Of a DNA stretch of 64,000 nt, positions 1 through 64,000 are shown one piece after another. A program made the position numbers and the translations under genes. Positions within the stretch are counted from its first letter, which is position 1. Each line of letters begins with the position of its first letter. The stretch comes from Bryum argenteum. Lineage: Eukaryota > Streptophyta > Bryopsida > Bryales > Bryaceae. The notes beneath the pieces were generated by a model. It made no database searches and had not been told where the DNA came from. It was given only the letters and a program-made list of their open reading frames with translations. The stretch covers positions 18,363,601 to 18,427,600 of the forward strand of contig CM073322.1 of NCBI GenBank assembly GCA_037043015.1, read 5' to 3'.

Positions 1-85
1 CCAACTGCTAAAATTAGATAGTTCGCTCTTTCTACTTATTTATTCTTAGTTCTCAAGCCCGGCGAGACAACAACAGAGTTCAATT

Positions 86-159
86 GTCTGGTTAGTGTAG
101 TCGGTTATCACGCTAGTCTCACACACTAGAGGTCCCCAGTTCGAACCTGGGATCAGACA
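86..159 (+). tRNA. tRNA-Val, anticodon CAC
   Basis: The segment folds as a full cloverleaf. The 7-bp acceptor stem (86-92 with 152-158) has one G-T pair. The anticodon stem CTAGT/ACTAG pairs perfectly around loop CTCACAC, giving anticodon CAC, which reads Val GTG codons. The T arm is CCCAG-TTCGAAC-CTGGG, perfectly paired. Internal A box and B box (GTTCGAACC) are present. A CAA motif three bases upstream (81-83) and a run of five T at 160-164 fit plant Pol III initiation and termination. No intron and no encoded CCA. It looks functional. Confidence 0.95.
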
Positions 160-164
160 TTTTT
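160..164 (+). terminator. Pol III terminator of tRNA-Val
   Basis: TTTTT directly after the discriminator base of the tRNA gene, the usual Pol III stop signal. Confidence 0.75.
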
Positions 165-255
165 AAATTTTGCTTGCCATTTCCCTTCCTTCTAAAATGT
201 TCATGTTCTTCTAAAACTTCCACTCGTGTTCATGTTATCTTTTACTTTTTACTTA

Positions 256-414
256 GGGACGCTTTACATGGGGAGTCAAGTCATGAAGAGAAAAATTCTT
301 CCCAATATGATTGGTTCATTTTTTGAACTATAAGTAATGAACTAAATCACATGGAGTGGATTTTTGCGATCCTTTGGTCCCATGACTTCCTTGACTCCCC
401 ATGTAAAGTGTCCC
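256..414. mobile_element. Short MITE, GGGACGCTTTACATGGGG family
   Basis: Terminal inverted repeats of about 24 bp: left end starts GGGACGCTTTACATGGGGAG, right end ends CTCCCCATGTAAAGTGTCCC. The element is 159 bp and has no coding capacity. It shares its ends with 43212-43714 and with a fragment near 22525-22550. The left flank is TTA and the right flank GTA, so the 3-bp target duplication expected for PIF/Harbinger-type MITEs is imperfect here. Confidence 0.75.
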
Positions 415-926
415 GTAGACTAAAAAAAGTGAAATAATGATTTCTAGTTCTAATTTACAATCAAAGTAGTATTGAAGCTAAGCACATAAGTAGTGGTATC
501 ATATGAGAATGTACACGTTGATCAAGATTGTGATATCCCAATTAAACATTCTTTCTCTACAAAAAAGAGGTGGACAGTTTACCTTGCTCTCACAATATAT
601 AAAATGTTTACTTCATTTTATCAAAAAACAATACCTTTACTTATATGTTATTTTCTGTCGTCGAAAATACTTTGAAATTTCATATCATTCAATCAGCATG
701 CCAGACTTGGATGATAAACGTTCATTAAAGAGTGACGGAGAGCACTGAACCCTCAGTTTATCATTCATCAGCTTCCTTTTCCTGCCTATGATACCACAGT
801 GAGCTCACTGTAAAGCAGCGAGCTTCGTCGTCGCAGAATTGCTACTCCTAGCGCAAAATTTTGGACAGAATACCCTCGATTGCGCAGCAGCATATGTTCA
901 TTTTGTGATGCTGAGTTTTTAGAAGC
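415..926. other. Intergenic, 5' flank of the Rpp21-like gene
   Basis: AT-rich sequence leading to the start codon at 927. No gene, repeat or convincing TATA box seen. Short overlapping ORFs here have no recognisable content. Confidence 0.5.
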
Positions 927-2414
927 ATGGGTAAGAAGCGTGGTGGCGGTGGTGGAGGTGGGGGCGGAGGTACACTCGGCTATGGCATGAACAAGAAGCC
1001 TCCTCCGACATCTGGATTGCTGCAACATGGGAAGTCACAGCCGGCGTCGTTGCGGCAACAGTCAGGAAAGGGAGGAGCAGCGACGAACCCACAAACCTTA
1101 AACCCCGGCCAGCAGGCTGCAGCATTGCGAGCTGATCATCTACTGCGCATCGCCACCTGGGCCAGCGCGAATGTTCCCCCTCTCGGCGCTCTAATCGGCG
1201 CCCGCCTCGGTTCCCTGTGCGAAGCTGCCGGCGTCCCTGTCCCTGAAAACCCTCACTCCATCTGCCAAAGGTACTGTAATCGTCCTTTCATCAGATTCGA
1301 CAATATCGTGTTTTCATCAATCTCTGAACCCTAATCTCTAGCTTTTGATGCTCTGTGCGTGCTTTCATCAATCTCTGAACCCTAACTCTTGAGCTTTTGA
1401 TTGTGCTTCCGTAAAACCGTAGCTCGAATTGGTAGGAGTCGGTTAGTTTGACGGGGTGAAGATGATTGCTTGCTGCTTGCATGACGAAATAGGGTTTTGT
1501 GCAGGTGTGAGTCCATAATGCAGGTAGGAGTGAATTGTTCGGTACGCGTTGTGAAAAACAAGAAGGGGAAGTCTAGCATATCCAATTACGTAAATCATAT
1601 TTGCCACTTCTGCAAGCACGGAAACGCGAAACCTGGAACGGTGAAAAAGCACGTGAAGACGAAGATCGCACAGGCAGCAGCGCGTTCAAACCTCAATGTC
1701 TTGGGAGCTTCTCTAACAGACAAACGGACGCCACTGCACGGACCTCCTGTAGAAGAGACATCTTTGCAGAAGCAGCAGATAGTGTCTGCTGGTCCAGAAG
1801 CTGTAGAATCAATTCTCGACAAGGAGCCTCCGATGGGTGTGAAAGTTCCTGAGAGCGAATCTTCTGTTCCTATGGAGACGAGCCAGCAGGGACAAGAAGA
1901 GGCCTCAGAATCTGTTGATATGGAGATTATTGCTGAACAAGATGATGCGAAAGTGGCTCTCGGCATGGAGCCTCTGAACACCATACAGCCTGAACAGGAG
2001 GCTGCAAGGATCCTGGATGTTGCCCTTGCCGAAGAGCCGCTCAAGAACCAGCCTGATCCAGAGAGTGCAACGATTGCTCTTGTCGAGGAGCCTCTGGATC
2101 TTAAGCAAGAGAGTGCTGTTGCTGTGGTCGGGACTACGGAGACAACTCTGCAAGAGTGTCCTGAAGAAAGTTTGCAAGACAAGGAAGTTGTGGACCACAC
2201 TGTGAAGAATGAGCAAGAGGGTGTGAAGCCAAGTCTCAGCAGACTGCCTTTGGATCTCTCATCGAAAAAGAAAAGGAAGAAGAAGAACCAGCAGCACGGA
2301 GTCGCTGAACAGGAGAATCCTCACAAGGGACTTGTAGTGGAAAGTAATGACAATGCCAAGAAGAAGAAGCGCAAAGGCTGGTCGGGTTTGAAAGAGTTGG
2401 TTCCCTTTCCATAG
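927..2414 (+). CDS. RNase P/MRP subunit, Rpp21/Rpr2/SNM1-like
   Basis: Two exons, 927-1270 and 1505-2414, joined AG|G across a 234-nt GT-AG intron; 417 residues. The splice is supported because it restores a zinc-ribbon: C113-x2-C116 from the exon junction and C148-x2-C151 (motif CHFC). This is the Rpr2/Rpp21/SNM1 metal site, which helps RNase P or MRP bind precursor RNA in the nucleus. Before it lies an all-helical stretch (LRADHLLRIATWAS...). The N-terminus is MGKKR followed by ten glycines. The long C-terminal part is acidic and low-complexity, with two lysine clusters (KKKRKKK; KKKKRK) likely to be nuclear signals, and ends in GWSGLKEL, the sort of short conserved end seen in plant homologues. 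The start has no competitor upstream. An AATAAA lies at 2685-2690. The family call is firm; whether the protein serves RNase P, MRP or both cannot be told. Confidence 0.85.
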
Positions 2415-4249
2415 TGATGAGCATCCGAAGATGAGTGTATTTTCTGTCGAAGCAAATCGTTGGAGGATTAGAGCTCTTCTACAATCTGGAAATAATCAGC
2501 ACTGACCAAAATCAGATGCAACACAAACCTTGCAAGAGGTGGACACACATCTGGCGTGCTGTAACTTCAGCATCTGGAGCAAGTCGGTAGACAAGGGACT
2601 TCACCAACAGGTGTGCTATCTCGTCTTTTATCGAGTATTCTGATTGAGTAGCTAACAACTGTCCCTGTGATTTACTTCAGTCGTAATAAACTATATGTAA
2701 TCTAAATTGCATACATTCTTTCACTCACTGGAGATGACGATTAGTGCAACTGACATGGATTGGTGGTTGCTGAATGCAGAAACAGTGTCGTTCATGAAGG
2801 CAACGAATCGCGGCCTGAGAGTCGACTCAAGTTTTGTGTGAAGTGATGCAGCGATGTTGGAGATTCTGGGGAAATCGATGAAACCAATGTGTAAAATCTA
2901 CTCTTAGTTTACAGTGGGAGGAGATTGCCAAGAAATTCACTGTATTGCGATGTTATCCAAGCATGAATGAATATACAGAGTACATCCAGATGTTTTCAGG
3001 TCCATCTGTGTGAGCACCTTCATCATTTTCTGTGGAGATTGTAATCAAACATGAGAATCATATTTGTGAACACCTTTATCATTTTCTGTGGAGATTGTAA
3101 TCAAGCATGAGAATCATATTTGTGAACACCTTCATCATTCTCTGTGGAAATTTTGATCAAACTTTTTACAGTAGAAAGCATGTTGTCAAATCGACTCTTC
3201 AGTTCCATTTGTGTTGGGGAGCTCTGTCTGAAGTCACCTCTGTAGGTAATTAAGCAGATGGACTTACGTCTACCAAGTCACATCCGTAAACATCTCCTTA
3301 GCTTCATGTGCCGTTACTGTATATAGTAAAGTAAATGTGACAGCGACGACATGATTGTACGCCTAAAATACACTGCCGAAAAGTAAGGAAAGAAAAGTGG
3401 GCGGCTAACAGAGTTTGCTTAACGACCAAGGTCAAAATTCTCCGTTCGAAATCCAGCAACGGGATTGCTTCACGTACACTCCAATTGCACAAACATACCA
3501 CCACTCACCACACACAGAATCCATTTGCAAACCTACAAACCGAATATTCACGACTACAACTAGCTCAACAGTGAGCCGCTGATCTTGCATCAAACTCAAA
3601 AGTGAGCACCTGATTTTGCATCATTCTCAAGGCTACGTTGAAGCTGTCTTGATGTGGATTCACACACGTTTCCTCCATTTTGTCTGTACACAATTGGAAG
3701 AGACTTTTTGATGTTTCAGAGCTTCACGATGGGGGGGAAGGTGAAATTGCTAGTGATCGTGCTCACAATCCTGTGCGTGTGTTGGTGCCGTGTATCAATC
3801 GTGACCCCGTAGAGTCGTCGGTGCTGCTATTTCTCTAACTATCCCATGCACGTTGTATAGCCTAACGATTGATCGATGATGCTGTTTTTCATCCTCAAGA
3901 GGAAGAGTCATCAGAGATTTCGAGAGTCGGGTGGTTCGCTTCTTTATCAGGGATCGAGCAATTGCAGCAGATGGGAGGACGCCGCCAATCTGAGACAACA
4001 ATTGCAGCAACGCTACGAACAGTACGTTTGCTTTCAAAAGACGGTTGAATTTGGCGTTGCGTACCTTCGTTGATGAAGTGTCAGTTGAAGTAATAGTTCA
4101 TTTTACTTTTCCGTTTCTATTCCTAGAGACTTTGATCGTTCCTTGTAAGTTTTGTAAGTAACCATGCAGGTGTCGATACTTCTTTGGAAGGATTTTTATT
4201 GTTGCAAGGGGCAACCCTATTGTGGGCACAAGCAGTTTGCTGGAGGAAC
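2415..4249. other. 3' flank and intergenic region
   Basis: Holds the probable 3' UTR and AATAAA (2685-2690) of the Rpp21-like gene, a three-unit tandem repeat (annotated separately), then about 1 kb without recognisable genes leading to the PROPPIN gene. Confidence 0.5.
3009..3160. repeat. Tandem repeat, about 56-bp unit, 3 copies
   Basis: Units begin at about 3009, 3065 and 3121, each opening TGTGA(A/G)CACCTT(C/T)ATCATT. The first two copies are nearly identical and the third is diverged and truncated. Confidence 0.85.
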
Positions 4250-5670
4250 ATGATGCAAGCAGCGGCGGCAACGACGAGTTCGGGTGGCTCCTTCGTGCAT
4301 GTTCCATTACGGCCGTGTATAGTTCCGGAGCGAAAGGAGGTTCTCTACGTGGGGTTTAACCAAAACTACAGCCAATTCTTGTGCGGGACAGAATCAGGGT
4401 TTAAAGCGTACCGCACCGACACGTTCGAGGAGACAGCCTCTCGGTTGAATTGGGGCCAAGGGGGGGTGGCGATCGTGGAGGTTTTGTACAAAACGAAAGA
4501 GTATGCACTTGTGGGCGGAGGCAACAAGCACATCGTCCTCCTGTACGACGAGCGACAGGATTATAAGCATGGCGAGCTCGCTTTTCGAAGCGCGGTGCGC
4601 GCCGTGAGATTGGTGCCCAATTACATCGTCGTGGTCACCGAATTCAAAGTCTATGTCTATGAGTCGGGGCTCAGGAAGATTTATGAATTCGAAACCCTGA
4701 GTAACATCCAGGGCGTGGTGGCAACCGCCGCGCCGAATTCCATGGACCCCAGCGCGAATATCCTGGCCTGCTTGAGCCATCAACGAACAGGGGAAGTTCG
4801 TATCAAAAAATTTAATCGGAGAGGAAGTTATTACATCCAAGCTCATGAGGAGCCTCTTGCCTTTCTGGCTTTGAACTCCTCTGGCACCTTGCTTGCTACT
4901 GCCAGCACCCGCGGCACCATCATCAACATCTTTCGCACTGCGGATGGAACCAAGCTCCAAGAGGTGCCTCTCGCTCCATCCATCAATCAGTTCTCCATCC
5001 CAGCAATCTCAGCAGTTTGTATTGATGATTTTTGTGTGTGCAGTTGCGAAGGGGAGGGGATCCAGCAGTCATTTACAGCATAGCATTCTCGGTGAACTCA
5101 CGATGGCTTGCACTTTCAAGCTCCAAAGACACAGTGCATGTGTTTGCTATCAAAGCAGAGGAGCAGCAGCCTTCTACAAAGCTTATGGCATCTGAAAGTG
5201 GAAGCCGTCGTTTCTTTCGAACTTTGTCTTCTGCTGCTGCAACTGCAGGATCATCACTCTCCTTTGTCAAAGGTACTCATCTTCCACATCATGTATCTTC
5301 GGGTTTGAGTCACATTGCATTACGCTTACAGAACCTATTGATTGTGTCAGGGATGATGCCCAGTTTATTCATCTCGGAGCGCTCGCTTTGCCAATTCCGG
5401 TTGCCGAAACAATCTCGTGCCAAAGTGGGGTTCGGCTTAGAGAAGAACACAATTGTAATTGTCTGTACAGATGGGAGGTGAGTGCAGGATGGCTCTTACA
5501 TCTGCAAAGCACTCAAATTCATTGATGGTGAGCTTTTGTATGATGTCTTTTAGTCTTTTGTTAAGTACTGACGATATGATGGTGTGTGTCTGAGCAGTTT
5601 GTACAAGTGCTCATTCGATCCTGTAAAAGGGGGACCCTGTCGATTACTGCAGGATTTCTACTTCCCATAG
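4250..5670 (+). CDS. ATG18: Autophagy PROPPIN, ATG18/WIPI-like WD40 protein
   Basis: Four exons: 4250-4963, 5044-5272, 5351-5477, 5598-5670; 380 residues, a normal PROPPIN length. These beta-propellers bind PI3P/PI(3,5)P2 on the phagophore and endosome and act in autophagosome formation. The diagnostic L/FRRG phosphoinositide-binding motif appears as LRRG (239-242), right after the first intron is removed. It is preceded by the blade motif LATASTRGT and followed by IYSIAFSVNSRWLALSSSK and VHVFAI. A serine-rich loop, then SSLSFVKG, a conserved mid-family segment, leads to a short last blade (CSFDP). The start is the first in-frame ATG (ATGATG at 4250); an upstream in-frame stretch lacks ATG, so a 5' UTR exon is possible. 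Intron 2 (78 nt) is in frame and stop-free. Which plant ATG18 subgroup it belongs to is not resolved. Confidence 0.9.
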
Positions 5671-7341
5671 AAGTGGGGACATGGCGTCAGAGATACGTAT
5701 ACTACAACAAGGTTACTCTACTTGTGAAATACACAAAGTGAAATCGACACAAGACACAATAGAACGTGGAAATTACATGAGTCAAGTGCAAGGAACTGAA
5801 GCACTCATCTTCCATGGGAAGGGACCAGTTTTTTCCATTAGGTCATTTGACGTTCATACATATACAAGTCATATACAATTTTAGCAAAATTGGACCCCCA
5901 GATACTCCACAATAGTGAGGTCTGTGGAGGGAACTGTACATAATTGGGGCAGTGAAATTGAAGCCCCCAAACCGTGGTTCTTTGTGCAATAGCTTTAGGG
6001 TACTGCGAGTTGAAAGGTTTGCTCTTGGGACTCGGGTTTTTTGACATGCAAAAAGATTGGTGTGTATGTGACTACATTTTTTTCAAGAAAAGAGAAGACT
6101 GAAGTGTATTTAACTGGATTTTTCCATCATGAATGTTATGTGATAAGTACTCCACGTTGTCCTTACGCTTTTTAAAATCAAAACAAGGAAATCATGTAGG
6201 CGTTTTATTTACCCTGGAATTTAGTAAGTTCGAATTATCACGTAATTGTGATGTAGAACTCTGTCTTCATTCAAACCCTGTCTTCTTTTCCTACATACCA
6301 TGAACTTGAATGAGTATTGTCCTTTTCCCCAGATACCATGGATTTGAATGAGTATGGTCCTTTTTCCCAGATACTATGGTTTTGAAAGAGTACCGTTGTA
6401 TGCTGATAGAAGAACTAGAAAAACCTTCATGGATTATTCATATGTAGGACGTTGGTTCTTTACACAATCGAATCAGCCAGTGAGTGAAGGTCGTTCACCT
6501 TCGACCACATGGGTTTGTGCTTTACACAATCAAACCACCCAGTGAGTGAAGGTCGTTCAACTTAGACCACATGGGTTTTAGTGAAATTCAAGGTTGAAAG
6601 TCAGCTGAGCTTTGATCATTTTCCCGTTAGTGATTGGGGCACGCTATTGGAGGTTCTATTATGCCATGAGCAATGTTGAAAGTATCCAACAAAATCAGAA
6701 AAGTATTGCAAATCAAGTTTCGTTTTTGGAGATGAAACTAGACACAAAACAATCATTACAAGACTAAAGTTAAAACTGAAAACTAAGATGATTTCAATGC
6801 CTGTGCAATCCACTCGCCGGCAGCGACCATACGGTCACAGGGTCCATTACGGGTTAATATACATTCAACGACAAATATGCTACATTATGACTCTAGTCCC
6901 ATGCACACAAATAAGAGATTTTGGTACGTCAATACACATGATAATAAATACCTTCAATCCGCTTGGAAGTATGAAATGAATGTGTATAAATGTGCTTAAA
7001 ACTCCGCTCTCTCAATGTCCGAGTGTACAACAATAATGCCTACAGACTAAATGCTAACGAGTTTGGTATGCTTATCAAAATCTCACTAATAGGAAACTCT
7101 GACTCAAGATGTCTCAGTCCTTCACAGATTGATATTGATCCAACAAGGCACGATTGCAATGACTCGCTCCACTGCCAAGACATACGAACACATACATGAC
7201 TGAAGTGCAGAGCATCTCCCACTGTGCAAATGCAAATGAAAATGGTAGTCAAGGGACATCTTTGCCGAACTGTATGCACCAGAATCTGATTTACGTGCAG
7301 GAATCATAAAGGTTCCAGAAAAGTAAATGATTCTCTCGTCA
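5671..7341. other. Intergenic between two convergent genes
   Basis: 3' flanks of the PROPPIN gene (left) and SUMO protease (right). Contains a short degenerate repeat around 6300-6375 and the 62-bp tandem duplication annotated below. No further gene recognised. Confidence 0.5.
6458..6581. repeat. Tandem duplication, 62-bp unit x2
   Basis: Two adjacent copies starting CTTTACACAATC at 6458 and 6520, both containing AGTGAGTGAAGGTCGTTCA and ending CCACATGGGTTT. Confidence 0.85.
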
Positions 7342-10300
7342 CTACGTAGCCTTGTTCTGCAATATTTCGTACACTGTTCTTTTCCGAAAATACTCCATGT
7401 GTGCCTGACGAAGAAAACGGAGAACCACAGTTCAATGACTTGACAAGCTCTCCTACCATACCATAAATCAAAAGTAATAAAAGCATCAGTCATTCGAAGA
7501 GCGTTGAAATACCTGATTGAAAGATAATGAACCTCCCCGGCTGTGAAAATCAGCGTACTTCAACATGAACATACCACAGTCACACCTGAAACACCAAGGT
7601 TCATACTGTGTCAAGACAAATATAGCTGAAGTTGGCTGCAGTCAAGTAGCCTCGTAAATAATGCTCACATTGTGCAGTAAGAAAGTCGGCACCCTTCTCA
7701 AATACATACCCATTCAGCTGTTCTGGAATGTCTTTTGGAAAAACGTGTTCCCAGTTGCTCACATCCCAAATGCGGTTGTTCTTGTCCTTAGCCTCGTCTG
7801 CAATGTACTTCGCCTGATAAAAACAAAACCCCCAGATTTCATTCCGATTCCAAAGAAAATCTAGTGGAAACAAATATATAGTTCTCGAACTAGGCGCGAC
7901 TGCACGATAATCTTTCATCACCCATTTCCGATGCTTGACACCAAAACATGCTAAAGCACACAGAAGGCACGGACTGAGAAGATGGGATCATTCAAACAAA
8001 AAACTTGCCTTCCGAAGGATTGACTTCTTGACTCTAATCTAAGACATCACGTAACAGATGATAATGCGTTAAGTACTCACAAGAACTTTCAAGACATTCT
8101 CATCACGACCATTCAAAGAATCGAGATATTCGAATCTCTTATCCCGTATATTGATGACGGCCAAGCACCAGTGAATATCTTGGTGAATTGGAACCAGAAT
8201 CTGCACAGGGAAACACAACCTCGTTAAACTCGAGTATTCATCCTCATACCAATCGGGCATGAACCCAAGTGAAACAAAACAGCTCGACTTCAATAATGAA
8301 ATCGGGTGCTGTTAAGCAAGAACTACAGTATATTTCCAGCATAGGAATTACCTTATCACAATCTATGAGACTGTAACCAATTTTCTTCTGTGTCGTCCAC
8401 CTTCGGACCGATTTGTAATCATAACTCCGCTTATCCTTAAAAAGCTGCGTAACATTTACAGTATAAACTTACAGTTCACGAGGAAAATGATGTACTAGCA
8501 TGTAGGCAAATAAAGGCATAAGATGACTATGTTGTCACGACGCTATGATCAGTACCTTGTTGTAGAAGAAAGTATTGAAAAAGTGACATTTTAAAAATTT
8601 GTCAGGTTCCCGAGTTTCCCTTTCCTTCATAAGCTCCATATACACATTAATCACCTGCACAATTTCACGCATACTCAAGTTTAATGACTTCTCACTCTGA
8701 TCAAATCTACTTGATATCACTTACAGAAACTACAGTAAATACATGATCCAATCTCAAGTCGCTTACTTCATCGTTCAACCAGGCACCCGGTAGCAAACAT
8801 CTTATGATATTCCTTGTCACCTCGATGTTTGTCTCCTTGTGGAATGCGAGTACCTCATTCCTGTAGATATCAAATGGTAATTTTCAATATCAAGAACGAC
8901 AAGTCCCGACCAGCTACGTGCTGAGAAGATCACTTATGTAATGCACTTCCATAGAAAGAAATAATCAATCGGAAGCAGCACCTGTCTCCTCCACTGAAAG
9001 CCTCTTCGACAGTCTGCTTGGCTTCATCGGTCAAGGGTTTTAAAGCTTCAATCTGTGGGGGCAGATAGACCATCCAGAAGTATTAAATTGGGAACATGCC
9101 ATCCTTGAATTTCCATTGCCCCCAGAACAAGAACGTTTAGCGGCGAGTTTATACATTGGACTTCGCATATATAAATCCTAGACCAATATATGGATAATTT
9201 TCTTAAACAATTATTCGATGAACGTGAAATGCCATAGTTGCATATACTTCACGCTGACACGGTTCGCTGAAGTGGCCATTCTACAATGAATAAGCACACT
9301 AGGACTTGGACTCCAGCAAGAACATGATCCAACTTGGAAACTAGAGAAACAAATTGCAGCACTGCAGAATGTCATGATACCATTGCGTAAAGGCGACATA
9401 CCACTACTTCCTTTTTACTTGATTCTCTTTCTTTCCCGAATCTTATTCCTTCCTCCCGTCGAATTTGTAATCGGGAAAACTCTTCAGCAACAGATGCCGT
9501 TACATTGTCTTTAAATTTCCTCCGTAACTTCCAGGCAGGATTTAGAGCCTTCTCTTTAAGCGATACCCAACTTTCTTTCCCCTTATCTTCCTTCGAATCA
9601 TGTGCTTCATCATCATCATCATCAAGCAACTCAATAGATGCAGCAACAGGCTGGGAGCTCGATTCAGGAGCTGACCCTGTTGCCTGCAGCTCTTCGTCGG
9701 GCTTAGCAGCATCCTCATGAAAGGTTCTGGTCAAAACTCGAGTGACCTCATTAGGCGTGTGTAACTTCGAGTGACCTCCACCGCTTTGCGACTTCGCATC
9801 TAGAACATCATGAATGTCGTCGAGATTCATCGGCCCCTGCTGCAAATTACTCCCTCGTCTTCTCATTCTTTCCAAAGCTGTGAATGCCGGAGATTTACCA
9901 TTCGAGCTCAGAGGAATCAAAGAATTCACAGTGTGTGCCACACGCTTAAAATCCTCCAACTCACGCTTAGCATAATAACTTTGATGATATGATTGGGTGC
10001 GTCCAACTCTAAAATTCAGCCCAATACGTGGTCTTCCTACTCTATCAAGGGCATCTTCCGCTAACGTAGCTGAGTTATCAAGCTTCGCAAACCACATCGA
10101 GCTCTGCATTAATTCTTGCTTCACCCCCTCGTATTTTTCTCTCGTAAACCTAACCTGAGGGGGAGTGCCGAAACCTCGAGATGGTTGATCCTGCCAAGCT
10201 GCTGGTAAAGGAGTTCTCACTGTATTATATCTGAAGCCGTATCCAGCTGAAAACTCTGTTTTGCCAGGAACGTCCGGCTCCCACTTGAACGTAGAAACTG

Positions 10301-10469
10301 TCTTCTTCTCAGTCCGCAATCGCTTCTCAAATGGCGGTGTCACCATCTCGCTACCATTAGCCAGTCCAAAATTCGTAAAAGGAGCAAAAGGACTATTTCT
10401 CCACGAAGGGCTCATCTCAGACTGCTTACTATACACTCGCTTCCGGGTAGCTGATTCAGTCATTGCCAT
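7342..10469 (-). CDS. ULP1: Ulp1/ESD4-like SUMO protease
   Basis: Nine exons in minus-strand order: 10469-9402, 9052-8982, 8860-8767, 8654-8556, 8444-8352, 8200-8081, 7813-7710, 7585-7513, 7404-7342; 594 residues. All joins keep frame. The C-terminal C48 peptidase domain removes SUMO from nuclear targets and matures SUMO precursors. Its triad is visible: H485 (QDIHWC), D502 (EYLDSLNG) and C553 (DCGMF), with oxyanion Gln Q547 exactly six residues before Cys as in yeast Ulp1. Substrate-channel motifs (GAWLNDE; FFNTFFYNK) are present, and the end reads MEYFRKRTVYEIL. Exon 1 encodes a long basic then acidic N-terminus, typical of ESD4-class regulatory regions. One oddity is C551 where the family usually has Tyr (NGYDCG becomes NGCDCG). 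Upstream DNA and part of exon 1 are duplicated at 13439-15892. Confidence 0.93.
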
Positions 10470-13212
10470 GTCCGCATGGGAATCCCTCGAAAAAAATTCC
10501 TAAACCTTAAAACCCCGAAAAATGTCTACCAATCCCTCGATCACTGCATCTCCCACCAACCGCTCTCGCTCGAAAACCCATCTCCAGTATACAAACCGTA
10601 GATTACCGTATTCACACAAAATTCAGCCCCTCAGCGATCATCGAACCCCAAAGAAGCTATAAACTGCAATCTTACATTCCCGCCCAATCGTAATGGCACC
10701 TGTCGAAGGAGGGTTAAGGTCCAAAGCAGACTCCTCGAAAACCCTTCCACATTAAAAGCAAACCCTCAAACGGAGAGATAGCAATTACTGGCCGGATCCA
10801 AAACCTTCATTAGGCAACCCTAGAAGCTTATGCGGGAGATTCAAATCCCGAGCTCCGGCTTTCGAAATAGAAAGTACGGCGCTAGCCAGCAAGGGTCTTA
10901 AAACGGCCTCAGCCAGTTAGAGTGACCTTTACAGAAATGGCAACAATCGACATTAAACCGTGCTCAAGGCACGAAAGGCAAAAATACTCGGGCCTCAGGA
11001 GCCCGCTCAAAGACGAGCTCGAGGCTCCCGCCCCGGAGTAGTGAGCGTACGTCACTGTCTCGACACCCAGGGCCAAGTCACTAATCACGAGGACTCAAAC
11101 TTCGAAGTCCTGGGCCGTCGATGTCTCGGGCGGTGCGGATCGTTTGCTGTGATTGAGGACGGTGCCTGTTTTAGGAACAAGGAATTGGACATCCTCAACT
11201 TTTGAGAAGAATGTTTGGATTTACTTGTAAGTTACTGTTGCTTGTTGTAAAGTAGATGGAATATTTTGTTGTTGAAACATGCACTTGCTTTAGAATTTTG
11301 ATTTATGATTACTAAGTTTGTGATTTTATTATATACTTACTCAAATTTTTAAAATAAAACAAAATTATAAATATGGGCACAACCAACTTCATTAGTAGGA
11401 TATTCGCCTTTTGTGATGCTATAAAAGTGATATTTTTCTTGCTTATTCATTTTATCTCCAGATTGCATAATTCTTCATGTATTATAGATGAATAAAACAT
11501 GATTTATTACTTTTGTAAAAGGCTCGTAGATGGATGGCTTGTCTAAGTTATTATGAACTTAGTTTTAATTTTTGTGATGCATAAAGGACTAAAGCGTTGT
11601 AGTAAGAATGTGCGGCCGCTTTTCTGCCATGGGTTCAAAAAAATGGACTTGAAAATTACATGGTCTTTGCGGAGTTGTATCCCCTTGACCTACGGTTGGA
11701 TTTCAGCTCTATTCGTTGGGTTGTATTCTAATTTAAGTATAGTTTTGTGTGGTAGGAAGCTATATTCGATTCAAGATGTTTCGAAGACACAACATTCATT
11801 CTAGTGCAAGTAGTTTAGTTTTGGACTATTTTTTTCTTTGTGAAATTTGGAGGGGTTTTGACCATTGCAAGGCTATTATTTGAGTCCTGAAAATGTTCTA
11901 ATTCATTTTTTTGGTTGTTTCTAACATGAAGGTGAATAGCTTTCTAATTGAAAAGTTTTGGTTTGTTGATAGCATTTCCACTTCAAAGTGAAAAATCTGC
12001 AATTTTAGAATCTTATTTGCGTAGAAAAAAAAAAAAATTATGATCTCACAACTTGTACGGCCTCATCACTCCAAATTTGATCTTTACCATTTTTTATAAG
12101 TTACTACAAGATTGTATAGTTGAGATTGTATATTTGAATTCCTCACCTTCATTATGAACTTTGAAGAAAATTGTTTGTTTAGGAAAAAAAAAGGAAGGAA
12201 TATTTAGGAGTTAATCCTTTAGTGACCTCCACAATTCTGGTCTTTGATGACTATATATCAATGAAAACAGAGATTAAGGCAAATTCTGCAAACATAAACG
12301 ACACCTTTACTTAATGGAGTCGGGCAAAATGATACACATACAAATGTGTGAGGTATTAGCAAATTTTTAGGTCACTTGACCGCTTAGATGTCAGAATTCT
12401 ACGATTTTGGCCAAGGCACCACTTTATTTGGCAGTTTTAAAAGGGGCTGAATAACCTAGTTTTCGTGGTTCGATTAGGGCTCAAATGAGATAAGTTCCAA
12501 CTATAAAAAGGAGGATAAAGTGTGGCTGAACCCAAAAATACCATGTCTCTAATAGCATGACACCATCAACAATCTAAACCATTTAGTGCGGGAGTATAGT
12601 GAGGTATATTTATTGATGTACTAATCTGCTATACCGATTGTTGCATTTGGTGCACAATTGAAACCGACTCACTTGTTAGGAACCTTCTAAACCCCCATCC
12701 TGCTTATTTTTCCCTTTACATTCATATCAATAGCCCCAATGACCTGTCGCATGATCGCTAAAGGGTTACATTGGCGTGTATAGTCTACTCTCAAATCTAT
12801 AAATCATAAGGTACCATAGTAGCTGCAGAAATACGTGAAGCATATTGTTAATATATCATAGTTACCTTACACAAACCAAGTTTGTACAAAATGAATCATT
12901 TTAACTGGACAAAAAAATCCTCAAATTCTACAGCTGAAACATTACTCATTTTGGGCTCATTATGAGTGATGGTACGGGAAGTATGCAATACCCAAAATGG
13001 CCATATCATTTAATTACTTGATACTTGCTACAAAAGTGCTGAACCTCCTGCTCAACTACGATAAGAGCGCCAAGCCCAAATTCAGAATTGCTCGATTCTA
13101 CACGATGGCATTGTTTTTTACTCGTGCTATGCAAAATTGGCAAACAGTTGCACAAAACTCTGAAAAGTATAATCTTCAAAACCTACATGGTCAAATACTC
13201 GGTATACGTGTT
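10470..13212. other. Upstream region of SUMO protease, no gene seen
   Basis: 10470-10875 is the probable promoter and 5' UTR of the SUMO protease and is nearly identical to 14444-14838. 10876-11102 is present here but absent from the copy. 11103-11890 matches 14839-15892 and carries a dispersed repeat also seen near 59500-60500. From 11890 to 13212 I see only AT-rich sequence. Confidence 0.55.
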
Positions 13213-13432
13213 CATCCTCTAATGTAAGCAACTTTGTTTCTGGTCCTGCTTCCATGTACTCTTGCAAAAAAGAACCACTGTCTTCATAGTCAGAGCAAAA
13301 TGATAATCAGAAGGACTGGACGAGCATTACCGCAGTTCAACTCGACCACATTCAAAAAAGGATGAGTCATACCATACAACACAAACTCTTCAGGTATTTG
13401 ACTGAACCAGGCTGTGGTAGTCACATACTCCG
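13213..13432. repeat. Direct repeat R flanking the SUMO-protease copy (left)
   Basis: Matches 15911-16204 in the same orientation, from CATCCTC to CACATACTCC, including the shared blocks CAACTTTGTTTCTGGTCCTG and CCAGGCTGTGGTAGTCACAT. It lacks the 80-bp TTAA element found in the right copy. Confidence 0.8.
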
Positions 13433-13438
13433 TTCACA

Positions 13439-14443
13439 TCGTAATCGGGACAACTCTTCCTCAAGAGATGCTGATTCTTTGTCTTTTAAACTCCTCCATG
13501 ACTTCCAGACGGGATTTAGATATTCCGCTTTGAGCAGTTCCCAACTTTCCTTCCACTAATCTTCCTTCGGATCATGTGCTTCATCGTCATCACCATCAAG
13601 CAACTCAATAGATGCAGCAACAGGCTGGGAGCTCGAGTCAGGAGCTGACCCTGTTGCCTGCAGCTCTTCGTCAGGCTGAGCAGCATCCTCATGAAAGGTT
13701 CTGGTCAAAACTCGAGTGACCTCATTAGGCGTGTGTAACTTCGACTAACATCCACCCCGTTGCGACTTCTTATCTAGAACATCCTGAATGTCGTCGAGAT
13801 TCATTGGCCCCTGCTGCAAATTACTCCCTCGTCTTCTCATTCTTTCCAAAGCTGAGAATGCCGGAGATTTACCATTCGAGCTCAGAGGAACCCAAGAATT
13901 CACAGTGTGCGTCACACGCTTAAAATCCTCCAACTCACGCTTAGCATTATATCTTGGATAATACGGTTGAGTGGGTCCAGCTGTAAAATTCAGCGCAATA
14001 CGTGGTCTTCCTACACTATCAAGGGCATCTTCCGCTAACGTAGCTGAGTTATCAAGCTTCGCAAACCACATCGAGCGCTGCATTAATTCTTGCCTCACAC
14101 CCTCGTATTTTTCTCTCGTGAACCTACCCTCAGGGGGAGTGGCGTAACCTCGAGATGGTTGATCCTGCCAAGCTGCTGGTGAAGGAGTTCTCACTTTAAT
14201 ACCTCTGAAGCCGTATCCAGCTGAAAACTGTGCTTTGCCAGGAACGTCCGGCTCCCACTTGAACGTAGAAACTGTCTTCTTCTCAGTCCGCAATCGCTTC
14301 TCAGATGGCGGTGTCACCATCTCGCTACCATTAGCCAACCCAAAATTCGTAAAAGGAGCAAAAGGACTATTTCCCCACGAAGGGCTCATCTCAGACTGCT
14401 TACTATACACTCGCTTCCGGGTAGCTGATTCAGTCATTGCCAT
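13439..14443 (-). pseudogene. Truncated copy of SUMO-protease exon 1
   Basis: Close paralogue of exon 1 of the gene at 7342-10469, starting from the same ATG (14443). The reading frame is open for 232 residues, then stops at 13745-13747, where the parent has a His codon (GGTCACTCG in the parent, TGTTAGTCG here). Beyond that, homology continues out of use to about 13439, matching parent position about 9462, and then ends abruptly inside exon 1. No downstream exon and no peptidase domain follow, so it cannot encode a protease. A short N-terminal protein could still be made because the whole upstream region was copied with it. Amino-acid substitutions are scattered. I infer segmental duplication with later decay. 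Confidence 0.85.
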
Positions 14444-14659
14444 GTCCGCATGAGAATCCCTCGAAAAAAATTCCTAAACCTTAAAACCCCGAAAAATGTC
14501 TACCAATCCCTCGCTCACCGCATCTCCCACCAACCGCTCTCGCTCGCACACCCATCTCCAGTATACCAACCATAGATTACACACTAAATTCAGCCCCTCA
14601 GCGATCATCAAACCCCAAAGAAGCTGTAAACTGCAATCTTACATTCCCGCGCAATCGTA

Positions 14660-14893
14660 ATGGCACCTGTCGAAGGAGGGTTAAGGTCCAAAGCAGACTC
14701 CTCGAAAACCCTTCCACATCGAAAGCAAACCCTCAAACGGAGAGATAGCGATTACTGGCCGGATCCAAAACCTTCATTGAGCAACCCTAGAAGCTTGTGC
14801 GGGAGATTCAAATCCCGAGCTCCGGCTTTCGAAGTAGAAAGTACGAAGTCCTGGACCGTCGATGTCTCGAGCGGTGCGGATCGCTTGCTGTGA
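14660..14893 (+). other. 77-codon ORF in duplicated promoter region
   Basis: An ATG-started plus-strand ORF (begins MAPVEGGLRSKADSS) diverging from the truncated protease copy. The equivalent position in the parental region (ATG at 10693) has a stop after 20 codons, where CGA became TAA. No family recognised. It may be the remains of a divergently transcribed first exon, or chance. Confidence 0.15.
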
Positions 14894-15137
14894 TTGAGGA
14901 CGGTGCCTGTTTTAGGAACAAGGAATTGGACATCCTCAACTTTTGAGAAGAATGTTTGGTTTTACTTGTAAACGTCTGGAAGTAAGCTACTGTTGCTTGT
15001 TGTAAAGTAGATGGAATAATTGTTGTTGAACCATGCACATGCTATAGAATTTCGATTTATGATTGTTAAGTTTGTGAAATCGAAATTCTAAAGAAACAAA
15101 ATTATAAATATGGGCACAACTAACTTTAGTGGTAAAG

Positions 15138-15419
15138 TACCGTACCACCATAGCAGGTTCGTTCATGAAGAATTCTATTCGAAATAAACTCAACAAAATA
15201 GGAATTACATGCCAAGAGGAACAAAAAGTTGAGAAATTATAGTATATCCAAAAATCGCTTTATTGTCAGGAAAGGTATCCAAAAGTTAGGAAATTATATA
15301 ACAAAAAACAAAAGAACAAATTTCAAAAAAATTATATCTAGCAGACAAACCTTTTTTTTCCAAAAAAAAGAAACATATATTTGTTCGTTGATATCCGAAC
15401 CACTTATGGTGGTACGGTA
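15138..15419. mobile_element. Short inverted-repeat element inserted in the copy
   Basis: Ends TACCGTACCACCATAGCAGG (left) and CTTATGGTGGTACGGTA (right) are inverted repeats of about 24 bp. The parent region at 11390-11410 lacks it, giving an empty site. A TA target is plausible because the copy reads ...GTACGG-TA-TTCGCC and the parent reads GATATTCGCC. About 280 bp, non-coding. Confidence 0.75.
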
Positions 15420-15910
15420 TTCGCCTTCTATGATGCTATAATAGGGATATTTTTCTTGCTTATTCATCTTAATTACAGAGTGCAAAATTCTTCATGTATC
15501 ATAGTTGAATAAAAATTGATTTATTACTTCTATAAAAGGTTCCTAGATGGATAGACTAAGTTATTATGATGTTAGTATTCATTTTGTGATGCATAAAAGA
15601 CTAAAGGGTTGTCGTAAGAATGTGCGGCTTTTATGCCATGGGTCCAGAAAGTGGACTTGTAAATTGCATGGTTGTTGAGGAGTTGTATCCCCTTTATTTA
15701 TCGTTGAATTTCAACTCTATTTTTTGGGTTGGATTCCAATTCAAGTAATAGTTCTTGTAATAGGAAGCTTAATTCGATCCAAGATGTTTTGAAAATACAA
15801 CATTCATTCTAGTGCAAGTAGTTTGGATTTGGACTATTTTTCTTTGTGAATTTTGGGGCAGTTTTCATAATTGCAAGGCTATTATTTGAGCCAAGAAATT
15901 TTTGGGTGTG

Positions 15911-16204
15911 CATCCTCCTATGTATGCAACTTTGTTTCTGGTCCTGCTCCCATGTACTCTTGCCAAAAAGAACCACTGTCTTCATAGTCAGAGCAAAATG
16001 ATAACCACTCTCAAAAGGACTGCACAAGCTGCTCTTCTAAGCATTACCGCAGTTTAACCCTTAAACGTCAGAGCATGCCCTTCGGGCTTGGTTTCCAGTG
16101 TATTTTCAGAGGGGCTTGACGTTTAAGGGTTAACTTTACCGCATTATAAAAGGATGAGTAATGCCATACAACACTGAACCAGGCTGTGGTAGTCACATAC
16201 TCCA
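15911..16204. repeat. Direct repeat R' flanking the SUMO-protease copy (right)
   Basis: Second copy of 13213-13432. The extra length is due mainly to an 80-bp TTAA-flanked insertion at 16054-16133. The pair of repeats brackets the duplicated protease segment. Confidence 0.8.
16054..16133. mobile_element. 80-bp TTAA-flanked MITE (piggyBac-like), copy 1
   Basis: Starts TTAACCCTTAAACGTCAGAG and ends with the inverse, CTTGACGTTTAAGGGTTAA. The paralogous site at about 13340 reads GCAG-TTCAA-CTCG with no element, so the insertion duplicated only the TTAA. A second copy of the same length is at 38281-38360. TTAA duplication with ends beginning CCC is the piggyBac signature. Confidence 0.8.
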
Positions 16205-16259
16205 CCTCGTCACAAATCAAACACAGTTCACACTTTGTTAATTCATCAACTTCACCCAA

Positions 16260-17000
16260 AAACTAGTGAAGTTGCCTGCTATGGTTGGCCACAGAAGCAA
16301 ACGATCGGTTGAAAGCATCTTCCACAGTCGGTTGAAGGGAACCAGAGGTTCTTTCTGTGAGGGCAGATCAACCAGTTGCAAGTATTAAATCTGGAACACG
16401 CGGTCCTTCAATTGCATCCTTCGTCATCATTCGAACGAAGAATTCATACAGTGAAGCTAACCTCCCAGGATGATTCTGGCACATTATTGCATAACATGGT
16501 TATGGCCTCATCCAAATAAGAGCACCGCTTCAAGCACTTCTCTTAATTTGCTTATCCTGAGTTTTCTTCAAAGAATCGTCAACCCTAAGCAATGGCGTTC
16601 AATGATGCGTGCAAATCATTCCTCGTCATCTCATACTCTCCTGAGATGAGAATGCTGCTTGCGTACCATTTGAGGTCACAGGAAGCCCGTTCGTACGAGT
16701 GAGCGCGTCCGGTAATTAGAAGCAGCCTACGACGAATCTCCCCTATCTTTCACATGCATCTTCCTACAAGGAGCTAGCGGCGTTTCGTGCTTACGACAGT
16801 CGTTCTTGTTTGTTCAGTATCTTCTACAAGGAGAGTGAAGAAACCCCGAGATGGTCTCTACATTCAAGAAATCCTCATTTCAATGGTCCTAGAACACTTG
16901 TGCGAATTTCTAGCTCTTCTCCGATGGCAATCAGTTCTCGAGAAGGGGTGAGGGGGTGAAATTGCATTGGAACCATCTGCAGGCGCGCCATATCACCAGA
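16260..17000 (-). pseudogene. Strongly decayed SUMO-protease relic
   Basis: Patchy similarity to the SUMO-protease gene in the same orientation. 16365-16425 resembles 9058-9115 next to exon 2 (GGGCAGAT, AAGTATTAAAT and TCCTTGAAT-like blocks). 16590-16690 resembles exon 1 at 9805-9915. CCCGAGATGGT near 16845 matches the parental CTCGAGATGGTT. No usable frame remains. It is older than the copy at 13439-14443. The assignment rests on several short matches in the right order rather than one long one. Confidence 0.5.
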
Positions 17001-17417
17001 TAATCTAGCGCTCGTTCAACACTCACAGATCTTTCAAAAGAACTGCAAATCCTAACCTACCATTGACCACGTCACCCAATCCGACATGAAATGAAAGAGC
17101 GACAACAATGGCCAGGGATTCAGATTCACCGACGCGAACAGGAACGGCAATGATCAACAGATTCATTGGGGGATCAAACTTCAGAAAGCAGAAATTCATG
17201 CATACTAGATTCTGTTCATCCCGGAGCATGGCGGAGCTCTGCCTCTGATTGCAATCACTCGTAGATACATCCAAATTTTGTAAGTTCAGATTTTGTTGTT
17301 AAGATCCCTTTCCGGGTAGTATTGAAACAAGAGAAACCATTACAAAGTCCAAGGCAATAAGTTTTCAACTACAGGAATCGCATTTTACAGTGTAAATTCT
17401 AGACAATCATTATTGTG

Positions 17418-17858
17418 TAAGGTAGAATGACCTTAAACCGCGCGGCCCCCCGGAAGCGCAGGGTTGACCGCCCATGTAGCCGTCCATGGCGTGGACCTTA
17501 TTGCACGCAGAGGAGTTGTGAAATCTGAGTGTGCATAGTGACTCGATATGGAATTGTGTAGGGAGGTGATTGGTTCATGGTTCGTTAACTCTATTTTGCA
17601 CGGTTTCAGCTACATGCGTGAGGGCCACAAAATAGTCGTCTGCCGGATAAAAAGGAGAGTCTACTAATCACTTTAAGGTATGTACACTTTTGACTTCAAA
17701 AATATGTAGTAAATTCAATTTTTGATATTTTATTTTCGAAATTTTTGCATTCACTCTCCCTCCTGTTTCCCCATCCAAGAAAATTTACAAATAGTATACA
17801 CGAGGTCCACAACCATGTTGAATCTTTTATTTGCACGGTTTAAGGTCATTCTACCTTA
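17418..17858. mobile_element. 441-bp inverted-repeat element
   Basis: Ends TAAGGTAGAATGACCTTAAA (left) and TTTAAGGTCATTCTACCTTA (right) are perfect inverted repeats continuing to CCG/CGG. Non-coding. No clear target duplication outside the repeats, so the superfamily is unassigned. Confidence 0.75.
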
Positions 17859-17993
17859 TCTGGACATGACTACCACCACTTTCCACACCAAGTAGTGAAT
17901 GAATTTTATTATGTAGTGCAAGCACAAGACATAACCACCTTGTTGGAATGAAAATTTGGATCATGAATGGTTGAAGATGACCTTTATTTCTTC

Positions 17994-18156
17994 GGGCATG
18001 TTTACACTACGGTGAAGAAGTCCACGAGTCAAGAAATTAAGGTAAAATCTCAAATGAGATTGGTTGAAATTGAGGCTCTTGAACTGTGACTGCTTGAAAA
18101 TGAAACTCTTGACAAATTAGTGGCCTTCTTCACCATAGTGTAAATTAAACCGGCCC
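17994..18156. mobile_element. 163-bp MITE
   Basis: Left GGGCATGTTTACACTACGGT and right end (inverse) GGGCCGGTTTAATTTACACT flank a core beginning TGAAGAAG. The inverted ends align with a short gap, and GGGC termini suggest a PIF/Harbinger-type MITE. Confidence 0.6.
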
Positions 18157-18925
18157 TTTGTGTCCAAGTACATCGAAGTCCTCAAAGATCCTAGATTACT
18201 AAGCTTGAAGTATTATTGCATCATTTTGATCATTGTATGGTATAATCGTCAAGGTGGCTTGTTAATCAATATAATAGGTTGGTATGTTCAAATGAAGTTA
18301 GCTTGGTGAGTTCAAGTGGACCTCAATTAAATGTAATGTTAAGTAAAAAGTAATATAGAGTGATGTTAAGATGACAATGAATGCATTTCCCTCATTTTAT
18401 ATGGCCGGAGGTAAAATGCATGTGAATTATATGTATTGTTTGTTTTGGTAAAGAGAAGTAAAATATGTTATTGCATAAGAATCTTACAAATTGAAAACGA
18501 TTGCTCATAACCATGTGTGGATGTTTGTTGTATATTGAAATATGTTAATGGTACATGTATGAAAATTCATGTAGTGCGTTCTCACAATTCTTGAATGCTT
18601 CTAGTTCTGAGATTGTCTTTTGCGCAAACTAATCTCGTATAAATAATCAGCCTTCCTAAAAATGACTAAATTTTCTCATAACCGGAGAACTTGTAAACCA
18701 TTGCAATTTGAACCATTTAAATATGTGCGTTTGAAAAAAAAAAATTGCATACTTAGAGTGATTTATTTTTTCCCAAATGTGTTGCATTATAATCTTAAAA
18801 TAAAAAAGTTGTCCATGTAGGGATAATAGAAACCAACGACCTTGCTTCTAAACTTTGTACAAAGCAAATGACTGGTGGTCACATCTAATCTCTCGAGATA
18901 ACTAACTAGCCTCTATTATCTACAA

Positions 18926-19420
18926 ATGAAAGGCTACTTCAACCTTGTTGACGAAAGAAGTTCGCTAAAAGCTAATTGCCCAGTGACCACATTGAAAATT
19001 CTAAACATTTTCAAAGAGCTAATGCGCCTCGTTAACCACGGATGGATGGTTGATCCAACCATCTTGCTAGAATATTCTTGTAGGAAAATACTAACTTGTG
19101 TCCACATCAAACATTCGCACAACTAATGTGCCTTGTTATTAACAAATAGGTATTTAATCCAGCCTCTTTGTCCGCAAAATTTCGTTAGCACGAGGAATTT
19201 TAATCCAACCTCCTTGTTGGAAAAATTCCAATGGAAGACATAAATGACTACATCAAAAATTTTGAAACAAGTGATGTGCCTCATTATATACGAATGGATG
19301 GTTAATTCAACCTCCTTTTTAGAAAAAGTTTGATGGAGGAATCCAACTAGTGGCCACATCAGACTTTCTGATGATTGATGTGGCTTGTTGTCCTCAAACA
19401 AGTGGCACATCAAGGCTTTG
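18926..19420. repeat. Degenerate tandem array, about 115-bp unit
   Basis: Recurring blocks resembling ATGGATGGTTGATCCAACC, CTCCTTGTTGGAAAA and CCACATCAAA follow each other about every 115 bp for four imperfect units. ORFs across it simply follow the repeat. Confidence 0.5.
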
Positions 19421-22400
19421 GCAAAATGGTGTAAAAAATACCGCCATTTAACGGAATTGAGGTTAAAGGTAAAAGCCCAAATATACCAATTTTAAGGAAT
19501 CACTTCCCTAGGGTAATAACCAACATATACCATCAAAGAATCTTTTACATAACTACGAGATAATTCTGATAAACATTCATATTGATAAATTTCATAATCC
19601 ATTTACCAATACATTTATGTCATTTCATATTGAAACAAAGTTCATTTATTGGAGTGTTATTATCATTGATTTGTTTAATGATGAAGTTTTCTATGAGTGT
19701 AATGTTTCCTAATTATTACAAATCATTACAAAATAAATTGAATTAGTCGCAAGTTACTAGAACATCTGTTTCTATAATACTGTAGTTATTCTAGATCATT
19801 GAGTTTGAATATTTTTGTACTGGAGTTGAGAAAATTATATTTTGCTTTCATTGGTGGGAATGCAATTTTTGAATGAAACCTATTACATTAAAATATAGTT
19901 TTTTTGTTGTACGAAAGTTAGCAAATTTACTTCATTTGAAATCAAACACGCATTGCTATGTGATGGGCAATACGATATATGTTGCAGCTGCAAAATATTT
20001 GTTACAAATTCTAACTCAAGCTACTAGTCTTTGTGATTGATAACAACTAGTGTTGAAGTAGGCAATTGTAGTAGAAAAACAATTGGTTACCCTTTAGAAG
20101 GGGTATAACATAACATAAAAGAAGATGGAAATAAGATCTTTCTTGAAAGATTTTGGTTAAAATCACTTACCTTTCTGTTCTACAAGGTCAATGGTTCATT
20201 ATATAGAATTTGCATTTTTTAAAAGGATGCAACTATCATTCAACAATAGAGATACTCTTATAACACTCTATAAATTTGTTATGAGTTTTTAAGATTGCAA
20301 ATCCCAGTTGCTAATATGTGAGTATGAAATTAACATAGTATTATTCAAAAGTCTCATGTAAATGATGTCTAAAGGTCTAATAAAAGTCATTTGTCACAAA
20401 TAGTCAATAAGGCTAGAAAAATATATTTTGAACGAGCAATAGACCTTTCAATCGGTGAATAATGAGAATGTTTGAAAAACCTTGATTTTTATAAATTTAG
20501 TTTAGTAGCTAGAGGTGAAACATTTTTCGATCACAAAACAAGTAGTCCAACAGGAGGCAAATTGTTGATTTGTTGCATGATGGCATTGTGGCTAAAACTC
20601 GAGTAATTACAAAACAAGTGGTCCACCTGTAAAGCATGCGCTTATTAATTGCATGATGGCAATGGAGATAAAACCCTTCAAACTTCGTCACAAATCGGGT
20701 GATGTAAGGCAACGGGATGGTATCAATGCAAAAAAACCCCTCAAATCTTTGTCTCATAACAGGTGGTGTAATGCAAGCGGTGATTCTTTTGCATGGTTGA
20801 ATCCTAGCAAAGACACACTTGTTCAGAAGGCGTGTGGTTGTTGACCATTAGTAATTACGTAACGACCCACAACCTTTGCATGATGAACAACGGAAGTCAT
20901 CTTGACAATTGATGATTATCTAAAGAGACCCTTAACCTTTGCGTGAGAAGGTAGGGGGTGGGTGTTGACCAATGGTGATCACCACATGAACCCTTGACTG
21001 TTGCGTAACATAACAACAACAATACGTGAATATAAACATCTTCACCCAACACAAAATATAGTTGCCAATAACATTACATGCCACTTCTATAATCCCTCTC
21101 ACTTTACAATCACTTCAACAACAATGCAAAATTCGGCCCCTTGCAGTGCCTTAACCAATCGGACCGTGTCACAATGTGAATTTGTGCATCCTGGGAATGC
21201 ATGAGAGACTATTTTAAGCTCGTTTAGAGGAGTTTTTCCATTATGGAATCGTATAATAGCCCTCCCTTGTGCATGACTTATTGGTGGTAAAACACTATCA
21301 CACTTCATGATTTTTAAGCGATATTTGTACTAAAAACTAAAAAAGTTTTGAAGAGCAATATCCGTGAGATCATTGGACCACCGAACATAATGTTTGTGAA
21401 TTGGAGAAAACAACACACACTCAGGCTAGTTAATGTTACTCTGATGTTTTGATAACAAATGCTCTTTTGGTAAGGAATCAAGCGATTATCTTAAAACAAT
21501 AGTAGATTCATTCATACATGCCTTACACCCTCAATATTGTAGATAAGTCTTGTCATATGGTGAGTTTTGGGTCTTCAATTTTGAATCTAGCCCAAATGTT
21601 AATTAGGTACCCTAATGTTGTTATCAAAATTGATCACAAGTATTATCCTTGCAATGAGAGCGTCGTCGCACTTATACTTAGGAGTGACATTGGTCTGGCC
21701 TTTTTTTAACCTACAAATTTTATGTGCTCCATACTACACTTAGCCTTAGATGGATGAGGAGTTGAGCGCACTCGGCAAAACACTCATTGTAGTGGTGTAT
21801 TTCTATGTCTTTAACAAGATTATAATTATTCAATAATAATATTACTAGATATTTTATTATTATTTTATTACTTTTGTTTTAAAGTGCATGCATATGGAGT
21901 GTGAAACTTACGACACTATCTGCATTAGTTGGTGGCGGCACAAGACAACTGTACGTGTCTTGCCAAGTTTAAGTGTGGCTTCAAAGCGCGTATTTATATT
22001 GAAAATACATAATTGATAGGTAGTCACATATAATTTTGACATTTTCACACAATGAAGCAATATTGTAGGATGGCTTTAAATAGGGAGGGACTGGGTAGAT
22101 TAAAATGTGCAACACGGTTGATGAAACGACATAGAGAATTAAATTAAGACCAATCATTGCGGATATTTAAGGGAGAAATGGGCTGCAACCAAAGTTGGTG
22201 AGGTACAACAAACCATCTCATAGAAACATTTTCACCAATACACTCCAATGTATCGTTTCGTAACAGGTGGCATGGAGTGGAGCTCGGCCAAACAGGTTTT
22301 CCCAAGTTAGAGTATGTCCCTTTCATGTGTCAAAAAGACGCAATAATATGCCTTTCCAACTTCTCATAAACCTTTTCACACTCAACAACATTTGTCTTGC

Positions 22401-23124
22401 ATTTGTATTGCAACCTTTCAAAACCGCTCTCTACTTTCAAACCCCAACAACCACATTATTTTGGTGTATCCTTGAAGTTGAAAAAACAAACCAATCACAT
22501 GAAGGAAATTTTTACCTTCCTTCGACCCCATGACTCCCCATGTATAACGTCAGAAGGAAATCTATCTAATAAGTTCCTATATTAGGTTTTGAGAGGAATG
22601 TTTAAGACTTTGTAGCTTTGCCCCAATTCTTCGACAAGCCATATTCCAGTTTCCGGATGTAGCAAAGCAGCACCCAAACCGTGACACAAGTTTGAAGCAT
22701 GAGGACTTCCCTTTCAAAAGTAAGCAATGTGTTTATGTCATGTGGGCATATCATCAAGGGTAGATCGAACGGACACTTTATTCACGCCAACCCTTACGGG
22801 TCTGGTGTTCATCTTCTTCTAAGCAATGTGGATACCCAAGCCAAAGATTTGAGTGAAGAATATTCCCAGAGAAAGAGATGCTGGAACAGTGAGTGCAGAA
22901 GGAGGGTCATGAATCTTGTTGAAGAGAGGAACGCACGAGCTGAGTGGAACGGGACCATGGAAGTGACTGTCTCCAGGATAGGAGCCCATGTGAGAGTTGG
23001 CGTGGGGAGGGGGATGAATGGCGGTGGATTGAGCATATCCAATGAACAGAAAAAGAACGGATGAATGTTGTTCGCATGCTAGCGAGCAGGGGTAGGCTCC
23101 GACGACGTCAGAGAGGAGCGACGC

Positions 23125-23131
23125 TATAAAT
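23125..23131 (+). promoter_or_regulatory. TATA box of the helicase gene
   Basis: TATAAAT in GC-rich context, about 220 bp before the start codon at 23352. An ACGTCA bZIP-type motif lies just upstream at 23105-23110. Confidence 0.5.
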
Positions 23132-23351
23132 GGGAGGCGGAGGCCTCCACTGCTCCTTCATTGCTCGCGCTCCTGCTCGTGCTCGCTGCCGAAGGCAACA
23201 AGGATGCCACTCTCTGCCACTCTCTCCTGCATTGGCAATTGTAGCAGTAGTCGATTCGGGATTGGAATTGGAATCGGATTCGGGCTGTTTTTGAACGAGG
23301 AGGAGGAGGACGACTCCTGCTGCGTTTTGAGTTTTCTCGGGAGTGGTAGCC

Positions 23352-26300
23352 ATGGGCTGGGTGGATTTGGACCTGAATCTGCCGCCTCCTCCCCCTGACC
23401 CTGATGGCGACAACACGCCCCTGCCCTCGCCCACGCCCGCGCCTGCGCCCGCGGCAGAGCGCGCCGGACAGTCCGAGCAGCCTGAGGCTCGTGAGCACGC
23501 TGCTGCGGGGGCTGTGGTTGAAGGTGAGGACTCTGGTACCGACTTTAGGGTTTGTGATGATGCAGGGAGGGTTAGAGAAGGCGAAAAGGATGAGAAGGTT
23601 GAGAGCGGCGAAGAGGAAATTGATGTCGTTTCTAGGGTTGCATCTCGTGCAAGAATGAATGCTGCTGCTACTCCCTCTGAAGAGATCGCGAGTGATGAGA
23701 TTGCGCAGAAGCCAGTACGCAAGCGGCTGCGTACCTTAGGGCAGCTAAGGAGTGAGAGAATTACCCCTGCTGTTAGCCCTGATCGTGAGAAGGCGACTCC
23801 TGATTGTAGTGTCGTAACAGCGACGACGTCAATAGTGGAAGAAGACGATGCCAAATTGGAAGAAGATGATGGAAAAGCTGTGCGAAAGAGTTCTTCGGAC
23901 GGGAAGCCGGATCGTCCTGTCTTGGCCGTTGGTGATGCTTCGAAGAAAATGGAGATTTTAATTCAGGATGATAAGATGCAGATAGATGGCGAGGAAGCAT
24001 CCTCGAAGAAGAAGTTGACTTCTGTGAAAGAAGCAATTACGGATAAACGCCGGCGGCCTATAGTTGTGCTGGAAGGAGACGTGCAAGCACCGCCGAAGAG
24101 GGCTCGATTGCCGAGGCAACCTTTGAAGAGAACTAGGTCTTTTGGAGGGGTCATCGTCGGTGAGAATGTTCACGAGGGTCCTAAATCTGCTGGGAGAGGG
24201 TTGAAGCTTGAGTCTCCTCAGAGCAGTGAGTCTGGAAAAAGTTCCAACCCGCTGGGAAATGGGAAGGAAGTTAGGTTTCCTTCTCAAACGGCTGGTTCAG
24301 GTAGCAAGGAACTGAAGAGACAAGCAGTGAAGGAGGATGAGGATGGAGATGCCGAAATGGCTCAGCAAGTCGAAAGCGAGGTAGCTGAAGGCAGTGGAGT
24401 GTCGGAAGAAAAGCAGGGCGACAAAAATGGTAATGCTACTGTTGGCGTTACAGTTCCCCGTAGGCCTCGCAAACTGAAAGATAATCCACTTCCTCCTCGA
24501 GCCACACGTATAGTAAAGCCTCCCCCTGTCGTCAAGCCTACCGAGTTCATCAGGCCCACTGTAAAGAAGCCCTCTGTTGCAGCTCCCCTGCGAAGGACAT
24601 CTTCGACTGTTGGTACCAGTTCCCGGGCTGATTCAAGACCGGCATTTCAAGACACGACCATTGAGAGGCTTCAACGAGAAGCAACCTGCAGCAAACTTTG
24701 GCAATCTCCAGGTTTGTTTCTATCCTCGTCTACGTTTGACTGCGTTTCTTATCATGCAAAGTTTCTGGTAAGCATTCTTTTCATACCATGATCGATGTGT
24801 GGACTTCTCACCCTCTCCAACTGCTGGAACAGTAGTATTTCGTTTGTGAAAGTTGCACATGCCCTGATCGTTCAGGTGCGGATCTAACAATTAGCAACGA
24901 TTCTCTGACTAACACCTTGGTCCTTCACGCAAGAATATCCGATTATCATACAATCCATGCGTCGAGTCTAAATTAGTCAGTCGAGGAATCTTGCCACGGG
25001 TTCTGTTCTCGTGTACTAATGCGATAGGAATTACATTTATACTCGTTAGCAGTTGCCCCTAAAGCTCGAAATAAGAATGTCTTTTTAATTCAAATTGGTC
25101 CATGCGCTTTCAACGAGGGCAACCTTAATTGACGATCAATTGCATTCATTTTTTAAAGCCCAACGCATGTTACTTCGCGTTGCACAATGTTTTTGAATCT
25201 AAAACTCTTTCAGGTGAGATAGATTGGAGGTTAATCAATTGTTGTATAGTATAAATGTATAGCTCTTGTTGTGTTTTCTCCTTATGTACCATCAATGTCC
25301 TTCCACGCATGGAGCCGTTTGTTTGGATAAACCGCTATCGACGTTTTCAGAAGGCCTCCTATACCTTGATCGTGTTGTAGAAGTTGAATAGTTGTATGCT
25401 AGTGTTATTCTTCTTCGCGTTTCCCTCCATAAATAAATCTTCGCACAACGGAGGGGTCATGTATAATACTCCAGTACGATAACCTCTTCTTGACACATCG
25501 TTATTCAGTTTGGAGGTTTTCTTCTCCCTGCTATGATTTCGATCATATATCGAGCTCATGGTGTCGCACGTATGATGGGATCATGGGTTAGTTAGTGCCT
25601 TCAGTTCAGAGGGTTATTCCGAAAGTCTCAACTCAAAAGGACCTACTTCAGAGAAGCAAGCATCCAGATATAGATGGTTTGTTTGTTGGAGGTGGAATGT
25701 GGGCAAGGGCTTGATGTGTTACCATTCGGGCTCTCGGGTCGCAGGTATGATGGGGGGTGGTTTGTCTGTATCATCTCTTGCCTGTATCAATGACAGGCTG
25801 CTGCCTTGGACTGTGGCTCATGGGACTGTCAATGGCTGATTGTCAAACGCTGATGCATCATCCATGCATCTTTTTGAGCACGGCTATACCTTCTGGAGCA
25901 TGCAAGACAAGGCATCAGGTGTTCTCACTACTAGATTAATGTTGACGGGTTGTTGTTCCTAGGCAGCTTTCAGAGTACGTCAATGCAGGTCACTTCTCTT
26001 GTGACAGGAATGAATCCTTGCTTGACTGTCTCTCACGAGTTGTGGGCCAAGTTTGGACACCATGTCGAACCTTCCTAATGTTTGAAATTTCGAACGTATG
26101 AGTGTTAGTTTTTTCTAAAATTCAATGACTAATTTTGTCTATTTGCGCGTCTTTCGAGCATGACTGTTTTTATGTCGCCCCATGCGGGGATTGGTAACTG
26201 TTCTAGATGAATTTCATATTGCGTATCAACCATCTCTCCTCGCTAATAATGTGCGGAATGGCTTCTTTACTCGTTGCGCAGGGAATTCTGATTTGCAGAA

Positions 26301-29300
26301 AGTGCCTGGTAGCTTTCCATCGGTAGAAGATTACGCTAAAGTGTTGGAGCCTCTACTTTTCGAAGAATGTCGTGCACAGCTGCACAATAACTGGGAAGAG
26401 CTCTTAGAGGGAACTTCTGGTGATCCTCATCCAGCTGTTACGATTAAATTGCATGAACGACGCGAACGAGGTATGTGATGAGCCTGCGAGCAATTTATCT
26501 TGGAATGTTTAGTTGAGGGTTTTTTTACAGGTAAAATCTGCTCGTGGGTAGGCTATACTTCTTGATTGTTATTTTTCATAGTGTGAGGGGGAAGTCCGTA
26601 GGTGTTGTGGAACTGACATTAATGCTTGTTGAATTAATGCAGGCTGGTATGATGTAGTTTTGATGCCTATGGATCGTAACAGAGAGCTTCGATTTAAGGA
26701 AGGTGATGTTGCTGTTCTGTCGACGCCCAAGCCTGGTTCAGGTATCAAAAGAAAAGGTCGTTTGAAGGACACCAAGATGGAGAGCGCTGAAGAAGGACAG
26801 ATAGCAGGCCGTGTGGCAGGCATTGTGCGCCGCTATGTACCGATAGATGTTCGAGACCCTCCTGGTGCCATCCTTCGATTCCACGTTGCTCAAGAGGACT
26901 TCGATAAACAGGGGTAAGCCTTTCTTCTGAGCTTGTAGTCGGGGAGGAAAAATTGACTTGCTGACGTTACACCGGAAGAGGGTACATTCAGTGTGACACA
27001 TGTATACATGTAGTGGTCACATGTTTCATGGGCACTGATCTGATTGAAAGAATGAATTGATTACTTGCAGCGCCTGCAATCTGAAATGTAATGGTTCTGA
27101 GAGCGGATTGAAGAACTATGTTCCGTTCCACTTGCTCCATGTCTGTCAGTAAGGTGGGAGTCTATTACGTTTAGCATCAGTTCATTCATATTAGGATTCA
27201 CCGATGTTTTTGTGTACTAATAGACTTTGCTTGTGAATCAGACTTGGAGAAGCTGAGAGCATCACAAATCCGTATCATACACTACAGCAGATCCAACAGG
27301 GAGGGGCCTCTTGGTATTTAACTGTCATTGGCGGGTTTACAACAATCCAGCGTGAGTACTCTGCTCTACATCAGCTTCCGAACTTTCGCCCACAGGTCTG
27401 TTACTCAATACCCTCTCAGCGAATCTTTACTTGAGTATGGAAATATATTTTAGTTTTCACAGATAGGTATCGTTAGTGTTCTTCTTCTCGCACCTAGTCG
27501 GTACTTTGTTAACTCCCAAAATGGAGACGTCTCTGACCTACCGTCATTACTGATGTTCTCGTTGCTTCGGCAGATGATGAACGCGATTCTTCAACCGCGC
27601 CCAGAGCTGTTCCCAGGATATGCTGACACGGCGCCCCCTCCTATGCCAGACTGCTTTACAGTTCCATTTATACAACACCTGCACAGTGGTTTTAATGTGC
27701 CGCAGCTTGCAGCCATTCAATGGGCTGCTGCACACACTGCAGCTGGAACTTCGGAAGTCAGTTCCACCTCTGCTTCTGGTGGTCAGCCGTGGCCGTTCAC
27801 TCTCGTACAAGGACCTCCTGGAACTGGAAAAACTCATACCGTTTGGGGCATGTTGAACGTTATTCACCTTGTGCAGTATCAGCGCTACTACGCAGCTTTA
27901 CTAAAGAAGCTTGCTCCAGGTAGCGTGTCATCTGACGAGTATTCACTAAGTAATGATGGAGATTATTATGGTGATGGAGGAGGGACAATCGATGAGGTCT
28001 TACAGAAGATGGACCACAACTTAGCTCGAGTTCTTCCTAAATTGTGTCCCAAGCCACGTATGCTAGTGTGTGCGCCTTCAAATGCTGCTACTGACGAACT
28101 CCTATCTAGAGTGCTAGATCGGGGTTTTATCGATGGAGAAATGAAAATGTATCGTCCAGATGTGGCTCGTGTGGGGGTGGATACATCATCACGTGCAGCA
28201 CAGGCAGTGTCTGTTGAACGGCGTACAGAACAGCTGCTCGCTATGGATCAACAACAAGTGGTGCGGTGGCTTCAATCACTCCGTACTAAGGAGGTTGTTC
28301 TCGGTCAGACTGTGAGAAGTCTTCAGAAAGATCTTATTGATGCTGCCGCGACTGCTCGGAGTCAGGTATCTCTTTCGTTACCTTTTTCCCCTGACTTCTC
28401 TATCCAGTTAAATAAGTGCATCGAATATATGTTTTGCCCTGAGCTCACTTTCAACACGATGATCTATTGTTGGCAGGGCAATGTGGGAGTTGATCCTGAG
28501 GTTTTGGTTTCTCGAGATCAAATGCGAGACGGTAAATTGCAGCAGCTAGCAGCGGTTGTAGAGGAGCGGGACAAAGTGTTAGTGGAGATGTCACGACTTT
28601 TTATCATTGAGGTCAAGTTCAGACCTGGCAGCAATTTTCGGGTGGAAGATGCAAGAAGAAAGCTTGAAGCAAGTTTCGCCAACGAGGCTGAGATTGTCTT
28701 TACTACAGTGTCAAGTAGTGGACGAAAAATCTTCTCCCAACTTGCGCATGGATTTGATATGGTGGTTATCGACGAGGCTGCCCAAGCCAGTGAGGTTGCA
28801 GTCCTACCCCCGCTAAGCTTACGTGCAGCTCGATGTGTCCTTGTTGGTGACCCTCAGCAGCTACCAGCCACTGTGATAAGCCGTGCTGCGGACACCATGA
28901 AATATAGTCGTAGTCTGTTTGAGCGCTTCCAACAAGCAGGATGCCCAGCAATCCTTCTCTCTGTACAGTATCGTATGCATCCACAAATTCGAGATTTTCC
29001 ATCCCGTTACTTCTATCAAGGGAGATTAGTTGACAGTGAAAGTGTGAAGGGGTTAAAAGATGAGATCTACTACAAGGATCCACTTCTGCAGCCGTACCTG
29101 TTTTTCGACATCAGTCTGGGTAGAGAATCACATGCAGGTTCAGTGTCTTACCAGAATAAAATGGAGGCACAAGTAGCCGTTCACCTTTATCTACACTTGC
29201 TGAAGACTGTGGCTGACGAGGCCGGAAGTGGGCCTCCGGTGTCTGTGTCAGTCGGCATCATTACACCGTATAAGCAGCAATTGCAGTGTCTGGAAAAGGA

Positions 29301-30268
29301 ATTTACTGGCGTGGTTGGACAAAGTGCTGCAAGCAAGGGTGTGTACATCAATACTGTGGATGCATTTCAAGGGCAGGAACGTGACGTCATAATGATGTCT
29401 TGTGTTCGGGCTTCTAGTCACGGCGTCGGCTTTGTTGCAGATATTCGACGGATGAACGTGGCCCTCACTCGAGCTCGGCGATCCTTGTGGGTAAGTTGAT
29501 CCGATAGCTACACTTAAAGGGATATAGTTCGGAACTTCAGAATGTGTATAGATGATAAGTGATGAGTAGTCCCGAAATGGTGTGCTTCACGGTGAATCAT
29601 CTTCTCGGTACGGTTGTGTAGCCATGTCGACTTCGTTTGACGTGCGATATTTGCTGAGAGATATAAAACATCTTGGTGTAATTTCCGCCTTAATGTGTTG
29701 AGTTCTCATTGCAGGTGATTGGAAACGCCTCAGCTCTCACGCAATCTGAAGATTGGGCTGCCTTATTGGCAGATGCGAAGGAAAGAGGATGCTTCGTCTC
29801 CTCTACCACGTGTATACAGAGGGGACTTCTTCCCGAGTCTGTGATGGGGTCTTCTGGTGCTCCTCTTGGAAGTTCTGGTCTCTTGCACCCTCGTCCAGGA
29901 GGACCTTCCAGCAGAGGACGTGGCATTGGTGCACCTCACGGTGGTGGTCGTCATTCTTCTTCAGGTATTTGATTTCTTTTGTAATATTCACTATCTACTC
30001 GTAAATTGGTTCGATGTGCGTGTGTTAGCTTCGTGCTGTAATACTGAAAAACTATTTCTTTGCAGGGCGATTCAGCGGTCACGTGGGAGAGGGTTCGCAT
30101 CGACGGGGAAGACCAAATGGGGTTGTCCAAGACAGAGGACCGGATGGACGTGAGGTTTGGCAGCGACCACCCTTCGATAGATCATGTCGAGGACAGCGGG
30201 ATGGGCCTCGTCCTCCTGGTTTTGGTCCACAGTTTCAACATCCCAGTCGCAGGAACAAAGGATTGTGA
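23352..30268 (+). CDS. Sen1-like superfamily 1 RNA/DNA helicase
   Basis: Nine exons: 23352-24711, 26282-26470, 26643-26913, 27071-27148, 27242-27395, 27574-28365, 28477-29490, 29715-29964, 30066-30268; 1436 residues, all joins in frame. Sen1/senataxin-type helicases unwind RNA:DNA hybrids in transcription termination and R-loop control. Visible motifs: Walker A GPPGTGKT (764-771), Walker B DEAA (1047-1050), GDPQQLPAT, QYRMHP, TVDAFQGQERD and ALTRARRSLWV. The stretch VPGSFPSVEDYAKVLEPLLF and ERRERGWYDVV is the conserved domain before the helicase core in plant homologues. The N-terminus MGWVDLDLNLPPPPP carries a DLN/EAR-like motif, followed by a long charged disordered region. The C-terminus is a Gly/Arg/Pro-rich RGG-like tail, probably RNA-binding. 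Intron 1 is long (1570 nt). Intron 6 (111 nt) is in frame and stop-free. Confidence 0.92.
24712..26281 (+). other. Large first intron of the helicase gene
   Basis: GT...AG intron (donor GTTTGT, acceptor TTGCGCAG) of 1570 nt, far longer than the other introns. No embedded gene or repeat recognised. Confidence 0.7.
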
Positions 30269-32606
30269 CATCAACATTGTGAGTCATTGACGACCAGTAT
30301 ATTTTATTCTCCGTTTGTGATCAACCGCTCTTCAGAGTGGAAGATGTGATTGCCCTTGGCACATGAACGCGGAACTAGTGAAGAATGTGTTCACTCTGGA
30401 AGGGGCTCTTCCGATTTATCAAATGGCGACGACGAGGAGTTGCCGGCGACCACATTGAAGGTAAAGAGAAGAAATGAACCGAGCAGGATTGAACAACCAA
30501 GGTTGTACCATCCCAGTGGACACCGGCTACCAGGATTCTGGAATCAAGGGCAGGACGCCTTGGTGCAATAAGATTGAGATTGTACAGAGTAAACTCGTCA
30601 CAACCAAGTGTTGCACAACCGCCGTCCTTGGTTTTGTGTAATATGTAAGTAAATGACCAAGGTCGTCACACTGAGCAGATTTGTAGAGAGACGTGCCGAG
30701 TGTAAGGCCTAGTGGGGTTGAGTAGTAAACCCCCAAATTTAGTAGCCACAATTGCATTGAAGGCTTTTTAAACAACTCATCGAAACAGGTGGAGGTAGTG
30801 ATTGATAGAGGCATACAGTACATGTCGATGTTATGGATTTAAGTGGGCACGCTGAGCCTCTGTATCCATGTATCCATGTGCTTGATGACCATTTTAAAAC
30901 GATGTTTCCTTTCAAAAGACTAATTCACATGCCATCTATACTGGCTTGGATCAAAGCCAGGTACCATTCAACACTTCCAATTTCGTCAATGCTGTGATGT
31001 TGATCTTGATCATACGCTCTGATTAAGTTTGTGTGTAGGGGAGTCGTTTGTGTATTTCTGCTCACACTTGAACTGCGGGAACATTGTACTCCAATATTGC
31101 GTATTCTCCTTCCCGCTTTCTATTGCCATGGCCATGTGGTTCGAATGAAGATCCAGTAACGGTGTTTGTCAAATGGAAGATTTTTTTGTGCTGGTTTAAC
31201 AATGTCGCAATGAAAAGGCTTTTGATCCCTCTCCCTTCGCTAACTACAGATTACAGTAGCCAGCGACTGAAGGTCGCAGAGGACGATCCGCCAACTACCT
31301 TCCATTCCTGTGAACACGGCCTTCTTCTACATGCTTCTTCACAAGCTGCCGGCGTCAGCCTGTTCACCCTATCTCCGAGAGGCATTGTCTTGGCTGCAGT
31401 GAATTGATCACTCGGTTCGTGGTCCAGTTATCCTCTGAGATTGCACTTGTGGATCAACAGCGTAAATAGGGTTCAGTACCTGCTGGGCAGAGCATTTAGG
31501 GTTGAGGCCGTGGATATGTGAAGCCATCCATCTTGTAAGGGAATGTGCGTTATGATGATTTACTAACTTCAATTCCCGAAGTGCCCTGTTATATCTGCGG
31601 GTGCATGGCCTCCTTCAAAGCAGACTGGCCGTAACTGAGCTGGAGAAGCAAGCGTGCAATTTTACGATCAAACACATCTTCCTTGAATTCTGGCTTCAGT
31701 ACACAATTGACTGACCTTCTCCCGTTTGTGTAAGCCCTACTACGCTTCCTAAAGTGAATCGCTGATTTCTGTGCGAAAAGAGGTTTGTGGTACTGATCTG
31801 ATAGTTTGTAGCCAAATTTGTTCATGCTTAACGATCAGGTTCCAAGTGCAGTCGTAGTTATTGTCAGACCTTGTTTTTCCTTTTTGAAGATTAACACATT
31901 GACTCGCAAGTACTCGCTAAAAGATTAACACATTGACCTAAAAGATAATATTGCAAGCTTATGCTGAGGACGCCTAATTAAAGAAATGCCAAAAATCTGT
32001 GTGTAATATGAAATGTTCGGTAGTCACTCATTTTGGTCTACGTGGTAGTTGTGGTGACTAATGCAGATGCCTGGTATCGGATAAACTCTAGGACCGTAAA
32101 GTTCATGTTCTTGGTGTGCGAGCTGTAAGAGCACTGCCTCGAGACTTCAACATACAGAGGTATGTTGCCGTCAATCAAAGCCGATCAATGGGTCAAATGC
32201 TTTAAATTGGCCACTTCAGTTACCTCTGGGTAATAATTGCACGTTGGATTGCTCGAAATGAAACTTGCTGGAGGGAACGAAGGAAATGCATCTATTGCTG
32301 ACTATTTTGTGCTTGGGATACAGACATGTTGGGATCAAATCCAGTTGTTGGTAACAGTAGGAATAAACTCGTCAAACAGGAAGAAGTTAACACTCTTGCT
32401 ACTATTCGAGGTTAGAACCATACGCTTCACATCTTTTGCTCATGATTTGCTTGAGAGAGTCCTAGTTAGACTTCTGGCTTTGACTTTCTCCTCAACCAGA
32501 TCCAGAATTTCATAAACTTATGCTTTCGTACCTTGATCTGACGTGAAGCATTTTGAGTACATTAGCAGATATTGAGAAGGGTTTGGAGGCAAATCTGCAA
32601 GAATGC
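30269..32606. other. Helicase 3' flank and kinesin 5' flank
   Basis: The 3' UTR of the helicase lies at the left and the kinesin promoter and 5' exons at the right. An ORF at 31084-31407 has no recognisable content. A possible upstream kinesin exon around 32258-32348 (ATG, then donor GTAACA) is unproven. Confidence 0.4.
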
Positions 32607-35188
32607 ATGAACTTCCTTCAGGTCTTGACCGAGGATAGTCCCAAGAAGGGTCCGACATGTGAGAAAGAGAACAAAGATGTAGTAGAGGTGAAGACCTTCC
32701 ATGACGCTAGACCTATCACGGCTCCACTGAAGTCCGTGCTTCGTACTTCAACCGAGTCGATCAGCCATCCACCAAGACCACAAACGGTTCTTTCATGTGC
32801 CGACAATCAAAACGACGAAGTATGCTCGCCGTTCCTCCTCCCTCTTCCCTCTTTATGTAATGCTTGATATGGGGAAATTGACAGGATTGTAGCTTTGAGT
32901 GATGCGCAGGTACGTGTATGCGTGCGGATGAGGCCATTTAATGAACACGAGAAAGTTTGTCCGCTCAAACAGGTCTGAATGTTGAATGTTGGAGAATGCT
33001 CATTTTTTTAAGATCAAATCTGCATTGTTCGGTGCGCGGGGTCTCGTGCAGGTGTTGTGCTCTCAGGAAGACAAGGTTATTGTGAAAGATTACAATTACC
33101 TCCGGCAAGGCAATACTATGAAAACCAAAGTGGAGATCCAGTTTGACGTGAACTACGTGTTGGACGACAGCTTCTTGTCTCGTGCTAACAGACAGCGGAT
33201 GGATGAGTCACAGAGAAGCATGTTCAAAATTCTTGGCAAGCCTTGTGTGGAAAGAGCCTTGAGTGGTCACAATTCCACGGTAAGTGAAATTTTGTTTCGA
33301 AAGATTTCATTGAAAAGCTTGCAAGGAGTAGATTAGTGTGAATTCTATCATCGAGCGTGTGTTCCTGTTTTTGCAGATTCTGGCATACGGGCAGATGGGG
33401 TCAGGCAAGACGTACACCACAATGGGAGACGGAACAGTTTGCGGCAGAGGGCTTGTGAGTTCTACACTACATGCTTTGATTTGACGTTCTGGTAAGCTTT
33501 CGAGCTTGTTGTAAATATACTGCTTGTGAGGATATCATCATGAACTTGATTGTTGATTTAACCTATATGTGATACTGATGGGGAAGCTTGGAATTAGCCA
33601 TGTAGGTTCCAAGGATTGTGCAAGAGTTGATGCATCGTGCTCAGGAGGAGCAGAAGAATGGCATTTCTCTCTCCATTCAGGTGCATGCAAAAATCTGATC
33701 AAGATTTAAAGAGGTGGTTACTGGTCAGAATCCAATTTCTTGCATTCATTGCTCCTCACGCTACTGTTTCTATCACAAATTGATGTCATACTTCATGACA
33801 ATCTTTAGCCTTACTTGAAATCCTTCAATATGTCACTGATACACGACGACTCTTCCAGGTGAGCTACCTTGAGATTTATCAGGATAAGGTACGAGACCTA
33901 CTGGTGCCGAGAAAAAGGGAGCAGTGCGATGAAGAAGCTGGTTTAAACCTTCATAGACCACTGAAGAAGGACCATGTACGAATTCGAGAGCATCCAGAAA
34001 CAGGTATACTTTGCTGATATGGGCTGCTAGGAAGTTGCATTCCTTCCGTTTCTTGAAGGATGCGGCTGTCTCGAATGGCAGGTCCCTCTGTAGAAGGTCT
34101 GGTTTGGAGACATGTGACGGCGTATAGTGAGATGGAAAATCTCATCAAGCGGGGAGCAGCAAATAGACCACCCGATAATATGCAGAGGCTCTCTAATGGG
34201 GGTCACACGCTCTTCACCATCAAGCTCATCAAGGTTCTCAGATATGCTCTCTTGAAATATTCCATGTGATGAGCCTTCTCTGTTCTTTCCTTCTAGACCA
34301 CATTGAGCTTGGGGAACTAACTTGTCAACTACACCAGCTTACCACTTAGAGAAACATTAAAGACAACATAAATGGTTGATGGTTGATCAGATGCAGAAGA
34401 ACGATAAGTGGAAAGGCACGAGGGTGAGCCATATCAACGTGGTGGATCTTGCAGGCAAGATCTCCCTCTCATGTTCGATTCTCTTTAGTTGGTACTAAGC
34501 CCCTGATACGGTAAGCTATGGCATGCAGGCAGCAAGAAGATGGCAGTCGGGCAAAAGCCTTTGGTGGAAAGAACTTACGAATCCAAGTACATCAATCGCT
34601 CACTCCTGCAACTCAACGACGTCCGGTTCCCACTCAATCTGCGTGTTTACTTCCACATACCGAATAAAATTGAATCGAAGTGTTATGGCTGTGCAATGAT
34701 CAAAAATTGCTTAATTGTGCAGGTTTTCACGAATCTAAGCTCGGGTAGGTCAAACGGGAAGTTTGTTTCGCACCGAAGCTCCGCCTTGACATGGCTCCTA
34801 CGACAGTCTCTTTGCGGGAGCAGCAAAACATTCCTGGTGGCCAACATTTCTCCGGCTGAGCAGGTATACAAATCTCTCCTGCTGCCTTGAACCCAATAGC
34901 AGGCATTGTGTGGCTCAAGAGAGCTCAGCCCTATGACAAGGGGATGTGCAGGATTTTCAAGAGACGGTTCATACGCTACGATGTGCGGCAAAGGCGAAAC
35001 GCATCCACAGCCACGACCCGGAAACTAAACCGCAGACGTCGATGAAAATGGATGAAGAGATACGCACATTGAAGCACCTCATGGCAGACTTGACCAGAAG
35101 CGCTTCATCCACTGAAGCCGAAGGCCGCCTTTCCTTTAAGGAATCCGACAGCCGAAGCTCGTCGCAGGTTGCCCCTCACGTCTGCTAG
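32607..35188 (+). CDS. Divergent kinesin motor protein (kinesin-3-like)
   Basis: Eleven exons: 32607-32819, 32910-32972, 33052-33279, 33377-33454, 33606-33680, 33859-34003, 34082-34233, 34391-34454, 34529-34620, 34723-34863, 34952-35188; 495 residues from the first in-frame ATG. The frame is open upstream to about 32569, so an earlier coding exon is possible. Motor motifs in order: VRVCVRMRPFNE, Walker A GQMGSGKT (173-180), VSYLEIYQDKVRDLL, RIREHPETG, VVDLAGS and LTWLLRQSL. The RIREHP and PSVEGL segments point to kinesin-3. Key losses: switch I NxxSSRSH reads QRLSNGGH (302-309), and switch II DLAGSE reads DLAGSK (K342). The usual Arg-Glu salt bridge is therefore gone, and ATP hydrolysis is doubtful. 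After the motor only about 60 residues remain: a short helical neck and a Ser-rich end, with no FHA or long coiled coil. Exon 8 uses a GC donor (CAG|GCAAGA). It may be a regulatory, degenerate or pseudogenising motor. Confidence 0.8.
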
Positions 35189-35769
35189 CATAGTATATAA
35201 CGGCATGAATACAAGCTTATTCGAAGATCCTTCTTTGAGTTGCAGCAAAGACCATCTTCACGGCACAGCGAAGCTCTAAACCGCAACGAGAGATTAGACA
35301 TAGGACTCTAAGGTATGGCAACTCCAGTTTGATGGGAAGATCACCGAAGCGAAAGGATCAAAGCATTTGACCAGATACGTACTTTGCTCGGAAGAATTGC
35401 AAAGCCACACACAATCGGAAAATTCTGATTCTACTCCTCTATATAATCAAGATGAGCACTAAAATACAACCGCTTGTATTAACTCCCATGTGATTAGATC
35501 ATTTGTACCTTCAATTTGCATCTTTATCGAGCAATGGAGAAGTACTTTGTCTTGATCAGAGTCTAGGGGTCTCAAAGTATCAAAAGTCTCATATTGATTA
35601 TAACACTAGTCCGAACTGCATGTATGTTACTGCCGGCAGAAGAAAAGGGAGTGTACCTCACATCGACATCGGCACATTCATAAGCGGTTTTTCAGAGCTA
35701 ATTTGAAATGTACAGTATTTAGACTCGTTTTACAGAGCAAGCAAATCCGCAACTGGACTGGCAATCTAG
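35189..35769. other. Intergenic between convergent kinesin and EF-hand genes
   Basis: Shared 3' flanks of the two genes. Nothing else recognised. Confidence 0.6.
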
Positions 35770-36246
35770 CTAGTGCACATGATCATTGGCATCAGTGGGG
35801 CGGGCAGGAGCAGGGTGGCTACGATCATGGTGATCAGCCGCAGTGCCAAGCAGGCTGCCTTCTTCAAGGAGCATGGTGATGGGAGCAGAGCCGAGGCCGT
35901 CGGCGATGGCGAGAAGGATCTGCTGCAAGGAGGATCGAAACTCCGGCAAGCACACGGTGTTGTTGCGGTCGGTGTCGAAATCCTCGAACACGGAGTCGTA
36001 GAGAGCCGTCAATTCAGCGGGGGTCATGGAGACGGGCACACCGAAGTGGAGGTCCAGCAGGTTGAGGCGCTCGAACGCCGGCCGAAGCTCCGCGCGCGAC
36101 AACACGCCATCGCCGTTCACGTCCAAGGCGTGGAACTGCGGATCCACTGCGGCGTTGAATGCTTCGGTGTCGGTCGCGAATGCCCGCACTGTTGTGCCGT
36201 CCAAGATGATCGCGCGCGCGGCCGACGGAGCCATATCCAAACCCAT
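35770..36246 (-). CDS. Plant EF-hand calcium-binding protein
   Basis: Single exon, 158 residues. Two EF-hand loops: D42-V-N-G-D-G-V-L-S-R-A-E53 is canonical, and D91-T-D-R-N-N-T-V-C-L-P-E102 keeps the metal ligands but has Asn instead of Gly at loop position 6. The order ILDGTTVRAF, then FxALD, then LDLHFGVPVS, and an end like LAIADGLGSAPITMLLEEGS match a small intronless plant EF-hand family of unknown specific role. No signal peptide or membrane segment. The last 25 residues are His/Asp/Pro-rich and probably disordered. It likely acts as a soluble calcium sensor or buffer. The coding sequence is GC-rich compared with its flanks. Confidence 0.88.
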   Translation of the reverse strand: MGLDMAPSAARAIILDGTTVRAFATDTEAFNAAVDPQFHALDVNGDGVLSRAELRPAFERLNLLDLHFGVPVSMTPAELTALYDSVFEDFDTDRNNTVCLPEFRSSLQQILLAIADGLGSAPITMLLEEGSLLGTAADHHDRSHPAPARPTDANDHVH

Positions 36247-36768
36247 GCTCTTCCTCTATCTCTCTCACTCAGAATCGATAGAAGGAACCAGAGTGATAGC
36301 TAACAGAATCGATCGAGGGGAACCCACAGAGTGATTGCTAGATGCTGCAGGTGAGTATGAGAGGTCAATGACCGGGAAGTGCTAGTTAGTATGGATATGC
36401 TTGGAAGAAAAATCGAAAGATTCTATATTCGTGGAAAAGTCTCGCTTGAGGATCGGACTCAGTATTCCTGAATTGCCGCAGATGTATCGATCGACCTGGA
36501 GATGTGCGGAGGCGCGTTTACTGATTGTTCCCGAGGCTTGTTCGATCTTTTGATTCAGAATTGCTGGAGTGCCATGCTTTAGATGATGAGTGCAAGTGGG
36601 TGCCGGCCGAAGTTGAGGACTTGATGGGCTTGACTGACGTGCTCGCGGTCGCGACAGTCGCAACAGTCGCGTGGTAGGTAGAAACGCGGCCCTGTCCATT
36701 TCCAACTAAGCAATGGCTGTCTATATTTGCAAACTCCGGCGCCGTCTTCAGCAATTTTTAACCCCTAA

Positions 36769-37173
36769 GAGCATCAGCATCCTCAGTCCTGAGAGATTAG
36801 CTCCCTGTATTGGCAAAAGGCGGGCGCAGGAGCTTGTGGCGCGGGCCAACGCCCTCTCTATGTCTCCCGTCACTGTGCGGGTCTCGTCAAAAGACCTCCC
36901 GCTCTCTGTAAATTTTCCTCATTTGCCGTGACGGAAAGTCCTCCCGCTAGCAGTCCTGACTGCTGCCAGCGATGCTAATTACGACTAGATCCAAAATCTC
37001 AAAGCGCACAGGTAATGAACACGAACCACTATAGGGAGCCACGTCTGCAAAGGGAATCAACTTTCCCGGGAGCGCACTGGGTGTACAACCCGGCAAGTCC
37101 TCCCGGTACTCAAGCCACGGCCCGTCAAGTTCCGTTGGAGGGAGTTGATGGCGGGCTTCGACTGAGGATGCTC
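36769..37173. mobile_element. Tourist-like (PIF/Harbinger) MITE, 405 bp
   Basis: Flanked by TAA on both sides (36766-36768, 37174-37176). Ends are GAGCATCAGCATCCTCAGTC (left) and, inverted, GAGCATCCTCAGTC (right). The 3-bp TWA target duplication and GAGCATC termini are typical of Tourist elements. The interior is GC-rich and non-coding. Confidence 0.8.
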
Positions 37174-37176
37174 TAA

Positions 37177-37748
37177 GAGCATGCCCAACCCTATCCGTCA
37201 GGCCAGGCCGCTCTGCTGCGTGAAAACTAGAGAAGCGGCAATACACAATATTCTCTAGCGTTAAAAGATCAGAATCGGCTAGGCTGGCCGATTATGAACA
37301 GGCAGAATTGGGACTCCACCTTAGCTACTGATTCTGCCTAAACGAAGTATTCATAAACTATGGGACATACGGTCTTTTAACTTCGCAGGCATCGCTCGGC
37401 CGTGCGTAGTAGCCCCACCCCTGGCGAGGACAAAGGCTAGAGCAAAAGGCCTCTAACCAATCACATGCTAGAGGAAAAGGCCTCTCACCAATCACATTTG
37501 ATGAAAAGGAGATTATAATAGAATAAATATGTGCCAATCAAATCTCTACCATGTGGCACTATTCCATTGGCTAATAGGGACACTAAAATATGAATGAAGG
37601 CACGGGATAACTCGGAGTTATTGTGTTCTAGAATTTAAGAGGCCTTAACCCTCTTGACCGGGTTAGAGAGATAGTGTGTGGGCTAGGGCTCCTCGCACAC
37701 TAAATATGGCTCCACTCCCCGGGCCATAGTGCGGGCTGGGCATGCTTT
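37177..37748. mobile_element. Possible second MITE abutting the first
   Basis: Starts GAGCATGCCCAACCC. An inverted match, GGGCTGGGCATGCTT, lies at about 37734-37748. The target duplication is not clean, so the borders are uncertain. Confidence 0.4.
37436..37500. repeat. Short tandem duplication
   Basis: Two copies of a roughly 32-bp unit, GCTAGAG(C/G)AAAAGGCCTCT followed by ACCAATCACAT. Confidence 0.7.
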
Positions 37749-38280
37749 ATTGGAGAAGCTCTACAATGACCCTCCATACGGCTATGTGAAATTTGTGAAC
37801 GAAGTTATTTCAAATGTGATTTTAGAATCGGAGGGGGCTTCTTTATAACTGTCTAATTAGTTTACCCTCTAGTTTTTATCAAAGTTCGCTGTAATCTTGA
37901 GATGTTTTGAGTCAAAGTTTTAGTTTTTGTAAAAACAACAATTTTATTTATTTATTTATTTATTTTTAACATAAGGGCATAAGAAATAAGAAAGAAAAAC
38001 TTTATGCAACGTTCTAAATAAAATTATGTAAGTGAAATATGCCGATAATAAATCAATTGATTCGTAATGGTAGAAAGTTGAAACAACGCACACAACGTAT
38101 TCAAGCTTCAACTCAATGTCCTTGAAAAGATTTGGACTTCTCTCTCCTTTAGGGGTTAATTTTTGTAGTGAAATTTTATGTTCAAAAGTGTGAGCATTGT
38201 TACACATCAACTAAATCCTTGATCCTAAAATCAGAGTTTCTAAGTGCTTTTATTTTCTTATGAGCGAGCCACCCTTGTCC

Positions 38281-38360
38281 TTAACCCTTAAACTTCCAAG
38301 CATGCCCCTCGGGCTTGGTTTCCAGTGTATTTTCATAGGAGCTTGACGTTTAAGGGTTAA
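38281..38360. mobile_element. 80-bp TTAA-flanked MITE, copy 2
   Basis: Begins TTAACCCTTAAACTTCCAAG and ends GCTTGACGTTTAAGGGTTAA. Same length and core (GGGCTTGGTTTCCAGTGTAT) as 16054-16133. No flanking duplication other than TTAA. Confidence 0.8.
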
Positions 38361-38869
38361 GGAAGCCCTCCTGCTCAACCGCATCTACAACTTTGTTGTT
38401 TATTGCTTCATCACGAGCTCCGAGTTTAGCAGTTCCCAGTGGGACAAAGGTTAGGAAGAGTGTATTAGGATTGCTAGCTGGAGGTTAATTTGAGTGAGAC
38501 TTGAGAACGAATCTTGTTCTAGAAAAGGCAATGGTCCTCCTTACAAGTGTTGGGGCATGCCATTCTTATGTTTTACGCCACGAGTGGTGTAGCTTTAGAT
38601 CAACATGGTACATGCATCTTGGATAAGTGAAACTCAATTTGAAACTCAAAATTTTCCCTCATTTTTTTTCATGTAGGTAATCAAGTTGGGTATGCTCATG
38701 CAAAATTTAGAGTCCAATTCCACTTTTTGACCTTAATGTAAATTATTTTATGCAAGAAGGTCTAAAAACAACAATATAGTAAAACAAGCACCACATATGA
38801 TATATTTAGTTTGAGAAAAATTTGGATGGTGAGAAGGTGCATTTATGATAATGTGAATTTCGAAAAAAA

Positions 38870-39308
38870 AAAAAAAAAAAAATCTTGGAAAAAATTCAAA
38901 ATCTCGAATTTTGGCAATTTTTGAAAGAAAAAATTGTAAAATTACTAGAAATTGTGAAGATTGTTTTTGAAAGTTTTGGAGGTTGCCCTTATAAAATTGG
39001 TAAACTTTTTGACTTCGGATACTTTGGAATTTGAATAGTAAATTGGTAATGAACATAAATTTGAATTAAAAATATTAAAAAAATAAATTAAAAAAAAAAT
39101 TATCTGCCCGTTTTGGACTTGAAACCTAAAATTTCTAGATGAAGGTTATGAAATTAAAATTTGGCTTTACAAATTTTACCACATACACATTACAGTATGG
39201 GGAGCATCCAGTAAAAATCTTAGGCAATAATATCAATTTAATTCCTTAAAATGAGCTTCCCGAAATCTCAAAAAACCGAATGAGTTTTCCTGGATTTTTA
39301 GGGGTTAA
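38870..39308. mobile_element. Truncated TTAA-element, family B
   Basis: The right end GATTTTTAGGGGTTAA (39293-39308) and about 370 bp inward match the right part of 48250-48835 (shared TTTTACCACATACAC and GGGAGCA(C/T)CCA blocks). The left end is not identifiable. Confidence 0.55.
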
Positions 39309-41279
39309 ATCCTCTTAAAAATAAATTCTAAAACTCATAAATGATAATGTTAACATGTGTTTTTTGTTTATGATTTTCGCTTTTAGAATCAAGAGCAAGG
39401 GATCACTCTCACTAGCTTACAAATGTAGCATGAGATTCTGAACAACTCTAGTGAAACAAGGTAATGTAACTTTATCCAAATGTAGTAAGCATACATCACC
39501 TCCTTGTGTTACTAGAATAACCAATAACTTTCACTTAACTCTTAAACGCCCATGGGTCTGAAAGGGACAACCAACATTGGATCACAACATATTTTGGGCT
39601 TGGGCATCATGGATAGTGCACTTTTTGAACTTGGGCATCAATCAATCAATAATGAGCTTGCAACCTCCTACAAGGTTATGTACAACCCCAACCTACCTAC
39701 CACAATCCTTTCAAAGCACAAAATCACTCATACAAAGTGTAATATGAATTGTAAATTTCGTTTTCCGAATGCATCAACCAGTTTGACATCAAAAGATAAG
39801 TGAAAAGTTGAGTACAATGAGAGCTACAGAGAAGATTCTGTCGGAATCAAGCCCCGTCGGGCTTCCTTGGGCTTGCAAGGATTAATCTGTTTGAGCTTTA
39901 AGCTTAACATGAGCAATTCTTCTGCATCAAAACACATCCTCTCGTTGTTCAACTTTCGAGGCATCAAGAAACAGAGACTTACCAAGTATTCTTCTCTTTC
40001 TGACCTTATCCTCCTGAATACCTTCAGTACACATGTGTGTCCAGCTTTCCGCCAACTTAATTGCTGCTCTGAATAGTGTACAGACATGTCCAGCTTTCAG
40101 CCAACTTAATTGCTTCTCCACTAATAGCTCCTAGCGTATATATATTTGCAATAAGCACCTGTCATAGTTGATCCATTCAAACACATGATTCCTTTGCCTG
40201 TTTAATCAATTTAAAGCATTGAGTCTCTGAATTGTGTACGGATTTTTTTTTTCTTCAACCTCAAGCGGAGACGTCTGTCGGAGCAAGGTCCACATGGTCG
40301 GTCAGAGATCCATTTGGAAAGTGCAATATTGTTCAGGAGATTTGAAAGGGCCCATCAAAATAATACTGAAGATCTACAGTATAATGACTTGTATGTGTGA
40401 ACGCACGTAAGATAGGTTAGCATGAATCGACTACAAAGAATCTATCCACAATGATGGTCAACAGATTTGCAGAGTCGATCGAAACTTACAGCTGCACTGG
40501 GGCTGTCAGAGGCATCAGCATGCTTTTTAGAGCCTTTCTATCCGTGAAGATGATGTTTGTTTTGGTGCATTTTTAAGGCACTGTGATTTGTCCTTTTCCA
40601 GCATATATTTCTTTTGTGTTCCTATGAATGTGGATGGAAACTTTGTCTGAGCTCGAATGCAAGCTACTGTAACTGTCATTTTTTGATGATCATTATACCC
40701 TTTTTGAACTGTGTTGTTCTGGTGTAAACCTAACACTATATGGTGCCTCATTATTTCAGATGTAAGTCTGAACATCTCTGTGATGAGGCCTCCTCATTGA
40801 CGCAACATTTTCTTGTCCAAAATTGTGCAGATTTCGTTCAGTTGTCGAATGTTGTTGATGAGAATGTGAATTGAAAAACTCACTAAAATGTGAAAATCTC
40901 GATGTGTGATAATCATATTTCAAAAACTTCAAAACATCTAGACTTATGGATATCTGCGGGCGAAAAAAAAGGACAATTCAACGTGTACTCTTCTCTCTCT
41001 CTCTCAAAACACCATGATTTACCAAAGATGGTTGGATTTTCTTTGTCCAATCGGCATGAGCTTTAAAATATCAAATATCTTGGATTCTTTTTGAGACGAG
41101 TGTTGGTGTTTTTCCGGAGACAGAGGAGTATGCACTTTAGATTGTGAGATACAACGATTTTGAATGCCCTCCAAAATGTACACAAGTGATAGATTTAGAG
41201 CCATTTGACCTAAACCTATTTCCCTCCTTGGCACTGGAAGTTTTTTCCAGTTTATCAAATATGTGTTCAAGAGGCGCCT

Positions 41280-42010
41280 ATTCTTGCCAACTGATTACTA
41301 CTCTCTCAGATGGATTCAGTACCATTAAGAAGCTGTCACTGAAAAAGAATTTGCTATGGATTACACCAAAGATGCTGTGAGCATACTGCAGGTTGTGGTC
41401 TCTATACAAAACAGGAATAGTACATACAATATCATCAAGAAAGGTCGGAGATGCACACGCATATCTTAAAAGGTGACAGCCATGACTGAAGAAACCAGTG
41501 TTGGACTGATCAACAGGAGCATTGCCGAATACTTAGTTGGTGCCAAAGAGAAGCAACGAGTTTCTGGGTTAAATGGCTGACTGTGATCTTTTGGTGCTGG
41601 TGAACAAAATCCTCGATCACTGCTGCTGGTGAAAACTACACTACCCAAGCTATGAGGTCAAATTGTGGATGTCTCACTGTGTGGCTTGCAAGACAACTTC
41701 ATCAGGCACATATTCTTGCAATCGAGTTCTGGCTCAAAACTCGATCGAGGGGGGTGTGCTTATGAATAATACTCTCTCAGATTCAAATGCTACTAAGAAG
41801 ATGCTCTCACAAAAAAGAAAGTTACGAGATTACACCAAAGATGCTGTGAGCATCCCAGATTGTGGTCTCCATACAAAACAGGAAGAGTCCATTCAATATC
41901 ATCAAGAATGGTTGGAGATCGATGCACATGCACATCTTCTTACCCGGCCTCCTCTTAAAGGGAGACATCCAGGACTGGAGAAAAACCAGTGTTGGGCAAA
42001 TATCGCCCGG
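41280..42010. repeat. Direct duplication, offset about 470-490 bp
   Basis: 41301-41510 matches 41772-42000, with shared blocks such as GATTACACCAAAGATGCTGT, TGTGGTCTC(T/C)ATACAAAACA and ACCAGTGTTGG. A 133-residue ORF (41663-42064) covers the second copy. No family recognised. Confidence 0.65.
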
Positions 42011-42511
42011 GGATATCTGACCCCGGACGTGTTGGGCGGATATCGCCCAGGGATATCTACTTGATGAAGAGATGCATGTGGAGTGAATCGGTTTGATCCT
42101 CCACTTGTTTTACCAATGCACACAAATTGCTCAGACAACTAATATCACATATTTACCATCCTGGAATTGAGCAGTCCACTTAATTGATTACAAAATTTTC
42201 TATCGTACACACGGCGAATTTGTAAGGTAGAGGGATTCCGTGCAACGTACTCAAGCTCTGTAGCTCTGTAAAGGGCACAATACGTAATGAAGGGCAAGAT
42301 AAGGTGGCACAGAGTCAGCTCCAGGAAGGCCATGAGAACTGACCCATGTGCACAGGAGTCAGCATATTCAGCAATAAACCGACACCTTCAGGCAAGACTC
42401 CAACTCCCACGCCGGATCCCACTTTTCGCTATGGAATTCCTCAACAGTACAGATTGCTCTGTAGACCACAATTTATCAATTCAAAAAACAAGAGTAATGA
42501 TGAATATATAA

Positions 42512-42865
42512 ATGAAAGTCAAGAGAGGATATTCTCGAAATGTACCTGTATCAAGCATGGGGTGTGTACTGCATGATTTACAGCCATTCTCGGTGGTAAA
42601 ATGTCGGGATTCGTACGCAAGGAATCCGGAGTTTCATGCTGCTAATTTGCTTGATGAACCCGAAAAGGACTTTCAAGGTTGCTACTTCTGCTTACCGCCA
42701 GTCAATGAGGAAATTCTTTGTGAAGACCTATCCTCATTAAAAATGTGCCGTTATGGGTATTATGAGAGAATTACCGACATATTGGCCGCTGATAGACGGC
42801 TGACCCTCTTTCCATCCTTTAAAGCATATTGGAAGCACGCGCAGATAAGTCAAAGCAACTCGTAG
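42512..42865 (+). other. Unclassified 117-codon ORF
   Basis: ATG-initiated ORF with mixed composition, including a Cys/Tyr-rich stretch (GCYFCLPPVNEE; MCRYGYYERI). I recognise no domain, no neighbouring exon and no promoter. It could be a gene fragment or chance. Confidence 0.2.
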
Positions 42866-43211
42866 ACTTTTATGTCCGAGCATCTCAACTCATTGCAGCA
42901 CAAACCAAGTCCTCGTAATAGCACAAAATGCTCAAAGATTCAAACCCATCCCAACAAGTAGTAGACAAATACGTTTTTTGAAACCAATTATTGCATTTCT
43001 GCAATACAAATATAAATCAAAACTATATCATTTGCTAAAAGGAAGGGCAGTTGGAGAAGGTCATTATAGGACTTCGTTTCATTAGTTGGGATAACGGGTA
43101 GCTGTTCCACTGGCTCTTTGCTAATGAAATGTGCTTGAGAGGCTGAGGTCATCGCCCGTCAGCAATGACTGCATGTGCAGTTGTCCTGCATGCTTGTGAT
43201 GATCACTCTAA

Positions 43212-43714
43212 GGGACGCTTTACATGGGAAGTCAGGGCCAACAAATCTCCGAGCCGATTTACTCACATTTTGAGCCCAATGGACTCAATGGACCGCTCTT
43301 GGAGAACACATTAAACAATTAACAGAGTGGGCCCAATTTCCCCATGTGTAAAACCCTTGGGGCGGATTTGTAAAAGGAAAAACAAGCCCATGGGGTCAAT
43401 TCACATTATTAGCTACATTTCATGTTGTTGATTTGTTCACAACAAATTATTTCAGTGAAATAATATTTTTGTAATGAAATCAAGAGACGACCTCTAGGCC
43501 GTGAATTGGCCTTTCATTCTTGTATCTCCCAACTTTTGGAGAGAGGTCCGTGTCATGACTTGTCCCCCACCCATTATGATGAAATTTTAGAAAATTGACA
43601 CTGACTCCCCATGTAAAGTCCTTGAGGCCAATTTCAAAAAATGAACCAATCACAATAGAGGTTTCCCCATGAATTGGCCTCATCAATGATTTGGCCCCAA
43701 TCATAAAGCGGCCC
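43212..43714. mobile_element. PIF/Harbinger-like MITE, 503 bp
   Basis: Flanked by TAA on both sides (43209-43211, 43715-43717). Left end GGGACGCTTTACATGGGAAG, right end ATAAAGCGGCCC. Related to 256-414. The interior repeats part of its own end in inverted form near 43604-43622 (GACTCCCCATGTAAAG), suggesting nested or rearranged structure. Confidence 0.75.
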
Positions 43715-43931
43715 TAACATGATAACCTCCGCCTGGTAGGTGAGCTAGTGGAGTGTAATGCACTCTTATACGACTTCGGTTCGCCCAGAAATAGGAATCC
43801 GATACAGATTTTGAAACTCACACATATTCCTTGGTGTTCCAGGCTCCCCCAGTCCGTGCAAAAGAGAAGGAATTCGTAGAAGCTCACCTGGCAAACTTCA
43901 ACCTTTGAAAGTGCCGAAAGTGAACCAGGTA

Positions 43932-44177
43932 CCCCTCAGTCTCACAAATGAAGGAATGCTAGGTCTAGGATTATAATATTAACTATCCGACTTCTTTGAA
44001 AACGTCAGCAAAGGTTGCTAAGTATGCAGAGGGCAACAACCAAACTGGCAATGGTCGAAATTAGAATCTAAACTTGAAGAAAGCATGTGTGGAAGCTACT
44101 CACTTGTCTTAAATTATTATTCACCATAAACCCAAGCATCTCAGGCGAATTTTGGGCCATTTGTGAGACGGAGGGAG
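43932..44177. mobile_element. Stowaway-like (Tc1/mariner) MITE near lipase promoter
   Basis: Flanked by TA on both sides (43930-43931, 44178-44179). The right end, read inverted, is CTCCCTCCGTCTCACAAATG, the classic plant Stowaway terminus. The left end is CCCCTCAGTCTCACAAATG. It is 246 bp, non-coding, and ends about 200 bp before the lipase start codon. Confidence 0.8.
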
Positions 44178-44379
44178 TACAATTATAAGAAGCTCTGCAA
44201 TTTACTTCAGATCCAAATAGCATATGTGCAAAAGTTGTGCTGTATACGGATGATGCTTTAGCTCCGCTCAGTTGGTTTGTATCGATCCTCGCGCTCGTAG
44301 CACCGGGGCTCGTGACTTTAGTAAGATTGCAAGTAATTTTGGAAGCAAATTACTGGCAGCGATTGAAGTGGGGAGCAGA

Positions 44380-46175
44380 ATGGCACAACCTAGGCCACCG
44401 CGGAGTGCAAGTTTGCAGGCACATTCCGTGCCACCAGCTGTGCCGCAAAGTTTGAGTCTTCCTACGCACCCAGTTCGAGCAGTGGTATCGCCGACCACTG
44501 CGACTCCTCTCGGACTCCAGGGCACCCACAATCGAACGTTCAAGCATCCCAACTGGATCGATAACATCGCGCATCGATGGCGAGACATCCAAGGCGCCCA
44601 CGACTGGGACGGGCTTCTGGAGCCTCTGGACGAGGGATTGCGCCTGGAGCTTATTCGCTATGGCCAGTTCGCGCAGGTGGCGTACGACGCCTTCGACTTC
44701 GACAAGTTCTCGCAATACTGCGGCAGTTGCCGCTACTCCAAGGATAATCTGTTCAAAGGCGTCGACCTCCACAACCATGGCTACACAGTCACCATGTACG
44801 GCTCACTCCTCCCTCTCACTTTTCTCATTTCCTGCAACTCCCGCTTGACTGTGCTGGTGCTCACTGTTTTTTGTGCATTTCCTGCAACCCCCAGTTTTCC
44901 TCATTATCTTTGATTGTGCTCAGGTACATCTATGCTACTGCAGATGTCGAGGTTCCGTATCTATTGAAGAGATCGGAGCGTGCAGATGCCTGGAGCTCCA
45001 AATCGAACTGGATTGGCTATGTGGCGGTGTGCACGGACGAGGCAGAAGTGAAGAGACTAGGGAGACGAGATATTGTGATAGCGTGGAGGGGTACTGTCAC
45101 GGGGTTGGAATGGGCAGCGAACCTCAAGTTCAACCTCATTCCGTGTGGCTTAACTGACGAATGCAAGCATGGACTTTCAACCCACATCGAAGTAGAGGAA
45201 GGCTTCCTCAGTCTGTACACGGCCGCGAAAGAGGATTCCAGGTTCAGCCAGATCAGTGCACAGAGCTACTTGGTGAAGGAGATCAGGGATTTGATCGACA
45301 AGTACCAAGGTCCGGATTCCGAGCTTAGCATCACCGTGACCGGGCATAGCCTCGGTTCCGCTCTTGCCATTCTCAGCGCATACGATCTCGCAGAGTCCGA
45401 CTTGAACCAAGTTGAAGCTGTCGTTGGCGGTAAGACCACGGTGAAGCAGATTCCAATCACGGTGTTTTCGTTTGCTGGTCCTCGTGTGGGGAACTTGGCC
45501 TTCAAAGAGCGTTTGAAGGAGCTTGGTGTGAAAGTGCTTCGTGTGGTGAACAAGAAGGATGTGGTGCCTCATGTGCCTGGATGGCACCTTCTTGAGGATA
45601 TTATGAGTTCGGCTTACACTCATGTCGGCAAACTGCTGACCCTCACGGATGCGGATTCGAAGCACTTGAACCATGAGAAGGGTACCATCTGGACCTTCGA
45701 GCACTTACTTGATCTGACCCACGACTTTGAGCGTCTCGCTTTGCACCATAACCTGGAGGTGTACCTGCACTTAATCGATGGCTATGGCCGCTACGACAAG
45801 CCCCCTTCCCGAGACCTTGTGCTTGTGAACAAGTCCACGGGATTCTTGAAGGATGACAAGTTTGTGCCGGAGTCGTGGTGGCAACAAAAGCACAAGGGCT
45901 TGCATTACTCCCTTGCTGAGAATCGGTACTACCAACCTGATCGTGCTGTGGAAGATATCCCTGTCCCTCCCAACCCTCAGACTGTTGACGCTGCCAAGGC
46001 TTTCACCAAATCCCTCTCTCTCAAAAAAAGCCTTGAGAAGAACAAGGACAAGAAGGAGGCTCACACCCCGGAGGAGAGCAATGGCCACACCCCGCAGAAA
46101 AACGAGGTCCCGGTTCCGCAGAAGAGCAAGAGCCCTGTCAAGAGCAACGAGCCTGTCAAGAGCAAGACACGATGA
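44380..46175 (+). CDS. Class 3 lipase, plastid PLA1-I/DAD1-like
   Basis: Two exons, 44380-44795 and 44924-46175; 555 residues. The family hydrolyses the sn-1 acyl ester of plastid glycerolipids and frees fatty acids, including the linolenate used for oxylipins. Landmarks: IAHRWRDIQGAHDWDGLL, YCGSCRYS, YIYATADVEVP, NWIGYVAV, GRRDIVIAWRGTVTGLEW, and the nucleophile elbow GHSLGS with Ser281. Probable Asp351 (KKDVVPHVPG) and His414 (HHNLEVYLHLIDGY) complete the triad. The first 50 residues are rich in Ser, Thr, Pro and Arg with almost no acids, as in a plastid transit peptide. The last 55 residues are a Lys/Pro/Ser low-complexity tail, not usual for the family. The 128-nt intron splits a Met codon just before YIYAT. 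A TTATAAG lies at 44183-44189. The next gene, tail-to-tail, is a lipoxygenase. Confidence 0.92.
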
Positions 46176-46934
46176 TGATTCCATCTCGTGTCAGATTCCG
46201 GATCTCCCTCTGGACTCGCGGTTTACCCGCCATTGTAATTCTATTCTCTACTTAACCCTGAACGGGTCTTACCAGCAATAGTACAAAATAGTCAATAGCG
46301 CTTGATCGTCAAGTGAGTTCCTTCTGTTGTGATTATTGATCTTATTGGAGTTTTTCCCTGTCTTTCTCAGGTATAAGCACCTAAAAGAAACCACACATGA
46401 TCATATCTATACTATTCAGCTGAGTTTCGAAAGCTCGTATCAGTCTCTCTTGGTTTCTTGGATATACATATGATTGGATTTGAGAACATGATCACTACAA
46501 ATACCTTACTGAGATTGAGTTGTGTCTGTTGATAGTCTTACTTTTGATTCTGTACCACGAGCTTTCAGTAGGCAGAGTTGAAGGTACATAGTAAATGGAG
46601 CAGGTCCCATAATGTAGCTCTAGTAATCTTTACTCAGAGGTACATATTAGCTTTCCCATACAATAGTATCATCATGTACTTATTGCATACATTATAGGGT
46701 GCCACTTTAAGGTATCATTTTAGAAACAGCTATATTTTCAATTTGAAAAATTTATAACTCATTGTAGAAGAGTCCAATAATGATGATTCTACTCACTCTA
46801 TCTTTCTACTAATTTTTGGCACTCAAGAAAATTGCATGCACTAGCAACATTCCTATAATTTTCCCCTGTTGATCTACTATTGAGCACCTCACTATATGTG
46901 GCTAAATTCCGTGGGTAATGTACAGTAGGGTGAC

Positions 46935-47590
46935 ATTCAAGTTGGCGTTTTGGTGATTTTAGAGATAGTGTCCAGCATTGACACCCTCCCGAGGGCTAAA
47001 AATTGTTATTTTCCTATGATTCTCTGAGGACAACATTATCTTTATGGTGAAAACATATATACTAGATTTCAAGTCCAGAAGATTTATACAGAAAAAGTTA
47101 TGCAAGATTTACCAACATGGGGTAGCTGTGAGAAAAGCTTCACAGTTACCAACTTTGCACCCTCCCAAGAATTGAGGAAATCATTTTTGCCCATGAAATT
47201 TTCGAAGTGAAAACACCTCTATGTTCTTTACATGTGTGGAAAAGTTCAAGTTCAAAAGATCCACACAAAAAAGAAAAATAAAAAATAGAAAAGATCCAAA
47301 TCTACCAACATGTGTAGTTTCTGAAACAAAGGGGAAAACCATTTTATTACTTCCAACTTTGACACCCTCCCTAGGGCTAAGAATTTGTTATTTCAACATG
47401 AAATTTTTGGCACATGGTCACCTTTATGTTAATAACATGTGTGAAAAGTTTCAGGGCCAGAAAAATGTATTCTAAAGAAGATATTCAAAATGTACCAACA
47501 TGGGGGTAAGTTGTGAGAAAAGTTCCACAACTACCCACTTTGACACCCTCCCAAGGATTAAAAAAAATCATTCGCCCATGAAAGTTTATT
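46935..47590. repeat. Satellite-like tandem array, about 180-200 bp unit
   Basis: The block GACACCCTCCC or GCACCCTCCC recurs at about 46980, 47157, 47361 and 47542. Each is followed by AAATTT-rich sequence and ACCAACATG(G/T) about 130 bp on. Four diverged units. Confidence 0.75.
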
Positions 47591-48249
47591 ATTATTTAAG
47601 TAAGGTAAAGCTAGACAAAGTAAAAGATATTGGTATCTAAGTAGACACTTATTCATTGTAAACTTAAATATTGGATTAATATCATTCTTCTTTGTATGTG
47701 ATTGTTTTGACATCTATACTTTCATATAATCCTAAAATGGGACAGGGTAAGGAGACTAAAATGGGGCAGGGTAAAGAGGTTAATTCAAAGACAAAGAGGA
47801 AAATGACTATCAACACTAAACTCTCAAATGGGCCATACATTGAGGCTAGTAAAAAGCGAGGCCTTGTCCAACTAGAATTGCCAATTTCAATGTCTAAATT
47901 ATTGGAGCAAGCAAGGACTGCTAAGGAGCAAGCAAGGATTGTTGGGGAGAAGAGAAAGACCATGCCAAATGAAGCCAAAAACGAAACGGCCTTATCGCTC
48001 CCAAAAATCCAAAGCTTCTAAGAATAAGCTTCAATCTTCTCATGTTGAAAACTCATAAATTGATACAGTCCCCTTCATCTGCACAAGCACGAATTCTTAG
48101 AAGTAATACTCAGAGCCACAGACTTTGTTCTGAGAGTATGTACAGTAGATTATGCCTATACCGGGATGACCCCCCCCCCCCAAATTCCCTTCTCAAGAGG
48201 AATTGTCCCCATGAACAGACTAGCATAGCTGAACGTAGAGATTCAGTTG

Positions 48250-48835
48250 TTAACCCCTAAAGATCCTTGGGTGTTTTTGGGAGCTTAAAACCTCAAAACT
48301 CCAATTCTCTACCTCTATGCACTTCAAGGGGTGCGAAACAATTCTTTTATTCTTTTCTTAACTTCCAACCGTAAGATCTTGTACCTAAGCCAATTTTCAG
48401 TATCTGATATAAAAATTGACCGTTGGATGTTTACCATTTGAGAGATTATAGCATCCAAAGTTTGTTTACGAAGTTTTTTTGGGCATTGTTGATATTATTT
48501 TTGACACTTTTGGAGGCTGCCCTTGTAAAATTGGTACACTTTTTGACTTGGGGCCCTTTGGAACTTAAGTAGTGATTTGGTCATGAACATATTTCCAAAA
48601 AAAAAATTCAAAAAAATACTAAATTTAAACTGCCCCAGTTCGGCTCGCAAACCAAGAATTGTTGTAGAAGACTCAAAAATTGGAATTTGGCTTTGTAAAT
48701 TTTACCACATACACTTTGCAGTATAGGGAGCACCCATTAAAAAAATTAGGCAAAAATATTACTTTTAACCTATTCATCTAAGCTGCCCAAAATAGCAAAA
48801 GCCCGATTTGGTCCTCTTGGATCTTTAGGGGTTAA
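48250..48835. mobile_element. TTAA-flanked element, family B, 586 bp
   Basis: Begins TTAACCCCTAAAGATCCTTG and ends CTTGGATCTTTAGGGGTTAA; 17 terminal bases on each side are perfectly inverted. No coding capacity. The same element in reverse orientation is at 62608-63169. Confidence 0.85.
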
Positions 48836-50507
48836 GCTTGTTACATTTTAATAATTTCAAGCTTGTAAAGATCTGTCCCTTCGTGGGATGCCCACTCTGC
48901 AAAAATTCTTGCACATGTATTATTTAAAGCAATAAAAACATTGACACTTACGTAATAAACAAATTTTTTAGTCATTCCCATCCATTTCATATTAATATTT
49001 TCATGTGATGAAATGCATGTTGTATTTTGTGTTTGGACTCCTATGCTATTTGTCATGACTCGAAAAATAGAAAGACATTGTTTCAAGTGTCTCTGCCTTA
49101 AACCTCAATGATGTGTTTTTCATACTTGGAATTGAATCGCCTGACAATCACATGCACTGTTCGGGAAGAACCGTGAGTCAGTTGTAAATAAGCCGAACGA
49201 AGTTGTCAAATTACCGATTCAATTTGAAAGAGTTAGGTTATTTTCCGGCTCATATTCTAAATATCACCAAAGTATCACATGGGTATTACCCAAGTATCAT
49301 GTAGGTATCGAATAGAATTACCAGATAATTTTATGAAGAAGGGGATAATAGCTGGATTGTGTTGAAAACTTCCCGAACACTGGTCACATGGGCCACTTAT
49401 TCAAAGGCCTTCGATAATCTGCCCAAAGTAACATGTACCCATGCTGGATGCTCTAACTTACCAGTACTTAATAATTTGGTACTTCTACCCAGGAAAGTAC
49501 ATGTACTCTACTTTATGTGCAGGCGAACAGTCCTGTCCAATTATCCACTTGAAGTCATGCCCTCTCAAACATGGTACTAATTTTCAATTTGTCAACATCA
49601 AAATGCTCATGTTTGCAGCAGGTTGTTGAAAAGGGAAACTCCTTTCACTCCCATTACTTATCGTATATTGTCCGGTGCATTCGGAAGTGAAATACTTTGC
49701 TCAAGTAGTATTTAGATTCCTGGAACGTGACATGCCTTGATGGTTCTACTAGCTCAAGTAGAGGTGCCGAAATCCAATTGCAGCTAGGAATGGATTCAAG
49801 AGGTGCATTTTCGATGTCATCTGCACATTTTCATGTTCCTAGTTTGAAGACTGTCGGATCGTTCATTTTGGTGTAGTTGACTCAAATTTTGAAACATTCA
49901 TAGATGCTCATCATCAGACACTTTTGGTTCCAATCAAAGTAGCATTCTCCCACATTTTTCTAAAATATTCCACCTCATAACTCCCACTTCTCATACACCG
50001 AACATGGTTTCTGAATTTTCTGCCTACAAGTTGGTAAGTAGATGTTAAAGAACGTTTTCAATTTGTAAATGTTCAGATCAATATGGATTTGGCTACTTAT
50101 GTTGGTCATTGAGAATAGGTCTCCAAGCTGGGAGCCACATCTTGGAAAATTTAGAAATGTAGAAAAGTGACTCGCTGACATTACAGATCTAATGATTTTA
50201 ATACTACTTCGGCTGCTGCGAAACCTTCCAGAGTTGTTCAGTAAGCAGAGGTACCGTAGAGGTGCAAACGACAAATATTCAAAACTACATTCATATGCTG
50301 TTGCGCTTGAAATCGTGGGAACGAACAAAACAAGACGATGATGTCATCTAAATACTTTCTGCAGTGAAGAAATCACAGCAGATTCTAGATTAGAATTTTA
50401 CAGATGGTTACATTGCAAAAAGACTCGATCGACTTGGATCCAGAGTCACGAGTAACAAGCCGTCACGTGCTACATTGTACAGATCGAACCGAATACCAAG
50501 CCGGTGT

Positions 50508-53500
50508 CTAGATGGTGATACTGTTCGGGACACCGCGAGCCGTCACACCTTGCGGGGACGAAGGCCGCAGCAGATTGTAGGGGACCTGAGCAGCTCCCAA
50601 CCTGTTCTTCAGCTTGCTGTTCTTGTTACGTTCCTCGATCTCCCTGTCGATCTCCTCCAGCTTCGCCGAGAACTTCTTGAAGGCGTTGTTCACCTGGCAA
50701 ATCAACAACAATCTCATCAACTCCTGTTCGCATTCTCACACAGATAGAGGAGAGGATGGTGAGGAGCTTACCCTGTCGCATTCGGCCCAGTTGATCTGGC
50801 GATCGCCAATGTAGATTTCGTTGGGCGAGTGCGAGGACAGAACCTCGTACACGGACATGGTGGTGACGGCAGACGAGATGTCAGAGACGAGCGACAAGTA
50901 GAATTTCTCTCCGTTTTTATTGAGGTCGTCCATTTCCTTCGTGTCATCATCCGGCAACAAGCGCCTCGTGAGCGTCGGGTGGTGAGGCATGAAGCCGGCG
51001 TACGCGTACTGGCCGAAGTTGATGGCGGCGTGCTGGCACGAGGGGATCCACTGCATTGTGGTACAGATGTCAACCAGGTTCGTCTTGGAGCTCATCTCTG
51101 GCCACCCCTCTGAGTTTTTCTTATCTTCGTGACCCTTCTCCCTGATCTCCTTCCACCAAGCCTGTAGCTCGGCGTCGTTCTTCACGGCGTCGTCGTCGGC
51201 GTAGTAGATGTCAACGTAGTCCGTGTTCCATTGCCTGATCGCGAACCACATGTCGAGCCCATCCTTGGCGTATGGGTAGTCTTCCACCAGCAGTTTGATG
51301 CCGTACTTGCTGTTCGGGTCCTCCTTGGCCATGCCCCTGGCAATTAGGTCAGTGGGCAATGCTTGGGTGTCCCACCGCCAAGCGTCGCGGTAGTTAGCGG
51401 CCGCCATGCGCATGGAGAAAGCGCGGGGAGTGAAAGTAGATTCAATCACGCCGCCGGCCGAAATGAGACTATTGCGTGCACCACGGTTAATCTCCATAGT
51501 CGCCTTGAAGTGGGGTGTCATCAAATGGTTGATCGGGTGCAGCTTGCTCAGCTGACGGGCCGTGGCGATGATGTGGGGCTCCGTCACTGCATGGCACCTG
51601 GAAAAGTGGCTGAAGACTTGGTGGGCGACGATGTCATTGTTCAAGACATGAGCCTTGGCGCACTCCCAATACCAATTGATATTGGTGGTGGACTCGCAGG
51701 GGGGGGTGACAACCTTGGATTTCTTGGGGCCAGCGGGCACCACGGGGGGGAGTACGAGCTCCAGCGCGAGCACCTTCAGGGTCTCGTCAGGCTGCAGGAA
51801 GAAAAGAGCGCGGGTGGCGTATGTCTTGGAGTTCTTCTGTAGGTTGATTTTTTCGACAAATGGCAAGTACGCATCGTGGTAGTCAGCAACGAACAATTTC
51901 TTTTGCTCCACTGCCTGCTGTGGCGTCAGACCCTCCAACTGATCCTTGATGTGGTCCGCGGTGATGGCTGAAGTTGCGGTCCCGTAAATGTTCTCGGGAA
52001 GTTCGCTCCTGAGTGGGAATTCCTGCCACCACGAAACGCGCATTGAGTGTTTGATTCGATCGGTTTTGCAATGATCAGTCTATTGCAAAGAATACATACC
52101 GTCACTAGCTTGATGACAACAGGGTTCAGTCCGGCTAAAAACTCGCGTGCAAATTGCGCGTTCGTCTGCCACGCGTCCGGGTCAGCTGCAAGCCAACGAT
52201 AAACCCTTAGTGGTCAGTGTGCGTTATAGTCAGCAGTAACGTATTTCATATGCAAAATCAGACGGTTGCTAGCTTACTGTGCAAGATCATGGGGAGGGGG
52301 TATTGGAGAGGGGCGTTGGGGCTGCCGTCGGGATTAATGAGCTCCTCCAAGAAAACAAGCGGGAATTGGTTCTTCTTGCCCACGTTTTCCTTGTCGGGCA
52401 GAACGTTGTCCAAGCCGCCCAAGTCCTTGCCTTTGGGCGCAAACAACTTCCTGATCGCATCAATGCTCTCAAAGTCCTGCTGCCGGGTGATTACGCTCTT
52501 CACCTTGCTGGTTAGGGCATGGCCCTTGGAGCGGACTCCATCGGCTTTAAAGTCGGACATCTTGATACGCTCGAATTGCTCGTCGCGAGGAATGTAGAAG
52601 GTGGCCACTCCCTTGCGCTTTTCATAAGGCGTGCCTGCACATACATCCCCAGGGTGAGCACGCAGATCACAGAAATCTAATCCGCGGGTGAAGGATTCTC
52701 TTCAACACACCTTTGAGGAGTCCCCTTCCAGTGCGGACGCGACGTGGGTACTGGAACTCCGGACTCGACGGGCCACCCAAGTTGGGACGTACGAGCTCGT
52801 CGTTCTCTTCAGACTTGCCCAAGTCGTTGTACGTATCGTAGTCGTAGATGCGTTCACCGTCCTTCCGCACGTCATCCTTCTTATCGCCCGGACCCTCACC
52901 ACGCAGATGCTTAAGTTCATTCTCACGATACTTAATGAGCGCAGGGGGCGTGTCACATGGCAAGTACGCCTGAAAGCATCAAAAACAGCTTAGTATCCGG
53001 CATCCGAGCCATTGATCGATCGAATTATCTTATAGATGACACTTTTCAATTGATGGGGTGCGTCAGCAAAAGGACCTTGTTGTAGAAGAAAATGCGGCTC
53101 TCGTCGCCAGTGTTGTACACCCACGAGTTCGTCAAGTAGTGAGCCTCACACGTCCCGGGAATCTCCAGGGAGAATGACACCAACAGGAACTCATTGGGGT
53201 GCTGGTTCTTTACCAAAATGGCGTGCGGGACGCCAAAGCTCTTGGGCACGGAGAACTGAAGATTGAATGTGATGTCTTGTGAAGCCAATCCCTCCACTTG
53301 CACCCACTTCTCCAGAGCCACTTCCTTGCTCAAAATCGGCTCGTTCGACTCTGCAATTCCCACATCCCCAAATCAGTTGATCTCGCGAGATACTCAGTGC
53401 AATCAACGATCGAGGGAAGGAGGGGCGAGACATACTGGTGTCGACATCATCGCTGATGAGCTGAAAGATGACGCGCTTCCCACGAAGCTCACTGGCATCG

Positions 53501-53844
53501 TCCGCGAGATCCGCGCCGCGATCAATAAGATCCAGCTTCCAGAGCTTCTTCATAATCACGGCCTTGCCCTTGTAGGTGACCATGTCGCCGGAGTTGCCGG
53601 CTCCCTTCTCCTGGGTGCTCTCCTTCTTGCTGCCGAACAGGGAGTTGGCCAAGCCGCCCAACCGGTTGCCGAGTCCTGGGGAGGACGACTCGAGCCGTCC
53701 GGCACCCTCGGCACCCGCGGAGGCCCGGACGCCCAAGCTCACACGGCGCGGGGTGGCCACGCCGCTCCTCAACAATGCGGCATCGCGGCCTACTCCCTGC
53801 AACGCCGACGCCGCGGCCCCTGTCTTGAACTGGCTCAGCAACAT
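50508..53844 (-). CDS. LOX: Plastid lipoxygenase (13-LOX-like)
   Basis: Seven exons in minus-strand order: 53844-53436, 53350-53076, 52969-52711, 52634-52278, 52185-52100, 52022-50772, 50693-50508; 940 residues. Lipoxygenases add O2 to linoleic or linolenic acid to give hydroperoxides for oxylipin and jasmonate-type signals. About the first 50 residues are Ala/Ser/Arg-rich, as in a plastid transit peptide. A PLAT/LH2 domain follows (about 90-225), then the catalytic domain. The signature H-x4-H-x4-H-x17-H-x8-H is exact (H596, H601, H606, H624, H633). Iron ligands are H601, H606, H793, N797 and the C-terminal Ile940 (...SITI). [12 protein letters not shown] and the HAAINFGQY block are also typical. 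ISAGG keeps the Ala of S-specific enzymes. Exon GC content is well above the flanks. A possible TATA (TTATAAG on the minus strand) lies near 53961-53968. Product regiospecificity is inferred from the plastid targeting only. Confidence 0.95.
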
Positions 53845-56212
53845 CTTGGCTACAATCTAAGCTAATACGGATTCAATCTAGCAGAGCTGTGGGACCCCAG
53901 AACTACTCCGACAATGCGGCACTGAAGAGAAGAGTGAGATACTCGATAATGCGCAAGAATTCTTATAAGGTGCTAGAAAGCGTGGGTGTTCTGGACATTT
54001 GTTGTTTTGTGATCTAAGCTCATTCGTCCGTGGGGTGCATGATTTTCTCATGAACCGACTCCGGACTTAGGACATTGACCTATTGCGCGGCCTGGCAGGC
54101 ATCGGATCATTCAGCTTCATCCTTCCCCTTCCCTTCCCATTCCGTGGCCAACTGTAGCTTCAGTCTAGTGGGCCTGCACACAAGAAAAACGTGACAGGCA
54201 TCCCGGCACAAGCCCCTTGCACACCCTCTCCCCGTCTGTCCCATTTACTGCCACCCCCGAATTTCGTGCACCTCCGCTAGCTCTTGCAAAACACGAAAAT
54301 CATAGCCACCGCGCGCATTTTCAATGACCCATGTCGCATCTCGTCATGGATATCTAGGATGATGCTCTCCAAAAATGGACCATTCAGACCACTGGAGATC
54401 CTTAGACCATGATATATTCCCAACTACTCAAGTAGCTATGCTACTCTAGTTCATGATTATATTTCTCTCAATTGATTAATACATCAATTGGTTAAGTTCC
54501 ACACTCCATATGGAAGGAAAAGTTCAAACTTTGAAATGTGACGGTGATATATTTGTATTTGAGTTTTATATATACATATATATAAGAATATGTAAGAACT
54601 CCAATCTCCAATAAGAGATTGGCGTGAATACAGCGTCTGTTCATAATGTCTTTACCTCAATGGCCACAGGATAAAGTGGTTGAGTTTAATAGTCTACATG
54701 ACGAACCATTCAAGGCAAGCATTTGGGGAGCTTTTGGAGTATAATATGCTCCAACTTCGAGAGTTGCTCGAGAAGCTCATACGTCCTACTACAGACATTT
54801 TAGGAGAATGTTAATTGTGAAATTTTTTACACTATACTTGACACTTGAAATTTAGTCAAGTTAGTTAGTTTTGAAATTTCTTTAAGGTGGTTGTTCTAAG
54901 TGTTTCTTTGGTAACATCTTTCATTTAAGTTTGTTTGTATATGGAGTATGAGTTATGGTAGTGAGAGTGTGAGCAATTATGTTTGTTGAATTATATTGAG
55001 TCAAAGTTTCAATATTTGCAAAAACAACATTTTTTTTCTGAGCAAATCCACCACAATAAAACAATAACATGCTCCTAACCACTAACTGGTGATATCACGA
55101 ATCAAAAATTATATCATGAAATATAACCGGGAGTTGGGTCCTTGGTCTTGTTCGCTTTGCAGCATTGTTGCCTTAGATGAGAAGGGCTTCATTTGATGAT
55201 GGCATGATATTCATAAAAATGTAGAGGAGCGGGAGCATAGGCAAGTGGATTTGCAATATGATCAAAACATTTGACCTCTTAAGGCCCAAGGGGTTTGAAG
55301 AAAAACTTAGATGTGTTATAAAATATGCATTCTTGAATACTTGTGAAGTACTACACTAAACATAGTATGCAGACTTTTAACCCTACATTCGATTGATATA
55401 ATTAAATTTCTTAAAATAGTAATTATTTATTCAATAATGAAATAAAGTGAATAAAACTTTGAAAATAGATATAAAACATACTTCCTATTATTAGTAACTC
55501 GAAATTGAAATGACTGGCTCAAATCACATAATACATGATAAAATTGGGAGAGGCCACCAATAACCTCCAAGAAACAACATTAGTTTCCCAAACTTATCAG
55601 TGTTTTAACACGAAGAAAACCTTGCCCCCTATGTGTTTGACAGCTTATTATGAACAATCTATGAATCCAAACAAGGTTCTCGTATAAATGTGGTTCCCAA
55701 CTTACCCAACTTTTGGAAAGCAAGAAAAAAGGGATTTTTTTTTTTTTTTTTTTAATCCGGGTACATCTCCTCAAATTTAGGGATTGATCATAAAGTGGTT
55801 GGTTGATTGGGCTCTTGGGGGTTAAAAATGCTATCAACTAAAAGGGGATGGGATTTGTGGCCCGCTCCCCGTGTGCAGGCTCACGTGAGTTGCATGGTGG
55901 TGGGCAGGGGAGCCCACATGCGATGCTTGTGTCCTAGCCATTTACTTCCCCTCTTTGACCTTTCCTCCCCATCGGTGCACATTCCCTATTAAATTGTCAA
56001 TGCATCTAGGAGCTAGTTTGAACAAGGATCCTAAAATTTGCCCCTCATTTTCATATATGATTTTCCTACCACTTGATGGAAACCCACGTTGTGTACTAAT
56101 CTCTTCATGTGTGTAATATTCCAAAACCAACATATGATGTTGTAAGGATAGCATCAATCAATACTTTGACGTTGAAGTTTTGCGTATGGAAATTATCTAG
56201 GAGGTGATCTAA

Positions 56213-56598
56213 GGTTGAAGTACCCATAACCACCAACATAAGAAAATTCGCCCATTTGTAAATGGTCTATTTATAGTGGGTGATTTTTTTGGGTAGCAAG
56301 ATAGTTTTTAGGAGGGTTTGTAATTTTTTTATATTTTTTTGTAAAACACATGAATTAATACAAATTTTCAAACAGTAAAGTACTGCAGGACCCGTAATCA
56401 ACCTATAGGGTATGCAAAAACCACCTTAGCTGGTACAAATTTCCATTCATGATTCGACCCAAAACCACCAGCTTTTTGACTGTTTTGATTGGTCAGTTTG
56501 AATTGAGTGTTCTGACAATGCTAGTTCAGGCTAGGTGCGGTTATTGGGAGATCTACATGTTGCTAGTGGGGGTGCTGGTGGTTATGGGTACTTCAACC
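56213..56598. mobile_element. 386-bp inverted-repeat element
   Basis: Starts GGTTGAAGTACCCATAACCA and ends with the inverse, TGGTTATGGGTACTTCAACC, a perfect match over these 20 bp that continues inward. Non-coding. No clear target duplication. Confidence 0.75.
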
Positions 56599-56689
56599 AT
56601 AGTGAGACTTTAATGAGTTGTTATGGGTCACATGAAACTTCTTTCGTACTTTTCCTAGCATTTTTATCAAAAAGCATATCAACCTCTAA

Positions 56690-56885
56690 CTTTCCTAAAA
56701 ATTAAAGGAGATTCTTGCGATTTTAGGGAGCCTAGATGAAGGGGTCGAAAGTAATAGTTTTGCATAAGATTTTTACTGGGTACTTCCTCTACCACAAAAT
56801 GTATGTGATAAAGTTTGCAGAACCAAATTCCATATCTGGAACCTTCATCAAGGAATTTTGTTCTCAAGCCCAAAAAGGGCGGTTT
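56690..56885. mobile_element. Decayed fragment of TTAA family B
   Basis: Reverse-orientation similarity to the right half of 48250-48835: TTTTTACTGGGTACTTCCTC and CAAAATGTATGTGATAAAGT-type blocks match the shared GGGAGCACCCA and ACCACATACAC regions. Ends are lost. Confidence 0.4.
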
Positions 56886-57239
56886 AGATTTTCAATTGCT
56901 TGTTCGGTTTAATTTTATCTTGAAATCTGTTCACCAGAAAATTTAGGTACTAAAGATCAATGTTTTCATTGGAGGCTATAGTAAGAGTCTCCTTACAAGA
57001 TTCAAAATTATTAAAGCACAACTAAATACACGATGCAATCACTTATTGGCACAAGTCAGACAAAAATGACTTGGAAAATAGTTTTGGAAGGAGCCATCCA
57101 CATCAATAGGTATCTAGGCTTTCTAAACTTTGAAAATCTAAAACAAATAAAATATTACACTTGCTATGTATGTACAATGACGATCCATGAACTCCAAGGA
57201 ACCATGTTCCTATGTATACATGTATGTACAATGGCATGA

Positions 57240-57545
57240 TAATAAGGAGGCATGGCGGAACGAGGAATGAGGAAACATGGGCACCAGGAACGAAAGGAAC
57301 GGGGGACGAGACCATGAGGATCAAGGGAATGTGGGAACGAGGCGATGGGGAATGGAGGCATGGGAGAACGGGGAAGAAGGAAACATGGGAATGAAAGAAG
57401 GAAGAGAGGAACGAGGATAGAGGGGCACGAGGGAATGGAGGCATGGGAGAACGAGGAAAAAGGAAACTAGGAAATGAAGGAAGGAAGAGAGGAACGAGGA
57501 TACAAGGGTACATGGAAACAAGGGCACGAGGGAATGGAGGCCCTT
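57240..57545. repeat. Purine-rich minisatellite
   Basis: About 300 bp of almost pure A/G with regularly spaced C and T. A unit of roughly 100 bp (GAATGGAGGCATGGGAGAAC ... GAGAGGAACGAGGATA) occurs at least twice (about 57350 and 57433). The strand asymmetry creates long but meaningless ORFs. Confidence 0.8.
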
Positions 57546-57586
57546 CTTTTGAGCACATCCAGAGGATACGTGTACATACAAGTTCA

Positions 57587-58456
57587 TAGTGTTGTTCCAG
57601 TTTCCCCTTGTCCGGTGGCCATCGGGATATTAGCATTACGAACGGACACTTCATTCACGCCGGCCCCTAAAAAGGGACTGGGGTTTCTATCTATGTATCT
57701 ATCTTTATTCATAGCAATTGACAAAATCATACATCCACTTTTATTATTTTTCATTCTAAGCCGCAAATAAGCGACGGAAAAAATAAAAATGAAAGTCATC
57801 AACACCTAATGTTCATTGTAAGAAGGCTAAACATCTCGAATGCCCAATAATAAGTGTTCCTACTCTCTAGGGTGCAGGGGAGTCCTATCTACAAGGACGC
57901 ACGCTGTCTGAAATATCGCTATTGCCCAATGGGCTGGTCCATCCATTCCAGCAAAACCCGGTGGCAACGTCGCGCCTGCACATCTTCCATCCGAACCGGC
58001 CTGGTTGGGGAGATTTTTCATAATTGATGTGTCAGGCTATATCTCTGCATTCATCTTTTCCTTTGCATCTTTAACTGCTCAATTTCCCATGTGCACCATG
58101 CTTAGAGAATGGTATTGGTAGATTGGCCTCGTGGTTGCCATGTATATGTTGTTGTTGGGGGAGAGACCGAACAAGACTACGAGTTTCTTAGTTCCTAGCC
58201 TTTTTGCGAGAAGAGTGTTTGTTCCCTTTAGCGGGGTCCCGAGGTCCACCAAATTCCAACATCAACTCCAAAAACTCATGGGGAGTAAATATCTAAATTT
58301 TTAAATGCATCTCAAAAAGGAGAATCTTTTTGTTCTCGAAATAGATAGATAGATAGAAACTCCGGTTCTTTCTAAGGGGCCGGCGTGAATGAAGTGTCCG
58401 TTCGTAATGCTAATATCCCGATGGCCACCGGACAAGGGGAAATTAGAACAATACTA
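57587..58456. mobile_element. 870-bp element with long (about 120-bp) inverted ends
   Basis: Left end TAGTGTTGTTCCAGTTTCCC then CCTTGTCCGGTGGCCATCGG. The right end is its inverse (CCGATGGCCACCGGACAAGG, GGGGAAATTAGAACAATACT). The similarity runs on through CATTACGAACGGACACTTCA to a (GATA)n-type tract at both inner edges (57690-57710, 58340-58357). The interior has no ORF of note. Fragments of its ends occur near 22765 and 54620. Confidence 0.8.
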
Positions 58457-58723
58457 CTTCCCCCTCTCAAGGGTGGACACTATAACTACGCTAGTTTCTA
58501 GCCTAGTTACTAGTGCCTTGAAAATACTTGACATAGTATCCCCTCAACACTTCAAATATTGATCAAGGAAAGGTATTTACCACTTCGCCAAATTCTTATG
58601 GGAACCTCGGGTTTGGCCATTAGGCTCACATGCGTGTAGGTCATGAGAAGACATAAAGATGTAGCTGTTTTTTTTTTTTTTTTTCCTCTTGTCGAAAGTG
58701 GAAAAATTATGAAAACGACAATT

Positions 58724-58991
58724 TTAACCTCTAAAGGTCCTTGATACAAAATTGTTTAAATTATCAAAAAGAACCTTCTTCTACTTCAGGTGCAAAGAAA
58801 CTCAATCTAAGCATTGATTAAAAGATTCAACCGTAGGATCTTAAAGTTAACTTGACCCTTTTCTCAAATGTCAAATTTGAACCGTTAATTTTTCTCCAAT
58901 TTTGAGATTATAATGGTCAAAGTTGGCTGAATTTTCTCCCTGCGAAAATTCCGAAAAGCGATTTCCGCTTTCTTGGACCTTTAGGGGTTAA
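58724..58991. mobile_element. TTAA-flanked element, family C, 268 bp
   Basis: Starts TTAACCTCTAAAGGTCCTTG and ends CTTGGACCTTTAGGGGTTAA. Non-coding, with internal similarity to 48250-48835 around the block TTCAACCGTAGGATC. Confidence 0.8.
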
Positions 58992-60720
58992 TGAAGGGTG
59001 AAACTTTGAAGAGCCATAATTTCTCCAACTGGAATCATTTTTTGACAAAATCACTTCAATCGCATCCCAATCAAGTCTAACTTTGTGTGGCAAAAGTTGG
59101 AGACATATACAACAAGTATTAACCCTTGGTTGGGCCAAATGTCAAAAAATGATATTTTGGATGACTGCAACATCTTTGAAGAGCTATAATTTCTCCATTT
59201 GGAATCTCTTTAGAATGAAATCACTTGCACTAGCTCCCGAATCAAGTTTAGCTTGTGTAGCAAAGATTGCAAACTCATGAAATGGATCATGAATAAATGG
59301 CATGCATTTTAGAAGGCAACTCTTGTTTTTGAGTTTTCAAACATGGGGTATGTTTTACCATTGTAGGGCAAATTTGGGAAATCAATAAGATGTTTTTATG
59401 ATTTTTTTTTTTTTTTTTTCTTTTAATGGAATCATGGTCTCAACATGAAGGTTAATAAATTTATGGTTGGAAGATTTTTTATCCAAATACTTTTGGTATT
59501 TGGATTTGTAACGATGATTCTAGCCCGAGAAAAAGTAAATATATGGGTGACTTTTGAGGTGCTTTATCTCCTTCAGCCACCGTTGGATTTTGACTTTATT
59601 TTCTGAGATAGATTCTAATGAGGGTCTAGTTTTAGTGGTAGAAAACTCAAAAAAAAAATTGAAGATGTATTGAAGATAGGGCATAGATTTGAGTGCCAAG
59701 GGTTGAGTTTTGGGTTATTTTTCCTTTGTAAAATTTTTGGCAGTTATCATCATTGTTGGCATAGAGAACTATTTCTCATGGATTTTTTTTCGTTCAAGGG
59801 CGTTATTGAGATGAAGGTAAAGATCTTTGCAGTTGGTGATTGTTTTATTGGAATAAGTATATTGGTAACCTTTTCACTTCAATATGAAGATGTTAAGATT
59901 TTCTGATGTTTTTTGGGTACTAATACGGTATGATCTTGCAATCTATGAGGCCTCATGACTCAAAATTTGAGCCACATGATGTACAATATGTCTATTACAT
60001 TATTGGACAATTGAGATCTAAGTAACTTACCTATGGTTCTATTTATGGCATTTTTTGGAGAATGAGTCCAACCATTTAGGGGTTAATACTCACATGCATT
60101 TTAGTGAAGGCAATTTTTGTTTTTGGTTTTTTAAACATGGAGAGGGGGGGGGGCATGTCTTACCATTACAAGTCAACTATGTGAAATTTGAATAAGTTTT
60201 TTGACAATTTTTGATATTATACTTTAGGATGAATTCACCTACCTTAAGAATTTGATTTTATACTTGAGGATGAATTTTGATTGGAGTCTAGTCTTAGTAG
60301 TAGAAAGCTTGACCACATCAAGAATGTTTTGAAGATGAGGTATGTATTTAAATGCAAAGGGTCTAAGTTATTATTATTATTATATTTTTTAGAAAATAGT
60401 TTTTGTGGTAATTCTTTACGATTGCAAGGCTAGTATTTAAACCAAGATATTTCTTGATATTTCTTGATATTTGTTTCGTATAAGAGTGTTGTTGAAATGA
60501 AGGTGAACAAATTTTAATCAATGATTTTTACTGGAGTAGTTTTTTGGTCGCTTTTCCACACTAAATTGAAAAAAATGGCGGAATTTGATATCTCCTTTTT
60601 TGGGTACTTACACATAATTATGGTCTCACAATCTATGGCCTATGACTCATATTTTGGTACATATGACCTACAATAACACTTTTTATGGTTGAGATCCATT
60701 GCAAACAACTTATTTTTATC
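58992..60720. repeat. Dispersed, internally repeated non-coding element
   Basis: 58997-59115 and 59165-59280 are diverged tandem copies (CTTTGAAGAGC(C/T)ATAATTTCTCC). 59288-59900 and 60090-60560 repeat one another and resemble 11540-12180 and 15590-15890 (blocks like GTTGGATTT(T/C), GCAAGGCTA(T/G)TATTT, GAGTTTTCAAACATGG). A further copy starts at 63340. No protein and no clear ends. Confidence 0.55.
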
Positions 60721-62607
60721 TTTACTCATGTCAATATTTTCAACTTTGTGTTTTATAGCTTGGAATAGCCCATAACCTTGAAGGATTAGATTGAAAATGA
60801 TACGTGAAAATTGAATCTCAACAAATACTTAATGTGTGCAACTTATGCGTAGAGTAGATTAACTCCTATGTACTGAAATCTCTTGAGTACATTTATAACA
60901 TAACCCTTAAACGCCTTCATAAACGATTTAGGGCAGCATGGGGTATATTTTGCGTCTAGGCATCGGAAGTACGAGCATCGGACAGGCATTGGTCTTGCGA
61001 AATGCACGTTTAGGAACGAGGGAGGTGAGCGGCAGCGAGGGTTAGCCGACATGTCGGGGCTGGGTACCGATTGTGGAAAGACTGGCGGGCAGAGAAGGCC
61101 GGCCGACAGCCACTCGCCTCTACAGACCCACATCACCTACCTGCCTTTGTCTCATTCTTTTCAAAAAAAATTCAAAGAGAAGGTATGTTCCGATAAGGTT
61201 GAATGACAATCAAAGTTTGCACTTTCGGACAATCATGTGCTGTAGCCAGAGACAAGAAGTAAGAAGTAACAAAGAGGTCAGAGATCATTGCAAATGACCA
61301 AGCAAATAATGTAAATGTGCGGAGACAGAAAAAGACTTGGTGTAGAATTGAATTTAGTCTCATGTAGACTCAACAACATTTGAATTTCTTGATTATTTTG
61401 AAGGAGATCATGTTCATTTTACTTGGTGAGCCGTAGAGCTGCTATCCAAACTCGACGAGTTGGATAGCCAAAAACGCCCCGTGGAAATAAATGATAGAAT
61501 CTGAACTGTCACTTTACCATGAAATTACAACCGAAATGGTGTAACCGCGTCGGGCACCTCTACGGGCTTCTCTACGGGCATTTCAGTCAATATGTTAACA
61601 ATTTCCACATAGAAATGCAAATGTGAGATATGTTTAGATCGTCTACTTACCATGACTTTCTTGTATAAAATCCATCCGTTCAAAACTGATTGGTCTAAGA
61701 TATAAAAAAGATTAATTATATCACCACTTTTGATTCCTTTTTGTGCAAAGAGTAGTATCCTCTCATTTGATCATGCACTTCAACGCCCCTCATGTGCTCT
61801 TCATAGTGCAACAACACCGGAGAGGCCAGGATTTCAATATTTCCCCATATGCCAACGGTTATAAACAAAGATTTGGAGTCATCTATGAGACTACACGTCA
61901 TTGAGAGCAAGGAAACGGGTTTGTCTCGGGCGGTGGAGAACCTCTACCCCTTCGTCTGCCCACCAAATCTCTCTTACAAATTTGTTTACATAATCACTGA
62001 AACTGTGATACTCACCTTCTCCGCATTTCAGTCCAGCCCAACAGCGACGCAACGTGCCGGCAAAGCAAGAAGCGGAAATTTCTAGCACAGACACTGTCGG
62101 TAAGATAATTCTCAGCAGAAGTGGCAACGAATGAGCCAATTAGTAAGACATAGACGGAACCAAGTCCCGTGAGAGCTACGCCTCTCTAGGACCGATGGTG
62201 CCACCATCGCAAGGCCGTTGCTTTGTGAACAATTGCAGCAACGACAAACAACAATGTCTGATGCCCCGGACACACTAAAATTGGAGACACCTTCTGATGC
62301 AGGGAACAAAAGCAAAATCTCCAAGCTTGCAACGACAAAACGCAACGGCACACAACAACACACAGGAAAAATTGAATACTGCACAAATGCAAGCGTCTGT
62401 CTCTTACAACATATCGCCGAAAGAGTTGGGATTGAAACTGCGATCGATACAGTCACGAATTGTTGACGGGATCAACGCCTTCCGAAATCTGCTTTTGCTC
62501 CAACGAGATTGATATCCACTGCGAGACGCTACATCCGCCCAGTTCGCTCCTACAGTAGCTAGAACAGTCCAAACGGACCCCTTGGGGTCACCTTTGTTCT
62601 TTGAGAG

Positions 62608-63169
62608 TTAACTCCTAAAGATCCAAGAAGACCAAATGTAGCTTTTGCTACTTCCGGCAGCCTTGATGAATGGCTTAAAGGAAATATTTTTGCCTAATTT
62701 TTTATTGAGGTGCTCCCTATGATGCAAAGTATGTGGTAAAAACTACAAAGCCAAATTCCAATTTTTGAGTCTTTAACGACAATTCTTTAATTGCAAGTCG
62801 AACTCGGGCAGTTAAAACTTGGTTATTAAAAAATAAAAATAAAAATAGAAATGTGTTTATAACCAAATCACTAATGTTCCAAAGAGCCTTAAGTCAAAAG
62901 AGTACCAATTTTACAAGGGCAACGTCTAGAAGTGTCAAAAACAATCTTGTCGATGCCCAAAAGACTTGGGAGACAAGCTTTGGATGTTATGATATTTCAA
63001 TCACTTTTAGAGTTGTAATAATTATATTCTTAGGTACATGATGTTATATTTGGAAGTTAAAAAACAAAGAAAACAAATCCTTTCACACCCTCGGGAGTGC
63101 ATAGAGGTAGAGAATCGTAGTTTTAATGTTCCAAGCTCTCAAAAATATACAAGGCTCTCAAAGGGTTAA
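62608..63169. mobile_element. TTAA-flanked element, family B, inverted, 562 bp
   Basis: Starts TTAACTCCTAAAGATCCAAG and ends CTCTCAAAGGGTTAA. It is the reverse-orientation relative of 48250-48835 along most of its length. Its outer right end is more diverged. Confidence 0.75.
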
Positions 63170-63481
63170 GCCCTACACAACCTGAATGTTGAAAATCAAC
63201 ATATTGGATAAGGGGCAAGATAATTAAACAACGATAACTTCCACATCTAAATTCTCTTTTAGATAAAAAATACTTCGAAATTGAGTCCCAAATTAAGACT
63301 ACTTTATGTGGTAAAAATTTCAAAGCCATAGAAAAAGTATGAATAAATGACATACATTTTACTAAATACAACTCTTGTTTATGAGTTTTCAAACATGGAC
63401 CATGTTTTATCATTGTAAGGCAATTATGGAAAATCAAATAGATGCTTTTATGATTTATTATTTTATTTTAGAATTATAATC

Positions 63482-63748
63482 TTAACCCCTGAGCGCCCCA
63501 ACGGACTAAATCTGTCCGCCAAGAATTTGTCCGATCAGAAGTCAACCCAACTTTGACTAGTATAATAAATAAATCCATACGGTCATTTTGACTCAAATTT
63601 TCAGCACACATTCATACCCTAATCATATTCCAACTTCAACGGTTGGATCTACTTGATCCCATGTTTCTTTGCGCCACGTCACTTTAAACAGATCAAGGTT
63701 CACCACAGCCTAATTTTGCTTGATATGGAGGGGGCGCTCAGGGGTTAA
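63482..63748. mobile_element. TTAA-flanked element, family C-like, 267 bp
   Basis: Starts TTAACCCCTGAGCGCCCC and ends GGGGCGCTCAGGGGTTAA, a perfect 18-bp inverted pair including TTAA. Non-coding. Confidence 0.85.
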
Positions 63749-64000
63749 GAGAAAGGCTAAGAACTTCCTAGTTGGAAGATTTTTAATCCAAATTAATTCA
63801 TTATTAGAGTACTTTAATTTCCTCATCAAATTTTGTCGGATCAAACAATATAATAGAGTGTTTAGGTTCACCAACTCTCTACCTTACGTGCAGAGTTAGT
63901 TATAGTGAGGGGGGAAGGGGAGCGCTTGAAGTATCATAGAATTGCGTGGGTAGCTGGGTAACGTACAGCCTTTCTCTGTCAGACATCCTCGGGGCACATT

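Follow-up and report, generated by a model that had tools for sequence, protein, structure and literature searches.

The window analysed here, a stretch of 64 kb from a land-plant genome that is probably a moss's, holds several short elements that begin and end in TTAA and have inverted CCC-type ends, and the question that it raises is to which group of transposons they belong. Among the candidates is piggyBac, a group of jumping genes known mainly from animals. The elements are almost certainly non-autonomous members (MITEs) of several piggyBac lineages resident in the land-plant genome.

Six elements with TTAA at both outer ends and inverted CCC-type ends lie exactly where a preliminary description of the sequence had placed them, and inspection of eight bases on each side revealed no direct repeat beyond TTAA itself. 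Two are 80 bp long (16054-16133 and 38281-38360, both on the plus strand) and form one family at 92.5% identity, as had been proposed; the first has 17-bp perfect ends, TTAA included, that resemble those of transposase clade B. A 586-bp element of the internal-deletion type (48250-48835, plus strand) and a 562-bp element with decayed ends (62608-63169, minus strand) are likewise correctly paired as one family, in opposite orientation and at 78% identity. Two truncated relatives of this family are also real: 38870-39308 (plus strand) retains an intact right end and is 74% identical over 38951-39308 to 48485-48835, and 56690-56885 (minus strand) is 74% identical over 56748-56880 to 39106-39239. 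The kinship implied for the elements of 268 bp (58724-58991) and 267 bp (63482-63748), both on the plus strand, is wrong. Their identity of 45-48% is at the level of shuffled controls (mean 45%, maximum 51%, n = 20), and they are two separate families of equal length. The 268-bp element is of the clade A type, matching loci L043-L045, L038 and L034. The 267-bp element has 18-bp perfect ends and shares its ends with a full-length element at C9:15950755-15958377, and two other copies, on contigs C1 and C2, are identical to it over 267 bp.

Real as the claimed elements are, the inventory had overlooked a 968-bp TTAA-bounded element at 59119-60086 (strand not assigned), with ends TTAACCCTTGG.. and TTAACCCCTAAATGG.., an interrupted relative of which, at L038, houses a clade A full-length element. 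The window also contains a solo end of the clade B type (TTAACTCTTAAACGCCC, 39535-39551, plus strand) and a decayed clade B piggyBac transposase gene fragment with stops (61543-61924, minus strand), 81% identical to L040. At least four element families are present in these 64 kb. When the window was scanned blind for inverted pairs bounded by TTAA, with at least 11 of 14 bases paired after TTAA and a span below 1.5 kb, seven pairs were returned, five of them elements claimed earlier, against a total of four (0.2 each) in 20 first-order Markov sequences; 62608-63169 was missed because its ends have decayed.

The ends begin 5'-CC(C/T), as is characteristic of the piggyBac superfamily. The formula first given for them, TTAA-CC(C/T)(C/T)T(A/G)A, fails for 62608-63169, which reads TTAACTCC on the left, decayed to CTCC, and TTAACCCTTTG on the right. 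Across the genome, the pattern TTAACCCYTRA has 30,303 matches, compared with 1,053 for the reversed pattern used as a control. The genome also has 107 copies of the 80-bp element in which the 16-base ends are exact and 161 copies of TTAACCCCTGAGCGCCCC, each with a control count of zero.

The preliminary description had supposed that the elements are piggyBac-like and have a transposase of their own elsewhere in the genome, and this is supported by PF13843 frames inside TTAA-CCC ends. A PF13843 search of the genome gave at least 116 scored matches among 775 candidates (best E 7.4e-82), of which 93 lack an internal stop by our own count. In 15 of 20 fetched regions of 8.2 kb, and in L072, long copies of the kind sought were found, with paired TTAA-CCC ends, picked by eye and then compared, flanking a DDE_Tnp_1_7 transposase frame. 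No clear end pair was found within 8.2 kb in the other five (L031, L033, L036, L042 and L046), although the core of L042 is identical to that of L043. When one frame, from L034, was searched against the PDB, the only two matches were piggyBac transposase 6x67 (1.4e-28) and piggyBat 9c0f (3.8e-28). The L034 stretches LTIDE, VTMDKFF and RGVDVADQ, which we take to be the catalytic aspartate positions, are aligned by HMMER with the corresponding stretches of 6x67. Motifs were checked in 24 frames selected for the first and third catalytic motifs, seven of which were repeat fetches, leaving 17 distinct copies; among these preselected frames, 12 of 17 carry the middle D motif pattern and 11 of 17 the C-terminal cysteine-rich pattern typical of piggyBac. 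Neither PIF/Harbinger nor Mutator transposases, named at the outset as the finding that would speak against piggyBac, were seen by Pfam on eight frames and a further five.

The system thus resembles piggyBac (6x67) and piggyBat (9c0f) in its TTAA target, CC(C/T) ends, PF13843 domain, catalytic aspartate motifs and C-terminal cysteine-rich module. It differs from both in its land-plant host, in a conserved reading frame that precedes the transposase in clade A and in that one full-length element bears pieces of other loci. The transposase frames, read from stop to stop, span 469-1,331 amino acids, whereas the PDB chains have 594 (6x67) and 578 (9c0f). The clade A upstream frame may be a separate gene or a 5' exon; when putative GT..AG borders were placed by eye in L034, L038 and L043, the reading frame was not kept. 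Four transposase cores, on C2, C8 and C9, are 100% identical, and such identical copies on different chromosomes suggest recent activity. Three of the more diverged transposase pairs gave usable dN/dS estimates, of 0.24, 0.12 and 0.06; close pairs, which have few changes, gave 0.46 and 0.67.

The small number of land-plant piggyBac reports might be taken to mean that these copies are contamination, or reflect a single very recent transfer, with no long residence in the plant. This reading is most improbable. PF13843 matches occur on every contig from C1 to C11, the transposases fall into at least four clades with only 37-46% identity between them, and a decayed relic is present as well. Furthermore, the window elements lie between plant-type genes, and the plant identity of the host rests on two window proteins.

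Kolobok-type elements likewise duplicate TTAA and, in the available text of PMC9587614, are known from chlorophytes and rhodophytes. The same text gives their termini as 5'-RR..YY-3', however, whereas those found here are 5'-CC..GG-3', and the transposase within such ends is PF13843/piggyBac. For the families with a transposase in hand, these two properties rule Kolobok out, and overall its probability is close to nil.

That piggyBac elements are responsible is further supported by the target site. The end 13-mer CCCCTAAAGATCC, picked without TTAA, has TTAA immediately 5' in 1,746 of 2,086 genome copies, consistent with duplication of TTAA on insertion. The TA or TWA target that would point away from piggyBac was not seen, as each of four empty sites that were read is a single 4-base site, TTAA or a variant thereof. 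At 13256-13431 (plus strand), a paralogue of the site at 16054 lacks the 80-bp element and reads by eye GCAGT-TCAA-CT.. in place of GCAGT-TTAA-element-TTAA-CT.., and at 59330-59488 (plus strand), an empty homologue of the 63482-63748 insertion site, one TCAA replaces TTAA-element-TTAA. The site of the L038 full-length element has an empty homologue at 59860-59982 (minus strand), reading TTAG, and a second empty copy at L037:511-634 with a single TTAA. Exact TTAA is found in this L037 copy only, the remaining ones having TTAG, TCAA, TCAA and TGCA; such variant bases, though imperfect, are what old paralogues would be expected to show. Tc1/mariner (TA) or PIF/Harbinger (TWA) MITEs, which are standard plant kinds in the consulted part of PMC10004981 and whose ends, starting with T and A, would make TTAA illusory, are rejected on the TTAA counts, the L037 empty site and the pairing with a piggyBac transposase, and have next to no probability.

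The MITEs can be connected with full-length piggyBac members, which span 4.5-7.6 kb. For those at 48250, 62608 and 58724, similarity to full-length elements extends past the TIR on both sides; both subterminal parts of the first match clade A elements, its bases 1-239 and 381-586 aligning with opposite ends of a 6.4-kb element in L034 at about 69%. The 80-bp family has only the outer 27-34 bases in common with the clade B elements L029, L030 and L048, and its putative parent is therefore assigned from the ends. A clear deletion series runs from the 7,623-bp element on C9 to a 1,821-bp derivative on C5 and on to the 267-bp copies. One such copy, C4:20588023-20588289, consists of the first 46 and last 226 bases of the derivative (91-95%). 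In 63482-63748, the match to the C9 element is confined to the first 46 bases (91%), 47 more (74%) and the last 23 (100%). The TTAA ends of the copies of this family are partly built into the query, because the copies were taken from the best matches. Another locus checked as a full-length partner, C9:12049500-12056500, yielded only a further 267-bp copy.

The full-length members code for a DDD transposase that has a cysteine-rich module at its C terminus. We infer that this enzyme binds the TTAACCC-type ends, cuts the element out and inserts it into TTAA, leaving TTAA on both sides. The MITEs probably derive mostly from full-length members by internal deletion and would be mobilised by the transposase of the family with the same ends.

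In the literature searched, with supplements and repeat databases outside its scope, reports of land-plant piggyBac are rare. The word is absent from the accessible text of a 2022 land-plant transposon review that speaks of six TIR superfamilies (PMC9033089), and text matches in a moss genome paper are to 'piggybacking' only. From sources available in part, C-fern has 1,230 piggyBac copies, amounting to 0.00% of the assembly, Stipa has one 75-bp element, and one abstract gives piggyBac from insects, fungi and plants. The suggestion of an undescribed plant lineage fits this literature; against it, one review, in the portion seen, places PiggyBac among angiosperm MITE superfamilies (PMC10004981). 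Animal piggyBac MITEs (Daphnia Pokey mPok and coral), as far as the partial sources go, are also short TTAA elements akin to full-length piggyBac, and the present case differs in its plant host and in having at least four families in a single 64-kb window. With at least 116 transposase matches, at least four clades, some 30,000 ends and identical copies across chromosomes, one plant genome points to a wider host range of piggyBac. Its history in plants, whether by old inheritance or horizontal transfer, becomes testable, and natural plant transposases become a source for TTAA-specific tools.

We suggest, with rather more doubt than conviction, that this is a land-plant lineage whose piggyBac population is large and diverse and has been active recently, in which clade A elements have two genes, for the transposase and a conserved upstream protein, and full-length elements capture and move host gene pieces as a piggyBac counterpart of Pack-MULEs. 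Pieces within C9:15950755-15958377 match, at 94-98%, three loci elsewhere on C9, C2 and C4, of which two can be recognised as host genes; the 1.8-kb C5 derivative passes on one captured piece. Both are examples of TTAA transposons bearing host gene pieces between their ends, with the putative parental loci elsewhere, as in plant Pack-TYPE elements (Pack-MULE and Pack-CACTA; PMC13317346, seen in part); they differ in that the carrier is piggyBac and that the largest carrier also has a transposase frame. That text, in the part available, makes no mention of piggyBac, and no gene-carrying plant piggyBac was found in the literature searched. An origin of the carbamoyl-phosphate synthase piece from a spliced transcript was rejected: a 273-bp stretch present only in the donor reads by eye as coding, and a short shared repeat lies at its break, which together indicate a deletion and not an intron.

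All six elements that the preliminary description had identified as TTAA-bounded with CCC-type ends (16054-16133, 38281-38360, 48250-48835, 62608-63169, 58724-58991 and 63482-63748) are present in the window as described. A blind scan of the window for TTAA-bounded inverted pairs returned seven, including five of these six, and the same scan gave 0.2 pairs per sequence on Markov sequences. The elements fall into four families, of 80 bp (two copies in the window, 92.5% identical), ~570 bp (two oppositely oriented copies, 78% identical), 268 bp and 267 bp; the kinship proposed for the last two was not borne out, their sequences being unrelated. A fifth family is represented by a 968-bp TTAA-bounded element at 59119-60086, the ends of which are unlike each other and which has several decayed relatives in the window (11793-12127, 15724-15903, 59004-59094, 63185-63469 and 63753-63793). 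The element at 63482 is flanked by two of these relic pieces and was therefore inserted into a relic; that at 58724 adjoins one relic piece. The window also contains, at 61543-61924, a degraded piece of a transposase.

The window spans C2:18363601-18427600 of a genome of 258.8 Mb and 25 contigs, about eleven of them large: ten together make up 251.4 Mb (summed by hand), and C11 extends to at least 6.48 Mb. Across this genome, the pattern TTAACCCYTRA occurs 15,056 + 15,247 times, compared with 523 + 530 for the reversed-pattern control; if most ends are paired, this would amount to roughly 14,000 perfect-ended elements. The end 13-mer CCCCTAAAGATCC has 2,086 copies (control, two), 1,746 of them with TTAA immediately 5', and there are 107 copies of the 80-bp pattern in which the 16-base ends are exact (control, none). 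Among the 40 of 460 candidates scored for the 80-bp element, 39 besides the window copy match at 94-99%; for the 267-bp element, 28 of the 40 scored from 99 candidates (hand count, window copy included) are full or near-full length at 94-100%, and two other copies are identical to that of the window across all 267 bases. TTAA stands on both sides of all 20 copies read with their flanks (13 of 267 bp and seven of 80 bp), a result partly built in because the copies were chosen from the best matches; the flanks are otherwise unlike, and one copy (L059) abuts an additional GGGTTAA.

Empty sites provide a further view of the target. In region L038, a full-length piggyBac element of clade A (clades are set out below) interrupts a sequence related to the 968-bp element, and an uninterrupted copy of this site (L037:511-634) has exactly one TTAA at the insertion point; a second empty copy, at 59860-59982 of the window, reads TTAG. 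One end of the interrupted sequence is similar to the left end at L046, a transposase region of clade D. The empty paralogue of the 80-bp element at 16054, also within the window, has one TCAA (read by eye), the counterpart of the 267-bp element at 63482 (59330-59488) likewise has TCAA, and a weaker counterpart of 58724-58991, in region L021, has TGCA.

The expectation of a piggyBac-like transposase elsewhere in the genome held. A search with PF13843 gave 116 scored matches from 775 candidates (best, 7.4e-82); by hand count, 93 of the 116 are free of internal stops. None of 14 control genomes gave a match. TTAA-CCC ends flank the transposase frame on both sides in 15 of 20 regions of 8.2 kb each, delimiting elements of 4.5-6.5 kb; within the same span, a clear end pair is absent from L031, L033, L036, L042 and L046. 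All of the 20 regions but L029, L031 and L036 yielded transposase cores, and these 17 cores group into at least four clades that are 37-46% identical to one another. Clade A comprises ten regions and clade B five, with ends CCCCTAA and CCCTTAA, respectively, where found; clade C is represented by L035 (ends CCCCTCAAGG) and clade D by L046. The clade A frame of L034 matches only piggyBac and piggyBat in the PDB. For diverged pairs, transposase dN/dS is 0.24, 0.12 and 0.06, and for close pairs with few changes 0.46 and 0.67; two pairs have identical protein (dS 0.004), and one further pair is saturated. The cores of four copies, spread over three chromosomes, are 100% identical.

Clade A elements carry a further reading frame on the transposase strand, 5' of the transposase itself (L034:5853-6986, L038:5966-7090 and L041:1015-2187). 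It may be a separate gene or a 5' exon, and it ends in a conserved block of ~100 amino acids. By tblastn, the block occurs in 12 of the 20 regions, namely all ten of clade A and, weakly, L035 (1.5e-4) and L036 (4e-10). Comparison of L034 with L043 gives a dN/dS of 0.18 for the block, with dS saturated; the L034-L039 pair gives 0.55 for the block, where changes are few, and 0.85 for the frame as a whole. The two upstream frames scanned match no Pfam family at cut-off.

The short non-autonomous elements (MITEs) can be related to these larger ones. The element at 48250-48835 matches the clade A element in L034 over its left 240 and right 206 bases (~69%), and 62608-63169 and 58724-58991 each have matches in the left and right end regions of clade A elements; the match of the 80-bp family to clade B elements is limited to the outer 27-34 bases. 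Repeats at 39692-39872 and 46593-46816 also occur beside or inside the piggyBac loci L046 and L034 (68-83%). By hand count, the 100 listed of the 161 end places of the 267-bp family resolve into 40 pairs of ~255-268 bp, two longer pairs and 16 unpaired ends. A full-length element, L072 (C9:15950755-15958377; 7,623 bp), has the 18-base ends of this family together with a 777-amino-acid piggyBac frame that is 60% identical to that of L035 and thus belongs with clade C. One of the two longer pairs, a 1,821-bp element on C5, aligns with it as two blocks, 1-685 and 684-1821, with 99-100% identity. Other 267-bp copies, such as C4:20588023-20588289, join the initial 46 bases of this derivative to its final 226 (91-95%) and are plain internal deletions. 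The window copy is of a sister type: besides the ends, its match to L072 covers the opening 46 bases (91%), another 47 (74%) and the closing 23 (100%).

Ends, target, a transposase between the ends and deletion derivatives are directly observed. The transposase would be expected to bind the TTAA-CCC ends and to have moved the elements by cut-and-paste, MITEs may have been cross-mobilised, and activity was probably recent.

L072 also contains, 3' of its transposase, pieces with counterparts at three loci elsewhere, namely C9:5766751-5767561 (96-98%), C2:25353910-25354438 (97%) and C4:27534218-27534621 (94%), judged from match coordinates, with 341 bases of the first locus read. The first is the MGS part of a carbamoyl-phosphate synthase large chain (Pfam, 6.2e-19; PDB, 5.9e-21) and the third belongs to a prenyltransferase (7.9e-13 in Pfam; in the PDB, Rab geranylgeranyltransferase beta at 8.2e-4), both in the reading direction of the transposase; the second has no Pfam match. 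The 1,821-bp derivative retains the prenyltransferase piece.

The piggyBac superfamily itself is already known. A 2008 paper puts the number of superfamilies described in plants at just five, piggyBac not among these (PMC2528002), a 2022 review of land-plant transposons gives six TIR superfamilies without the word piggyBac (PMC9033089), and the word is likewise absent from a 2026 review on how plant transposons capture genes (PMC13317346). Trace plant entries are on record (C-fern, Stipa), and one review places PiggyBac among angiosperm MITE superfamilies. A piggyBac of such host range, diversity and gene carriage was not found in the open literature searched.

As for window genes, one gene is duplicated in tandem (9467-10878 and 13441-14845, 93%); the one copy scanned matches no Pfam family, and the second copy precedes the 80-bp element at 16054. 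The lipoxygenase frame matches seed and other lipoxygenases in the PDB (1.4e-130 to 8e-117; next chain, 11R-lipoxygenase, 4e-41), and the class 3 lipase matches phospholipase A1 chains (5e-48 to 5e-45; next lipase, 8e-9). The top chains for both are from plants, as some of their names show.
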